Source: Sabellastarte sp. h YS-2021 (taxonomy: Eukaryota > Annelida > Polychaeta > Sabellida > Sabellidae). From it: DNA of 64,000 nucleotides. Location: NCBI GenBank assembly GCA_964017235.1, contig OZ024930.1:154318221-154382220 (forward strand), given 5' to 3'. This document shows, piece after piece, positions 1 to 64,000 of this stretch; within the stretch, counting starts at the first letter, position 1; each line of letters starts with the position of its first letter. The translations under genes were made by a program, and so were the position numbers. The notes below the pieces were generated by a model that did no database searches, was not told the DNA's origin, and saw only the letters and a list, made by a program, of their open reading frames with translations.

Positions 1-2
1 TG

Positions 3-3000
3 ACCATCACATCCTTTTATCAATTTTGTCACTTTAGCTAATGGCCACTGTCCACGTGGTGTGTTTGGATCTAGTAACATCACTATGTCATTCTCTTTCA
101 AGTCCCTTTTTTCTACAGTCCACTTTTTTCGTGAATTAAGAGTTGGTAGCCACTCTCTGATCCACCTTTTCCAAAAATGCCCAATTAGTTCTTGTACTCT
201 CCTCCATCGGTGAATAGTCCTGGTTTCTAAGGAGTCAGGGTTTTTTGGAACTATTTCCACTTTTACATGTCCATGTAAGAAGTGGCCTGGTGTCAGAGGA
301 ACATCATCGTTTGGGTCAGCGGACTGATAAGTCAGAGGACGCGAGTTTATGAGTGATTCAGCTCCTGTGAATGCTGTCATCAGTTCCTCATCTGTCACTA
401 AACTGTTTGATAAAATTGCTGACACTGCCTTTTTTGCAGCTTTTATCATTGTTTCATGTACACCACCAAAATGCGGAGCCAGTGGTGGATTGAAATACCA
501 CTTGATCCCCTTCCTCGAAACTGTCCCAGTGATGTTGTCTTGATCTAGTTCTTTGACAAGGGCACTCAATTCCTTATTGGCACGAATGAAGTTACTGCCG
601 TTATCAGAGAAAACCTCTTCTGGACATCCTCGTCTGTTCACCATTCTATAGAATGCCTTTAAGAATGAGTCCGTATCCAGTGCATAGGCCATCTCCAAGT
701 GGACAGCTCTCGATGTCATGCATGTGAACAAACACATGTAACGTTTGCGGCGACACTTCCCTCGTCCTTGCACTGTTAAAAATGGCCCTGCATAATCAAC
801 TGAGACTCTACTAAATGCTTGTAGTGGTTCTTTGAGTCGTGAAGCTGGTAGAGGTGCCATTATCTGACTTGCTGCTCTGGCTTTCCGACGTTTACACAAA
901 TTACATTCACTTTCCCAATGTCTGATCTCTTCTCTGGCTGAAATAATCCAGAAACGCTGTGACAGTATACTAAGTGTGTGATTTGTCCCGATCACATGAT
1001 GATGGTCTTCATGGCACTGCTTTATGATAAGCTTTGTTACAGGGTTCCTCTTTGGCAAGATGATGGGATTTTTTGTGTCATATGACAGGTATTCTGCATG
1101 TTGTAGTCTGCCACTACAACGGATAAGACCATCTGTATCCAACCTTGGGTGTAATGGGAGTAACTTGCTCTGTGCTGGAAGTTCTTTTCCTCTTGATAGT
1201 GCTTCATATTCACTTGGAAAGGCCACTTTCTGTGTCTGGGCTAGAATTTGAATCTCGGCATCTTCAATTTCAGCGGTCTGGATGCTACCTGTTGTTCTTT
1301 GCGATTTTTCTTGCCGACAGTTTTCAATGAATCGACACACATAAACATATACTCTCAAGTAATGTTTCCAGTTTGAGTAACGACTAGGTTCAAGTCTTGA
1401 CGGCATACTGCGAATTGCCGACTTCTCACATGCCATGAAGCTGTATGACTTTTTGCTGGCTTTCTTTTGGCGTAACTCTGGAACATTACTCTCCATATCA
1501 ACCTTGGTTTTCGGCCAAGCAAATTCTGACTGTGTTAAGAACGTCGGTCCTTTCCACCAGTGTTGACAATTTGCCATCTCTGTGATATTTAAGCCACGTG
1601 TCACATAGTCAGCAGGATTTTCTTTTGTTGGAACATGGCGCCACTGTTTCGGTTTGGTTGCACTTTGAATTTCCCCGATGCGGTTTGCAACAAATGGTTT
1701 ATATTGCCGGCTGTGGCCACGTATCCACCATAAGACATTGCAACTATCAGTCCAAAATGTAGCTCTGCCTATATCCATTTCCAAGGATTTTACAACAACT
1801 TGTGTCAACTTTAGACCTAACATGGCTCCCATTAGCTCTAGTCGAGGGATACTAACACATGATAGTGGTGCAACTTTTGTTTTGGATGCTATCAAACGAC
1901 TTGTTCTTGTTCCATCCTTCAATACACACCGTAAGTATGATGCTGCCCCGTATGCCTTCTCTGATGCGTTAACAAATGTGTGCACTGTGGAACAAACCAC
2001 CTGTTCTGGCTGTAAGGATCTTGGAACACGAATCTCACCCAAATTTCTCAATTCAGAAGACCACAATTGCACTTTTTCACAGAGTGATGTTCCCATATCT
2101 TCGTCCCATTCAATGCCTGCTAACCATAAGTCTTGCATCAATACCTTTCCCTTCACAACAACAGGTGCAATCAGGCCTAACGGGTCAAATACTGAGGCTA
2201 GCTTGCTAAGGAATCCCCGCTTAGTCATTCTTGCAATTTCAGTGTCTCCAGGATTAAAAGTAAGCACATCCACATCTGCTTGCCATTTGATTCCAAGTGT
2301 CTTTACAGTTGGAATACCCTCATTGATCTCGAACTCTTTTGCTCTGTCTTCTTGTGGAATTCCTTTCAGGACCTCTTTTTCATTTGACAGCCATTTTCTA
2401 GACTTCATTCCACAAAGTGCCCAAAACTCTATCATATCTTGGTACGCTGCTTTGGCTTCTTCAATTGTATCAAATGATGTCAAACTGTCATCCATAAATG
2501 TTGCTTTCAAGACGGTATCTGCAGCCTTTGGAAACCTATCTTTCAAACTATGTGCATGCTGCTGTGTTGCCAACTGAGCAAGGAATGGCAAGGCACTAGT
2601 CCCAAACACTAAACTGGAAAACTCATATGCATCTGGCACTCTGGACTGGTCAAGGTCTCGCCACAGGAATCTGTGATACTTCCTGTCTTCTTCATACATC
2701 TTTATTTGCAAATACATCTCTGATATGTCACTTGCTAAAGCAACAGGTTTGCTGCGGAAGTTTACCAAAACTTGAAACAGGTCATTCTGTAACTTTGGCC
2801 CTGGGTACATAGTGCTGTTCAGTGACATACGGTTCCTATCTTTTGCAGAGGCATCAAATACTATCCTGGTCTTTGTGGTATCTTTGTCCATTCTAATCAC
2901 TGGAAAATGTGGGATGTAATAACCAGAATCAGCAGTATCTTCTTTTGCCAGTTTTCTGATATACCCTTTTTCCTGGTATTTCTCAATGGTGTCACTGTAT

Positions 3001-5144
3001 GATTTGGCTATGTCTGGAGTTTTCTTCAACCTTGCTTCTGTGTTTTGAAGTCTTTTGAGGGCCATTTCGTAGTTGGTATCTAAATGTTCCTTTGTGCCTG
3101 GCTTCCATGGAATTGCCACATTGTAGTGGCCATCCTTCATGACCAAGGAATTCTTTGTCATTTCTATAACTTGACTGTCTTCTGGTGTCATGAGTTTTCT
3201 GTTAGTATCTTCTACTTCTTCTACTTTCCAAAACTTTTCTGTCACTGCTGTAAGCCTGTCGTCTGTAAAATATGTCCTGGCAAAATGAGTTGTTCTGTTG
3301 ATACTTGCACCACCAATGCAGGTCCATCCTAGTGGGGTCAGTCTTGCAAATGGTTGCCCTGGTCGACCTTGAACATCTTTGCAAGAGTAATGAAGGTTTG
3401 CATAGTCAACACCAATCAGTATGTCCACTGTCCTTCTTTCTGTTCTGGGAAAATTAATCCCCTGGAGGTGAGGCCACTTTTTCCCTTCTCTTGCCCAATC
3501 TATAACCTCCATATTTCCTGTGACTTTATTGACTGTAAAGGCACTTACTGGCTGGCATACTCTTCTATCCACACTCTCCAGGATGAATTCAACTGGCATT
3601 GTGTCAATCACCTCAGTATGACCATTCACAACATCAACCGTTATTCTATGTGACTGTCCTTGGATTTCAAGTTCAGCAGCAACACTTGCATTGATGTATG
3701 TTTTTGTACTCCCATCATCCAGAAGCGCATTTACAGTTATCTTTTTATCGCCATTTCTAAGAATTACTGGAACTGTGCGCAGTGGTACACTCTCTCTGTT
3801 GCTATGGTTTGTCCTGAATGATGAGTGTCGATCCCCCTTCATGGGAGGAGCTGCCACTTGAAAATTAGAATCCTTGGCTGTTATTTGCTGTGGTTGTGAC
3901 CTGTGTAAGAGACGGTTATGGTTTTTCTTACAGTTGTCAATGCCACATATCCTTGTTCGTTGACATGACTTGCCACTGTGGTCGTCTCCTAAACATCTGA
4001 AACATAGGTGCTGTTGTTTTGCAATGTCCCACCTTTTGTTGACATCAGCTGCCTTAAACTGGTCACAAGCCCAAGCCCCATGGTTACCATGACACACTTT
4101 ACAGTTGCGTTTGTGACCTTTTGCTTCTGCATGAAATGACCTCTGTCTGCTGGTACCGGAGCTGCCTGTACTCTTTGACATTCCATGCACCTTTTCTGAG
4201 GCCATTATTTGATACTCTGCCTCTTGTACTACAAAGTCTCTCAGTGTGATGACAGATTCAGTTTTATTTTGTTCAGCTACCCAGCGATGGTACTGGGTCA
4301 ACATTTGCTCATTAATTTTCTTTAACAGTTCACTGTAGAAATATCCATCTGTCAATTCATCATGCTTGCCTGCTTCTTTAAAATTGACAACAGCCAGGTC
4401 TAAAACATCTGCAAATTTCTCAATGTCAGCAGCATTATTTGGTCTCAACGGGCGAATGTTGGCCAGCTCTTCTAATCTTATTGCTATCCACCTTCTTTTT
4501 CCTCCAAATTTTCTCTCCAGTCTTTCCTTGGCAACTTCATAGGCTGTAGCTGAATGACCCAGTCCCTGCACAACTTTTAAAGCTTCCCCGGTTAGACTTT
4601 GTCTTAGCTGCAACAACTTGTACTCTGGGGTTGATGATGTATTATCCACACAGGCTGTGAAAGCAGCTTTCCAGCCTTCATATAGGTGTTTGTCTCCATT
4701 GAAGACTGGAATGGAGACACGCGACAATTGTTTTGTCAGATCATTTTGTAATCCTGTGGTTGGTGCTGGGCTAACTACTGTATTACTGACTGTTGAAGGC
4801 GTTAATTTCTCTTCTATTTTCGAAACTGTCTTGTTATATTCTTGTTCGAAAATTTCCAACTCTTGAACCAGTGCATCAGCCTGTTCTTTCTCCACTTTCT
4901 TTATCAGTTCGCTTATACTGTCCATCACTGACTGCGCCAATTCATCAAGTCGGTTTTGACTATTACTTATAGCACTGCTGGATTCATTGTTTTCAATCAA
5001 CCTGAACAGACTATTTTTCTGTCTGGTGAAATTACCTTTTGCACGAGATTTAGTAACCTTCATTGACCGAATCAAACCTTCCATGTCTTGGGTCTCTTTC
5101 TCAGTGTCTATCTGCTCTGCTGGTATTGAGTCCTCAGTTGTCAT
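3..5144 (-). CDS. BEL/Pao-type retrotransposon gag-pol polyprotein, partial
   Basis: One minus-strand frame runs from an ATG at 5142-5144 to the window edge, about 1714 codons, and I noticed no stop in it. Domains in order: a gag-like N-terminus; two zinc knuckles near residues 346-360 (CX2CX3HX4C) and 379-393 (CX2CX4HX4C); a retropepsin-like site LLDDGST near 472; a reverse transcriptase whose catalytic motif reads FMDDSLTS near 885; a His/Cys integrase zinc motif near 1380-1420; an integrase core with Asp in VDYAGPF (about 1450), Asp in FSDNGSNF (about 1511) and Glu in HETMIKAA (about 1565); and a C-terminal Trp-rich region ending WLPTLNSRKKW. RT-RNaseH-integrase order and the DDS form of the RT motif fit BEL/Pao rather than Gypsy or Copia. 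The 3' end and downstream LTR lie outside. An open frame this long suggests a young copy. Plus-strand frames here are antisense shadows. Confidence 0.93.
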   Translation of the reverse strand, partial: MTTEDSIPAEQIDTEKETQDMEGLIRSMKVTKSRAKGNFTRQKNSLFRLIENNESSSAISNSQNRLDELAQSVMDSISELIKKVEKEQADALVQELEIFEQEYNKTVSKIEEKLTPSTVSNTVVSPAPTTGLQNDLTKQLSRVSIPVFNGDKHLYEGWKAAFTACVDNTSSTPEYKLLQLRQSLTGEALKVVQGLGHSATAYEVAKERLERKFGGKRRWIAIRLEELANIRPLRPNNAADIEKFADVLDLAVVNFKEAGKHDELTDGYFYSELLKKINEQMLTQYHRWVAEQNKTESVITLRDFVVQEAEYQIMASEKVHGMSKSTGSSGTSRQRSFHAEAKGHKRNCKVCHGNHGAWACDQFKAADVNKRWDIAKQQHLCFRCLGDDHSGKSCQRTRICGIDNCKKNHNRLLHRSQPQQITAKDSNFQVAAPPMKGDRHSSFRTNHSNRESVPLRTVPVILRNGDKKITVNALLDDGSTKTYINASVAAELEIQGQSHRITVDVVNGHTEVIDTMPVEFILESVDRRVCQPVSAFTVNKVTGNMEVIDWAREGKKWPHLQGINFPRTERRTVDILIGVDYANLHYSCKDVQGRPGQPFARLTPLGWTCIGGASINRTTHFARTYFTDDRLTAVTEKFWKVEEVEDTNRKLMTPEDSQVIEMTKNSLVMKDGHYNVAIPWKPGTKEHLDTNYEMALKRLQNTEARLKKTPDIAKSYSDTIEKYQEKGYIRKLAKEDTADSGYYIPHFPVIRMDKDTTKTRIVFDASAKDRNRMSLNSTMYPGPKLQNDLFQVLVNFRSKPVALASDISEMYLQIKMYEEDRKYHRFLWRDLDQSRVPDAYEFSSLVFGTSALPFLAQLATQQHAHSLKDRFPKAADTVLKATFMDDSLTSFDTIEEAKAAYQDMIEFWALCGMKSRKWLSNEKEVLKGIPQEDRAKEFEINEGIPTVKTLGIKWQADVDVLTFNPGDTEIARMTKRGFLSKLASVFDPLGLIAPVVVKGKVLMQDLWLAGIEWDEDMGTSLCEKVQLWSSELRNLGEIRVPRSLQPEQVVCSTVHTFVNASEKAYGAASYLRCVLKDGTRTSRLIASKTKVAPLSCVSIPRLELMGAMLGLKLTQVVVKSLEMDIGRATFWTDSCNVLWWIRGHSRQYKPFVANRIGEIQSATKPKQWRHVPTKENPADYVTRGLNITEMANCQHWWKGPTFLTQSEFAWPKTKVDMESNVPELRQKKASKKSYSFMACEKSAIRSMPSRLEPSRYSNWKHYLRVYVYVCRFIENCRQEKSQRTTGSIQTAEIEDAEIQILAQTQKVAFPSEYEALSRGKELPAQSKLLPLHPRLDTDGLIRCSGRLQHAEYLSYDTKNPIILPKRNPVTKLIIKQCHEDHHHVIGTNHTLSILSQRFWIISAREEIRHWESECNLCKRRKARAASQIMAPLPASRLKEPLQAFSRVSVDYAGPFLTVQGRGKCRRKRYMCLFTCMTSRAVHLEMAYALDTDSFLKAFYRMVNRRGCPEEVFSDNGSNFIRANKELSALVKELDQDNITGTVSRKGIKWYFNPPLAPHFGGVHETMIKAAKKAVSAILSNSLVTDEELMTAFTGAESLINSRPLTYQSADPNDDVPLTPGHFLHGHVKVEIVPKNPDSLETRTIHRWRRVQELIGHFWKRWIREWLPTLNSRKKWTVEKRDLKENDIVMLLDPNTPRGQWPLAKVTKLIKGCDG

Positions 5145-5600
5145 ACTGCTGCTATTATCCTTTTAACTATTTAATATTTATATCCTGATATACACACTAT
5201 ATTATTATATGTGTCCCTAACTATCTCTATTTGCTATTCTATAAATCCATGTCCTTTTCTATCAATTCTATTGCTGTTCTCTTTTTATTTCTAAAACTTT
5301 GCAAAAAGAGAGAAGAAGACAAGATGAGTTGCTATGGTAACTCAGTATGGGGATCTCTTATCAAAACAATCCCGGCTGACACTTGATGAAAGACATTTTC
5401 CAGACTTAAACTTACAATTTTGAGTCAGCCTGTCAAAAGGCGCTAAAATTTACTAAATTTAGAAAAGTAAAAAATAAAACATAAAATATCTTATTTCCAG
5501 ATACTTGGTGTAGAAAATAAGAATAGCTACAGCATTTCAATCATAAATATTTGTTGCTATATCAATGGTAGCAATAGTGGGTCCTTTTAGCTGCTTACAG
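5145..5600 (-). other. Presumed 5' leader/LTR side of the BEL/Pao element, boundary unresolved
   Basis: This AT-rich stretch lies upstream of the gag ATG on the minus strand, where a 5' leader and LTR should sit. A TATAAATA-like run lies just upstream of the ATG near 5170. The second LTR is outside the window, so I cannot define LTR ends or a primer-binding site and do not assign them. Confidence 0.4.
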
Positions 5601-5760
5601 GTACTCAGTGACCTAGTGAGTAAGCAGGTTTGGCATCTGATCATAGGCTTTCACCTCTGTGTGGGTTCAACTCCCACAAGTGACAAAGCTGAGGATCTGT
5701 CCCAATATGACCCTGGGGGTTGAAAAGGATGTAAAACCCCAACTTTAACCTTTAACTGTT
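5600..5760 (+). repeat. tRNA-derived SINE-like repeat
   Basis: A degenerate A-box-like stretch (5609-5624) is followed about 45 bases later by a B-box match, GGTTCAACTCC at 5664-5674, as in RNA polymerase III promoters. A tRNA-unrelated tail ends in GATGTAAAACCCC. There is no cloverleaf of functional quality, so this is a SINE remnant rather than a tRNA gene. Confidence 0.6.
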
Positions 5761-6935
5761 TCCACCACTCCTCCTATACCTGCCTTGCCTCCTGCTGTTT
5801 TATATGCTTTTCACTTGACAAGAGAATGAAATTGATATGTTGTGGTTTCTATCAAGTTGATAAACCCATTTATTGGATATATTTATGTTAGCAACATCAG
5901 TCTCTGTGCACAATTTATCAGAAAAGAAAAATTTCTAGAGTGTTTATTGTTCATTTGTACCTGTATCCTGTACATGCTACATACATTTAGCAAAAACTAG
6001 AAGCAACTATCCATGGACAGAGCAGAAAAGGCCACTGATTGAGAGTATAACACAAAGATTAACAATGTTTATTACATGAAAATTCTCAGACAAGATTTTT
6101 TGGCAGGATTATTTAACAAAAATGTTAATTGTATTTTCATTTTGCAAACTAGAAAGCATTCATGGAACAAAGATTTCCACCTATGGGTGTTTCCAAAAAT
6201 CCAGGATTTTTTGTTTCCAGAATATGATCTGAATCATTGCCAAAATGTAATCATTTTTACAATATCTTACCTTCTGAAAGTTTTCCCAAATGAAAATAAA
6301 CTGAACCATTATCAAGGCTAGTGTTTATGTGGCAGTGGCTTGAAATCAAGAGTAAGCCCCCATCCCCCTTTCTAATGTCCTATTTCAGGGACAGCAACAT
6401 ATCTAGTTTTCTAGTTTCCAGTGAAACATATTTTTCAAAGGATAAAAAAATTAAAGCGTAAGCTGTGTACACATTTACTGTGTGTATATCACTGCTTTAC
6501 AGGCAACATACACAAAGCAAGAGATAAACAAGGAAATGTAATCTGTCAAACAACTTAATTTAGGATAACAGCTGTTTTACCATTGAAGCAGGATCTCATA
6601 GGTATCTAAACCTCTATGTGTAAAGATTCCATCGTGCTCACATATCTAATTAACTGGATGAAATAATTACGAATTAAATAGGATGCTAAATAGGAAGGAT
6701 CACCTTGGTGTTGTTTATGTTAAATTATGCAAGTGTTTTGGAGATTCATTTTGATGAAGGTTAAAAACATGAACTATTTGTTTACTTCATATATTATTTT
6801 GTTTGTTTGCAAGTTATTCTAGAAATTCTAGTGTATAAAAGGTCTTTTATAATTTTTATTGTTATCAATATGCATTGACTGTGGAAAAGGCTATACAATT
6901 CAGATGCACTATTTTTAAAATTCCAACAGAAGCAA
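5761..6935. other. AT-rich spacer, no gene seen
   Basis: AT-rich sequence with only short chance frames, the longest 81 codons and not protein-like. I see no inverted ends, tandem array or conserved motif. Confidence 0.5.
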
Positions 6936-7190
6936 GAGCAGTTTCCATGATACGCTGGTTAACACATTTGACTCCCACCTCTGAGGTCATGGGTTCGAAT
7001 CCTGAACCAGAAACTATGTGGGGAAGTTGGTTGTTGCTTACCATTGCCCAACAATTTATATTGCAGAATCTTGTCCACTTAATATAAACTGTTTTCCTCT
7101 GTCCTAAGAAATACCCATTGTCATAGTATGTGTACCTGTTTAATGCGTGGCATTATTAGATGGCATTAAACCCCCAAAACATAAATAATT
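6936..7190 (+). repeat. tRNA-derived SINE-like repeat with exact B box
   Basis: A perfect B box GGTTCGAATCC lies at 6992-7002, with an A-box-like TGGTTAACAC about 35 bases upstream. The body continues to a tail with GGCATTAAACCCCC near 7160-7178. Its tail resembles that of the SINE at 5600 (AAACCCC ending), so both may be members of one V-SINE-like family. The tRNA fold is too degenerate to be a functional tRNA. Confidence 0.65.
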
Positions 7191-8215
7191 TAAATCCCAA
7201 AAGAAATATTGATAAAAGTTGTCATGGTTATTTATCTCAAACACAATATTCAGAAAAAGATCTAGTTTAGCATTATTACTCCATTCACGGATGATACATG
7301 CATACAAGTATAAAGAAAATTAGGATGGCAATACTAGTAATAGTTTTTACACATTTCAGGACAGACGGTACTGTTTATAAGCAGTTTCATTCCACAGCAA
7401 TTATTTTATGGAATAAAAATTTGAACTGCATCAATTTAAATACATGTATATGCCTTTAGGCCTTTATCCCTGGCTAATACTATTATTTTTTATTTTATAA
7501 AATCTGGGTTACATCAGTGGCATGCCAGTATTCAGATATTAGTTCTCCATATTCACTTGTGTGTTTGTAAGCTAATGCCTTTTGTAAACATCTATTTTTG
7601 GACTTCAACTAAATCTCTGTGTGTTATTCTCAAAGAAAATATGCATGGCAATTTGGCAAAACACACAATTGGCTCTAAATTTGTTTTTGTTAAGGCAAGA
7701 CTTGATGGCCTTGAATTTTCTGTGATAAACTTAAATTTTGTGGGTTTTGATCCTAGTATTATTCTCACAAATTTAAAACCAGCTGTCATTTTAAAAAACT
7801 TGAATTCTTGAATTGATCCTCAAACAGGCATGGCTGTCATGGACCAGCTGTCATAAGGTACAAAGTATTTTTCTTTTCAGATTAATCTCCCACTATTTCC
7901 AGCAGGTCATGTCATGTCTCTTTTGATGTTACAGTTTAAAGCTCCAAAGAGGCATTTTTAAAAAAACAAAAATTTATTGAAATACACCGGTGTTCTATAA
8001 ATCTTCCCACAAATGATGTGTAGTCCCAAATGATGTTTTACATTTTTGAAGCAGGAAAGTGAGACGATGGAAATTTCAACAGAAAAATGTGGTTTTTAAA
8101 ACACATTTGAAGGGGTTTATGAACTAAATTTCCCACAATAAATATACCAGTTAGTCTCAAATCAGTCTTATAACTAACATAGTTCCTGACTCACTACAAT
8201 TGATAACAATTTTAT
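7191..8215. other. AT-rich spacer, no gene seen
   Basis: Unique-looking AT-rich DNA. Two overlapping frames of 65 and 84 codons around 7557-7811 on opposite strands show no recognisable protein features. Confidence 0.5.
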
Positions 8216-8219
8216 ATTG

Positions 8220-8480
8220 TCACCAATGCCAAAAGGCATTAGTGTCATCTGCAAAGAAATTTACAATTGTGAACATATTTATAATAACATTCAAATAGTT
8301 GGGTCCCAAAATGAATCTTAGAGGTACACCACATAACATTTGTAATAGGGCATTGTTCAAATCATTTAGACAAACTGCATCTTTGATGAAAAAGTGGTTT
8401 TTCAATCATTTATTAAGTATTCCCCTAATGTCATATTTTCTAATTACCTTAACAACAACTTATGATCCATAGTATTCAAT
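8220..8480 (-). pseudogene. Decayed non-LTR retrotransposon reverse-transcriptase fragment
   Basis: The minus-strand translation holds GVPLRFILGP followed about 17 residues later by FADDTNAF. This is a worn version of the non-LTR RT signature (G-x-P-Q-G-S-x-L-G-P then F-A-D-D-T). The QGS of the first motif has become LRF and no flanking domain remains open. It is a dead LINE fragment of CR1/Jockey-like type; I cannot assign the clade. Confidence 0.7.
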
Positions 8481-8742
8481 CTTATTTATTAAAATAAAAT
8501 TTTTGATGGTTTATATCTGTTGTTTAAATAGAATAACATAAACTGTGTGTGAATATGTTCTGAGCTTCCTTTAATTCTGCTTTAGCATGTACTATAGTCA
8601 GCGCAAATTTTGATGACGATTTACACAACTCAGTTTGTAAACATGCATGTTTTAACCAGTGACAATCTTAGAAAATATTGAATTTTTCAGTATTTACTTT
8701 GCTCATTTAAATATTGTGTGAATTATCCAAGTTTAAATCAAT

Positions 8743-8898
8743 ATGGCCGAACAACAGATGAAATTTGTCCAGCTACAGCACCAAATAAAACAGAACAACG
8801 TTGAATTGCAAGATTTCTTAAAAGATCTCGATTCTTGGGAGGCCGATATCAAACAGAAAGATGAACAATTGAAAGAGGAAAAACCTGCGAACGGACAG
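8743..8898 (+). CDS. RPAP3: RPAP3 exon 1 (residues 1-52)
   Basis: Starts at ATG 8743, the first Met of the open frame, and ends at a CAG|GTAAAA donor in phase 0. It encodes the acidic helical N-terminus with the family signature DFLKDLDSWEADI. I see no TATA box upstream, as expected for a housekeeping gene. Confidence 0.93.
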
Positions 8899-11800
8899 GT
8901 AAAATAGTGAATTACCTCAATAAACCACGTAGGTAGAAATAATGCCTATAGAATTTGCTGATTGTGCAGTTTACAGTGTAGTACATGTTAAAATTGTAGA
9001 TTTATCTTTGTGAAAAAATCGTTTTATGTCCAATTTTCAAAAATAAAACCTGTTATAATCTGCAAAATCCCCCTTTTTATTGGTATGTGTATGCATCCAA
9101 AAAGTGTATTTTATACAGGTTAGTAACAAATTGTAGTAAAGTATATCTATGTTGTACCTGTGTAACACAGAAACCACAATAAATTGCAAGAATATTTGAT
9201 AAGCCTTATTGGAGTTCCGAGTGCGCATGTGCGGCGACTCTGTTTACAAACGAGAATGTGGAAAAACAATCGCCACGTGCGAACAAGAATATTCACTAAT
9301 ACCCGGTTAAAATATATAAAAAAAATCATTTTTTCCTTCATTTTAAGATATTGTACATCGTTTTGAAGCATAAAGTACACAGAATTTAAATTCCTGTTGT
9401 GTTTTTATGGTTTTGTAGTGAATTTATCACTGAAAATTTGAAGTATGGTGAACCACGGAGTCTTAATGCTATTAAAATGTCCACTGGCAATAAACACTAC
9501 AGCAAATAACCTTTCAATCTGAATTTTTTTTAGTGCATGGGAATTTGTATTTAGTGAATGTAATTTTGTATTTGTATTTTATTGTATCCAACCTGACAGA
9601 ATTTCTTTTCTTAAATTTTAATTCATATTTTGAGGCCCAAAAGATTTTGAAGACAAAGGACAATCCAAAACAGTTACTGTGGGGTTTTGATGTCATTTAC
9701 TAATGAAGCCATTTGCAGGTGCCCTGGACTTAAATTTTTATAAATATTTTCATCAAAATATAACTTTAAGCACATTAATATATATCATAAAGCCACGGTG
9801 CCATGGGATAACAACAAAAACATAAATTTCTGTAAGTTTAAGCATACATTTATTACATGAAAATAAATGTGCCAACCACCAGTCATCTGTAAACTTGATT
9901 TTCAGTATTATTTTCACAAATACATCAATTATAAATAAATGGAAATATTAGTCACAGCAAAAATTTACAATATTACAATATAATTTATGTGGAAACCCAT
10001 AGAAAAAACTATGTATGAAAACTCCAATGACACAAAAACACCACAGACATACTTCAAAATTTCAATATCCCTCACAAAACAAAATTAACATTTTAACTTT
10101 CTCTTAATAACTTTCATGTGACTTATATTTAAAATGAAAAACAAAATAAGATGTCAGCTTTTTATATGTATATATATATATCTTGGGCTAAAAATATTTT
10201 AAAATGAAGAGGGGATTAGATAAATAGATTTTAATGATACTCTGGATGGTAATATCTACAATATTGTTCGTTACTTTATGAATTTGAAAAAGTAAAGGTC
10301 ATGACAGTGATATCATAGGTGAAGTTGTTTTTAAAAGTTTTACGGTATTTTTATATTTGATTTGGTGGTCAGTACATGTACTGACCACATGGTGTTATAG
10401 TATTAAATCGTGAATATGCATGAGTTAGTGTCTAGTGTTTTGGTTGTGAGTAAATTTCATCAAGTAAACTAATGAATATTCATGGCGGTCAGGCTGGCTT
10501 GTGGCTTGAGTAAATTTACTGTGATGTATAAATGTTACTTTAAAAAATTTCTTTCATATTTTACCAGGGAAATTGTACCAGGGTCTTGAAGGGAGCAAAA
10601 ATTTGGCAAATACATAACCGATTTTAAATTTCAATTTTAAACCATCAGAAGCAATAATTGGCTTTTAAATGTACTATAACTTATTAAATATTATACCTCC
10701 AGGTTTCACTCTTACCTTGGCAAAATATTAAGGCTGTCCACAGGTGCTCATTTTTCAAAAATAGTCCAAAAACTACCATATTTTATGGAACATGATTTAA
10801 TCAATGCCTCTCCTCATTTTGGGGAATCAAATCAAATAAAGAAAATAATATAATTTTTTTTGTGTTTTATAATGCCTTAGGTTATATCCCACAGGTGTTC
10901 CAAACAATAACATTTCTTATCAAATACAAAGCTAATTTCCTTGAATAAAAGGTAAAGTAAAACTACAATGAAATGAAATGTATGCAAAATTCTATTAATA
11001 TTATATTTTACTTCAGTAATGTTATTTTCTTGTGAAAAATCGTTTTTCAACATCTAATTTCTAGCATTTTAAATACTTTCAAAATTTATTTGTCAACACC
11101 TTATGATTATGTTAAATAAAAAGTACCACAAATACAGTATTTTCCTTTTAAGGGGGTAAATAATTTTTTTAAGAAATAAAAAAATTGAGTTAAAATATAG
11201 CTTGATGCATTTCCAAAAACCCTTATTTTCGCCCACCTTAGAAGACTTAAAACAATACTTTTAAATATATTTTCACATTGAAAAATCACAGTTTCGTACA
11301 TCTTTGTGTATATTTTAAAAATAAATTAAGTGTGATGGCTGTTATGTAACAAAAAGTACATTATTTTGCATTTTTTATTTCATAAAAATCACTTCCTGGT
11401 TGGAATCTACGTAGTTTGTTTATCCACATACGTTTTCCACGAACGGAACTCCAATAAGGCTTATAAAACTACGTCATTATACCCTAGGTCTTTCCTCATG
11501 CATTCCATGAAATATGTAACTTAACGAAATTATATTTATCAAAAGCCAGAAGAATAAAGTCAGTGGTGTCACTTACAAAACTAATTCACAGCACCGATAT
11601 AATTAACTTAAGCACACTTCATGGTTCCCAATACTAGACACAATAATGATAATAGAGGAGTATCAGTCTTTGTAGTAATGGGAACTTCACCATTACCACA
11701 GACATTTGAATAAAATCATTCATGTGCATTTAAAATGGTTACATGAATTTTTTAGTTCAGTCCGTTTAAACTTTGTGGGAATATTTGAAATAAACTTGTT

Positions 11801-14800
11801 TGATTTTTGTTAAACAATGGATCTGTTATTGCTTTAATCAAATCTGTGTAGAACTTGAAGTAGATCAAAAAGACAGTCATAATATGTTGCACTTAATGTA
11901 CTGTGAACTAGTTTGAATGGTTTAATTGCTATCTATATAATGTATACATTTCAACATTTGTTCTTCATTTAGCAAACTCACTGTGATATGCAGTGAAGAA
12001 TATAGGATAATTGAGGCAAGGAAATTTTCTAGTTTTGAATATTATTGTGGCCATTTTATTCCATGAATGTGGTTGTTCACCAATACATAAACATAGAATG
12101 GTGACATACCATCTGGTGTCTTTTGTGGTGCAGAACCTTCCTCCTGTAAGAAATAGTCTAGACAAGAAGCGAAAGAAGAAAAAGAAGAAGGTGGAGAAAC
12201 AAAGCAAACCAACATCCGAAGATAGCAGGCGTATAAATGCTTATGATTTCAGAGCTTGGGATAAATATGATGTGGTAGGTTTTGTGTGAATGATAGGTGT
12301 ACTTGTTTATAAGCTGACAGAATCACTGAAATATTGCATGGTATTATAACTACAAAGCTCGGGCAAATTTTGTGGTGATTTAGAGGCCTTAGTAGGTATA
12401 TCCCCAGACAAAAAGTCAGGGATATATTGGATTCAGGTCTGTAGCGTCGCCACCATAGAAATTTCCTTGTGTACGCGATAACTCAAAAAACGGATCAGTA
12501 TTTTTTTCAACTTGGTACACACGTTAAGTGTGCCCAAAAGAAGATCCCTATCTAAGGTGGCCTTAAACTCCCAATAATAAAGAACTTATGGCCACCTTAA
12601 GGTCAGAAATTTGACTTTTGGCCACTTAGAGCCCTCAAGGTCACAAACTATGAGGCTCATCTGACTAAAATTTTACCTGAGAACACATAAATATATTCTT
12701 AGTACATGTGCCAAAAATCAAGACTTTAAAGTTGAGGATTAAATTGTGTTTGAGGTCCATAAAGACCCCACTTAGGGATTTTTTCCTACATTTTTCACAT
12801 ATTTTGCCCTATGATTTGGAAGTGGTAATTCTGATTAGTCTCAAACTGCATTAGGTATAACTTTTATATGTAATCCTTGTCTGTGAAAAATTTAAAGGCT
12901 GTACGTTTAACTATAAGGTCGACTTAAGGTAGCAAAATTGCCCACAGAGACCCAATTTATGGACTTTTTGCCACTTTCAAGCACTGTAGCTTTCAAACTA
13001 AACAAAATATCATCTGGGAATATATCGATATGTGTTTCTTATATGTACCCCAAAATTTAGGCCTTTAATAGACATTTAACCTGTGTATGAGGACCATAAA
13101 CACCAGGGTTACGACACTTTATAACCTTAATACCGCTTGTCAACTCATATAATTGAATGAAAACTTCAAATATTAGGAATAAACCTGAAATCTAAATAAA
13201 TTATACACATTTATCTCATATTTTGTGCATTAGGGGACCTTTATTGCAATGTCGTGAACAGGAAGCATCCGTATTTGATTGGCGTATACTAAAACGCGGC
13301 ATCCCAGAATCGGTACAGTTTTGCTTTGACGATCTCCCGATGTACACATTTTTGGTACCAACCCATCCCTAATAAACACCCACCCGAGTGACCCTTTTAA
13401 GACATTTTTCACATATTTTGCCTTGTAACTTAGAAGTGGTAAGTCTGAAAAGTCTCAAACTATGTTAGATATGATTCCTATATGTAATCTCCCTCTGTAG
13501 AAAGTTTTAAGCTCTGTAGCTTTAAGTTTAAGGGCACTTTAAGGTCTCTAAAATGCCAACAGATACTGTGTGACTGATACAGCTGAAATCTCATATGGGA
13601 ATATATTAATATGTTCTTTTTACATGTGCCAAAAATCAAGGCTTTAAATAGACATTTAACCTGCAAACACCAATCTGAGTGACCCTTTTTTGACATTTTT
13701 CGCATATTTTGTCCTGTAACTGGGAATTGGTAAGTCTGATAAGTATGATATTGTATAAAATATATTTTCTATATACAGTACCGTGTTTGTTTGTTAAAAA
13801 AATTAAAGTCTGGCTTTGATTTAAGGTCACTTTGAGATCTCTAAAATGTGTACAGTGACCCAGTTTATAGACTTTTGGATCTTTTAAGCCCTGTAGCTGT
13901 CAAACTATGTGACTGATAGAGCTGAAATCTCATCTGGGAATATATTAATATATTCTTTTAATTTATCAATGACATTGAAATTTTTCCAAGGAAGGCCTGC
14001 CAACTTTAAATTAATAACATTATGTCTATATTAAGCTTTAAGAAATTGTGTTTTTACCCCACAGGCGTTAAGGGCTGTCGGGTTATTGTTTTCACCCGTG
14101 GTGTCCGGATGGGTGGGTGGGTGGGCGGCGGGAAAAAGTTTGTCCGGCCAGTATCTCAGAAACCGTAATGTATAGGAAGTTGATACGTGGTAGAGACATT
14201 GGTTACGGGGTGTAGGTGTGCGACGTCATGGTGTGACCTTGATTTGACCTTTGACCTTGCTGTAGTGACCTTGAGTTTGAAAATCTTGTCCGGGCCATAT
14301 CTCAGGAACCGTAAGGTGTAGGAAGTTGATACTTGGGAGGGACATTAGGTAGGGGATGTAGGTGTGCAATGTCATGGTGTGACCTTGATTTGACCTTTGA
14401 CCTTGCCATAGTGACCTTGACCTATAAAGTCTTGTCCGGGCTATATCTCGGAAACTGTAAGGTTGAGGAAGTTGATACTTGGTAGGGACATTGGTTAGAG
14501 GGTGTAAGTGTGCAACGTCATGGTGTGACCTTGATTTGACCTTGCCGTAGTGACCTTGACCTATAAAATCTTGTTCGGGTTATATCTCAGAAACCGTAAG
14601 GTGTAGGAAGTTGATATTGTTTAGGGACATTGGTTAGGGGGTGTAGGTGTGCAGTGTCATGGTGTGACCTTGATTTGACCTTTGACCCTGCCGTAGTGAC
14701 TTTGACCTAAAAATACTTGTCCGGGCTATATCTCGGCAACCATAAGGTGAAGGAAGTTGATACTTGCTAGGGACATTGGTTAGGCGGTGTAGGTGTGCAA

Positions 14801-17800
14801 CGTCATGGCGTGACCTTGATTTGACCTTTGACCTTATTTTAGTGACCTTGACCTATAAAATCTGGTCCAGGCTATATCTCTGAAACCGTAAGGTGTAGGA
14901 AGTTGATACTTGGTAGGGACATTGGCTAGGGTGTGTAGATGTAAAACATCATGGTCTGACCATGTTTTGACCTTTAACCTTTCTGTAGTGACCTTGACCT
15001 ATAATGCCTTGTCCGGGCTATGTTTCAGAAACCATAAGGTGCAGGAAGTTGATATTTGGTAGGGGCATTGGTCGGGGGTTATAGGTGTGCAACGTCATGG
15101 TGTGACCTGGATTTGACTTTTGATCTTGCATATCTCATACTATTTTATCTGTCTTATATCTCTCATATCTTTTTACTTGAATCTTGGTTGTTGCACCTTT
15201 GGGTGTCTTTTGATGTAGATTAGGCACTGTTAAAGTCATATTAGAGTTCATTGAGGGTTTTACTTTTGCAACTTCCCATTGTAACAGATGGTATTGCATC
15301 AAGTGAGTCACAGGTTTTGCCCTAACTCCACATATAAGCATGTATTGCCACATCTGTATGTATGGGTAATATTAAAAAAATTCAAACCATAATTCGACCA
15401 TAAATAATTGTGATATTTTCATTGACGGCTCTTCTCCAGTTAAGAAATTTTACAGCTTCATAACTTTTAGTTTAATGAATTGTCTTGTTTTAATAGTTAA
15501 TTTTTACAGGCAGTGCTTTGAAAGTATCCCAATCTGTGTACTGTTTCACTACTTCTATATCTCATGGTGTTGAAAAATATTTTCCCAGACTGTGGGGTAT
15601 AATCTCACATGCTATTTTTTTAATTGCTTTAGCTCTATAAATTGTCATTGATATTGAAATCCTTCAAAGGAAAGCCCTGTCTACTTTCAATTTAAAATTT
15701 TAAATATTAATGATGTTATGGCTATCTTACACTTTAAAAACGGTGTTTTTATCCCTATGCTCACTGAGTTTTTAAACATTTTAAAATCCATAATTTGACG
15801 TTTTTTCTGGACATTTTAATGAAACAATGTTTTCTTTCTTCAAAAAATTTTATATAAAGGATAACTGTCAATAGTTTGGCCAGGATAGCTTTTGGTCGAT
15901 GATAGCTTTGTAGCTATCTGAGTTATAGCTGCTTTGCTACTTTGAACCTACTCTGAATTGCATTTCTGTTTTCACTGTTTTAAAGGAAACATATTTAACT
16001 CATCTTTTTAAAATTTGGTGTGAAGGTTTATAGCGTCAATTGCTTGGTATTGTTGATGGTAATAGCTTTAATCTCCTGAGTAATAGCTACATAGCAAAAA
16101 ACATAAATATGTCTATCTCCTTAACCGTGCGAGATAGAGCAATTTCGGCGAAATTTTCGACCAAGAGAGTATCTAAGCAATGTACTCTTGGCAGTTTTCA
16201 AAATAATTTCCTCTCCCCAAAAATGGCGGCCATTTTGAATTTTCGAATTTTTGCCAAAAATGGAAAAACACAAATTTGCTTCTATCACCTTAACTGTGTG
16301 AGATAGAGCGATTTCGTCAAATTTTTCGACCTACAGGGTATCTAAGAAATGTACTTTTGGCAATTTTCAAAAAGAATTTCCTCCCCAAAAATGGCGGCCA
16401 TTTTGAATTTTCGAATTTTTGCCAAAAATGGAAAAACGCAAATTTGCTTCTAGCTCCGTAACCGTGTGAGATAGAGCGATTTCGTCAAAATTTTCCATCC
16501 ACAGGGTATCTCAGCAATCTACTCTTGCCAATTTTGTCCCAAGTTTTAGAGCAAAACTAATGCTTCCCTTTGGGTGGACATTACGCATCCCAATGCGTCC
16601 TATTTCTAGTTGACATTTAGAAGCAAAAAAGTATTTATACAAGCCAATGTGATAGTACTTTGAATATTTTTATATTATTTGGTTGGGTTTTATTTTGGAA
16701 TGTCTTCTTCAGTATTCTTCTTCATCTAAAGTGTGAGGTAAATATCATTGATGTTATACTAATATGATGCACGATATATTTTTATCTATAAACAAAATTG
16801 CACAATACTATGACAACCCCAGTCAAGTAAAAACAATTGTCAAATGATGTAATAAATTAATATAAGGGATACCACAAAACTCTCCCTATATACTTGATGG
16901 TTCCTAAAAATAAATGTACACTTATCCAACATCTCCTTAATGTTTTCACAATTAGGTTTCTACAGATCAGGAATGTAAAGCTCATTGAAATTGTTGACAT
17001 GGTAAATAATCCCAAATAGCTCATGACATCGTTCTTGAATAGTCAATTTTTGCCAATTGGTAGGATTCAGAATGCAAGAAAGTTGATGAAGCAGAGTCAT
17101 CTTCCCCTGATGAATATGAAACAGATGAGGAGTGGGAAGAAGAAAGGATGAAACTCTTGGCCAACCAACACAAAGAACAGGTTTAAGCCATTTTATAGTT
17201 TCATTTAATATGAAGAGAGGTCTGGACTTGCTTTAATATTTACTGTACTTAATCTTGTGTTTGGTTAATTTGATTTCTAATATTAAATTTCAATGGTAAA
17301 ATTTGTAGAATTCTGATTTGATAATTTTCCTTTCTGTTTGGACAGTTTTTACCAAAGGCTGTCATCAGCTCTATTTCTGGTGCTTTCAATATTTTTTTGT
17401 ATGCTGTTGCATTCTGAAAGATTACTTTTTAACCCCGGCCCATAATGGCTGGGGTTGTTGTCTGCCGAGCCATCTGGCTGGTGGACTAGTTGTCGCAGAC
17501 ATAGAGTTTGTGGTGCTCTATAAACCACATCCATGCATGGACAGAGGTTGTGCTCTACCTCTTAATTCAAAATGGCCCATATCACCACTTAGCACTTTTT
17601 TGATGATACCTGGTTATGCTTCTCATGTACCGGGTCTGGTTACTTTTTTATAAATTCTTGTGTAAGAGTTATAATCAGTGCACAGCAAAGATTGAAATGT
17701 TAAATAATATAGATATATGTAAATACCATTAATGTTCAATAGACATTGAAGTGGGGTCATTAAGCGTCCCGCAAGGGACGCTTGTTTGTGTATGGGAGAG

Positions 17801-20800
17801 CTTCAGGCTCCGGCGGCTCCGCCGGCCCCGCCGGCCCCGCCGGCTCCGCATTTTGTTTTCCTTATAACTCTGTAACCGTTAGGCGGATTCTTTTCAAATT
17901 TGGCAGGTTTAGGCAGTAGCCTTGGGGAATTTTTTTGAATATGCTGCAGTGACATTTCAACCAATCAGAGAGGTCACATGACCAAAAATGTCTTTTTTCG
18001 ATGGGGAAGCTTGTCCGGATGATAACTTGAAAGGAATTTTATCAATTCACCTGAAACTTGGCAAATACATTCATTCTATTAAAATCTGGAAATCATTAGA
18101 TTTTGGCATTGATTGGTCAAGAAATGGCCGAGTAATTAATGATTAATTAATCATTACGAATTTTCCAAATAAGGAAAACACAAAAATGCTTATATCTCGA
18201 AAACCGTGCTAGATAGAGCGATTTCGACGAAATTTTTGACCCGCAAGGTATCTCTGCGGAGTAGTTTTCCCAATTTTCAAAAAAATTTTGTCTCGCCCAA
18301 AATGGCGGCCATTTTGAATTTTCGAAATTTTCGCAAAAATTGCAAAACACATAAATGCTTATATCTCAAAAACCATGCTAGATAGAGCAATTTCGACAAA
18401 ATTTTTCACCCGCAGGATATCTCTGCGGAGTACTTTTCCCAAGTTTCAAAAATTTTTTGACTCACCAAAAATGGCGGCCATTTTGAATTTTCGAAATTTT
18501 CGCAAAAATTGCAAAACACAAAAATGCTTATATCTCGAAAACCGTGCTAGATAGAGCGATTTCGACGAAATTTTTGACTCACAGGGTATCTCTGCAGAGT
18601 AGTTATCCCAATTTTGAAAAAAATTTTCTCTCGCCAAAAATGGCGGCCATTTTGAATTTTCGAATTTTTCGCAAAAATTGCAAAACATAAAAATGCTTAT
18701 ATCTCGAAAACTCTGCTAGATAGAGCGATTTCGACGAAATTTTTGACCCACAGGGTATATCTGCAGAGTAGCCATGCCAATTTTCAAAAAAAAAATTTCT
18801 CGCAAAAAATGGCGGCCATTTTGAATTTTCGAATTTTTCGCAAAATTGCAAAACACAAAAATGCTTATATCTCGAAAACCGTGCTAGATAGAGCGATTTC
18901 GACGAAATTTTTGACCCACAGGGTATCTCTGCAGAGTAGCCATGCCAATTTTCAAAAAAATTTTATCTTGCCAAAAATGGCGGCCATTTTGAATTTTCGA
19001 ATTTTTGCGCAAAAATTGCAAAACACAAAAGTGCTAATATTTCGAAAACCGTGCTACATAGAGCGATTTCGACGAAATTTTTTATCTTCAGGGTATCTCT
19101 GCAGAGCAGCTATCCCAAAGAGCTTTCACTTGGTGAAGTTTCAGACCCATAGCTGATTGCTCACCTACTCAAAAAGAGTAAATGCGAATTACCTCTAAAA
19201 GTATTGCAGATGGCCAATTTTTCTCAAATAACTCATTCACCTACTTTTGGAAGAGCTTTCACATGGTGAAGTTTCAGACCCATAGCCAATTACTCACCTA
19301 CTCAAAATGAGTAAATGCGAATTATCTCTAAAAGTATTGCAGATAGCCAATTTTTCTCAAATAACTCATTCACCTACTTTTGGGAGAGCTTTCACATGGT
19401 GAAGTTTCAGACCCATAGCTAATTATTTACCTACTCAAAATGAGTAAATGCTAATTATCTGTAAAAGTATTGCGGCTACCCAATTTTTATCAAATAACTC
19501 ATTCATCTACTTGTGGGAGAGCTTTCACATGGTGAAGTTTCAGACCCATAGCTAATTACTCACCTACTCAAAATGAGTAAATGCGAATTATCTCTAAAAG
19601 TATTGCAGATAGCCAATTTTTCTCAAATAACTCATTCACCTACTTTTGGGAGAGCTTTCACTTGGTAAAGTTTCAGACCCATAGCTAATTACTCACCTAC
19701 TCAAAATGAGTAAATGCGAATTATCTCTAAAAGTATTGCAGATAGCCAATTTTTCTCAAATAACTCATTCACCTACTTTTGGGAGAGCTTTCACTTGGTG
19801 AAGTTTCAGACCCATAGCTAATTACTCACCTACTCAAAATGAGTAAATGCGAATTATCTGTAAAGGTATTGCAGATAGCCAATTTTTGTCAAATTAATCA
19901 TTCACCTACTTTTGGGAGAGCTTTCACTTGGTGAAGTTTCAGACCCATAGCTAATTACTCACCTACTCAAAATGAGTAAATGCGAATTATCTCTAAAAGT
20001 ATTGCAGATAGCCAATTTTTCTCAAATAACTCATTCACCTACTTTTGGGAGAGCTTTCACTCTGTGAAGTTTCAGACCCATAGCTAATTACTCACCTACT
20101 CAAAATGAGTAAATGCGAATTATCTTTAAAAGTATTGCAGATAGCCAATTTTTCTCAAATAACTCATTCACCTACTTTTGGCAGAGCTTTCACTTGGTGA
20201 AGTTTCAGACCCATAGCTAATTACTCACCTACTCAAAATGAGTAAATGCGAATTATCTCTAAAAGTATTGCAGATAGCCAATTTTTCTCAAATAACTCAT
20301 TCACCTACTTTTGGCAGAGCTTTCACTTGGTGAAGTTTCAGACCCATAGCTAATTACTCACCTACTCAAAATGAGTAAATTTGAATTATCTCTAAAAGTA
20401 TTGCAGATAGTCAATTTTTCTTAAATAACTCATTCAACTACTTTTGGGAGAGCTTTCACTTGAAGTTTCAGACCCATAGCTAATTACTCACCTACTCAAA
20501 ATGAGTAAATGCGAACTATCTGTAAAAGTATTGCAGATAGCCAATTTTTCTCAAATAACTCATTCACCTACTTTTGGGAGACCTTTCACTCTGTGAAGTT
20601 TCAGACCCATAGCTAATTACTCACCTACTCAAAATGAGTAAATGCGAATTATCTCTAAAAGTATTGCAGATAGCCAATTTTTCTCAAATAACTCATTCAC
20701 CTACTTTTTGGAGAGCTTTCACTCTGTGAAGTTTCAGACCCATAGCTAATTACTCACCTACTCAAAATGAGTAAATGCAAATTATCTTTAAAAGTATTGC

Positions 20801-21724
20801 AGATAGCCAATTTTTCTCAAATAACTCATTCACCTACTTTTGGCAGAGCTTTCACTTGGTGAAGTTTCAGACCCATAGCTAATTACTCACCTACTCAAAA
20901 TGAGTAAATGCGAATTATCTCTAAAAGTATTGCAGATAGCCAATTTTTCTCAAATAACTCATTCACCTACTTTTGGCAGAGCTTTCACTTGGTGAAGTTT
21001 CAGACCCATAGCTAATTACTCACCTACTCAAAATGAGTAAATTTGAATTATCTCTAAAAGTATTGCAGATAGTCAATTTTTCTTAAATAACTCATTCAAC
21101 TACTTTTGGGAGAGCTTTCACTTGAAGTTTCAGACCCATAGCTAATTACTCACCTACTCAAAATGAGTAAATGCGAATTATCTGTAAAAGTATTGCAGAT
21201 AGCCAATTTTTCTCAAATTAATCATTCACCTACTTTTGGGAGAGCTTTCACTTGGTGAAGTTTCAGACCCATAGCTAATTACTCACCTACTCAAAATGAG
21301 TAAATGCGAATTATCTGTAAAGGTATTGCAGATAGCCAATTTTTCTCAAAAAACTCATTCACCTACTTTTGGGAGAGCTTTCACTTGGTGAAGTTTCAGA
21401 CCCATAGCTAATTACTCACCTACTCAAAATGAGTAAATGCGAATTATCTCTAAAAGTATTGCAGATAGCCAATTTTTCTCAAATTAATCATTCACCTACT
21501 TTTGGGAGAGCTTTCACTTGGTGAAGTTTCAGACCCATAGCTAATTACTCGTCTACTCAAAATGAGTAAATGCGAATTATCTCTAAAAGTATTGCAGATA
21601 GCCAATTTTTCTCAAATAACTCATTCACCTACTTTTGGCAGAGCTTTCACTTGGTGAAGTTTCAGACCCATAGCTAATTATATCCCCAGACGAAAGTCGG
21701 GGATATATTGGATTCAGGTCCGTC

Positions 21725-21776
<52 letters not shown>

Positions 21777-24700
21777 AGAAATTTCCTTGTGGACGCGATA
21801 ACTCAAAAACAAATTAATATTTTTTTTTCAAACTTGGTACACATGTTAAGGGTGCCCAAAGGAAGATCCCTATTTTAAGGTGACCTTAAACTCCCAGTAA
21901 AAAAGAACTTATGGCCACCTTAAGGTCAGAAATTGCACTTTTGGCCACTTAGAGCCCTGTAGGTCACAAACTATGATGCTCAGCTGGCTGAAATTTTACC
22001 TGACAACACATTAATATGTTCTTAGTACATGTGCCGAAAATCACGACTTTAAGTTGAGGAGAAAATTGTCCTTGAGGCCCATAAATACCCCCACTTAGGG
22101 ATTTTTTGCTATACTTTTCACATATTTTGCCCTATAATTTGGAAGTGGTAATTCTGATGAGTCTCAAACTGTGCTAGGTATAACTTTGATATGTAATCCT
22201 TGTCTGTAGAAAATTTTAGGGCTGTAGGTTTACCCAAAGGGGTCGACTTAAGGTCTCAAAAGTGCCCACAGAGACCCAATTTATGCACTTTTTGCCACTT
22301 TCAAGCACTGTAGCTTTCAAACTATGTCTCTCATCTAACTAAAGTTAAATATCATCTGGGAATATATCTATGTGTTTTCTTATATGTGCCCCAACATTTA
22401 GGCCTTTAATGGACAGTTAACCTGTGTATCAGGACCATAAACACCCACCCGAGTGACCCTTATAAGACATTTTTCACATCTTTTTCCCTGTAACTTGGAA
22501 ATGGTAAGTCTGAGAAGTTTCAAACTGTATTAGATATATATTCTGTGTGTAATCTTAGTATGTAACAGATTTTAAGTCTGAAGCTTTAATTTTGAAGGTC
22601 AAATTGAGGTCTCTAAAAGGCTCCCAAAGACCCAATATTTGGACTTTTTGCTACTTTTAAGCCCTGTGACTGTCAAACTATGTGACTGATAGAGCTCAAA
22701 TCCTATCTGGGAAGATATTAGTATGTTATTTATATATGTGCCAAAAATTAAGGCTTTAAGAAGACATTTAACCTGTGTATGAGGACCATAAATCCCCACC
22801 CGAGTGACCATTTTTAGACATTTTTCACATATTTTGCCCTGTAACTTGGAAATGGTAAGTCTAAGAAGTTTCAAACTGTATTAGATGCATATTCTATGTG
22901 TAATCTTAGTATGTGACAAATTTTAAGTCTGAAGCTTTAATTTGAAGGCCACATTTAGGTCTCTAGAAGGCCCCATAAAGACCCAGTATTTGGACTTTTT
23001 GCCAATTTTAAGGCCTGTGACTGTTAAACTATGTGACTGATAGAGCTGAAATCTCATCTGGGAATACATTATTATGTTCTTTTTACATGTGCCAAAAATC
23101 AAGGCTTCAAGTAGACATTTAACCTGTGTATGAGGACCTTAAACACCCACCTGAGTGACCCTTTTAAGACATTTTTCACATATTTTGCTCTGTAACTTGG
23201 AAATGGTAAGTCTGAGAAGTTTCAAACTTTATTAGATACATATTCTATGTGTAATCTTAGTATGTAACAAATTTTAAGTCTGAAGCTTTAATTTGAAAGC
23301 CACATCGAGATCTCTAAAAGGCCCACAGAGACCCAATATTTGGACTTTTTGCCACCTTTAAGCCCTGTGACTGTTAAACTATGTGATTGATGGAGCTGAA
23401 ATCCCATCTGGGAATGCATTATTATGTCCTTTTTACATATGGCGAAAATCAAGGTTTTTAGTAGACATTTAACCTGTGTATGAGGGCCATAGACACTCGC
23501 CCAAGTGCCTTTTTTGACATTTTTTCCGTATTTTGCCCTGTTATTTGGAAATGCTTAGTGTGACAAGTCTTAAACTGTATTATATATAATTTTTGTTTGT
23601 TATGTATGTCCCCCCAAAAGTTTCAGATCTGTAGTTTAATTGCTAAGGTCTCTTTAACAATTGTAAAATGCTCACAGAAACCCAATTTATGGACATTATG
23701 CCACTTTAAAGCCCAGTAACTGTCAAACTATGTGGGTTATAGAGCTGAAATCTTTGAATTTTTAAAAGGAAATGCCTGTCTATTTAAATTTTGAATATTA
23801 ATAATGTTATGGCTATCTTAGTCTTTTAAGAACTTATTTTTGTGTGTTATACCTCTGCTTGCTGAGTTTTTAACTTTTTAAAATGAAACTGGTTAAACGC
23901 CGGTTAAACATATTCAAGTAGACAAAATGGACACTTTAAGTGAGCTTTAAGTCCCAATATTAATGAAATTATATCCGTATGTAGTAAAACTAGGGGATTT
24001 TTAACCCTCAACTAGCCCAGTTTTATTCAACTTGCCTCAGTTAATTTTGGCACAGCTCCTACAGTTATGAACTCATTTCAGTTGATAATCACATACTTAA
24101 AATTCTCAATTCTTTTTGTATTTGAGTACCCCTTTTATATAGATTGTTTGTTTACCATTTATGCTGTAGCACTCCATCTCTTTGAGAGAACATGTAAACT
24201 GTGTAAAAAAGATGTAGAAGATGAGATACATTTTGTTTGTGTTTGTCCAGCTTTAGAGCTGATTCGTATGAAATATTTCAAAATTTTAAATATAGATAAA
24301 TCTGAATTATTAATAGATCAATTATCAAGGGTATTAACTCATATGAATGTCAATATGGTTATTAATTTTATTTTTGATTTGTGGCAAGAAAGAAAAAGTA
24401 AATTATATTGTTAATTTTTATGTATTGAATTGCTGTCTTTATTTACTGTATCTTACCTCAAAATATGTTTGCTCTGTTTGTTATTAACTCTCTATTTAAA
24501 GTGACTTATAAGCCCATATAGGGCTGGGTATTACTTCAATAGTTTTTGTATAATCCTTGTCAACATAATACATGTCACTATAATAAACTAATAAACTAAA
24601 CTAACTCCCAACCCACATCCCCCACCCGGATTCCCCCCACCCACCTCTGGGACCTCCAGCTATATTGAGTGACACTAAATAAACAAAGGTATTTAATGAT

Positions 24701-27700
24701 ATCAGATGAGAAACAAAGACCTCAATGGGGTTGCAGATCTTGTGTAATAGTGAGAGAGGTGTGGAGAAGGGGAGAGGGGTGGGGGTGGGAGGTGGTGGGC
24801 TTCATTACATATAACACAAAGGGGAGTCAGAACTGAGATTGTGTCACATATTTAGGTTGCATATATATGGACCACATATATAGGTATAGAGGAAATGAAC
24901 AACTGAAAACAATTTGCAAATTCTAAAAATAATATAATAAAATAATAATATAAATAATTTTTTTTTAAATAATATTTTATTTGTGAACAAATATAGAAAC
25001 AGATATGCGCTTTTGGGATTATGAATTTTAGAATGGACATTGAATCATCAATCATTTAAATACTTTGAAGGAAGATTGAAAAGTATGATGAGTTGAGTTA
25101 AAAATAATATTTTATTTGTCAACAAATATAGAAACAGATATGCTCTTTTGGGATTATTATTTTAGAATGGACATTCAATCATCAATCATTTAAATACTTT
25201 GAAAATAGGTTTAGAGTTATCATTGCAGGAAGATTGAAAATATAATTTGAGTTATGTATTCGGCGTCTGGGGATACACCATCTTCCTTGGAAGATATAAA
25301 CAGAGTAGATTGATGTGCTGAAGTTCATATAATAATGGGTAATTATGTTTTTAAAAATTCCCGATCAAAACCTGTGGCGTGAGTGATGACCTGTCTGGGG
25401 ATATGTTGGCGCCGAGTTGGCCCAATCTAGTTATTCACCTACTCAAAATGAGTAAATGTGAATTATCTCTAAAAGTATTGCAGATAGCCAATTTTTCTCA
25501 AATAACTCATTCACCTACTTTTGGGAGAGCTTTCACTCTGTGAAGTTTCAGACCCATAGCTATTTATTCACCTACTCAAAATGAGTAAATGCTAATTATC
25601 TGTAAAAGTATTGCGGATACCCAATTTTTATCAAATACTCATTCATCTACTTGTGGGAGAGCTTTCACATGGTGAAGTTTCAGACCCATAGCTAATTACT
25701 CACCTACTCAAAATGAGTAAATGCGAATTATCTCTAAAAGTATTGCAGATAGCCAATTTTTCTCAAATAACTCATTCACCTACTTTTTGGAGAGCTTTCA
25801 CTCTGTGAAGTTTCAGACCCATAGCTAATTACTCACCTACTCAAAATGAGTAAATGCAAATTATCTTTAAAAGTATTGCAGATAGCCAATTTTTCTCAAA
25901 TAACTCATTCACCTACTTTTGGCAGAGCTTTCACTTGGTGAAGTTTCAGTCCCATAGCTAATTACTCACCTACTCAAAATGAGTAAATGCGAATTATCTC
26001 TAAAAGTATTGCAGATAGCCAATTTTTCTCAAATAACTCATTCACCTACTTTTGGCAGAGCTTTCACTTGGTGAAGTTTCAGACCCATAGCTAATTACTC
26101 ACCTACTCAAAATGAGTAAATTTGAATTATCTCTAAAAGTATTGCAGATAGTCAATTTTTCTTAAATAACTCATTCAACTACTTTTGGGAGAGCTTTCAC
26201 TTGAAGTTTCAGACCCATAGCTAATTACTCACCTACTCAAAATGAGTAAATGCGAATTATCTGTAAAAGTATTGCAGATAGCCAATTTTTCTCAAATTAA
26301 TCATTCACCTACTTTTGGGAGAGCTTTCACTTGGTGAAGTTTCAGACCCATAGCTAATTACTCACCTACTCAAAATGAGTAAATGCGAATTATCTGTAAA
26401 GGTATTGCAGATAGCCAATTTTTCTCAAAAAACTCATTCACCTACTTTTGGGAGAGCTTTCACTTGGTGAAGTTTCAGACCCATAGCTAATTACTCACCT
26501 ACTCAAAATGAGTAAATGCGAATTATCTCTAAAAGTATTGCAGATAGCCAATTTTTCTCAAATTAATCATTCACCTACTTTTGGGAGAGCTTTCACTTGG
26601 TGAAGTTTCAGACCCATAGCTAATTACTCGTCTACTCAAAATGAGTAAATGCGAATTATCTCTAAAAGTATTGCAGATAGCCAATTTTTCTCAAATAACT
26701 CATTCACCTACTTTTGGCAGAGCTTTCACTTGGTGAAGTTTCAGACCCATAGCTAATTATTCACCTACTCAAAATGAGTAAATGTGAATTATCTCTAAAA
26801 GTATTGCAGATAGCCAATTTTTCTCAAATAACTCATTCACCTACTTTTGGGAGAGCTTTCACTCTGTGAAGTTTCAGACCCATAGCTATTTATTCACCTA
26901 CTCAAAATGAGTAAATGCTAATTATCTGTAAAAGTATTGCGGATACCCAATTTTTATCAAATACTCATTCATCTACTTGTGGGAGAGCTTTCACATGGTG
27001 AAGTTTCAGACCCATAGCTAATTACTCACCTACTCAAAATGAGTAAATGCGAATTATCTCTAAAAGAATTGCAGATAGCCAATTTTTCTCAAATAACTCA
27101 TTCACCTACTTTTGGGAGAGCTTTCACTTGGTGAAGTTTCAGACCCATAGATAATTATTATATCCCCAGACGAAAGTCGGGGATATATTGGATTCAGGTC
27201 CGTCGCGCCGCCGCCGCCGCCGCCGCCGCCGTAGAAATTTCCTTGTGGACGCGATAACTCAAAAACAAATTAATATTTTTTTTTCAAACTTGGTACACAT
27301 GTTAAGGGTGCCCAAAGGAAGATCCCTATTTTAAGGTGACCTTAAACTCCCAGTAAAAAAGAACTTATGGCCACCTTAAGGTCAGAAATTGGACTTTTGG
27401 CCACTTAGAGCCCTGTAGGTCACAAACTATGATGCTCAGCTGGCTGAAATTTTACCTGACAACACATTAATATGTTCTTAGTACATGTGCCGAAAATCAC
27501 GACTTTAAGTTGAGGAGAAAATTGTGTTTGAGGCCCATAAATACCCCCACTTGGGGATTTTTTGCTATACTTTTCACATATTTTGCCCTATAATTTGGAA
27601 GTGGTAATTCTGATGAGTCTCAAACTGCGCTAGGTATAACTTTGATATGTAATCCTTGTCTGTAGAAAATTTTAGGGCTGTAGGTTTACCCAAAGGGGTC

Positions 27701-30700
27701 GACTTAAGGTCTCAAAAGTGCCCACAGAGACCCAATTTATGCACTTTTTGCCACTTTCAAGCACTGTAGCTTTCAAACTATGTCTCTCATCTAAGTTAAA
27801 TATCATCTGGGAATATATCTATGTGTTTTCTTATATGTGCCCCAACATTTAGGCCTTTAATAGACAGTTAACCTGTGTATCAGGACCATAAACACCCACC
27901 CGAGTGACCCTTATAAGACATTTTTCACATCTTTTTCCCTTAACTTGGAAATGGTAAGTCTGAGAAGTTTCAAACTGTATTAGATATATATTCTGTGTGT
28001 AATCTTAGTATGTAACAGATTTTAAGTCTGAAGCTTTAATTTTGAAGGTCAAATTGAGGTCTCTAAAAGGCTCCCAAAGACCCAATATTTGGACTTTTTG
28101 CTACTTTTAAGCCCTGTGACTGTCAAACTATGTGACTGATAGAGCTCAAATCCTATCTGGGAAGATATTAGTATGTTATTTATATATGTGCCAAAAATTA
28201 AGGCTTTAAGAAGACATTTAACCTGTGTATGAGGACCATAAATCCCCACCCGAGTGACCATTTTTAGACATTTTTCACATATTTTGCCCTGTAACTTGGA
28301 AATGGTAAGTCTAAGAAGTTTCAAACTGTATTAGATGCATATTCTATGTGTAATCTTAGTATGTGACAAATTTTAAGTCTGAGGCTTTAATTTGAAGGCC
28401 ACATTTAGGTCTCTAGAAGGCCCCATAAAGACCCAGTATTTGGACTTTTTGCCAATTTTAAGGCCTGTGACTGTTAAACTATGTGACTGATAGAGCTGAA
28501 ATCTCATCTGGGAATACATTATTATGTTCTTTTTACATGTGCCAAAAATCAAGGCTTCAAGTAGACATTTAACCTGTGTATGAGGACCTTAAACACCCAC
28601 CTGAGTGACCCTTTTAAGACATTTTTCACATATTTTGCTCTGTAACTTGGAAATGGTAAGTCTGAGAAGTTTCAAACTTTATTAGATACATATTCTATGT
28701 GTAATCTTAGTATGTAACAAATTTTAAGTCTGAAGCTTTAATTTGAAAGCCACATCGAGATCTCTAAAAGGCCCACAGAGACCCAATATTTGGACTTTTT
28801 AACCACCTTTAAGCCCTGTGACTGTTAAACTATGTGATTGATGGAGCTGAAATCCCATCTGGGAATGCATTATTATGTCCTTTTTACATATGCCGAAAAT
28901 CAAGGTTTTTAGTAGACATTTAACCTGTGTATGAGGGCCATAGACACTCGCCCAAGTGCCTTTTTGGATATTTTTTCCGTATTTTGCCCTGTTATTTGGA
29001 AATGCTTAGTGTGACAAGTCTTAAACTGTATTATATATAATTTTTGTTTGTTATGTATGTCCCCCAAAAAGTTTCAGATCTGTTGTTTAATTGCTAAGGT
29101 CTCTTTAACAATTGTAAAATGCCCACAGAAACCCAATTTATGGACATTATGCCACTTTAAAGCCCAGTAACTGTCAAACTATGTGGGTTATAGAGCTGAA
29201 ATCTTTGAATTTTTAAAAGGAAATGCCTGTCTATTTAAATTTTGAATATTAATAATGTTATGGCTATCTTAGTCTTTTAAGAACTTATTTTTGTGTGTTA
29301 TACCTCTGCTTGCTGAGTTTTTAACTTTTTAAAATGAAACTGGTTAAACATATTCAAGTAGACAAAATGGACACTTTAAGTGAGCTTTAAGTCCCAATAT
29401 TAATGAAATTATATCCTTATGTAGTAAAAGTGGGGATTTTTAACCCTCAACTAGCCCAGTTTTATTCAACTTGCCTCAGTTAATTTTGACACAGCTCCTA
29501 CAGTTATGAACTCATTTCAGTTGATAATCACATACTTAAAATTCTCAATTCTTTTTGTATTTGAGTACCCCTTTTATATAGATTGTTTGTTTACCATTTA
29601 TGCATCCCCCACCCGGATTCCCCCCACCCACCTCTGGGACCTCCAGCTATATTGAGTGACACTAAATAAACAAAGGTATTTAATGATATCAGATGAGAAA
29701 CAAAGAACTCAATGGGGTTGCAGATCTTGTGTAATAGTGAGAGAGGTGTGGAGAAGGGGTGGGGGTGGGAGGTGGTGGGCTTCATTACATATAACACAAA
29801 GGGGAGTCAGAACTGAGATTGTGTCACATATTTAGGTTGCATATATATGGACCACATATATAGGTATAGAGGAAATGAATAACTGAAAACAATTTGCAAA
29901 TTCTAAAAATAATATAATAAAATAATAATATAAATAATTTTTTTTTAAATAATATTTTATTTGTGAACAAATATAGAAACAGATATGCGCTTTTGGGATT
30001 ATGAATTTTAGAATGGACATTGAATCATCAATCATTTAAATACTTTGAAGGAAGATTGAAAAGTATGATGAGTTGAGTTAAAAATAATATTTTATTTGTC
30101 AACAAATATAGAAACAGATATGCTCTTTTGGGATTATTATTTTAGAATGGACATTCAATCATCAATCATTTAAATACTTTGAAAATAGGTTTAGAGTTAT
30201 CATTGCAGGAAGATTGAAAATATAATTTGAGTTATGTATTCGGCGTCTGGGGATACACCATCTTCCTTGGAAGATATAAACAGAGTAGATTGATGTGCTG
30301 AAGTTCATATAATAATGGGTAATTATGTTTTAAAAAATTCCCGATCAAAACCTGTGGCGTGAGTGATGACCTGTCTGGGGATATGTTGGCGCCGAGTTGG
30401 CCCAATCTAGTTCACCTACTCAAAATGAGTAAATGTGAATTATCTCTTAATAGTATTGCAGATAGCCAATTTTTCTCAAATAACTCATTCACCTACTTTT
30501 GGCAGACCTTTCACACATGAAAATGAAAAATTGTGAATATCTCGGAAAAGCTATTTCTTCTGCTTTAATGCTCGGCGGGAGATACACACCATGGCAGTGG
30601 TCTTGACAAAAAATTTTGTCTCCCCAAAAATGGTGGCCATTTTGAATTTTCAAAGTTTTTGCAAAACACAAAAATGCTTATATCTCGAAAACTGTGCTAT

Positions 30701-33700
30701 ATGGAGCGAACTCAACAAAATTTTGGACCTGCTGGGTATCTCTGCGGAGTAGCCATGCCAATTTTCAAAATATTTTTGTCTCGCCAAATATAGCGGACAT
30801 TTTTAATTTTTTTATTTTTTGCAAAACACAAGAATGCTTATATCTTGAAAACCGTGCTAGATAGAGCAGACTGTGCTGACTTTGGTTGCCACAACAGTAT
30901 AAGGCTAGAAACGAAGCATTTTCTTAATACTTTAGCACTAACCTTTATATCCTTTTCGGGACGCTTTGTTTTTGCTATGCAAAAACATTATCTTCTTTTT
31001 TTGCGAGCGATCCTCTAGTTTAAATAGTATTAAGAGACTAAAAGAACTAATCAAATTAACCAGACCATCCTTAAGTAAAGCAGTAGAATTGTATATTTTT
31101 AGAATATTAAATTTACAGAAATTGATTGTACTTTGTGTTGATATATCATCTCAAGGGAACATTTGTACTTGCGTAAAATTTTCAGATACCAGGATAAAAC
31201 TCAATGAAATAGCCTCTTAATGGACATTTCATCAACCCCAGAGAGCTTCGTGTATATGTTGTGTCAGAAAGTCCAATCCAACATAATTTGAAATTCTGAC
31301 ATCACAAAGTCCAATTGGACTTTCTGATAGATTTTTTTTTGTGACAATTTGAAATTCTGACAAAATCATTTGTCAGAAAGTCCAATTGGAAGTTCTGATG
31401 TCAGAAAGTCCAATTCTGTTATTTAATTAGAGATTTGCTCTGAGGTACAAAATTTGAAGTCATAAAATTTAAAATTCTGATGGATTGGACTTTCTGATAC
31501 TGGAGAATCAGAGTCTAATCCATCAGAAAGTCTTATTGTGTTACTTTTTGGAAAGGACTGCAACTAATAGGGGTAAAGATAAAAGCACATTTTCAGTAAA
31601 CTTTATTTAATGCACATTTGTTGATTCAATACAAAACAAAACTTGATTTGTAACATTCATCTTAAAGAAATGTCAATCTGTGATTTGTAACATTCATCTT
31701 AAAGAAATGTCAATCTGTGACTGATCTGAATTGTACCAAAGTGTCTGTCTGATATATGCAATTGCAAAATCAATATTAATACATAATGATGCATATGTAG
31801 TCTGTTTATGATGTGTTTACAACACACCCATTGTTGACAGTGAAATTAGACTGGCAACTTTCTTAGGGGGGGGGGGGGGGAATCTTAAAGAAATGTCCTT
31901 TCAAAGAAATAACACAATTGGACTTTCTGATGGATTAGACTTTCTGATCCTCCAGTGTTAGAAAGTCCAATCCATCAGAATTTCAAATCTTGACAACAGA
32001 ACTTCAAATTTCATATCTCAGAGCAATCTCATAATAAAGATAGAACAGAATTGGCCTTTCTGATGGATTTGCTTTTCTGATACAGGAGAATCAGAAAGTC
32101 CAATCCATCAGAATTTGAAATTCTAATGTCAGAACTTCAAATTCATAGCTTAGAGTCATTTTGTTATTCAATAGAGGGATTGGACTTTCTGACATCAGAA
32201 AGTCCAATTGGACTTTCTGATGACAGGATTTGAAATTCTGATGATTGGACTTTCTGACACGACATATATATAATTGGTTTCATGCATTTGTTGGTTTGCC
32301 AAATAACTTGAAAAGTTGTGAGACAGACTTTGATGAAATTTTTAGGAAATTTTGACAATGGTACAAGGATAAGATGATTTTTTGGTGGTGATCAGGAATT
32401 TTTTAATGGATTTTTATCATTGCACTCATAAGGCATGATAGTGGCAGTGTAGGGCCTTGGAGGAGGTTTACTGTCTAGTGCTTTTTCAGTTTTTAATGTT
32501 TTCGAAAGGAAATTTACATCACGTCACATCCTTGGTACTTTACCCCATCACCATCAATGGAGTAGTATTCAAGTGTATCAAATGAAAGTCTAACATGATA
32601 ATATATTTTGCAGAAAGTTTAATTTCGTAAAATTCAGACCACAAGTGTTCCGTATCATCTACAATGTCCCTGTACAGTCTAATTTAACAAAGAAATTAAA
32701 AAAATGAGGTTTAATAGCACAGTACTGAAGGAAAGTAAAAATGATATGAGGGTATCGACTGCTAGCTGACAGATATGATAAACTAAATATTTAGAATATT
32801 TTTGGCATACTTTCTTTATGTCTTAGGGTAACACCAAGTTGAAAGAAGGGGATTACATTCAGGCAGTGGAGTGCTACACCAGGGGAATAGAATGTCACCC
32901 AGAAAGTGCAATACTTCCTGCAAACAGAGCCATGGCATTGCTCAAACTAGAGAGGTGAGTCAATGTGTGAGGGTAATTTAGATTGGTAGGAAAACTTTGG
33001 CAGAATCGGCTGTTACAGTGTTATAAATTGAGAAAAGGGCTTTTTGCCTTGAGCATGTGACATTTTAACACCAAAAAAATTCCTCCTTATTACCTTTGCC
33101 CCTTGAAGGGGTGGGCTAACCCGGTTTGGTCCTCCTCAGAGATGATCTTTTTTTTTAGGAGTTTTTCTAACAATATCAGCTCTGTAACTCAAAAACTATT
33201 AATTGCAATGTCTTACATTAATTTTTGACTTGATATTATGTAAAAATGGCACTTATTAAATTGATAATATCTCTCAAATACATTTCAGTAATATTTCATT
33301 GTAATATTAAAAAATACTGTAAATTTGGTTAAATATCCTACATTTTTATTTTGTTTTGGGAAAAAATAACACTTATTAAATTGAGATCTCTCAAATATGT
33401 TTAAATAAAATATTGAAATATTAAAAAAGTATATAAATTTGGTTAAATATCTTACATTTTGACTCTGTATTGGTAAAAATAGCAGTTTTAAGATTTATAA
33501 TATCTCTGAAATACATTTTCCATTTCAGATTATGGCTCTTCTATGCTCCCGTTCTTGTTTCACTAAACCAGTGACATGTAAATGAAGTACCAGACCTGGG
33601 GAGAGTACAAGTACTTAATTACTCATTTTCAAGTACTTGTAAAATTACATTGTACTTGTACTTGGCTCCATGTACTTGACCCCAGGCCTGTAAACTACTG

Positions 33701-36700
33701 GATTTCATTCACTTCAAGGCCCTGGAAAACTAGTCTTGATTTCTGCAAATATTACGCCACATTTTTTTATGACAAATGTGTACTTTTTCACTAGGTATGC
33801 TGCTGCAGAGTTAGACTGCACCAGAGCTCTGACACTTGATCCAGGGTATGTGAAGGCGCTGCATCGAAGGGGTCAAGCCAGAGCAGCTTTAAAGAAATAT
33901 ACTGAGGCCAAGGATGATTTCACTGAAGTCTTGAAGAAAGAGCCCAAAAATAAGCAAGCAAAGTCAGAACTAGACAAAGTGGAGAAGGTATTGACATCAT
34001 ATGGTTCAATAGCTTGCAATTTTCTGTTAAAAATATGTTGTATCATTAACAGGGCCAATATCTATGACAGCTGAACTGTTGTGTAATTTTGAATCCCGGT
34101 GTGAAAATTAGGGATGAGACAGATTACCGGTATCTTGGTGTTGAGACCATTATGTTGATATATTAAAACAAAATATTACAATTAGAAATCACTTGTGGAG
34201 GGCAGACTTCCACCAGACCATGTTTTCAAAACTTTCCGATTTTTTTTTGGTCTCTGGAATATGATTCAGATCTTTTCCTAAATGTAATCACTTCTTACTT
34301 TGGCCAGGTCCTACACACATAAAAATTCATAAAGATACATTCTTTACTTTTGAGTAATATTGACCACAAAGTCAGTCATTGAAAATATATTGAAAATGTG
34401 AATGCAACCGGTGGATACTTTGGTTTAGCGTTCGCTACGCTGCCGCCATGCATAGAGAGATTTTCGACGTTAACGATCTCAGAGGTAAACTTCACCAGCT
34501 AGCTTTATTAAATTTGCAGGATATCTTCATTGGGAAGTGAGCTTCTCTGGGACTGAAATTAGCCTCATTCTGAAAAACAAAATGGCTGCCGCGGACATTT
34601 CTTTAAAAAATATCTACCTTTTTCTACTGTCTGGCTCTCATAAGTAGAAGGTTGAATCTCTTCATAGGTGATATTTATAACAGAGATACATGTCCTCTAC
34701 AACCTTGCAGACATTTGACCTTGAAGCTGCTCATTCAAAGTCATCCATGGAATGCCAAAGTACCCCATGTAGCAGACTTTAAAAGTGCCTATATCTCCCT
34801 TATTATTGGTCCTAGAGATTTGGCATGTAAAACAACCTACAAGAAATCATATGCTGGAAATCTTCTGATGTGGTCAGATTTGACCTTGGACCCCTCCTTC
34901 AAGGTCAAACAAGGATAGCCAAACTTAAAAGTGATTATAACTCGCTTATTATTGGTCCTAGAGGTCCCAGTGTGAAACCAACCTATAGGAAATCATGGGC
35001 TGGGAATCTTGTGATGCGGTCAGATTTGACCTTGGGCCTCTCCGTCAATGTCAAATGAGGACAGCAAAACTTAAAAGTGCTTATAACGCCCATATTATGC
35101 AATATTTTTATTTATTTATTATCTCCCGCCGGCATTTAGCCCGGGAGGGAGATGATAAAATGCATCATGTGTGTGTCTACGTGCATGTGTGGCTGTATGC
35201 ATTAGTGTGTTACGCAGATTTCTCCACAACTTCTACAGCTAGAGATTTTTTGTAAATTATTTGTCCTAATAAATTTTCATGCCCTTGAAAAAATTTTTGG
35301 TTTTGTGGACTTAGGCCTAAAGATAAGTGAGTAATAGCAATTTTAGCTACCTTGAGTACAGGACTCATAACTCAAAAACTATTGGAGTTAGAGTTTTTTC
35401 TTGAAATATGTTGTTCAGCTACTTTGTCCTCAGCTATAAGATGGTACCTGGTTTGGGGTTCCATTGCATGCCATAAGTGAGTAATAGCTATTTTCTTATT
35501 TGTGGAAAAATAATTACACAAGTAAATGTCAAATATCAAAAGTATTAAAGTTTGTCAATCTTTTCAATGTTATTTGTCTAGTTTTTGATAACCTGTCACA
35601 TATTAAAGTTTTAGATCTGTTGCACATTGTATAGCTGAGTAATAGCTACTTTGTTATTCTTATTGTTGAGTAAATCCATTGTAACTACACAACTGTTGCA
35701 GTTAAGAGTATTCTCTTAAAATATGTTGTTCAGCTACTTTGTCCTTAACTATAAGATGGCATATAGTTTAGGGTTCCATTGGATGCCATAAATGAGTAAT
35801 AGCTATTTTCTTATTTGTAGCAAAATAATGATGAAAGTAAATGTCAGATATTAAAAAGTATTAAAGTTAGGCAAATCTTTTCAAATATGTTATGTATCTA
35901 GTTTTTGATAGGCTATGATATAGTAAAGTTTCAGACCTGTTTCACATTGTATAGCTGAGTAATAGCTACTTTGAAATTCTTACTATTGAGTAAAGCCTTT
36001 GTAACTCCAAAACTATTGCAGTTACAGTATTTTTCTAAAATATGTTGGTCAGTTACTTTGTCCTCAACTATAAGATGGCATATAGTTTGGGGTTCCATTG
36101 GAAACCATGGACTGGGAATCTTCTGATGTAGTTAGATTTGACTTTGGTCCCCTCCTTCAAGGTCAAATGAGGACATCCAAACTTAAAAATGCTTATAACT
36201 CACTCATTATTGGTCCTAGATGTTTGCAATGTGAAACCAACTTTCAGGAAATCATGGGCTGGGAATCTTCTGATGTGGTCAGATTTCAAGGTCAAACAAG
36301 GAAAGCTAAACTTAAAAGTGCCTATAACTTGCTTATTATTGGTCCTGGAGGTTTGCGATGTTAAACCAACTTATTGGAATTCATGGGCTGGGAATCTTCT
36401 GATATGGTCAGATTTGGCCTTGGGCCCCTCCTTCAAGGTCAAACAGTAGTTCACTGGCTTTGGCCAGTTGTCTTTTCAGTGGATACAAATTTGCATCGGT
36501 CCTCCAATGTGCTAGGTCTAGTTTAAAATTGTCAGTGACCAAACATGATGGTGCACTATCATTGAGGATTAATCAACAACTGAACTCTAGTAATCACTAC
36601 TGAGCTTGGGTAATTGTGGTGGAAGGAAGATAAGGTAAAAGCTTTGTTCTGTTTCACATACGATATTGGTGTCAAAGTAAGATCAGGCTTGCACATGGGT

Positions 36701-39700
36701 CATCATTCATAGTTCAGATTTTATGGGTCCCAGAATGTATAAGGGCATTGCACCATGGTCCTAAACAGTCCAGAAAGGTTGAAAGCAATTATCAGCTAAT
36801 CATTATTATTTTGCCATTAGTATTATTCATGTATCATGTCACAGTAATTGGTACCTTTAATAACCTTTAAAATTCCTACAATCCAGGTGCCTTTCTTAAA
36901 CTTTTTATTTTGAGGTGCAAACTTTGTATTTTTCAGAATTTCTTAGGTGGCAGCTAACCTTACTCATAGATTTTAGACCAAAATGACAATTACAGGTAGA
37001 TGTGAATGTGACATCTCAATTCATGTAGATTTTCATATGTCTGTCGGATTTTATATTTTATGATGAATTTTCTGATTTATATTAGTACAGGCCAAAATAT
37101 AGAAATCTGTATAGTAAACAAGCGGAGCTACATAAACTTTAGAACATATAACAAATGTGAATATTCGCCAATACCATAATCAAATATACAAGTTGTGATC
37201 TTGAAATTCCGTTTCAGCCTTGAAGTCTGGTCGAGGCATGGTGCTACTTTTATGCGACAATCTCTTCAATCTGAACTGCTTTGTTATGTTTAATGGAACG
37301 GGTAAAACCTTGTATATGTTACAGTAAATATGTGAAACCAGTAAATACGCGTATTTATTGAATTGGTCAGTAAATGCATGTATTCCCTGAAAATTTCAGT
37401 AAATATGCATATTTACTGGTGTTTTGGTCCGTATTACATGTAAAATCATCATGAAGACTTTATAGCTTTAATAGTTGAGTTATCTGCTATGTCTTAATCG
37501 ATATTAACAGTTACTTGAAACTTTAAATGTCTTTTGTTATATTATTTTTAGCTTCTGAATCCTCCAAAACTGCTGCAGTCAAAGAACCTTGATGCGAGTG
37601 ATGCTGGGATTGTGAAAGCCGTGTATAAACCTCCTAATCAGAGGTCAAAGGTGAGGAAATAGGCACAGTTTTTCAGTACATGGCTGTTTCTTGGTTACAT
37701 TCAAGTATTTACAATACAGCAGTAACATTAAACATTTCAAAATCATTAATATTTAATTTATTAATGTGTAGAATTGGAGTGTGCATAACCAAAGGATGAT
37801 CTAAAAGCAAATGTAAGTCTATGTAAATATTGAATATTTTATGTACAACAGTAAGTTTATATTGCTGAAACTGTTGTGACCCAGAAAGAATTTTCAGTTT
37901 CACTAGAACTCTTTTAACAGAGTCCACCTTGATCTCTGTAGTTGTCCAGTGTTTCTCTAAATGACACATGCTTGTCCAGTGTCTCTATCACTGATGCTTG
38001 TCCAGTGCCTGTGTGTACTTAATCACCCATGCTTGTCCAGTGTCCAGTCAATGACCAGTGCTTGGCCAATGTCTCTTTTGTTAATTACCCATTCTTGCCT
38101 AAAGTGTCTCTAGTTAATGGCCCATACCTGTCCAACGTCATTCTGGTTAATGACCCATACTTGGCCAGTGTTTGTCTAATTAATCACCCATGCTTGCTTG
38201 TGTCTTTAATAAAACATGCCTGCCCAGTGTCTTTAATCACCCATGCCTGTCTTTAGTTTATGACCCATACTTTTGCAATGTATCTCTAGTTAATGACCCA
38301 TTCTTGCCCGATGTACTCGTAATTATGACCAATACTTGTCAAGTGTCTCTGTAGTTAATGGCCCATGCTTTTCCAATGTATCTTTAGGTAATGACCCATA
38401 CTTGTCCAATGTATCTCTAGATAATGATTCTACTTGTTCAATGTTTATTTAATCACCCCATGCATGTCCAATGTCTGTGTTAATTGTCCACAATTGTCCA
38501 CTGTATATTATTTTGAAAAAGAAATAATTTTTTTCTGGGCTACTCTGAATCTGTAAATACAGATATTCAGTGCTCTGAAATTAACTCATATTGCCTTAAA
38601 ATGCTTATTCCAGAAACCTTTGAGAAGAATTAAGATTGAAGAAATTGGGGACGATGACGAAGCAGAAAAGAGGCGGGAAAAAATGTTGTCTGCTCAAGCC
38701 AAACAGAGTGAGACAAAAAGAAATGTTACTGCCAGGGATAACCAGTTGTTTGATAGATTAACTCAGACTGATGCTAAAGCTAAAGGTAGTAATCAAAGTG
38801 ATCAGACGTCAAAAGACTTCAGTGCCAGAGTAATAGAAGAAATACCGGCACCTGGTGAAAAACTTGAAATTTCAAAGAATGAAAATGAACAAGCAAAAGG
38901 GGTTTCTGGCAGGTCTTCTCATGTTAGCAGCCATCCTGTGGTAAATGGTGATAAGATGGAGTCTAATGTTTGGAAAATTAAAACAGAATGTCCTAAAAAG
39001 GCAGAGGATCCAGAATCAGTGTCACCTAATGTCTCTCCCAGGATCCCACCAGTTCCAACCAGTTCGTACCAATTTCAGGCAGATTGGAAGGTGCTAAAAG
39101 ACACAACTCACAAGTTCTACCAGTATTTTAAGGTATTGTCATGATTTGTACAATTGTTGGGCTATAGTTCAGGTATTTGCATGTGATTTTACACACCTTA
39201 ACCTTGGTTAAATTTATGTATATTATATGCGGTATTTTTTCATAAAACCTGGTTCCATATTCATGGTTGTTTTCATTCCAACAACACCAAATACATGGAA
39301 GTAAGATTGCAATAGACATGAGAATTTTAACCAAATGACAAGTTTAAATCTTTAAATCTATGTTTTTTTTCACTTCAGACTAATAATTATTGTAAGAAAC
39401 TGCAAAAAAAGAAAATGTATTTTGATGATTTGACAATCTTAATGTAGGTATTTGAATGTTAGAAGTATGTGTATATCGTGAAAATTGATGTTTAAATAGT
39501 CATATGTTTTGTTTTTTACAGGAGATTGATCCATCCACTTTTCCAAAACTCTTTGGCCAGTTCTTGGATGCAGATGTTTTAATAAAAATATTTTCAACAC
39601 TGAAAGAATTTTACATTGTGTAAGTATCACAGCATAAACCCCTGTAACTTGATCCTGCTTTTTATAATCTGAGAAACAGAGATGCACAAAGTGGGATCAC

Positions 39701-41050
39701 TAGTACTTGTAAAAGTTTACTGTGCCATGTACTTCCTTGTGTTGTATATTCATAGACTATGTCAAACAATGAATCAAACATTTGCAATATTATCTACTAA
39801 AGTCATAACTGGCCAAATAACAAGTCTGATAAATTGCATCACATGAAATACATTAATATTCTTCTTTGACAAGTGAATTAATGACATATATTATATCTAG
39901 TGTTGTTAACGTAATACCGATATACCGCATTTCATTTTGCTTGGGACTAAAATAGCGACAACCGTTATCAAGTGATAGAAACCGGTATTTATAAATCTTT
40001 CTATTTATCCACAATGCACAGTTCACATTGCTAGACAATATAAGAAATATTGGAAATATTATTAAATATGTCATAAAATACCTTCAAATGGTTAAATATG
40101 ATGTATTTTATAGACGTTCTCTTCTGCATTTACAGTTGTATCTCATGTACGGATGTCTAAATTTTCGACCAAGGCGAATACTAAAACAACGAAATATACC
40201 AGATATTGTTTCGTTTCCACAATCCGGAAACCGGTTTTCATCTATGCAAATGACAGCACCACTAATTATATCTTATGAAGTGAATTCCCTAATAAAATGT
40301 CTACTTGTTACTTCTGTCAATTTTTTTGGTCACGTTTGTGTGCAAAAAATTATCACCAGCCATTGAATTACTGAGCTTTTGACCACCAAACTAAGAAAAC
40401 CGACAATATGCCATATTTAAATGATGTATACAGGTCTGAAATAACAAGGTACACCCTCACTAAATGTTTATGAAGCATTGTACCTATATTTGCAGCAATG
40501 ACATCCAGGTCTACCCAGTGCTTTTGCATCTTTGCAGTGTAAAGAGATTTTCTATGACGGTAATGTTCATGTCTTCAAGTGATAAAGCAGGTATTTTGGA
40601 AATGATTTCCATGAGAACATCTTTAACCCTGTAAAATAGATGTGATATGATTCATATATTTTTATCCTGGATTTATATATCAGTATGGGGGGGCGTTATT
40701 TCACTGCTTTATGGTAATTTTAAAAGTCAGGAGAATGTCGTAAATACTAAGAAATACAGCAATTTCAAGGTCATTTTTGACCCCACAAGGCTCTTATTTT
40801 TTGTTTGGCTATCAGATTCTGGAGTTTTGTCTGCAAGCATACAGTTGAAAGTTGAGTCTAGTAATAAATATGAGCTGTCTGGTTTTTATGGTTTAACTGT
40901 GATGAATTGGAGATAACTTAAGATTCATTTTTCTGCACAGTTCTTGATCTTTTTTTTTCAGTTTTAAGAAGTCTGTTTGAACACATGCAACAGAAACAAG
41001 AAGTTGAAAAAGAAGAACTCAAAAAGCTTAAAGTGACTTATGGACTTTAG
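8743..41050 (+). CDS. RPAP3: RPAP3, RNA polymerase II-associated protein 3 (ten exons)
   Basis: Coding exons: 8743-8898, 12134-12274, 17064-17180, 32827-32954, 33795-33987, 37552-37650, 38614-39132, 39522-39619, 40496-40590, 40962-41050. Every intron is GT-AG, phases agree throughout, and the sum is 1635 bases (544 residues plus TAG). The family is an HSP90 co-chaperone scaffold of the R2TP complex, acting in assembly of RNA polymerase II, snoRNPs and PIKK kinases. The N-terminus (DFLKDLDSWEADIKQKD) matches RPAP3. Residues about 130-245 form a TPR domain with carboxylate-clamp residues (KEQGN, ANRAM, KALHRR). Residues about 430-525 are the RPAP3 C-terminal helical domain. Only one TPR domain is encoded, whereas vertebrate RPAP3 has two. 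The intron between exons 3 and 4 is 15.6 kb and repeat-filled. Confidence 0.95.
9199..11464. mobile_element. Non-autonomous DNA transposon with perfect 21-bp inverted ends (in RPAP3 intron 1)
   Basis: Positions 9199-9219 (ending GGAGTTCCG) are the exact reverse complement of 11444-11464 (starting CGGAACTCC). Beyond these 21 bp the arms share only patches (TGTTTACAAACG on the left, GTTTGTTTATCC on the right). The interior is AT-rich with no transposase frame, so the element would need an enzyme from elsewhere. The end sequence ATAAGCCTTAT is itself palindromic, which makes the target duplication ambiguous; a TA duplication is possible. Confidence 0.8.
12134..12274 (+). CDS. RPAP3: RPAP3 exon 2 (residues 53-99)
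   Basis: Acceptor ...GTGCAG|AACCTT and donor GTG|GTAGGT, both phase 0. It begins NLPPVRN, as in other RPAP3 proteins, carries a Lys/Arg block (KKRKKKKKK) that may be a nuclear localisation signal, and ends with the conserved INAYDFRAWDKYDV. Confidence 0.93.
12356..14060 (+). mobile_element. Diverged copy of the TATATCCCC-hairpin repeat family (RPAP3 intron 2)
   Basis: The 5' end repeats the start of the elements at 21679 and 27159: TATATCCCCAGAC, a short loop, then GGGATATATTGG and the shared GATTCAGGTC. The body is homologous in order (ATTTCCTTGTG, GATCCCTAT and GTGACCCTTTTAAGACAT phrases) but clearly more diverged. The GCC run of the other copies is here only GTCGCCACC. A 13140-13420 segment contains extra sequence. 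No coding capacity is visible. Confidence 0.75.
14100..15130 (+). repeat. 146-bp tandem repeat, about seven units
   Basis: Each unit carries CTTGTCCGGGCTATATCTC, a GGAAGTTGATACTTGGTAGG phrase, AGGTGTGCAACGTCATGG and TGACCTTGATTTGACC. The first phrase recurs at about 14141, 14287, 14434, 14571, 14717, 14863 and 15010. A short unit between the third and fourth lacks part of the TTTGACC block. Diverged antisense relatives lie at 41525-41960 and 43330-43770. Confidence 0.85.
15590..15800 (+). repeat. Second fragment of the TATATCCCC family body
   Basis: Phrases such as TTAATGATGTTATGGCTATC and a following TTTTTATCCCTATGCTCACTG match both 13970-14055 and the 3' part of the elements near 23770-23870 and 29215-29310. 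The stretch looks like the remainder of the 12356 element after the 146-bp array was inserted or expanded. Confidence 0.6.
15885..16610 (+). mobile_element. 169-bp-family repeat block ending in a hairpin plus CTAGT
   Basis: It opens with repeated 'tagctatctgagtaatagct'-like phrases. Units carrying ATGGCGGCCATTTTGAATTT follow at 16223 and 16391 (168 apart), the same family as 18170-19120. The right end holds a stem ACGCAT/ATGCGT (16583-16588 with 16593-16598) about 8 bases before CTAGT at 16606-16610. A 3' stem-loop just before CTAG is the terminal design of Helitron-class elements, but I see no matching 5' end. Confidence 0.55.
17064..17180 (+). CDS. RPAP3: RPAP3 exon 3 (residues 100-138)
   Basis: Acceptor GGTAG|GATTCA and donor CAG|GTTTAA, phase 0. 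It encodes a Glu/Asp-rich linker leading into the first TPR helix (LLANQHKEQ). The acceptor at 17063 was chosen because the next AG, at 17069-17070, would break the frame. Confidence 0.88.
17800..17850 (+). repeat. GC-rich 'ccg gcc/cgg ctc' simple repeat
   Basis: A short run of GGCTCCG and GCCGGCCCC units immediately inside the left hairpin at 17762. It is much more GC-rich than its surroundings, as is the GCC run inside the elements at 21679 and 27159. Confidence 0.6.
18170..19120 (+). repeat. 169-bp tandem repeat, five to six units
   Basis: ATGGCGGCC recurs at 18302, 18471, 18640, 18809 and 18977 (spacing 169, 169, 169, 168). Each unit has TATATCTCGAAAACCGTGC, TAGATAGAGCGATTTCGACG and GGGTATCTCTGC phrases. 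Short frames such as 18446-18688 and 18743-19156 are translations of the repeat, not genes. Related units lie at 16100-16540 and 30590-30880. Confidence 0.92.
19116..21678 (+). repeat. 133-bp satellite array A, about 19 units
   Basis: The phrase AGAGCTTTCAC recurs every 133 bases (for example 19252, 19385, 19518). Units contain GAAGTTTCAGACCCATAGC, ACTCACCTACTCAAAATGAG and AAAAGTATTGCAGATAG. A higher-order pattern is present: a block containing a unit with the GGTG deletion (TTTCACTTGAAG) recurs at about 20180-20480 and 20830-21130. The array is interrupted at 21679 by a nested element. Confidence 0.95.
21726..21775 (+). repeat. (GCC)n trinucleotide run, about 50 bp
   Basis: Pure GCC/CGC triplets lie 20 bases after the 5' hairpin of copy 1. 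The same site in copy 2 (27206-27231) has only about 26 bp, and in the old copy at 12356 it is GTCGCCACC. The run is therefore expanding and variable between otherwise near-identical copies. Confidence 0.95.
24165..24616 (+). pseudogene. 3' end of a non-LTR retrotransposon, present only in copy 1
   Basis: This 452-bp block is absent from the corresponding place in copy 2 (junction 29603/29604). It encodes RTCKLCKKDVEDEIHFVCVC followed by P, the Cys-rich C-terminal tail typical of many non-LTR RT proteins (C-x2-C ... EDE-x-HF ... CP). It ends in an AATAAACTAATAAACTAAAC short tandem tail, as LINE 3' ends often do. It is either a 5'-truncated LINE insertion after duplication or a deletion in copy 2. 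No clear target duplication is seen. Confidence 0.75.
25432..27158 (+). repeat. 133-bp satellite array B, about 13 units
   Basis: Same 133-bp unit and same variant order as the last kilobase of array A. For example, the unit with CTTTTTGGAGAGC and AAATGCAAATTATC appears near 20700 and again near 25785. A three-unit block is repeated at the start (25432-25770) and end (26758-27158) of this array. Together with the neighbouring elements this shows a duplication unit of roughly 5.1-5.5 kb. Confidence 0.93.
27159..30411 (+). mobile_element. Satellite-embedded element, copy 2
   Basis: Nearly identical to copy 1 from the same TATATCCCC hairpin start to the same CCCAATCTAGT end, including a shared chance frame of 91 codons at 22599 and 28049. 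Differences are a shorter GCC run, absence of the 452-bp LINE piece, and scattered substitutions and small indels (for example 27793, 29341). Flanks are ATAATTAT on the left and TCACC on the right, which rejoin into a normal satellite unit. Confidence 0.75.
27206..27231 (+). repeat. (GCC)n trinucleotide run, about 26 bp
   Basis: Counterpart of the run at 21726-21775 and about half its length. Confidence 0.95.
30412..30890 (+). repeat. Satellite remnant followed by degenerate 169-bp-family units
   Basis: A single 133-bp satellite unit (30412-30510) is followed by two or three degenerate units with ATGGTGGCCATTTTGAATTT and TATATCTCGAAAACTGTGC phrases (30600-30880). This is the mirror of the left side, where 169-bp units precede the satellite. 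Confidence 0.8.
31253..32268. mobile_element. 1-kb inverted-repeat element packed with AGAAAGTCCAAT motifs (RPAP3 intron 3)
   Basis: The left end TATATGTTGTGTCAGAAAG (31253 on) and the reverse complement of the right end (32268 back) match over about 26 bp with one mismatch. The motif AGAAAGTCC or its complement GGACTTTCT occurs about a dozen times inside, often back to back as AGTCCAATTGGACTTTCTGA (for example 31308, 32193). Several strong palindromes result. No coding frame. Fits a MITE with subterminal repeats; a TA target duplication is possible. Confidence 0.75.
31866..31880 (+). repeat. Poly-G run of 15
   Basis: Fifteen consecutive G residues lie near the middle of the 1-kb inverted-repeat element. 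Such runs are also error-prone in assembly. Confidence 0.95.
32827..32954 (+). CDS. RPAP3: RPAP3 exon 4 (residues 139-181), TPR
   Basis: Acceptor CTTAG|GGTAAC and consensus donor GAG|GTGAGT, leaving two bases of a split Arg codon. It holds the first TPR hairpin (GNTKLKEGDYIQA) and the ILPANRAMALLKL helix with a clamp Asn. Confidence 0.95.
33100..33540 (+). repeat. Degenerate roughly 130-bp AT-rich tandem repeat (RPAP3 intron 4)
   Basis: Three loose copies of ACTTATTAAATTGA, ATATCTCTCAAATA and AATTTGGTTAAATATC phrases follow one another before exon 5. Divergence is high and the period is irregular. Confidence 0.5.
33795..33987 (+). CDS. RPAP3: RPAP3 exon 5 (residues 181-245), TPR
   Basis: Acceptor CACTAG|GTATGC completes the split Arg codon; donor GAAG|GTATTG is phase 0. 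It encodes the second and third TPR motifs and the capping helix (NKQAKSELDKVEK), with clamp Lys and Arg in VKALHRRG. Confidence 0.95.
34700..35095 (+). repeat. Roughly 128-bp tandem repeat, left block (RPAP3 intron 5)
   Basis: About three units with TCATGGGCTGGGAATCTT, GGTCAGATTTGACCTTGG, CTCCTTCAAGGTCAAA and TTATTATTGGTCCTAGAGG. The same units resume at 36100-36450 after a one-kilobase interruption that starts with a hairpin. Short frames around 34652-35255 are repeat translations. Confidence 0.8.
35119..36095 (+). mobile_element. Hairpin-led insert splitting the 128-bp repeat
   Basis: It begins with ATCTCCC (35121-35127), a GC-rich loop, and GGGAGAT (35147-35153), resembling the hairpin starts at 17762 and 21679. 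The body holds two or three units with ACAAGATAAGATGGCATATAG-like, TGAGTAATAGCTA and TTTGATAACCTGTCA-like phrases at about 35460, 35780 and 36070. No coding frame. The right end is not defined. Confidence 0.5.
36100..36460 (+). repeat. Roughly 128-bp tandem repeat, right block
   Basis: Continuation of the 34700-35095 array, two to three units. The phrase TCATGGGCTGGGAATCTTCT appears near 36253 and 36382. Confidence 0.8.
37552..37650 (+). CDS. RPAP3: RPAP3 exon 6 (residues 246-278)
   Basis: Acceptor TTTTTAG|CTTCTG and donor AAG|GTGAGG, both phase 0. It encodes 33 residues of linker (LLNPPKLLQS, AVYKPPNQRSK) between the TPR and the disordered middle region. Confidence 0.9.
37960..38500 (+). 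repeat. Minisatellite with TTAATGACCCATACTTG units (RPAP3 intron 6)
   Basis: About a dozen loose units of roughly 40 bases, each with a form of GCTTGTCCAGTGTCTCTAG followed by TTAATGACCCATGC. Divergence is high. It ends about 110 bases before exon 7. Confidence 0.85.
38614..39132 (+). CDS. RPAP3: RPAP3 exon 7 (residues 279-451)
   Basis: Acceptor TTCCAG|AAACCT and donor AAG|GTATTG, phase 0. This largest exon starts with KPLRRIKIEEIG, typical of the family after the TPR, then a low-complexity charged linker, and ends by entering the C-terminal domain (SYQFQADWKVLKD). Confidence 0.95.
39522..39619 (+). CDS. RPAP3: RPAP3 exon 8 (residues 452-484)
   Basis: Acceptor TTTACAG|GAGATT and consensus donor TTGT|GTAAGT, leaving two bases of a Val codon. 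It encodes EIDPSTFPKLFGQFL and DADVLIKIFSTLKEFYI, core helices of the RPAP3 C-terminal domain. Confidence 0.95.
40496..40590 (+). CDS. RPAP3: RPAP3 exon 9 (residues 484-516)
   Basis: Acceptor TTTGCAG|CAATGA completes the Val codon; donor GCAG|GTATTT leaves one base. It encodes LLHLCSVKRFSMTVMFMSS, matching the family's LKRFxMxVMFMS helix. The frame is too short to be seen as an independent ORF and was found by phase and homology. Confidence 0.93.
40962..41050 (+). CDS. RPAP3: RPAP3 exon 10 and stop (residues 516-544)
   Basis: Acceptor TTTTTTTCAG|TTTTAAG after a strong pyrimidine tract. It encodes VLRSLFEHM and a Lys/Glu-rich end ELKKLKVTYGL, then TAG at 41048-41050. Candidate polyadenylation signals AATAAA lie at 41501 and 42075. 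Confidence 0.93.
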
Positions 41051-41524
41051 TTGAAATCTCAATAATCCTTGGTGATAAATTCTTTGATAACTGTGATAAG
41101 AACATGCCTGGTTTGCAGAATGATTTGCCGTCATTGAAGTATTTTATTGAACGTACAGTTTATTTGAAGTAGTGATTGTAAAGTCCACTGTTTGTGTGAG
41201 TGTGATATTGGCAGTAATCACAAAAAGAGAGTATCATAACACAATTTATCAGGATTGTCCTGTTGATAACGTGGTACAAATGTACATATTGTGGGGGCAA
41301 AGTAAGATTTGTTTTCTTACAAGAGTAAGATTTATACATATGTTGACTATAAAGTTAGAGGTCAGCAAGTGCACAAGATGAAAATTCGGATAAAAACATT
41401 TTTAAAACGGGTTTAAGTGTTCTCAAGGATGCTATACTTCAAATTTTCTTGTAAGTTTTTAAATTTCGTCAAAACATGTGAAACATCTTTTAACAGTACA
41501 AATAAAAGCTTTTACACAAGTACA

Positions 41525-41960
41525 GTCAAGGTCAAAATGTCAAGGGTAATAAAAAGTCAAGTCGTGGTAACAGCTACACCCGCAACCAATCTCCCTGACT
41601 AATTTTGTACTTTCTACACCTTTCGGCTTCTTAGATATGGCTTGGGCAAGATTTTAAGTGTCAAAATCACTGTGGCTAGGTCAAATTAAGGTTATACCAC
41701 AATGTTGGACATCTACACCTGTAACCAATATCCCTATTAACTATGAACTTCCGATACCTTATAGTCTTTAAGATATGGCCACACCCTGACATGGGACACC
41801 TGCACCCTCAAATGAGTGTGCCTACCAAGTATGAATTTTCTATATCTTACAGTTTCTGCGATATGGCCTGGATAAGATTTTAGAGGTCAAGGTCACAGTG
41901 ATAAGGTTAAATCAAGCTCACACCATGACACTGGACACCTGTACCCCAAACCTTTGATCA
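41525..41960 (-). repeat. Antisense, diverged copies of the 146-bp repeat
   Basis: Read on the minus strand, it repeats the order of the 14100-15130 array: a 'ggtgcaggtgt' phrase, TGTCATGGTGTGAGCTTGAT, GACCTTGACCTCTAAAATC, TTATCCAGGCCATATC and ATACTTGGTAGGCAC. About three units with different decay. Confidence 0.75.
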
Positions 41961-42617
41961 AATTGTTCAATCACATTTATGGACTATAAATGAAACTTTA
42001 AACTACATTTTAGGCACTTTTGATTGTATTTCCAAAGGAGACCTCTTCATTTTCTCCTATGTAGGACCACAGTAAATAAAGTGCATACTGATAAAACTGA
42101 AATAGTAAAGATGACAGTTAGTGAAATATATAAACATGTTTTAGAAAAAAAAAGAGAAACTTTACAACCCCATTTTGACTGGTGAGAGGTGGGGGTTCTA
42201 TGTTTTTGTTGTTGTTTTTTTTAATCCCAGGCCATGATTTGCTTTAACCTTTCAAGACATTGCAAAACTCTAATCACAATAACAAAAGAAATATTAAACA
42301 ATAACTGAAAAGGTAAGCTATTTGGTGTTACAAGATTGACCTGTAAATAAAAGAAGAGTGCAAAAAGTTAAATCACTAGGTCTGAATAGTCCTACAGAAT
42401 AACTCAATAACTCATAAAGTTTTACAGGATTCCAGGCAATATTTGTACAAGTACACTGCAAAATACAAGAAAATAAGGTTGCGGGAGGGGGGTGATGTAA
42501 AATTGCAGGGGATATTTTTAATCCCAGGCCATGGTTTTCTATTACCCCCCAGTACATTCCAAAGTTCTGAAAGACGCCCAGTTTGGCTGATTTTAAGGTC
42601 CAATGGTCATTTTGATG

Positions 42618-42842
42618 GAGTAAGAAATCTAAAATTCGCCACATATCTGAAATTCGCCACAGGTGAAAATACTAATAAAATAAATGAATTGTGGTGAGAT
42701 TTGTTGACTGCATAGTAAATTAAGGCTTTTTGAACTGAAAAATACCAATTTTTAGACAAAAACATCATTTTCTTCATAAAATTAACTAAGGTTTTAGAGG
42801 TGGCGAATTTCAGATTCCTGGCGAATTTTAGATTTCTTACTC
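42618..42842. mobile_element. 225-bp MITE with roughly 42-bp inverted ends
   Basis: GAGTAAGAAATCTAAAATTC at 42618 is exactly inverted at the right end (ending 42842). Both arms continue into a second AAATTCGCCAC / GTGGCGAATTT block. The centre is AT-rich and non-coding. The target duplication is unclear. It lies downstream of RPAP3. Confidence 0.85.
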
Positions 42843-43329
42843 TATGAGAAAATGCTTGCCAAATTTGTGTCACCTATAGGTTGTAGTCTCTGAGAAAATC
42901 AAGTGAAAAGAACAACAACAAAATGTTTTTGGTAAAGCAACCTTGATCAAGATCCAACGCAAAATTTATATCTATCAAAATACTTTCCATGCCTATAGAT
43001 GATAAATGCGAAAAATAGAATCAGCCTGGGGAAAAAGCATTGGACACCATGAGATACAGAAGAGGTGAAACAGAATAAAGGGAGGGGGGGGGTCGTTTAG
43101 AGCAGACAGTGCAAGTAGTTCTGGAAAGATGCAGGATAAATAAGAGAGCTAGAAAATGTATCCACAAAGTATTAAATGTGACAATTCAATAGCCAAATCA
43201 CAGCACTCAGTGATACGTGAAAGTCGTGAAGCTAAAATGTATTAACTAGAGTATAGCTGTCAATGGAAAAAGCAAGATTTGGTAACTACATCAGTTGCAG
43301 AAATGTAGATATCTTTGTAATAGAAGTAA

Positions 43330-43770
43330 TCACTCTTGCAGAGGCAAGGTCAAAAGTCACAACAAGGTCACAATATGACATTGTATATCTTCTAAAACCT
43401 CCAACAAATATGCCGAGTAACAATTTCTTGGACCTAATTGTTCTGAGATATAGTCCAGAAAAAAATATTAAAGGTCAAGATCACTACAGCAAGGTCAAAT
43501 GAAGGTGATGCCATCATGTTGCACATTTCAACCTCCTACCAATGTGAATGACAAATAACAATCCTCTTCGGATCATCCCTGTCTACCCTTTACAGTTTCT
43601 GAGACATAACTCGGATAAGATCAAGGTCACTATGTCAAAGGTTAAATCAAGCTCACACCATGTTGCACACCTACATCACCCAAACAATGTCCCTACCAAA
43701 TCTGAACTTCCTGTAACTCAATATTTCTGAGATACAGCTATGCCAAGATTTTAGTCACCACCCACCCACG
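43330..43770 (-). repeat. Second antisense block of the 146-bp repeat family
   Basis: Minus-strand phrases match the 14100 array (AGGTCAAGATCAC / TGACCTTG, CACACCATGTTGCAC, TTTCTGAGATACAGC in plus orientation). About three degenerate units, separated from the 41525 block by the MITE and unique sequence. Confidence 0.7.
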
Positions 43771-44189
43771 TGCCTGCCCAGCTGGATGGCAAGGATGAAA
43801 ATATCTGCAGGCTGTGGGGTAAAGACACTATAAATTTGGTGAAATATCTCACAATTAAAATGAAGTTTACTTGCTTTGTCATGTATCTCGGAAAAGCTAG
43901 TTTCAGTCAACATCCAAGTGTGACGCGTGTACACCTGCAGTTAAGTTTCATCATATCTTTAACTAATATAAGTAGTATATATCGAGTGTATATCGAGTCG
44001 AGTTTCCCATCAATCATGTCACTTTTTGACAGCTGTGCAGCTGCCTGGGGCAGATGTTAGATTGATGGTTAGATAGGGGAGGGTCGATACTAGCTCTATA
44101 CAGGTTATTGGGCTCTATACAGGTTCTTGAGACTGGCTCAATGGGGACTTTTGTTTTACTTTGATAGTTTATAGCTATTACTCAGATGA

Positions 44190-44945
44190 ATCATCACACA
44201 GCTGTGCTTTTTAATGGGCAAGCTCTTTGTCTGATTTTTTATGGGGTTAGCACAGCTGTGTTTAATGGGGCTTTGTCTGCTAGCTCCAAGCTTTGTTTTA
44301 ATGGGGCTTTGTCTGCTAGATCTCGTGGCATTGTCAAATCAGCTGTGTTTAATGGGGGTTATGTCTGCTTAATGGCAGTGTGTGCTTTTTAATGGGCAAG
44401 CTCTTTGTCTGATTTTAATGGGGGGATAGCACAGCTGTGTTTAATGGGGCTTTGTCTGCTAGCCCAAGCTTTGTTTTAATGGGGCTTTGTCTGCTAGATC
44501 TCGTGGCAGGGTTAGAACTGTTTTAATGGAACCTTTGTCTGCTACAAATGTTTAATGGGGCTTTGTCTGCTAGCCAAATTTTTAATGGGGCTTTGTCTGC
44601 TGGCCATGCTTTGTTTAATGGCTAGCACAGCTGTGTTTAATGGGGCTTTGTCTGCTAGCCAATCTTTTAAATGGGGCTTTGTCTGCTACCCATACTAGTT
44701 CAAAGCTGTGGCTTTGTCTGCTAGCCAATCTTTTAAATGGGGCTTTGTCTGCTACCCATACTAGTTCACAGCTGTGGTTTTTTTAATGGAACTTTAATGG
44801 GGCTTTGTCTGCTGGCCATGCTTTGTTGTTTAATGGCTAGCACAGCTGTTTTTAATGGGGCTTTGTCTGCTAGGCCAAGCTTTGTTTTAATGGGGCTTTG
44901 CTAGCCAAATTTTTTAATGGGGCTTTATCTTCTAGCCTACTGCAT
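44190..44945 (+). repeat. Minisatellite with TTAATGGGGCTTTGTCTGCT units
   Basis: Roughly twenty copies of TTTAATGGGGCTTTGTCTGC joined by variable linkers (TAGCCAA, TAGCCCAAGC, AGCACAGCTGTG). Longer blocks repeat as higher-order units, for example 44640-44700 and 44705-44770. It ends about 70 bases before the first Polinton-associated motif, so it may mark the host side of the Polinton insertion. Confidence 0.88.
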
Positions 44946-45010
44946 CATATTACTACTGAAAACTGCTCTCCCAACCATCATGCTAAACACAGCTAGCCAC
45001 ATTTGAGGTC

Positions 45011-45080
45011 TATTGAAAATCTCCATTCCCAATTAAAATAAACGTGAAATTTCGGACCCCAGGATAAGCACTCGAACGCA
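45011..45080 (+). repeat. Element-wide motif, copy A1 (left edge of Polinton)
   Basis: Plus-orientation copy (TATTGAAAATCTCCATTCCC, AATTAAAATAAACGTGAAAT) lying 900 bases before the first gene. It is the leftmost copy and the best available marker for the element's left side. Confidence 0.85.
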
Positions 45081-45885
45081 ATTCCTCATATACATTCTCA
45101 GTATCACTTGTTTAGTGATATGGCTTTATGAAAACAAAACAATTGCTCTCTATCGTATCTCTCACTTATTATTCTGAATCTTTAATGTTATGGCTATTAG
45201 GGTTAGGGCTTTGGGTTTAGAGATGAAAAATCTTAATTGAACAAACTCCTAGATAAAGTAAATCTCATTTGCATGCAAATCCTAATTTTCTTTACATCAT
45301 AAAGACCATTAAATCAGATAATGCACTAGATAAAAAGAATTTAATATCAAATCTGAATCTACTCTCCTTTGTTACTTTATTTCCTTTGTATTGTTTCCAG
45401 CCAATCTGTTACCCTCTCACCTGTTCCCTTTTATATTTCCCACATCTGCATCTTTGACAGAAGGCCCATTGTTCTATTATTAAAAATGTGTCACTTATTT
45501 TATCATAATTTTTACATAAATATTATAGCCCTCACAAAGACCTCCCCAACCCCCCTCAAACCCACCCTTTCGTATTTCTCACCTCTATCTCATTATGTGA
45601 CTGTCATTAGGAGCTCATACGTTAACTGACAAATACCTGTCTAGCACAAAGACTGCCTTAACTTTATTTTCCTATATTTAAACTTTCTCCTTTCACTCAC
45701 ATCTGTCTAATAACTCTTGTTTTATGTAACACGGGCTATTTATACTGGTAATGAAATGCTGAGCTTGCTTTTGTTTATAAAATTTTTTCTCTGACATAAG
45801 GATCCTGACACTCTTTTCAACACATTTACTAAAAATGCTGATAAGACTAAATCTTTTCTATAGTAATTATAAACTCCCCAGTCGT

Positions 45886-45893
45886 TATATAAA
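45886..45893 (+). promoter_or_regulatory. TATA box (TATATAAA)
   Basis: Lies about 100 bases upstream of the ATG at 45988 and resembles TATA boxes before other genes of this element. A second TATAAAA at 45967 is too close to that ATG unless a later Met is used. Confidence 0.5.
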
Positions 45894-45987
45894 CCCCTGG
45901 GAAATCTGTTTTTGTGAAATATTAAATGCTTATCACTCTTGCGGAATTCTGCAAAAATTATTTTGATATAAAAAAGAATTGTTAGAA

Positions 45988-46395
45988 ATGTCTCAATCAG
46001 GATTAACTCATAGGGATCTATTTCTACAGGTGGGAGATATGAACCTTCAGCACCCAGATTATTTTTTAGAGATGGCACTCAATACCTTTCATATTAAAAA
46101 TTGTACATGCCTAGGGGTGTCATTGTTTTATGTCTCATGCTTCATCTGGCATTATCCATCCTATACTCACAGGATTCTTCTTACAGCCTTTAGTGCCTAC
46201 AAGAACAAACTTATTAAATCCTATTTAGGATGGAGAAAGAGGATGAAAACATATTCGACTCAGGCTCAGCAAATGCGAAGAATTATGCTTAATAGAATGG
46301 TTTCAGGTCAGAGAATGCGTAGACAGGTTATGAGACAGATGGGTATGGAAATCAATGATTCAGACTCTGAAGACGAAGGCATTCACTCTGTCTAG
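45988..46395 (+). CDS. Polinton hypothetical protein, 135 aa
   Basis: The open frame continues upstream to 45979, but the first ATG is 45988. The protein has a hydrophobic segment around residues 38-58 (CLGVSLFYVSCFIWHY), then a strongly basic Arg/Met-rich stretch (residues 80-120) and an acidic end (NDSDSEDEG). I do not recognise it. The basic-plus-acidic tail could suit a nucleic-acid or virion-associated role, but that is speculation. It precedes the polymerase on the same strand by 127 bases, with a TATA box between them, so it is probably a separate transcript. Confidence 0.6.
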   Translation: MSQSGLTHRDLFLQVGDMNLQHPDYFLEMALNTFHIKNCTCLGVSLFYVSCFIWHYPSYTHRILLTAFSAYKNKLIKSYLGWRKRMKTYSTQAQQMRRIMLNRMVSGQRMRRQVMRQMGMEINDSDSEDEGIHSV

Positions 46396-46453
46396 AACTC
46401 ATTAATCATCTGAAATCTTCAACAAAATCAATAATAATTGCAAGACACTCCCC

Positions 46454-46461
46454 TATATAAA
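46454..46461 (+). promoter_or_regulatory. TATA box (TATATAAA) of DNA polymerase B
   Basis: 69 bases upstream of the polymerase ATG at 46523, within the 60-80 base spacing seen for several genes of this element. Confidence 0.65.
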
Positions 46462-46522
46462 CTGGAAAATCTTCAACATATTATAATATCTCCTTATTTT
46501 TCATATCTGAATACCCTGTACC

Positions 46523-49500
46523 ATGGAGTGTAGATGTTATTTATGTGGTTCTAACCTTCTGAATCAGAAAAATCTACTTCATCACCAGAAGTATTGTCAC
46601 CAAGTAACAGATAAGATACAAGAGAAATGCAGGATATGTGATCGACAATTCCATGATAACCAGGCCTTGTGTTTACATCTTCAAAAATGTGGAAAATATA
46701 TCTGTAGGAGCTGTGATCTTCCATTTCTTACAACAGAGGCCCTCAACTTTCATGTGGAGACATTTCATAAGAAATCTACAGCTGCTAAATCTTACAGATG
46801 TGGCATTTGTAAATGCAATTTTGAGGGTAGGAGGGCCCTGTACACGCATAGAATGAGACAACATGGAGGCAACAATGATGACCCTGTCCTACCAGCCTTT
46901 ATTGTAGATAATGATGACAAAAATTTACGTGAGATTTACGTTACAAACATAGATCACACACAGGCTAACCATCAAGAGACTGAACTAAAGAATATCTACA
47001 ATTTTCCAACCAATAATCTGCATGGGGGTTACAGGGAGATTCGATCCCAGGTGAGGGAAATCTATCAGAACCTACACAATGCCTTCAGGATTAATCTCGC
47101 CTTTGGAACCATTTTATTTAACAATGAAACAAGGGAATACAGATATTTTGTTCCACATTACAACAGTAAGATTCTTCAATATCCTTTTCGAATTTCGAAT
47201 ATGAATAGTATTCGTTTTTTGATGAATAAGTTAGCTGGAATCGATATAATTACACAAGCAAGATCAGATAGACCCTCTACTGCCTGGAGCCTCGCCTTCA
47301 TAACTAATGTGCAGTATGTAGTTTTTAAAACAGAGTTTCCATTGGGAAATGCTGAAGACCTGCCAGATTACATCAAACAGAATAGGAATCTGAAGACAAT
47401 GTATATAGACAAATGGACGGGCAAACCATATACAGACAATTTATGTTTCTTTAGATGTCTTCGACAACATTTTAATGGTAACAAAGATTTCCTCGAATAT
47501 TTTCGTGTATGGATGAATTTTAAAAAATCAGAAAAATTAGGAAATTCTACTGGACAATTTACTGGTGTGACTATGGATGAGATGATGGATCTAGAAAGAT
47601 GTTTTAATGTAAAAATTTTGATATATTCTCTGTCACCAGATGGAGTTGTCTGTAATCTGTATAAATCTGTAAATAATTATGATAGTAAGATGTATCTTAA
47701 TGTACATGAAAACCACCTTAGTTATATTGTAGATATAAATAAATTCGCCAAAAAATTTCAATGTGAGAAGTGTCTTAAGTTGTTCACAAGAGAGTGGAAC
47801 ATGCAAAGACACTACAAAGTATGCTATGATAGAACTATCTACCATTTTCCAGGTGGCTTCCATAAGTCACCCTTAACCATATTCGAAAAACTCGAATCTC
47901 TAGGAATACATACCTCTGAGCAATCTAGATATTATAAACTCTTTGCAGTGTGGGATATGGAGGCGATGCTTCAAAAAACAAACCACAGCACCACGAGTAA
48001 ATTGAACTGGATATCCAAACATGTTCCCATTAGTGTGAGTGTAGCTTCTAACATAACCAATTTTGAATCACCGAGGTGTTTTATCAATCCGGATCCGACA
48101 ATTTTGATTCAAAATATGATGGAATATCTCAGACTGATTAGTATAGCCGCTCGTAAACAAATCTCCTGCAAATATTTTCATGTTTTATATGAACTGGATG
48201 AGCTCATTCAGAAATATAAAGAGGATGGGGAGCAGGCGGATTCGGATTTCGAATCAGAGGACTGGGAAGAGGAACTCGAGTCGGACGAATCTGATTCAGA
48301 ATCCAATATTGTCTTTACTCCAAGTAAAAAGATTCTGTCACATTTCATATCCAATATTCAACAAGTTAAGAAAGAGTTTCTTACTTACATTACCCAACTA
48401 CCTGTTATTGGATTTAATTCAGGTAGATACGATCTGAATTTAATTAAGACTGATATTCTCAAGTATATAAGTTTAAATTACACAGAAAATGAAATCTTCA
48501 CCATCAAAAAAGAAAACAGCTATCTCACCATAGGTACTCCACATATGAAATTTTAGATATTTCTAATTATTTAGCAGCTGGATGTTCCTATGAGAAGTTT
48601 CTTAAAGCCTATGGTTGTGACATTCCAAAAGGTGTTTTTCCTTATGAATGGTTTGATTCTCTTGAAAAATTAGACTGCACCTGCTTACCGGAAATGAAAG
48701 ATTTCTATTCTAAAATGAAGATGTCTAACCCATTAGAATCTGAGTCTGAGTATGAAGAGCTTAGAAATCTTTGGAATAAGAATGGTATGAGGACTTTTAG
48801 GGATTATTTAATACATTACAATAATCTAGATACTGGACCCTTCTGTGAAGCCCTCACTACTTTCATAGATCTTTATGTATCGGAAGGGATAGATATTTTT
48901 AAAGATTACATCACCTTGCCTGGTGTAGCCAGAAAAATGATCTATACCTCCTCAGAGAGTAATTTTGCACTCTTCAATTCAGATAACGCAGACCTATACT
49001 ATACATTTAAACAAAATATTGTGGGAGGTCCTAGCATAACTTTTAGCAGATATCAAGAAAAAGGGGTAACAAAAATTAAAAATGTAGAAAATAACTTATG
49101 TGAGAGCGTGGTGGGTTATGACTGTAATGGCCTCTATTCCTATGCTATCAAGCAGCTAATGCCAAGCGGTGTGTATGTAAGAAGATTCCCTGAAAACCAT
49201 TTTAGACCAGAGGTTAGCGAAAGGTACATAGATTCATACGTTTGGTTAGATTATCTCAGCTGTAAAGAGGGAATAAAAATTCGACATAAATTAAATAATC
49301 AAAAAGAGGTGAGAATAGGGAACTTTAGGGTAGATGGTTTTTGTTATCAAAATAAAACAGTTTATGAATTTAACGGATGTTATTACCACGGTTGTAAATT
49401 TAACTGCTTTATAGTTAAAAATTTAAAAAACAAAACCTGGTCAGAAAGACTGAAAAAAGTGCAACAGAGGGATAAAGCTAGAAAGAACTACATAATTTCA

Positions 49501-51339
49501 CAGGGTTATAAATTTGTGGCTATTCAGCAATGTCAATTTATCTCCAAAATAAAACCCAAATGCCTCCGATTTTATGAACATTACCTCCCTTCTTACTACA
49601 GGAAAAATAAGGGGGATTTAACACACTCAAAGATCTTAACAGATGTTAAAAATGGAAGATTGTTTGGTGCATTAGAGGTAGATATCCAGGTGGAGGAGGG
49701 GCATGAAGATTTCTTTCAAGAATATCCCCCCTTTTTTGCTACTTGTGAGGTACCAATGGAGGTAATAGGTTCACATATGCTCTCCTATTGTAACGCCAAT
49801 GACATTCAATTTAAAAGTAAAAGACTTCTGATTAGTGGGCTTAAGGCTCGCAAAATTTTACTTGCCACCCCCCTTTTGCAGTGGTATCTGAAAAATAAAT
49901 GTCAAGTCTCAAAAATCTATCAGATAATCGAATTTCAACCCAAACCCTCATTCACTTCATTCATAGATAAGGTGACCCATCACAGGATTCAGGGTGAATT
50001 AGAGGCAGATAAAGCAATTATAGGGGACACCTTCAAATTGATAAGTAATTCCAGTTATGGTTCCTTTCTCATGAATAAAACTAAACATTCTAATGTGAGA
50101 TATCTAGTGGATAAGAATAAAGTCCGAAAAATAATAAACTCTTGCATTTTTAAAGATATGCAGGATATTAATGGAGTTTTTGAGGTAGAGACCTATAAGT
50201 CTAGAATTGTGATGGATAACCCTATACAAATTGGTTTTTTTATTTTATAATATGCGAAGTTAAGAATGTTGGAATTTTATTATGACTGCTTACTGAAATA
50301 CCTTAGACCCCAGTCATTTGAATTAACGGAAACTGACACCGATAGTCTGTATATGGCTATAAATCAATCTGATCTAGATCTTTGTGTTAGGGGAAGATAC
50401 CGACAGAAATATCATAAGGAAATTTTTGGGTCCTGTTCTGATGAGGTGAATGCACTCTGGTTTCCAAGACGCTGCTGCTCCCACCATATCACTATAGATA
50501 AGAAAATCCCAGGGATTTTTAAGAAAGAATTCTCTGGATTTCGAATGTTATCACTCTGTTCAAAATCCTATATCATAGAGGATCAGGATGGTAAACAGAA
50601 AATATCTTCTAAAGGTATTTCTAAAAAAAATTTAACTGATGCTATGGCTAAATTTTCTCACACTCTAAGCACTGGAGAGACAAGTTTCTCCACCAATTTA
50701 GGATTTAGAATGGGGGATGCTAATATGTTTACCTATTCACAAACTAAAATAGGATTCAATTATTTTTATTGTAAGAGAGAGGTGCAAGATGATGGGATCA
50801 CAACCAGACCTTTAAATATAACCCTCTCACCATGGGAAAGAGAATCCCTGGTTGTATCAGAGGTACAGGATCCCCTATCTAATCTGTACTATTCTCAGAT
50901 GAGAGTAGACGCCTTATCTTATCATTCAATTGAACAAATGTTTTATCACCTTTTAGCCAAACATTACAAAAATATTACACTTTGTCATAAGATTTTGCTG
51001 GAAACAGATCCCCTTAATGTATACAATCATCTTGACAAAACATTTATCTCAAAAAGTAGAAATGAAGAAATTAAGAAGGATATTATGCACCTATGTGTCT
51101 CTGAAAAATTTAGGCAGTGTCAACATTTTCGAGATCGACTAGTATCTGTTAATGATAAGGCTATTTATTATAAGCAGCCTAATTATAGTAGAGAGGATGA
51201 GGCCTATTGGGGTGTCAGTAACCCCACTAAACTTATTTCTGTGCTTCCCCCTAATTCTCTAGCCGGAAATAACATCATGGGTGAGCTAATTATGGATTGC
51301 TGTCGAAAATTTTCTACTGAAATCTCCATTCCCAATTAA
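46523..51339 (+). pseudogene. Protein-primed DNA polymerase B, interrupted at two sites
   Basis: Replication polymerase of the Polinton. Four C2H2-type zinc fingers occupy residues 1-120 (CRCYLCG, CRICDR, CRSCDL, CGICKC), with a fifth near 412-436. Residues about 305-400 (DNLCFFRCLRQH ... HLSYI) have a Cys/His arrangement reminiscent of an OTU-like protease fold (tentative). Exonuclease motifs are WDMEAM near 478 and FNSGRYD near 630. Polymerase motifs are YDCNGLYS (about 49120), NSSYGSF (about 50050) and TDTDSLY (about 50335), with a GCYYHGC nuclease-like insert near 49380. Breaks: a one-base shift in a T run at 48551-48554, giving TAG at 48554, and an in-frame TAA at 50248-50250. The last codons and stop lie in a copy of the element-wide motif. 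Confidence 0.92.
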
Positions 51340-51506
51340 AATTAACAGGAAATTTTGAACCAGAAGGTAAGCACCCCAACGCATTGCCTCTGAATTCCTG
51401 TCACTTTTTGCTGCGACAGTACAGACTGAGGAACTCTGTTGAAAATCTCCATTCCCAATTAAAAATAACAGGAAATTTCGAACCCGAAGGTAAGCACCCG
51501 AACGCA
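51314..51506 (+). repeat. Element-wide motif, copies A2 and A3 at the polymerase 3' end
   Basis: Two plus-orientation copies (51314-51384 and 51433-51506). The first contains the last codons and the TAA of the polymerase frame, within CCCAATTAAAATTAAC. Both carry GAAGGTAAGCACC, a strong splice-donor-like string. They separate the convergent polymerase and protease genes. Confidence 0.9.
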
Positions 51507-51663
51507 TTTGCTCTGAATACTTGTCAGCGTTTTATGATAGTACTGACTGAGGAACTCTGTTGAGCAGGACACAGATGATTCAAGTATGCAATTGTTTTTT
51601 TTGAAGAAATAACAAGAGAAAATATATTTTAATGTAATACCATTTATTTCTTATACTGAATCG

Positions 51664-52116
51664 TCACTTTACAAAGTTATTATTAAAAAATCTAATGATC
51701 ATCTCCTCGTTACTTTTTAGGTTTACTGAAAAATCTGATAAAATACTTTGCATGGTTCTTCCTCTGCTACTGTGATAGCTATAATACAAACAAAATAATC
51801 CACATGTATCTGTCTGATAATTTTGCACTCTCTTATTATTGTATTTGTATGATAATGCATTACTGAATAAATTATTAACTATGTCTCTCTTTGGTTGTTT
51901 TCCTGCTGAATCGAATTGTTCCACAACCTCATTATTCACCCGATGCAATACCACCCAATGGCTCCCCTTGTCAGTGGAGTAATCCAGATTAACAATAGCT
52001 AGGGAGGGAATGGGTAGTTTTTTAGGGATAAGGTCTAGGGAATATACGCCATAGAATTGTTCTCGAATTTTTTCATCCAACCTCATATACTTTGCAATTT
52101 TGTAGCTATCCATCAC
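51664..52116 (-). CDS. Adenain-like maturation cysteine protease, 150 aa
   Basis: Ulp1/adenain-type protease expected to process virion proteins. The triad is visible as His53 (GSHWVVLH), Asp69 (QFDSAGK) and Cys105 with oxyanion Gln101 (QTDTCGLFC). Length is normal for Polinton proteases. Its start overlaps the end of the capsid gene by four bases (ATGA), the last link of a compact minus-strand virion block. The frame is open and all catalytic residues are present, so it appears functional. Confidence 0.92.
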   Translation of the reverse strand: MMDSYKIAKYMRLDEKIREQFYGVYSLDLIPKKLPIPSLAIVNLDYSTDKGSHWVVLHRVNNEVVEQFDSAGKQPKRDIVNNLFSNALSYKYNNKRVQNYQTDTCGLFCLYYSYHSSRGRTMQSILSDFSVNLKSNEEMIIRFFNNNFVK

Positions 52117-53399
52117 CCAACATTTACCATTCTAGCTTGATCTATCTTTAATATTTCAGGGAATTTTGCGTAGACAATAATATTTATAGTTTCTGGAAGG
52201 GCAGTCCCAAATCTTAGACTTAATCTCACATGTCCACTTCCGGAAGTTGTCATCACCTGACCAGATAGGAAACTCTGTATGTCGAATTGGTACAATGCAT
52301 ATCCCTTGGGATAATCTGAAAGTTGAATAATCAAACCATTTTTCCAATCAGAATCGTTTGGTACCAGACTTAGATAAGAGGCTACATAATCTTTTTCATT
52401 GAAATTGGGTTTAAAGGGTCTATTTGGTACAGGCTGTCCATCCACACTCAATTCCATATAATTGAGATCCATATTTTGAAAGTTAAACGGATTTTTAGTG
52501 TAATCTCCAGAATAGGCAGCATTTGAAACTAAGCCAACCACAATCTTGCTGGGAACTTTACCATGGAAGATATTATCAGTCATAAATGTGTGAGATCCTT
52601 TAGCAATACTGAAGCTTTTAATATCACTTCTCCAGAAGGGATAGAGTGCAGGACTTGTTTTCAAAGACTCATTATGAGCGACTAACATATCTGGATTCAA
52701 AGAGATATAACAAACTTTTAAAATAGCCTCTGTGATTTTTAACCTCAACTTTTCTTTCCCATCTCTCATTAATCTGAACTCATTGAAGGATTGAAAAAAC
52801 TTCAAGGTAACCGCCACCCCATTTATTATAGCCCTGGGTTGATCTATTCCAAAGTCTGTATAAAGTAAACCCTCCACACTAGCCGTTCCTCCACTTCTAG
52901 TTGGTCTGCCTCTCTCTGTAAAGCCTGGATTACCCCCTGTGTAGGTGATAGCCTCCATGGCTCCTGGTTGATCTTTATGAAACAATGCTGCCTCACCCTC
53001 TGATTGAACCATGTTGTTGTTGGTTGATAGAAGAAAATCAATCATTGCCTTATACGGATAATTAGCACCCACATCTGAGGATACTACTTTTTGATTTAAT
53101 GCAATATCAACCTGTCTAAAAATTGAATGGAGGGTCAAGTTTATAGGCGCCACCTGGTGACTAGGGGTTGGAGGTTGACCAGCTGATGGTGGCTTATTAT
53201 GAATAGGAACCCCCTTCTCATCTGTAATGATGTATTTTACATGTAACCTGGTTTTAGCTAACCCTGGGATATTAAATTCTATTACACTGCTATCTGTGAT
53301 AGTGGCAATTGGATTGAACTCCACCCAATATTCTTTCTGAATCGTCTTATCTATGGGTGGTGGCTGGAAGATGGTTAAAGGTGTTTGAATTATATCCAT
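52113..53399 (-). CDS. Major capsid protein, double jelly-roll type, 428 aa
   Basis: Position between the basic protein and the protease, length, and beta-rich composition match the Polinton/adintovirus major capsid. The sequence has the look of the invertebrate proteins often labelled F54H12.2-like (start with YWVEFNPIA, then ALYPFWRSDIKSFSIAKG and YMELSVDGQPVPNRP). Gly/Pro-rich loops are common (NKPPSAGQPPTPSH; TYTGGNPGFTERG). The frame is open throughout. It overlaps the upstream basic gene by 10 bases and the downstream protease by 4. The jelly-roll call rests on family resemblance and synteny; a structure prediction would confirm two stacked jelly rolls. Confidence 0.87.
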   Translation of the reverse strand: MDIIQTPLTIFQPPPIDKTIQKEYWVEFNPIATITDSSVIEFNIPGLAKTRLHVKYIITDEKGVPIHNKPPSAGQPPTPSHQVAPINLTLHSIFRQVDIALNQKVVSSDVGANYPYKAMIDFLLSTNNNMVQSEGEAALFHKDQPGAMEAITYTGGNPGFTERGRPTRSGGTASVEGLLYTDFGIDQPRAIINGVAVTLKFFQSFNEFRLMRDGKEKLRLKITEAILKVCYISLNPDMLVAHNESLKTSPALYPFWRSDIKSFSIAKGSHTFMTDNIFHGKVPSKIVVGLVSNAAYSGDYTKNPFNFQNMDLNYMELSVDGQPVPNRPFKPNFNEKDYVASYLSLVPNDSDWKNGLIIQLSDYPKGYALYQFDIQSFLSGQVMTTSGSGHVRLSLRFGTALPETINIIVYAKFPEILKIDQARMVNVG

Positions 53400-53794
53400 A
53401 ATGAGTGAGAATTGAATTTTTTCTTCTTACTCTTTACTTGCACCCCCTTCTGGACAGATGATGATGATCTCCTAGTGCTGCTACCTTTCCTAGTTTTATT
53501 TTTATTCTTGGAAGAAATTTTTCTTGAGGATTTCTTTGTAATCTTACTCTTTCTAGTCTTCCCACCAGTTTGACCTTTGTGGGTTCCAACCATGCTATTT
53601 ATACCCTTTTTCAATTTTATCTCACTCTTGGCCTGCTCCACTGCTGCCTCTGTAGGTGTAACTAATGTAACCTCCACCGGTTTGTCATTAACCCTATCTG
53701 TTTCTGAATTTTTAGGATTTAATTCATAAAAATTTGGGTTATATGCGACTCTTCCCTCAATACATTTCTTGCAAAAGTTTAAATATTTATCCAT
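53390..53794 (-). CDS. Basic core-like protein, 134 aa
   Basis: The N-terminal third is ordinary and includes CKKCIEGRVAYNPNFYELNP. The last 60 residues are extremely Lys/Arg/Ser-rich (KITKKSSRKISSKNKNK and TRRSSSS), as in DNA-condensing virion core proteins. It lies between the penton-like and major capsid genes, overlapping them by 8 and 10 bases. A DNA-packaging role in the particle is inferred from charge and position, not from homology. Confidence 0.7.
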   Translation of the reverse strand: MDKYLNFCKKCIEGRVAYNPNFYELNPKNSETDRVNDKPVEVTLVTPTEAAVEQAKSEIKLKKGINSMVGTHKGQTGGKTRKSKITKKSSRKISSKNKNKTRKGSSTRRSSSSVQKGVQVKSKKKKFNSHSLWI

Positions 53795-54200
53795 TTTCTT
53801 TTTTAAGGTGTAATGTGAGCTGTATCTCCCCCTTTAATGCTAGAGCATTGTTAAAGGAGCTATCTTTTATATAGATTTTGATTCGACCTAAATTCGACTG
53901 CCTCACCCCCAAATAAAACCTGTCTGGAAATAATTGGCTTCTTTTATTGTTTGGCATTAGCATTCTTAAAATTGGTTCTAAGGAATCTCTAACAAAACTA
54001 TAATCACAGATATCTGAAAAAACCATGAGGGTCTCTGATATTTTTTCATTTAAAAAAATATCGCAGAGCGCCACTTTCCAATTTCCCCACAATTCCACTC
54101 TCTCAGGAAGTTCCACAGTGAAGTTATAACCCTTGTTACCAGGATGAAACCTTAAGGAATCCTTCGAACTTAAGAAAATGTAAAAGTCTCCCTCTGTCAT
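53787..54200 (-). CDS. Minor capsid (penton-like) protein, 137 aa
   Basis: It begins MTEGDFYIFLSSKDSLRFHP and continues FTVELPERVELWGNWKVALC, the typical opening of the single jelly-roll minor capsid protein (PX type) of Polintons and adintoviruses. It is the first gene of the four-gene virion block and follows a TATA box 60 bases upstream. It overlaps the basic gene by 8 bases. Open, without visible damage. Confidence 0.82.
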   Translation of the reverse strand: MTEGDFYIFLSSKDSLRFHPGNKGYNFTVELPERVELWGNWKVALCDIFLNEKISETLMVFSDICDYSFVRDSLEPILRMLMPNNKRSQLFPDRFYLGVRQSNLGRIKIYIKDSSFNNALALKGEIQLTLHLKKENG

Positions 54201-54257
54201 TCTCCCTCTTTTTCATTCAATTATGAAAGCTTTAATACAAATACAGGGCAGCATTGG

Positions 54258-54266
54258 CTATTTATA
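54258..54266 (-). promoter_or_regulatory. TATA box (TATAAATAG) of the virion gene block
   Basis: About 60 bases upstream of the penton ATG on the minus strand, overlapping the stop codon of the integrase. It is the only promoter-like site before four overlapping genes (penton, basic, capsid, protease). Overlaps of 4-10 bases would demand splicing, reinitiation or hidden promoters. Confidence 0.65.
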
Positions 54267-55505
54267 GTTCTTCCATAGCTGTCTCTGGTATCCAGGAATT
54301 AAATTTGCTTGGCCATCCTTTCCATTTTACCAGCATCTCTGATATCCCCTTTCTTTTCCTTTTTTTAAGAATTTTTTCTATTTTGTAGACCATATTTTCA
54401 TCCAAAAATGCTAGTTGTAATTCAGGTTCATAAAAATATGACGTTATGACCTCATTTTGATAATCTTTTAGTTGATACATTGGGATATCTTGGTTTAGTT
54501 TTCTATCAATGATTGTAAAAATCTCACCAGACCATTTTTCAGCATATTCTCGATCGAAACTGTTCTTTAGATAACTTATTTTAACCCTATCACCAACCTT
54601 ATACTTAAATTTCACCCTTTTAGGGTTAGGTCTGGTCTTCTTCATGCTTTTGTCTTTCTTAATACCCTTAGTTTTGAGGCCGTATTGATAAGACCATATA
54701 TCATACTGGTTTGAACTCTGAGCCTTTGTGGGGGTCATCTTAATAGATCTATGGCTGGCATTGTTGTAACTAGCCGTAAAGTTTTGTAAATTATCTACCC
54801 ATCTGAAGGATTCTCTAGCTGTTAAATATTTGAATATCTTGAGTTTAATTGTTTTTATTACTCTCTCTGCGTAATTAGCTTTAGTTTCATAATAAGTAAA
54901 TATCTGATCCACCTTTGAGATTCTCAAAAATTTGGTCACCTCTGAATTTTTATATTCACTACCTTGATCACTTCTTATTTTCTGTGGTTTCACCTCTGAT
55001 TCCTCAAAAATATTAGACATGACTTGCTTCATTTCCTTTCCTGTGAGAGTATACATTGGTCTGGTATAGAGATAATGAGTAAATATATCGATAAAAACCA
55101 CAAAATAGCCATAATTATCATTCGATTTTCTGTATTTCACCATATTAGCAGTATCTGTATCCCATTGATAATTTTTGGAGAAGGAAAGGACCTTGGGTCT
55201 CTTGAAATGTCTCCTGACAGGATGATGTGAAGTATAGGCCTCCTGTTTAGCTAGCCACTGTTTAATAGTTCTCCTTGAAATCTTGTATTGACCATTTTTT
55301 TCAAAAATTGGTACAATTTTTCAAACCCACTGAAGGAGGCGGGACTACTGGGGTTATAATATGCCTCTTTAAGCACTATCTCCAAATCAGGAGAGATTTT
55401 TATTCCAGAATTTAATCCATGCTGGTTTGCGCTCTCTGATAGACTCCCTGTCTCCTCCCCTCTGTTTTGTAGTCGATCGTCCTTGCTGTTTAACCCTTCC
55501 TCCAT
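54262..55505 (-). pseudogene. Retroviral-type integrase with C-terminal chromodomain, one frameshift
   Basis: Inserts the element into host DNA. The N-terminal part, including the family phrase EAYYNPSSPASFSGFEKLY, lies in the frame starting at 55505. The catalytic part lies in another frame ending at 54262. The change occurs at a seven-base A run (T run 55295-55301 on plus). Catalytic residues are visible: Asp in QWDTDTANM, Asp in RSDQGSEYKN and Glu in NYAERVIK. The end carries a chromodomain (VYKIEKILKKR ... MLVKWKGWPSKFNSWIPE), as in many Polinton and chromovirus integrases, which may steer insertion toward marked chromatin. Apart from the shift it looks fresh. Confidence 0.9.
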
Positions 55506-55755
55506 TGGAATTATTTGGGGTTTTTTGAGCGCCAGTCATTCGCTTATCTACACTACTCTCAGGCAATCCTGGTGGGGGTGACATATATAGGCTCTCATTG
55601 CTTCCAGTCTCAGCCTTGGACGATGTTACAGCATTATTCAATTGCTCAGATTCCTCATCAGCTGTATTGCTTTTATACGGGCCTTGTTTTTCAATTTCGA
55701 AATATTTTTTAAATTTCAAAAATTGTTCATGAGGTACCATTACAAATTTATTCAT
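55387..55755 (-). CDS. Small conserved Polinton gene upstream of integrase, 122 aa
   Basis: It starts MNKFVMVPHEQFLKFKKYF, a K-F-V-x-V-P opening often seen in small Polinton proteins next to the integrase. Then come a Ser/Glu-rich linker, PPPGLPESSVDKRMTG, and a basic Gln/Gly-rich end. It overlaps the integrase start by 119 bases in another frame, and its ATG overlaps the terminal TGA of the preceding reading frame as ATGA. Function unknown; a virion-precursor role would be a guess. Confidence 0.65.
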   Translation of the reverse strand: MNKFVMVPHEQFLKFKKYFEIEKQGPYKSNTADEESEQLNNAVTSSKAETGSNESLYMSPPPGLPESSVDKRMTGAQKTPNNSNGGRVKQQGRSTTKQRGGDRESIRERKPAWIKFWNKNLS

Positions 55756-56060
55756 TGTAAAATTTGGTTGATATATTTCCTTATGCTATATAATAATTCT
55801 GAAAAAATTGTGTGATGTTTCTTCAGTAATTGAAGCCGCCCTCTAACCCTTCTTAGAAATCATTTAATCAACCCAGAATATTTTTTAAATTTTGCCTTGA
55901 TCTTTTTACTGAGTGGCAGACGAAAAATATTGAAGAAAATCTCTGCAATGGCTTTTATTTGTGACTGATTAGCCTCTGAAAAGATATACTTGTTTAAATT
56001 TTTATTGTTATCCAATATAACCTTTAGAAAATGCTTTGCTCTAAGGAGATTAGAAGACAT
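55752..56060 (-). pseudogene. Small conserved Polinton protein with internal TGA
   Basis: A 66-codon frame (56060 to 55860) starts MSSNLLRAKHFLKVILDNNK and resembles a short helical Polinton protein family that continues with a basic tail. Here TGA at 55860-55862 stops it. The same frame stays open for another 35 basic, tail-like codons and ends in a TGA that overlaps the next gene's ATG at 55752-55755. That overlap matches the element's other gene joints. I infer a nonsense change in a roughly 100-residue gene. Confidence 0.6.
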
Positions 56061-56087
56061 ACTGATCAGTAGTCTTTAATCTAGCAA

Positions 56088-56107
56088 GTATTTATAGCTA
56101 TTTATAT
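56088..56107 (-). promoter_or_regulatory. Two TATA-like boxes (TATAAATAC; TATATAAATAG)
   Basis: They lie 30-45 bases upstream of the 56060 ATG on the minus strand. The distal one overlaps the stop codon of the ATPase gene. They could drive the small gene, the 55755 gene and the integrase. Confidence 0.5.
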
Positions 56108-56937
56108 ACGGTTAGGTACTCATCAGGAAAAATATGGGTACGTAACCAGGAGGTCTTATCTCTGGTAGGAGATAGATCTATCAGCAAGTAACTGAAAGAT
56201 TCTGCAGTGGCGTCGTCATAGGCCAGACAGACCTTATCACACATTCTTAACTGATTTCCTAAGATTTTTATTTGATTGATATCCCTAGGATTTTTAAATA
56301 AAATAAAATAATGTGTATTCAGGGTAATGTCTCTACTATATTTTCCCGAATGGTAGAGATTTTGTAAAATCAAAAAGACGCTCAGATTTCTGTGATGTGA
56401 TTCTCTACTAAATAGATTGGTAATAGAGGGGCTATTCACTGCTGTCATTTGTAAATCATCAATAATAATCAGATTATGCTTAGAGTCGGCAATTTGCTTT
56501 ATTCGAGCCTCATCTGGAACTCCTTGAATAAATTCTAAATTTTCAATTATTTTGTTGTCAAAGGATTTCTGCCATACCCCATAAAAGTAGTACACCTTCT
56601 CCACAGGAACCTCAAACATAGCATTTAAATTCTCCAATAACTTAAAGACAAAGTTTGTCTTTCCAGAGCCCGTAGGACCTGCAATCATTGCAGTAGTGGG
56701 TGAAAAAAATCTGAACATTGTTATCTCTATCTTATCTCGTGAGTCACATAGTAAACAATCAGAAAGCTGGTTAGTCTCCTCTCTATTTATATTATTTTCA
56801 CTTGCCAAGATTACAATCGCCTGCTTGCCAGTTACCTCAATACCTGCCAGATATCCTAGACAAAAGATTTTGTTTTGTATTATTTTCAGGTATTGTTGTG
56901 GCATAGAGTACATACAAATCAGAAAATGCAGGCTCAA
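56098..56937 (-). CDS. FtsK/HerA-type DNA-packaging ATPase, up to 279 aa
   Basis: Pumps DNA into the capsid. Walker A is GPTGSGKT at residues 87-94 and Walker B is LIIIDD at 156-161 of the longest frame. An SVFLILQNLYH segment follows with the usual sensor Gln, then RDITLNTHYFILFKNPRD. The first ATG (56937) falls on a TATAAATATT box, so translation more likely starts at Met9 or Met12 (about 56904-56913), with a Met74 start also possible. It is divergent from, and overlaps by about 12 bases, the membrane protein gene on the other strand. Intact. Confidence 0.9.
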   Translation of the reverse strand: MSLHFLICMYSMPQQYLKIIQNKIFCLGYLAGIEVTGKQAIVILASENNINREETNQLSDCLLCDSRDKIEITMFRFFSPTTAMIAGPTGSGKTNFVFKLLENLNAMFEVPVEKVYYFYGVWQKSFDNKIIENLEFIQGVPDEARIKQIADSKHNLIIIDDLQMTAVNSPSITNLFSRESHHRNLSVFLILQNLYHSGKYSRDITLNTHYFILFKNPRDINQIKILGNQLRMCDKVCLAYDDATAESFSYLLIDLSPTRDKTSWLRTHIFPDEYLTVYK

Positions 56938-58048
56938 ATATTTATACTCTTAGGCTTTTTACCCGGATTAATATATTCTAAAGCTTGTTTCCAGAGAATG
57001 TGTAACTGTGAGAATGATATGGCTGTTTGTATAGATGTTGTATGGGTGGAATTTACCTATAATCCAAAAATCCGTATTTTATATCTGAAACAGTTGGAAT
57101 ATCTAGATATCCATCTAGTCTTGAAAAATTTTCCCTCTTTAGAATATTGGGTAATGATGGATATGATGTACTTCAACTGCAGTTGGATTAAAGAAATTCC
57201 ATTGCAAATTAAAGTATCCACTAATATGTACACAGACAAGGTCCAGAAAGGTGAGTTTATTAACCTATGCAGATAAAAATGTAATCTAATAGTCAGAGAA
57301 AAAATGCCTTTGGGGTGCTTAGACTCGGGTTCGAAATTTCCTGCTATTTTTTAATAGGGAATGGAGATTTTTAACAGATTTCCTCAGTCTGTACATTCAC
57401 AGCTTACTGTCATCGCCTCCAAAGAAGCACAGAGGATAGCAATGGCTCATTAATATGTTTATGAGGTGCTTACCTACGGGTTCGAAATTTCCTGTTAATT
57501 TTAATTGGGAATGGAGATTTTCAACAGAGTTCCTCACTCTGCACCTTCACAGCCTACTGTCATTGCGTCCACAGAGGCATACAAAGCATTACCTCATTAA
57601 TATGTCTATCTGATCTACCTTCGGTTTAGAAATTTCATGTTAATTTTAATTGTGGATGTAGATTTTCAACAGACCTCTACAGCAATTTTTTCCCTTTTTT
57701 TGATTAGCTACAACAGAGAGTGAGATATGGGAGGATACCCAGTCCTTATTGTCATCAACAGGTCTCTGGGATTCAACTACCTCTGCCCAGTATTCGTCAA
57801 ATAATTCTGATCATAATATGAGCAAAAATAGAGATTACAGTAGCACTCATATCCAAAGGTACTACTGGATATTAATCTCGATCAGTACCGCATGCATTAT
57901 GGTTGTATTACTATTTGCATGGATTTTGGGAAGAAAATTATTATGCTGTAAGCTTCGAAGAAATTCGGGAAATGAGACAAATGCTGTCAAAATGGAGGAT
58001 GTGAGACATACTGCTGATGAGGAGACTGAGACCAATCCAGAAAGGTAG
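56926..58048 (+). CDS. Spliced type I membrane protein A, 221 aa (exons 56926-57250, 57708-58048)
   Basis: Exon 1 encodes a signal peptide (QAQIFILLGFLPGLIYSKA) and a Cys-rich ectodomain CFQRMCNC...C, with Leu-spaced strands (LKNFPSLEYWVMMD) like a minimal leucine-rich repeat with caps. It ends at a CAGAAAG|GTGAGT donor in phase 1. Exon 2 follows a TTTTTTTGATTAG acceptor and continues in frame with a Ser/Thr-rich stalk, a transmembrane helix (ILISISTACIMVVLLFAWIL), a CCKLRR stop-transfer and a 45-residue acidic tail. The intron holds three copies of the element-wide motif. Its neighbour at 58187 has the same layout. I do not recognise the family; a particle-surface or host-modulating role is possible. 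Confidence 0.78.
57313..57378 (-). repeat. Element-wide motif, copy B1 (intron of membrane gene A)
   Basis: Minus-orientation copy of the roughly 65-bp motif (consensus parts AATCTCCATTCCCAATTAAA and GGAAATTTCGAACCCGAAGG), with a TA-rich variant centre. Confidence 0.85.
57466..57528 (-). repeat. Element-wide motif, copy B2 (intron of membrane gene A)
   Basis: Near-consensus minus-orientation copy about 150 bases from B1 and from B3. The spacers share CTCATTAATATGT and 'cctcactctgcac' phrases, so the true unit is about 145 bp. Confidence 0.9.
57614..57673 (-). repeat. Element-wide motif, copy B3 (intron of membrane gene A)
   Basis: Decayed minus-orientation copy (TTCGGTTTAGAAATTTC ... GTGGATGTAGATTTTC) ending 35 bases before the splice acceptor. 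Confidence 0.8.
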
Positions 58049-58186
58049 GAAATTTGTTATGAAATTGTGAAATTATTATTTTATACGAATGAAACAGGGA
58101 TTGTGACATCACATTGCATGAACATATAATTTGTGACGTATTTTTTAGCTAATGACAACCTATGACGTTTCTCAAACCTTGTTTAC

Positions 58187-59561
58187 ATGTCTATTTTCTT
58201 CATCATGGCTTATTTAGTAGAGATTTTATTTATTGTATCTTTATATCTGTCAAGTATGGATTGCTATCATGTTGAATGTAACTTTTATAAGGATACGTCG
58301 CATTTACATATTGTGGGATTGAGATCATTTGAAGACTTTAAAAATTACGGGATCAAATGTGGTGATTACGACGTTGTTACTCTAGTATACGAAGACTGTT
58401 ATCTGGGACAAATCACACTTCCTCTTAGGAATATTATCCTAAGTTACCCAAATTTGAGGACTCTGTATTGGCGGTGTAAAGGATATTGTGTACATCAAGA
58501 TACCAGAATCACTGTAGTCGGATGCAGTTTGGGTAAGAGCTAGGAATCATATACTCTATTGTATTAAGGATCTATGTGATCCTAAGATTTCATAAAGTCT
58601 AAAATATTTATGCATTGCTGCATACTGAGTTATCAGATTTCACCTACATTTTTCATATAAAAATATTTGTCGGATGTCATGATAACCACACTCTGTTGAA
58701 AATCTCCATTCCCAATTAAAATTAACGGGAAATTTCGAACCCCAGAGTAAGCACACGAACGCAATCTGTCGCCTCATATAGCTTTAGTTAGGGGTTTATG
58801 CATTACAGCATATCCACTTAACAGATTTCACCTTACAGTTTTATACATAAAAATATTTGTATGTAAATCACACAATTTACAGATTTTTATATTTCTTTTA
58901 TTTTTTATGTTTAGACCACAGAGAGGAGTCAGACAAATGCAACCGGAGGAGATCTGAGGTGAATGGCCAGGATGATTATGACAATAATTGTGAGCATCAT
59001 GATGATGAGAATTATGATGATGAGCAGGATAACGACCAGAATGACCTATATGCCCTTCTGGTTATACCATTTTTTGGAATTATTGGTGGAATTATGGTGT
59101 ATGTTATTCGACGTTTTAAGGATAGACTGCTAATTATAATTCTGGATACAATTTTTAATTGCACTGGGGGTAGAGAAAGAGTTGAAACTAGCACATCAGA
59201 GACTGATAGCACGAGTGCTGATACGACTTATGTGAAAGAAAGGTTACAAGTTCCACAGGTTACATCAGAGACTTCCAGTTCCATTTTTCCCCTCAGCTCA
59301 TTCTCTGCCGACACCTGGGACGACAGGATTGTGACAGACGCTGAAAAATTTTTTGATCACTGGATGGAGGAGAGGAAAAATGTAACCGAGGTGTCTACAC
59401 AGGTCAGTGATTCAGACATTGAGATGCAGATAGAAATGAAGGATATATCAATAATGAGGTCTAGTGATGAGGTACATAGATCTGACCATGAAGTGGAAAC
59501 AGCAGAGACCAGCTTCATACAGACTAGGTCTGGTCGTACATACAAAAAAATTTTTGTATAA
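58187..59561 (+). CDS. Spliced type I membrane protein B, 330 aa (exons 58187-58532, 58915-59561)
   Basis: Exon 1 starts at ATG 58187 (a second Met at 58205 also fits) with a hydrophobic signal (MAYLVEILFIVSLYLSS). A Cys-rich ectodomain follows, in which LSYPNLRTLYWRCKGYCVH parallels the NFPSLEYW region of protein A. It ends TTGG|GTAAGA in phase 1. Exon 2, after TTATGTTTAG, continues in frame with a His/Asp/Glu/Asn-rich stalk (about 40 residues), a transmembrane helix (LYALLVIPFFGIIGGIMVYV), a basic RRFKDR stop and a long acidic Ser/Thr-rich tail ending TRSGRTYKKIFV. Together with gene A it forms a tandem pair, probably from duplication. Function unknown. Confidence 0.75.
58608..58860 (+). 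repeat. Direct repeat flanking a motif copy inside the gene B intron
   Basis: A 60-base phrase (TGCATTGCTGCATA ... CAGATTTCACCTACA ... TATAAAAATATTTGT) at 58608-58671 is repeated with changes at 58798-58860. Motif copy A4 lies between them (58691-58760). The arrangement is a tandem duplication or an insertion between repeats. Confidence 0.75.
58691..58760 (+). repeat. Element-wide motif, copy A4 (intron of membrane gene B)
   Basis: Near-consensus plus-orientation copy (TGTTGAAAATCTCCATTCCC then AATTAAAATTAACGGGAAAT). Confidence 0.9.
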
Positions 59562-61231
59562 AAAAAGAATGGAGAAAAAACTTTTAGACTTACATTTATA
59601 GATTGAGACCTCATGGACCTTAGTTTCAGTTATTTTGTAATTTTCAAATTTTTTTTTTTTTTTTTTCCCCAAGTAATTATTGGAATTATGATCATATGAT
59701 AGATTTGTTGGTTATTAATTTAGAATATTACTGTCATCCATAATATGTTGTAATTGTGTTTCCATGAATGTTTGTTGACATTTCTTATCAGAGATTTTTT
59801 TTGGAAGAATATTATATATTTAATTCCTTTTAATTGTACTAATTATCATCCTTTGATTATTATTATGTCTCTCTGATATATACATATATGTAATTTTCTT
59901 GTGAGAATAGTTCATAAAGAATAATATATGTGATAATTTTCCATCTTTTATTGTCAAATAACCATATAACCCTTTCAAACAATATATACATAAGAATTTC
60001 AATAAAAAATCCTATACAGGTATCATGGCGTAGAGCATATTAATGATATCTTTAACAGAGGATTCTACATAGAATGACTTTAAAAAAATAAAAAAATTCA
60101 GTGTCACACAATGAAAAGTAATAATTCAGTCACATTGAATGGAATTGAAGGTGTAACAGAAAAATATTTTTTTTAAAATCTTTTGAGAAAAATAGACTGG
60201 TCATACATCCAATTTATTATGTTAACATTTACACAAACCAGAGCAGACTTCTCCATTGCAATGACTGGTGTCGCTGATTGATTGCAAAGAAAAAGCTAAA
60301 TAAATACCAGTACTTTGTAAATGGAGACATATGATGAGCTCATATTGTCGAAATTCTTTTGCAATGGTTTATTTTATTAAAATAAAAATAGGTTAAGACA
60401 CCTCCTTTAACAAGATAAATTATGACCTAGCAGGCTGAACAATTCTTTTGAGAGATGACTGTACAGAGCGTTCTTCTGATTACACAGAAGATCTCATACA
60501 GAATAAAAAGCATAAATCAGCTTGATTGTACAGTCACCACACAAAAGGCGTGTCATGTACAGTTGTTTAAATATTGACTTAAGGATGCATATAAATTATG
60601 AGGAAGTGCTACCTTATCCAAAAAAGCATCTGAAACCTTCATGTATTCAGCTATTATAATAAAATCATTTCTTAACAAGATCATTGTTTTTTAGTAGATT
60701 AAAGACATATGACAAAATAATATAAATTACTAAGGATCTACAGGAGTAATCATATACTAAGTGAAAAATATTTACATTAGCTTCCAAATATTAAATGATT
60801 TAAAAAAAACTTCAGATTATTCAAACTCTTGCAAACTATAATTACAGAGATTTTTTTTTGACATTTACCTTTTTTCAAAGTTTTTTATTCCCTCTATTAC
60901 ACATTCAGCTGGTTTTATAAAACTTCTATAAGATTGTCTAAGTGATATCTCAGTCCCTCCATCATTTTGATATATGCCGAGCTCCTTGTCTTATTAATTA
61001 TCCCAATGGTTTCATGCTGTTGATGATGACAGTTGCTCAGATTTATTCTGGGTATCCTTCTGTTATTGATGACATCTGGCTTGATTGGCTCTGTGCAGAA
61101 TGTAACCTAGTCAATTTTTAGGGATATGACAGGAGAAAAAAGGATGAAGACTGAGGAGGCACCCCATTCATTCAGACCAAATTTAGAAATAAAAAATTAT
61201 TTTTAACAAAAAATTTTGAGATTGTAGACCA
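59562..61231. other. AT-rich Polinton interval, no gene seen
   Basis: 1.67 kb between membrane gene B and the RING gene 3' end. It holds an 18-base T run near 59649-59666 and scattered TATA-like strings. Only short frames occur (60 codons or fewer that look random). Both neighbours converge here, so 3' untranslated regions of both may extend in. Confidence 0.55.
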
Positions 61232-63005
61232 CTAGGTGTTTGTAGGACGCAACATGCTGCAACCACTAGGGTCAACATGCCATTGGGTGTTACACTCTAA
61301 ACACCTACTCGGATGATGTGCTAAATTACCGGATATTAGTGCTGAGCATGTTGTACAATAAAAGTGATAACAAGAGCTCATAAAAGCCCTTGTTAATGGT
61401 AGGTCTATTTTACAGCAGGCGCATGTTAAGTTGTTGGCTTGTTGCTGGTAATATGTAGCCCACTGAGGAGCTATCATAGTTTCCACATCTTCTGGGCTTT
61501 TGCCTAGAAAAAAGGCGCACCCAAAGGCCATCTCGAGGTCTCTATTAGTTAGAGCCTCGATCAGCAATTGGTCATAACTGGTATTCATGTACATGGAAGT
61601 GGGGACCCATGTAAATAGTGAGGTAGTGCTCATTTTTGAACTGCGGATAGAGTAGGCCTTTGTGAATTTGTGTTCTAAAAGTATGGTCCTACATATGGGA
61701 CACCTCAGTTCAGACTCAGCCCCATCCTGCCACATCCTTGATAACTGACAAGAACACTCCACACAGAGCAAGTGTCCACATGGGTTGGTCAGTATGATGT
61801 CTGCCTGATCTAAGGCGTCTTTACAGATAGCACATTCAGCTTTTTCTAGGAATTGGCTCACAAATTGAACGAAATCTGGATATTTCCGGCTGAAAAATAT
61901 AAAAATTAGAGAAATTTTAGTTATTTGACTAAATAGCAGAGATTAGTCAATACAAAATTGGGTTGAGAAAAGGAAATTGTGTTCCTGTGCATACCTGGGA
62001 GTTCAAATTTCACGTTATTGCTTATTGTGATTGGAGATTATCAACAGTCCTCACCCTAGGGAAATGCCTCCGATTGTTTGTCAGAATACTGCAGTATTGC
62101 AGAGCTATGATTCTCTGTTGAAAATCTCCATTCCCAATTAGAATTAACAGGAAATTTCGAACCCGAAGGTAAGCACCCTGACATACATATTAATGAGCTT
62201 AAGTCTTCTCAACCTCTCTGGATGTTGTGAGCAAGTATACTCAAGTATGAGGAATACTGTTGAAAATCTCCATTCCCAATTAAAATTAACGGGAAATTTC
62301 GAACCCGAAGGTAAGCAGCTTGACATACATATTAATGAGCTTATGCCTTCTCAATCTCTGTGGATGCTGTGAGAGCAAGTATATCAGAGGAATACTGTTG
62401 AAAATCTCCATTCTCAATTAAAATTAACATTGACAATTTGCATATTGAGGGTAGAGAAACCCTTTTCGTATATTATCTCTCACTGAGAAATTACACATGT
62501 TTTACCCAAAAAGCTTCATTAAGATAAAAAATAAAAATTAATTGAGATAGTTTAGCAAATAAGGAAATACATCAAATTTAGGAGATTTATCTAACTAGAC
62601 CCTAAATTTCACCCACTTGGTTTTTTATTAGAGCTGTCATGAGAGAAGATAATTTATTGACATTTATTAACATTTCATTAAAATTCTTACTTGAATGAAT
62701 GGTGTTACGCTCAGGAGGGGGTCTATACAAAGCTAGTTCTACAATAGCCTCACAGCTCCACCTCGTTACATTGGAATAAGTCCTCTCTAAAATTTTATGT
62801 AAAAAATTAAAAATAAATAAATATTTGGTACTTACACAATAAAGGCCGGTAGAATGTCGTTGAGCAGGATGTAACAAACCATCGCCTGCTGGTAGTGTCC
62901 ATTGTCAATCAGCATCAGTAGTTCACAAATGGTTATCATATTGGAAATCAGATGATTGGGTCGAAAGAGATCAATTCTTCTTCCAATTTGTACAAAGTTA
63001 TCCAT
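61232..63005 (-). CDS. Spliced two-RING protein, 275 aa (exons 63005-62836, 61889-61232)
   Basis: Exon 1 (ATG 63005, MDNFVQIGRRIDLF) ends TTATTGT|GTAAGT with two bases of a Val codon. Exon 2, after ATTTTTCAG, supplies the third base and continues RKYPDFVQFVSQFL into the first RING (CAICKDALD ... CGHLLCVEC ... CPIC). After a helical middle comes a second RING-like module (CACCKIDLPL ... CYHFYCTTC ... CLEC). The predicted role is an E3 ubiquitin ligase acting on host or viral targets. The 946-bp intron carries four motif copies. The open frame of exon 2 has no ATG before the RING, which supports the splice. A TATA box lies 71 bases upstream. Confidence 0.8.
61988..62046 (-). repeat. Element-wide motif, copy B4 (intron of RING gene)
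   Basis: Degenerate minus-orientation copy (GGGAGTTCAAATTTCACG ... GATTGGAGATTATCAACAG). Confidence 0.7.
62112..62430 (+). repeat. Element-wide motif, copies A5-A7 in tandem (intron of RING gene)
   Basis: Three plus-orientation copies begin at about 62112, 62256 and 62394, spaced about 143 bases. Shared spacers carry ACATACATATTAATGAGCTT and 'ctctgtggatgctgtgag' phrases. The last copy is truncated after AATTAAAATTAACATTGAC. Confidence 0.92.
62590..62790 (-). other. Open stretch inside the RING intron, possible alternative exon
   Basis: About 60 codons ending at 62602 (RTYSNVTRWSC ... ALYRPPPERNTIH) follow a TTTTAG acceptor near 62795. Joining to exon 1 would need the weaker GTGTAA donor. 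The main splice to 61889 fits better, so this is at most an alternative form. Confidence 0.3.
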
Positions 63006-63075
63006 TTTGAGATTAATTGAACAGCCTATTTTGATTCAGTAAAATTCTGGGGCCCAGAATGGGTTTGATGCGGGG

Positions 63076-63082
63076 TTTTATA
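63076..63082 (-). promoter_or_regulatory. TATA box (TATAAAA) of the RING gene
   Basis: 71 bases upstream of ATG 63005 on the minus strand. Confidence 0.65.
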
Positions 63083-63166
63083 GTGAAATTTTGGGTTGAA
63101 AGCTGTTGCCATTATCTGATAATTAAAAATAAAAAAGTGATTTAATGTCAATTTGTCCCTGAATAA

Positions 63167-63862
63167 TTAAAGGGGTATTTCCACGTCTACCTCCCCTTTG
63201 GCTGATTCATCTAAATGCGAACATTCCTCACATGTCAATTTTGCATGGTTAGGTTGATCAGGTTGAATTAAACATGGAACATATGTATATATTTCCATAC
63301 GTTCGCTATACATCTGGTTACATACTTTCAAAAATTCTTCCCATTCTTTGGGTTTGCAGGATAGCCCTTCAGTGGTGGGAAACAAGTCTCCCTTGGCATT
63401 GGTCTTCCATTTCCTGATACCTACAGATTTATAGGGACTATTACAGGCTACATAGTAGGAGCCACCTATATGTACTTTCTTCTCTATTCCTTTGTCTCCT
63501 TTAAGAATAGCCTGCAGTGCATGGTTAATTAGTTCAGAAAAATGAACTAATACAACCAATTTTGAGATATTGATCTTGATCCCTGGGTTGGTGACAATCT
63601 GACCATCCCATTCCTTTAAATGAATAGACTGCACTTGACCAGTTTCACCATGAAACACCACATACTTCTTGGAGCCTAGATGAAAGGTTCTTCTATAGGT
63701 GACAGATAGAGATGCCTCTGAATAGTTCATTGCGGACATCGCCCCATGGCTTTGAGGCTCTATAAGATGATCTTTCTTCTTATTTTTAATCTGTAGAGAT
63801 AGATCTTTCTTATTCTTCTTCAGAGCAGGTTTCCCTAAAACTTGAGCCTCTGCCATATTCAC
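63167..63862 (-). CDS. Protein with two PC4-like domains, 231 aa
   Basis: Residues 1-40 are Lys-rich. Two successive units follow: HLGSKKYVVFHGETGQV ... LKEWDG ... (about residues 60-115), and HIGGSYYVACNSPYKSVGIR ... KWKTNAKGDLFPTTEGLSC ... PKEWEEFL (about 130-190). The second fits the PC4/p15 pattern (LG-x-YV, IR-x-W, G-x5-GL-S, E-W-x-x-L), a single-stranded-DNA-binding fold. The first is a weaker match with its C-terminal helix. The end is acidic with a Cys pair (CEEC). Likely roles are single-strand binding in replication or transcription of the element. Met1 (63862) or Met3 may start it. TATA lies 79 bases upstream. The call is from pattern only. Confidence 0.62.
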   Translation of the reverse strand: MNMAEAQVLGKPALKKNKKDLSLQIKNKKKDHLIEPQSHGAMSAMNYSEASLSVTYRRTFHLGSKKYVVFHGETGQVQSIHLKEWDGQIVTNPGIKINISKLVVLVHFSELINHALQAILKGDKGIEKKVHIGGSYYVACNSPYKSVGIRKWKTNAKGDLFPTTEGLSCKPKEWEEFLKVCNQMYSERMEIYTYVPCLIQPDQPNHAKLTCEECSHLDESAKGEVDVEIPL

Positions 63863-63940
63863 TGAATGATTTCGTCCTATTTTTTAATTCCTAGATTACA
63901 GCTTCAGATGATGTGTAAGGGTTAGAGCGAGAGGGTGGCT

Positions 63941-63947
63941 TTTTATA
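63941..63947 (-). promoter_or_regulatory. TATA box (TATAAAA) of the PC4-like gene
   Basis: 79 bases upstream of ATG 63862 on the minus strand, the same spacing class as the polymerase and RING promoters. Confidence 0.65.
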
Positions 63948-64000
63948 GACTTTGAGGTGAGGGGGAGAATATATCACGATTCAGCATATAGGATCACTTA

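What the first reader, a model, noticed from the sequence alone, without database searches (positions are those of the whole stretch)
45011..62430. A roughly 65-bp motif in about eleven copies, restricted to the Polinton and concentrated in its introns
Copies on plus: 45011, 51314, 51433, 58691, 62112, 62256, 62394. Copies on minus: 57313, 57466, 57614, 61988. Shared core: AATCTCCATTCCCAATTAAA, then GGAAATTTCGAACCCGAAGG and TAAGCACC. Where copies are tandem the full unit is about 127-150 bp with conserved spacers (ATATTAATGAG). Eight of eleven lie inside the introns of the three spliced accessory genes. I saw none in the 45 kb of host sequence to the left. Candidate explanations are a small mobile unit that lives inside the Polinton, an introner-like source of introns, or an enhancer, insulator or replication element.
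Basis: partly seen in the sequence, partly recalled or inferred. Interest (0 to 1): 0.9.

Follow-up and report, generated by a model that had tools for sequence, protein, structure and literature searches.

The report
Conserved 62-bp repeat inside mollusc-like Polintons
A family of virus-like mobile elements in this mollusc-like genome carries the same 62-letter DNA word, singly or in small arrays, near an end and in its introns; the word stays nearly constant while the DNA around it changes, so it is probably a protein-binding control element of the mobile element itself.

Summary
The window holds 11 copies of a 62-bp core, all inside a Polinton whose left terminus is at 43971. In the 1.79-Gb host genome a 29-bp core pattern has 1587 matches, reversed control 0. 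Of the 100 listed, 87 lie within 25 kb of a listed capsid-gene match, 11 were read and are Polinton, 2 fit by spacing only. All 15 accessory regions examined, chosen because they hold the motif, carry it in or at all three introns. In the gene-2 intron the core is about 88% identical between haplotypes while flanks are near chance, in either orientation. The intron ends are not part of the repeat, so an introner is unlikely. Best reading: an orientation-independent protein-binding DNA element (enhancer and/or replication element), repeated as baculovirus hr regions are. Location and footprint are shown; function is inferred. Intron enrichment is weak by cluster (3 of 5, P = 0.13).

The parts
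43971..44010 (+). left terminus of the Polinton (AGTAGTATATAT...)
   Evidence: same sequence in the window and in 10 fetched loci; flanks differ except L019/L020, which are one junction read twice
44200..44940 (+). terminal minisatellite (units of about 31-39 bp) inside the Polinton end
   Evidence: similar sequence beside other Polinton ends in L011, L013, L020, L029, L033
45009..45070 (+). core copy 1, left subterminal
   Evidence: inverted counterpart at about 65312
51312..51373 (+). core copy 2, overlaps the stop codon of the PolB-like ORF
51435..51496 (+). core copy 3, 123 bp after copy 2; the array has 3 units in L026
57251..57707 (+). intron of accessory gene 1 (GTGAGT..ATTAG), inferred
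   Evidence: donor and acceptor at the same place in 7 of 7 haplotypes
57317..57378 (-). core copy 4 (with a 1-base insertion)
57467..57528 (-). core copy 5
57612..57673 (-). core copy 6
58535..58914 (+). intron of accessory gene 2, inferred
   Evidence: donor GGTAA in 7 of 7 haplotypes; acceptor placed in the window only
58692..58753 (+). core copy 7; plus orientation in 8, minus in 7 of 15 accessory regions
61890..62835 (-). intron of the RING-finger gene (GTAAGT..TTTTCAG), inferred
   Evidence: acceptor in 7 of 7, donor in the 5 haplotypes where exon 1 was found
61987..62048 (-). core copy 8 (diverged, inverted to the next three)
62114..62175 (+). core copy 9
62256..62317 (+). core copy 10
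62394..62430 (+). core copy 11, truncated after the first half

Best explanation
The 62-bp core is a cis-acting DNA element that belongs to this Polinton family. It sits near the left terminus and, inverted, beside the same kind of minisatellite towards the right end, after the PolB-like gene, and in the accessory-gene introns, as 1 to 5 units per site (diverged units counted). Shown: in the sample it is confined to Polintons, recurs at the same sites, stays similar where the DNA around it is close to unalignable, lies in either orientation in the gene-2 intron, and varies in unit number. Inferred: a host or element-encoded protein binds it, and the dispersed arrays act as orientation-independent enhancers of the element's genes and possibly also as replication-associated sites, in the way baculovirus hr regions work. 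Introns are used because in a compact element they are non-coding space that tolerates arrays. Internal copies probably came from a subterminal copy and were then locally duplicated and lost by unequal exchange.
For: Confined to Polintons in the sample: 1587 matches (<=3 mismatches) vs 0 in the reversed control; 166 matches of a capsid-gene 29-mer, control 0, about 9.6 motif matches per capsid match against 11 copies in the window. Sites: 15 of 15 accessory regions carry it in gene-1 and gene-2 introns and between RING exon 2 and the next gene; RING exon 1 was found beyond it in 13 of 15. Footprint: gene-2 intron, 7 haplotypes, 20 pairs, 40-bp windows over the core 0.87-0.88 identical; more than 100 bp downstream 0.50-0.56 against shuffled 0.50-0.54. 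The gene-2 exon-1 bin is only 57-66% identical to the window in the diverged haplotypes. Orientation there is plus in 8 and minus in 7 of 15, which argues for DNA-level action. Unit number varies: gene-1 intron 1-3, RING intron 2-5, PolB end 1-3 in the four loci read and the window. No RNA fold beyond shuffles in 6 sequences, no Rfam family at gathering score, no tRNA.
Against: No expression, binding or replication data. The regions were fetched because they hold the motif, so 15 of 15 is not an unbiased rate. Copies in inverted orientation could be independent insertions of a core that spreads only within Polintons, so similarity could partly reflect re-seeding or gene conversion. Ungapped core identity is only slightly higher at the same site of different elements (0.773) than at different sites of different elements (0.738) or of one element (0.736), and is lowest within one array (0.725), because diverged and truncated units persist beside good ones. 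The best ungapped core identity in the gene-2 intron averages only 0.79, minimum 0.68, against 0.87-0.88 with gaps allowed. The core is not palindromic, unlike hr. No transcription-factor library was available.
Confidence: 0.5

Rival explanations
1. Selfish, non-functional repeat: a subterminal minisatellite-like unit that is copied into other non-coding sites of the same element by recombination or template switching during element replication, and partly homogenised by conversion.
For: All units share the core and some share spacers; arrays differ in unit number; terminal-type and internal-type cores intergrade; the element end is rich in minisatellite.
Against: Spacers are mostly near shuffled values between sites while the core is not; each of 15 accessory regions has at least one copy at each of the three sites (regions picked by motif); the non-coding block between gene 2 and the RING gene (1.67 kb in the window) has no match above score 15 in any of the 14 fetched stretches.
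Confidence: 0.22
2. Replication or packaging element only (origin-like iterons or recognition sites for element proteins), not an enhancer.
For: Inverted copies towards the two ends and copies spread along the element.
Against: Polintons are thought to start DNA synthesis by protein priming at the ends (recalled), which needs no internal sites; no origin-binding partner was identified here.
Confidence: 0.15
3. Recombination linkers that promote exchange of accessory cassettes between Polintons.
For: Copies are mosaics. L034 is 90.8% identical to the window on one side of the PolB-end array and 96.2% on the other, and the similarity of L042 to the window ends inside that array (no Polinton protein match beyond it).
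Against: Six sharp identity shifts in the accessory region (about 56330, 57800, 59845, 60160, 61670, 63150, read by eye against the window only) all lie outside the arrays, the nearest about 127 and 317 bp away. The gradual fall through the gene-1 array in L041, L044, L045, L050 and L053 was not assigned.
Confidence: 0.08
4. Introner-like unit that created the introns.
For: Three introns contain it; GGTAAG inside the core resembles a 5' splice site.
Against: In the window the repeat ends 34 bp or more from all splice sites; orientation is mixed; the letters around AACAG and GGTAAG are among the variable ones; copies lie outside introns; no intronless allele among 15 accessory regions or among the 7 of 9 RING homologues that I read (only 4 of them extend upstream of exon 2).
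Confidence: 0.03

Closest known systems
Baculovirus homologous regions (hrs)
   Same: One repeated core at several dispersed sites of a DNA virus genome; hrs can act as replication origins and as transcriptional enhancers bound by IE1 (PMC6669502, passages seen).
   Different: The AcMNPV hr core is a 30-bp imperfect palindrome; this core is 62 bp and not palindromic. Here copies lie in introns and near an element end, in a Polinton; no binding protein or activity is known.
Vertebrate Maverick/Polinton elements
   Same: Integrase (here with chromodomain) and A32-type ATPase, a capsid-like and a PolB-like gene (named by order and recall), terminus beginning with AG.
   Different: Intact vertebrate Mavericks have no introns (PMC8097293, passages seen); this element has three genes with inferred introns, a RING gene and the repeated core.
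Introners / introner elements (recalled)
   Same: Repeated sequence found inside several introns.
   Different: Here the repeat does not carry the splice sites and is not confined to introns.
Tandemly duplicated viral enhancers such as the SV40 72-bp repeat (recalled)
   Same: Short direct repeats, variable unit number.
   Different: Several dispersed arrays per element rather than one; activity untested.

Membership tests
Polinton/Maverick (host element) | retroviral-type integrase (rve) | tested here: met
   54262-55143: rve 1.3e-8, Chromo 7.2e-10, both above cut-off
Polinton/Maverick (host element) | packaging ATPase of A32 type | tested here: met
   56098-56937: Pox_A32 8.7e-6, above cut-off
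Polinton/Maverick (host element) | protein-primed PolB | tested here: inconclusive
   no Pfam polymerase hit in the three ORF pieces; DTDSLY, NSSYG and NGLYS motifs seen by eye, from memory
Polinton/Maverick (host element) | jelly-roll major capsid protein | tested here: inconclusive
   112 homologues but no Pfam or PDB sequence match; name from gene order and recall; no fold was predicted
Polinton/Maverick (host element) | adenovirus-type cysteine protease | tested here: inconclusive
   51664-52131: Peptidase_C5 only at E 0.04, below cut-off
Polinton/Maverick (host element) | terminal inverted repeats starting with AG and 6-bp target duplication | tested here: inconclusive
   left terminus AGTAGT found; right terminus of this copy not found within 3 kb of the window end; target duplication not tested
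Baculovirus hr | same repeat at several dispersed sites | tested here: met
   five clusters in the window plus one copy to its right
Baculovirus hr | imperfect palindrome core | tested here: not met
   self-complementarity as in shuffles in 4 of 4 cores tested
Baculovirus hr | enhancer and origin activity, bound by viral transactivator | not testable with these tools
   no assay data
Introner | repeat carries or directly generates the splice sites | tested here: not met
   distances of 34 bp or more in the window; mixed orientation
SINE or tRNA-derived element | tRNA-like head or Pol III structure | tested here: inconclusive
   no tRNA gene (which would miss a degenerate head), no Rfam family at gathering score
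Free mobile element (MITE or SINE) | copies scattered in host DNA outside Polintons | tested here: not met
   of 100 listed matches 87 near a capsid match, 11 read as Polinton, 2 by spacing only; 1487 matches not examined

The most novel reading that the evidence does not exclude
An animal Polinton family carries its own dispersed regulatory or replication system: a 62-bp element towards the ends, after PolB and in every accessory intron, recognised by a dedicated (perhaps element-encoded) protein, functionally parallel to baculovirus hr regions but of independent origin and seated in spliced genes.
Probability: 0.3. Interest if true: 0.75.

Novelty: new variant of a known kind. Interest (0 to 1): 0.58.

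Why it matters
How animal Polintons control their genes is not covered by anything that my searches of an open-licence paper library listed. A non-coding element that recurs at the same sites while the neighbouring cassettes turn over gives a concrete handle on that. The element family, with 166 capsid-gene pattern matches in one genome and inferred introns in three accessory genes, allows comparative and reporter tests.

Tried and rejected
Introner (splice sites outside the repeat, mixed orientation). Coding meaning of the core: the frame reading ENLHSQLKLTGNFEPEGKHP is broken by stops in the copies at 45018 and 62020, judged by eye. Structured RNA: 6 sequences folded, z from -1.05 to 0.81. 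Micro-exon: the AACAG acceptor-like letters are among the most variable of the core. Recombination linker: sharp breakpoints in the accessory region miss the arrays, though L034 and L042 at the PolB-end array speak for it. Viral contigs: two exact 20-mer matches, in contigs judged unrelated from the letters around them; prokaryote genome contigs none; capsid relatives in viral contigs none, and the alignment version could not run; phage records none for the first PolB-like ORF piece. The protein collection gave 7 clusters of reading frames over the motif besides P0118. These map best to the PolB end (P0122-P0124), the gene-1 intron (P0126, P0127), the gene-2 intron (P0128) and, by its RING exon, the RING intron (P0118); P0125 fits no single site.
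Full report
What was checked. A direct scan finds the core at all 11 stated places. A position matrix built from eight copies scores 74-98 for those eight (leave-one-out 59-93), 20.6-30.5 for the three partial ones, and -0.8 for the next best place in 64 kb; 20 simulated windows of the same dinucleotide content reach at most 2.0. So the set is complete at this sensitivity and is not chance.

The element around it. Pfam finds an integrase core with chromodomain (54262-55143), an A32-type ATPase (56098-56937), a RING finger (61232-61861) and, in the last piece of the PolB-like frame, a NADAR domain. The capsid-like protein has 112 homologues; those named with an organism are molluscs (Pinctada, Mytilus, Saccostrea, Gigantopelta), and the nearest cluster (97%) has 212 members. 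PolB, protease and capsid are named from motifs, gene order and recall; Pfam and the PDB sequences do not support them at their cut-offs. The element begins at 43971 with AGTAGTATATAT; the same start occurs in 10 fetched loci, with differing flanks except L019 and L020, which read one junction twice. The repeat array at 44.2-44.9 kb is therefore inside the element's end. Beyond the window, at about 65312, lies an inverted copy of the motif with sequence like the left minisatellite further right; the right terminus itself was not found in the 3 kb fetched.

The host. The window lies in a genome of 1.786 Gb in 647 contigs. With 35% G+C and the mollusc relatives this recalls a venerid clam such as Mercenaria mercenaria (1.86 Gb, 19 chromosomes, 35% G+C, Mavericks 1.7-1.9% of the genome: PMC8905726, passages seen). 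The species is not established.

Where the motif is in the genome. A 29-bp core pattern (<=3 mismatches) has 1587 matches, reversed control 0; a capsid 29-mer has 166, control 0, of which 100 are listed. Of the 100 listed exact motif matches (contig 1 and part of contig 2), 87 lie within 25 kb of a listed capsid match, where chance gives 0.4%; these 87 were assigned by distance. Of the other 13, eight were read and hold Polinton genes or ends (L034, L038, L042, L057-L061). Three (L017, L028, L055) carry the element's terminus sequence. Two in the 149.1-Mb cluster were not read and are assigned by spacing to L061. A second pattern made from a core variant gives 1439 matches, control 0. Of its 100 listed matches I examined the 57 exact ones on contigs 1-6, which partly overlap the first sample: 52 lie within 25 kb of a listed capsid match. 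Of the remaining five, three were read and resemble Polinton ends or accessory genes (L063-L065); two were not read, one 6.4 kb from the start of the 51-kb-type match in L058 and one 31.7 kb from the nearest listed capsid match. No host-only copy was found; 1487 matches of the first pattern were not examined.

Introns. Splice sites were compared in seven haplotypes (window, L041, L044, L045, L048, L051, L053). The gene-1 donor (GGTGAG) and acceptor (ATTAG) are present in 7 of 7, the gene-2 donor (GGTAA) in 7 of 7, the RING acceptor (TTTTCAG) in 7 of 7, and the RING donor (GTAAGT) in the 5 where exon 1 was found. The gene-2 acceptor could not be placed in the six other haplotypes. Of nine RING exon-2 homologues I read seven. 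Four extend upstream of the exon and differ there, and one of them, P0118, reads through a stretch that holds the motif. Splicing itself was not observed.

Site recurrence and footprint. Sixteen 10-kb stretches were fetched around motif clusters; 14 hold the accessory region, L042 and L055 do not. In those 14 and the window, 15 of 15 hold at least one copy between the gene-1 exons, between the gene-2 exon matches, and between RING exon 2 and the next gene; in L044 and L045 RING exon 1 was not found, so the intron placement there is by position. Because the regions were picked by motif matches, this is not an unbiased rate. The gene-2 copy is in plus orientation in 8 and minus in 7. Around that copy, pairwise gapped identity over 20 pairs of seven haplotypes (the near-identical pair L045/L053 left out, the related pairs L041/L044 and L048/L051 kept) is 0.87-0.88 over the core. 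It falls within about 40 bp on either side to 0.50-0.63, against 0.50-0.59 for single-letter shuffles; from -120 to -60 a slight excess remains (0.63 against 0.57-0.59). Without gaps the best core identity there averages 0.79 (minimum 0.68), against 0.92 in the gene-1 and 0.96 in the RING site. Exon 1 of gene 2 (bin 58200-58500) is 57-66% identical to the window in the diverged haplotypes, and the exon-2 bins 59100-59700 are 52-67%. By this rough comparison the core is better kept than the exons.

Between sites of the window element (10 of 11 copies compared; 62394 left out) the core is 69-97% identical. Spacers are mostly near shuffled values, with a clear excess within arrays and a smaller one between the gene-1 and RING arrays and for a few other pairs, such as upstream of 51435 and 57467. 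Over seven haplotypes the ungapped core identity is 0.773 for the same site of different elements, 0.738 for different sites of different elements, 0.736 for different sites of one element and 0.725 within one array. Site identity is thus only a weak predictor, and there is no sign of strong homogenisation within elements.

Unit number. Gene-1 intron 1-3 units, gene-2 intron 1, RING site 2-5 counting diverged ones; PolB end 2 in the window, 3 in L026, 2 in L034 and L042, 1 in L058. The protein-collection cluster P0122 (7 members) suggests the start of a further unit at the PolB end. Arrays thus differ in length.

Type. Many subterminal and gene-2 copies share an ending like TCAGAGTAAGCACNCGAACGCAAT; most gene-1, RING and PolB-end copies share CCGAAGGTAAGCACC. 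Copies near element ends share a longer stretch on both sides. This suggests that the internal copies derive from a subterminal one; that is inference.

Recombination. Copies are mosaics: relative to the window, L053 is 88.8% on the left and 98.1% on the right of the accessory region; L051 is 99.0% on the left and 95.4% on the right. Sharp identity shifts, read by eye from 30-bp counts against the window, lie at about 56330, 57800, 59845, 60160, 61670 and 63150, none inside an array. I therefore gave up my first idea that the arrays are exchange points as the main reading. Against that rejection: two shifts lie about 127 and 317 bp from an array, L034 changes from 90.8% to 96.2% across the PolB-end array, and the similarity of L042 to the window ends inside it.

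Mechanism. A word that recurs at the same sites, in either orientation, in non-coding DNA that otherwise turns over, with no RNA fold beyond shuffles and no open frame in all copies, is best explained as a protein-binding DNA element. Its repetition over one virus-like element recalls baculovirus hrs, which act as enhancers and origins (PMC6669502, passages seen). It is not an hr: the palindrome is missing. Whether the effect is on transcription, replication or both cannot be told here.

Literature. Searches in an open-licence library listed no paper that, by title, abstract start or the passages read, describes such an element; (introner with Polinton) listed none at all. Passages were read in PMC12220804, PMC6669502, PMC8097293, PMC8905726 and PMC10294476; all other papers were seen in the listing only. 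Vertebrate Mavericks are reported as intronless (PMC8097293).

Noticed in passing
window 50266-51339: A NADAR domain (E 7e-11) forms the C-terminal part of the PolB-like frame, directly before the first motif array; the PolB-like gene is in three frame pieces here.
   Followed up: no
window 57710-59561 and L041-L056: Hypervariable accessory cassette: gene-1 exon 2 and gene 2 are 36-79% identical in protein to the window in nine fetched stretches whose ATPase and right-hand gene are 84-100% identical, in mosaic combinations.
   Followed up: partly
window 44200-44940: Terminal minisatellite of 31-39-bp units inside the Polinton end.
   Followed up: partly
L060 1693-2001: A Polinton terminus abuts a diverged capsid-gene fragment (59%), as if one Polinton had inserted into another.
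   Followed up: no
L042 from about 4894: Similarity to the window Polinton stops inside the PolB-end motif array; no Polinton protein match was found beyond it.
   Followed up: partly
L019, L020 (contig 1, about 41.54 Mb): Two Polintons appear to lie next to each other within a few kb.
   Followed up: no
window 3-5144: BEL/Pao retrotransposon frame (Peptidase_A17, RVT_1) running off the left edge.
   Followed up: no
window 19119-23588 and 25427-29037: Two arrays of the same 133-bp satellite, each followed by a CGC run and a 351-bp repeat array, a duplicated composite block.
   Followed up: no
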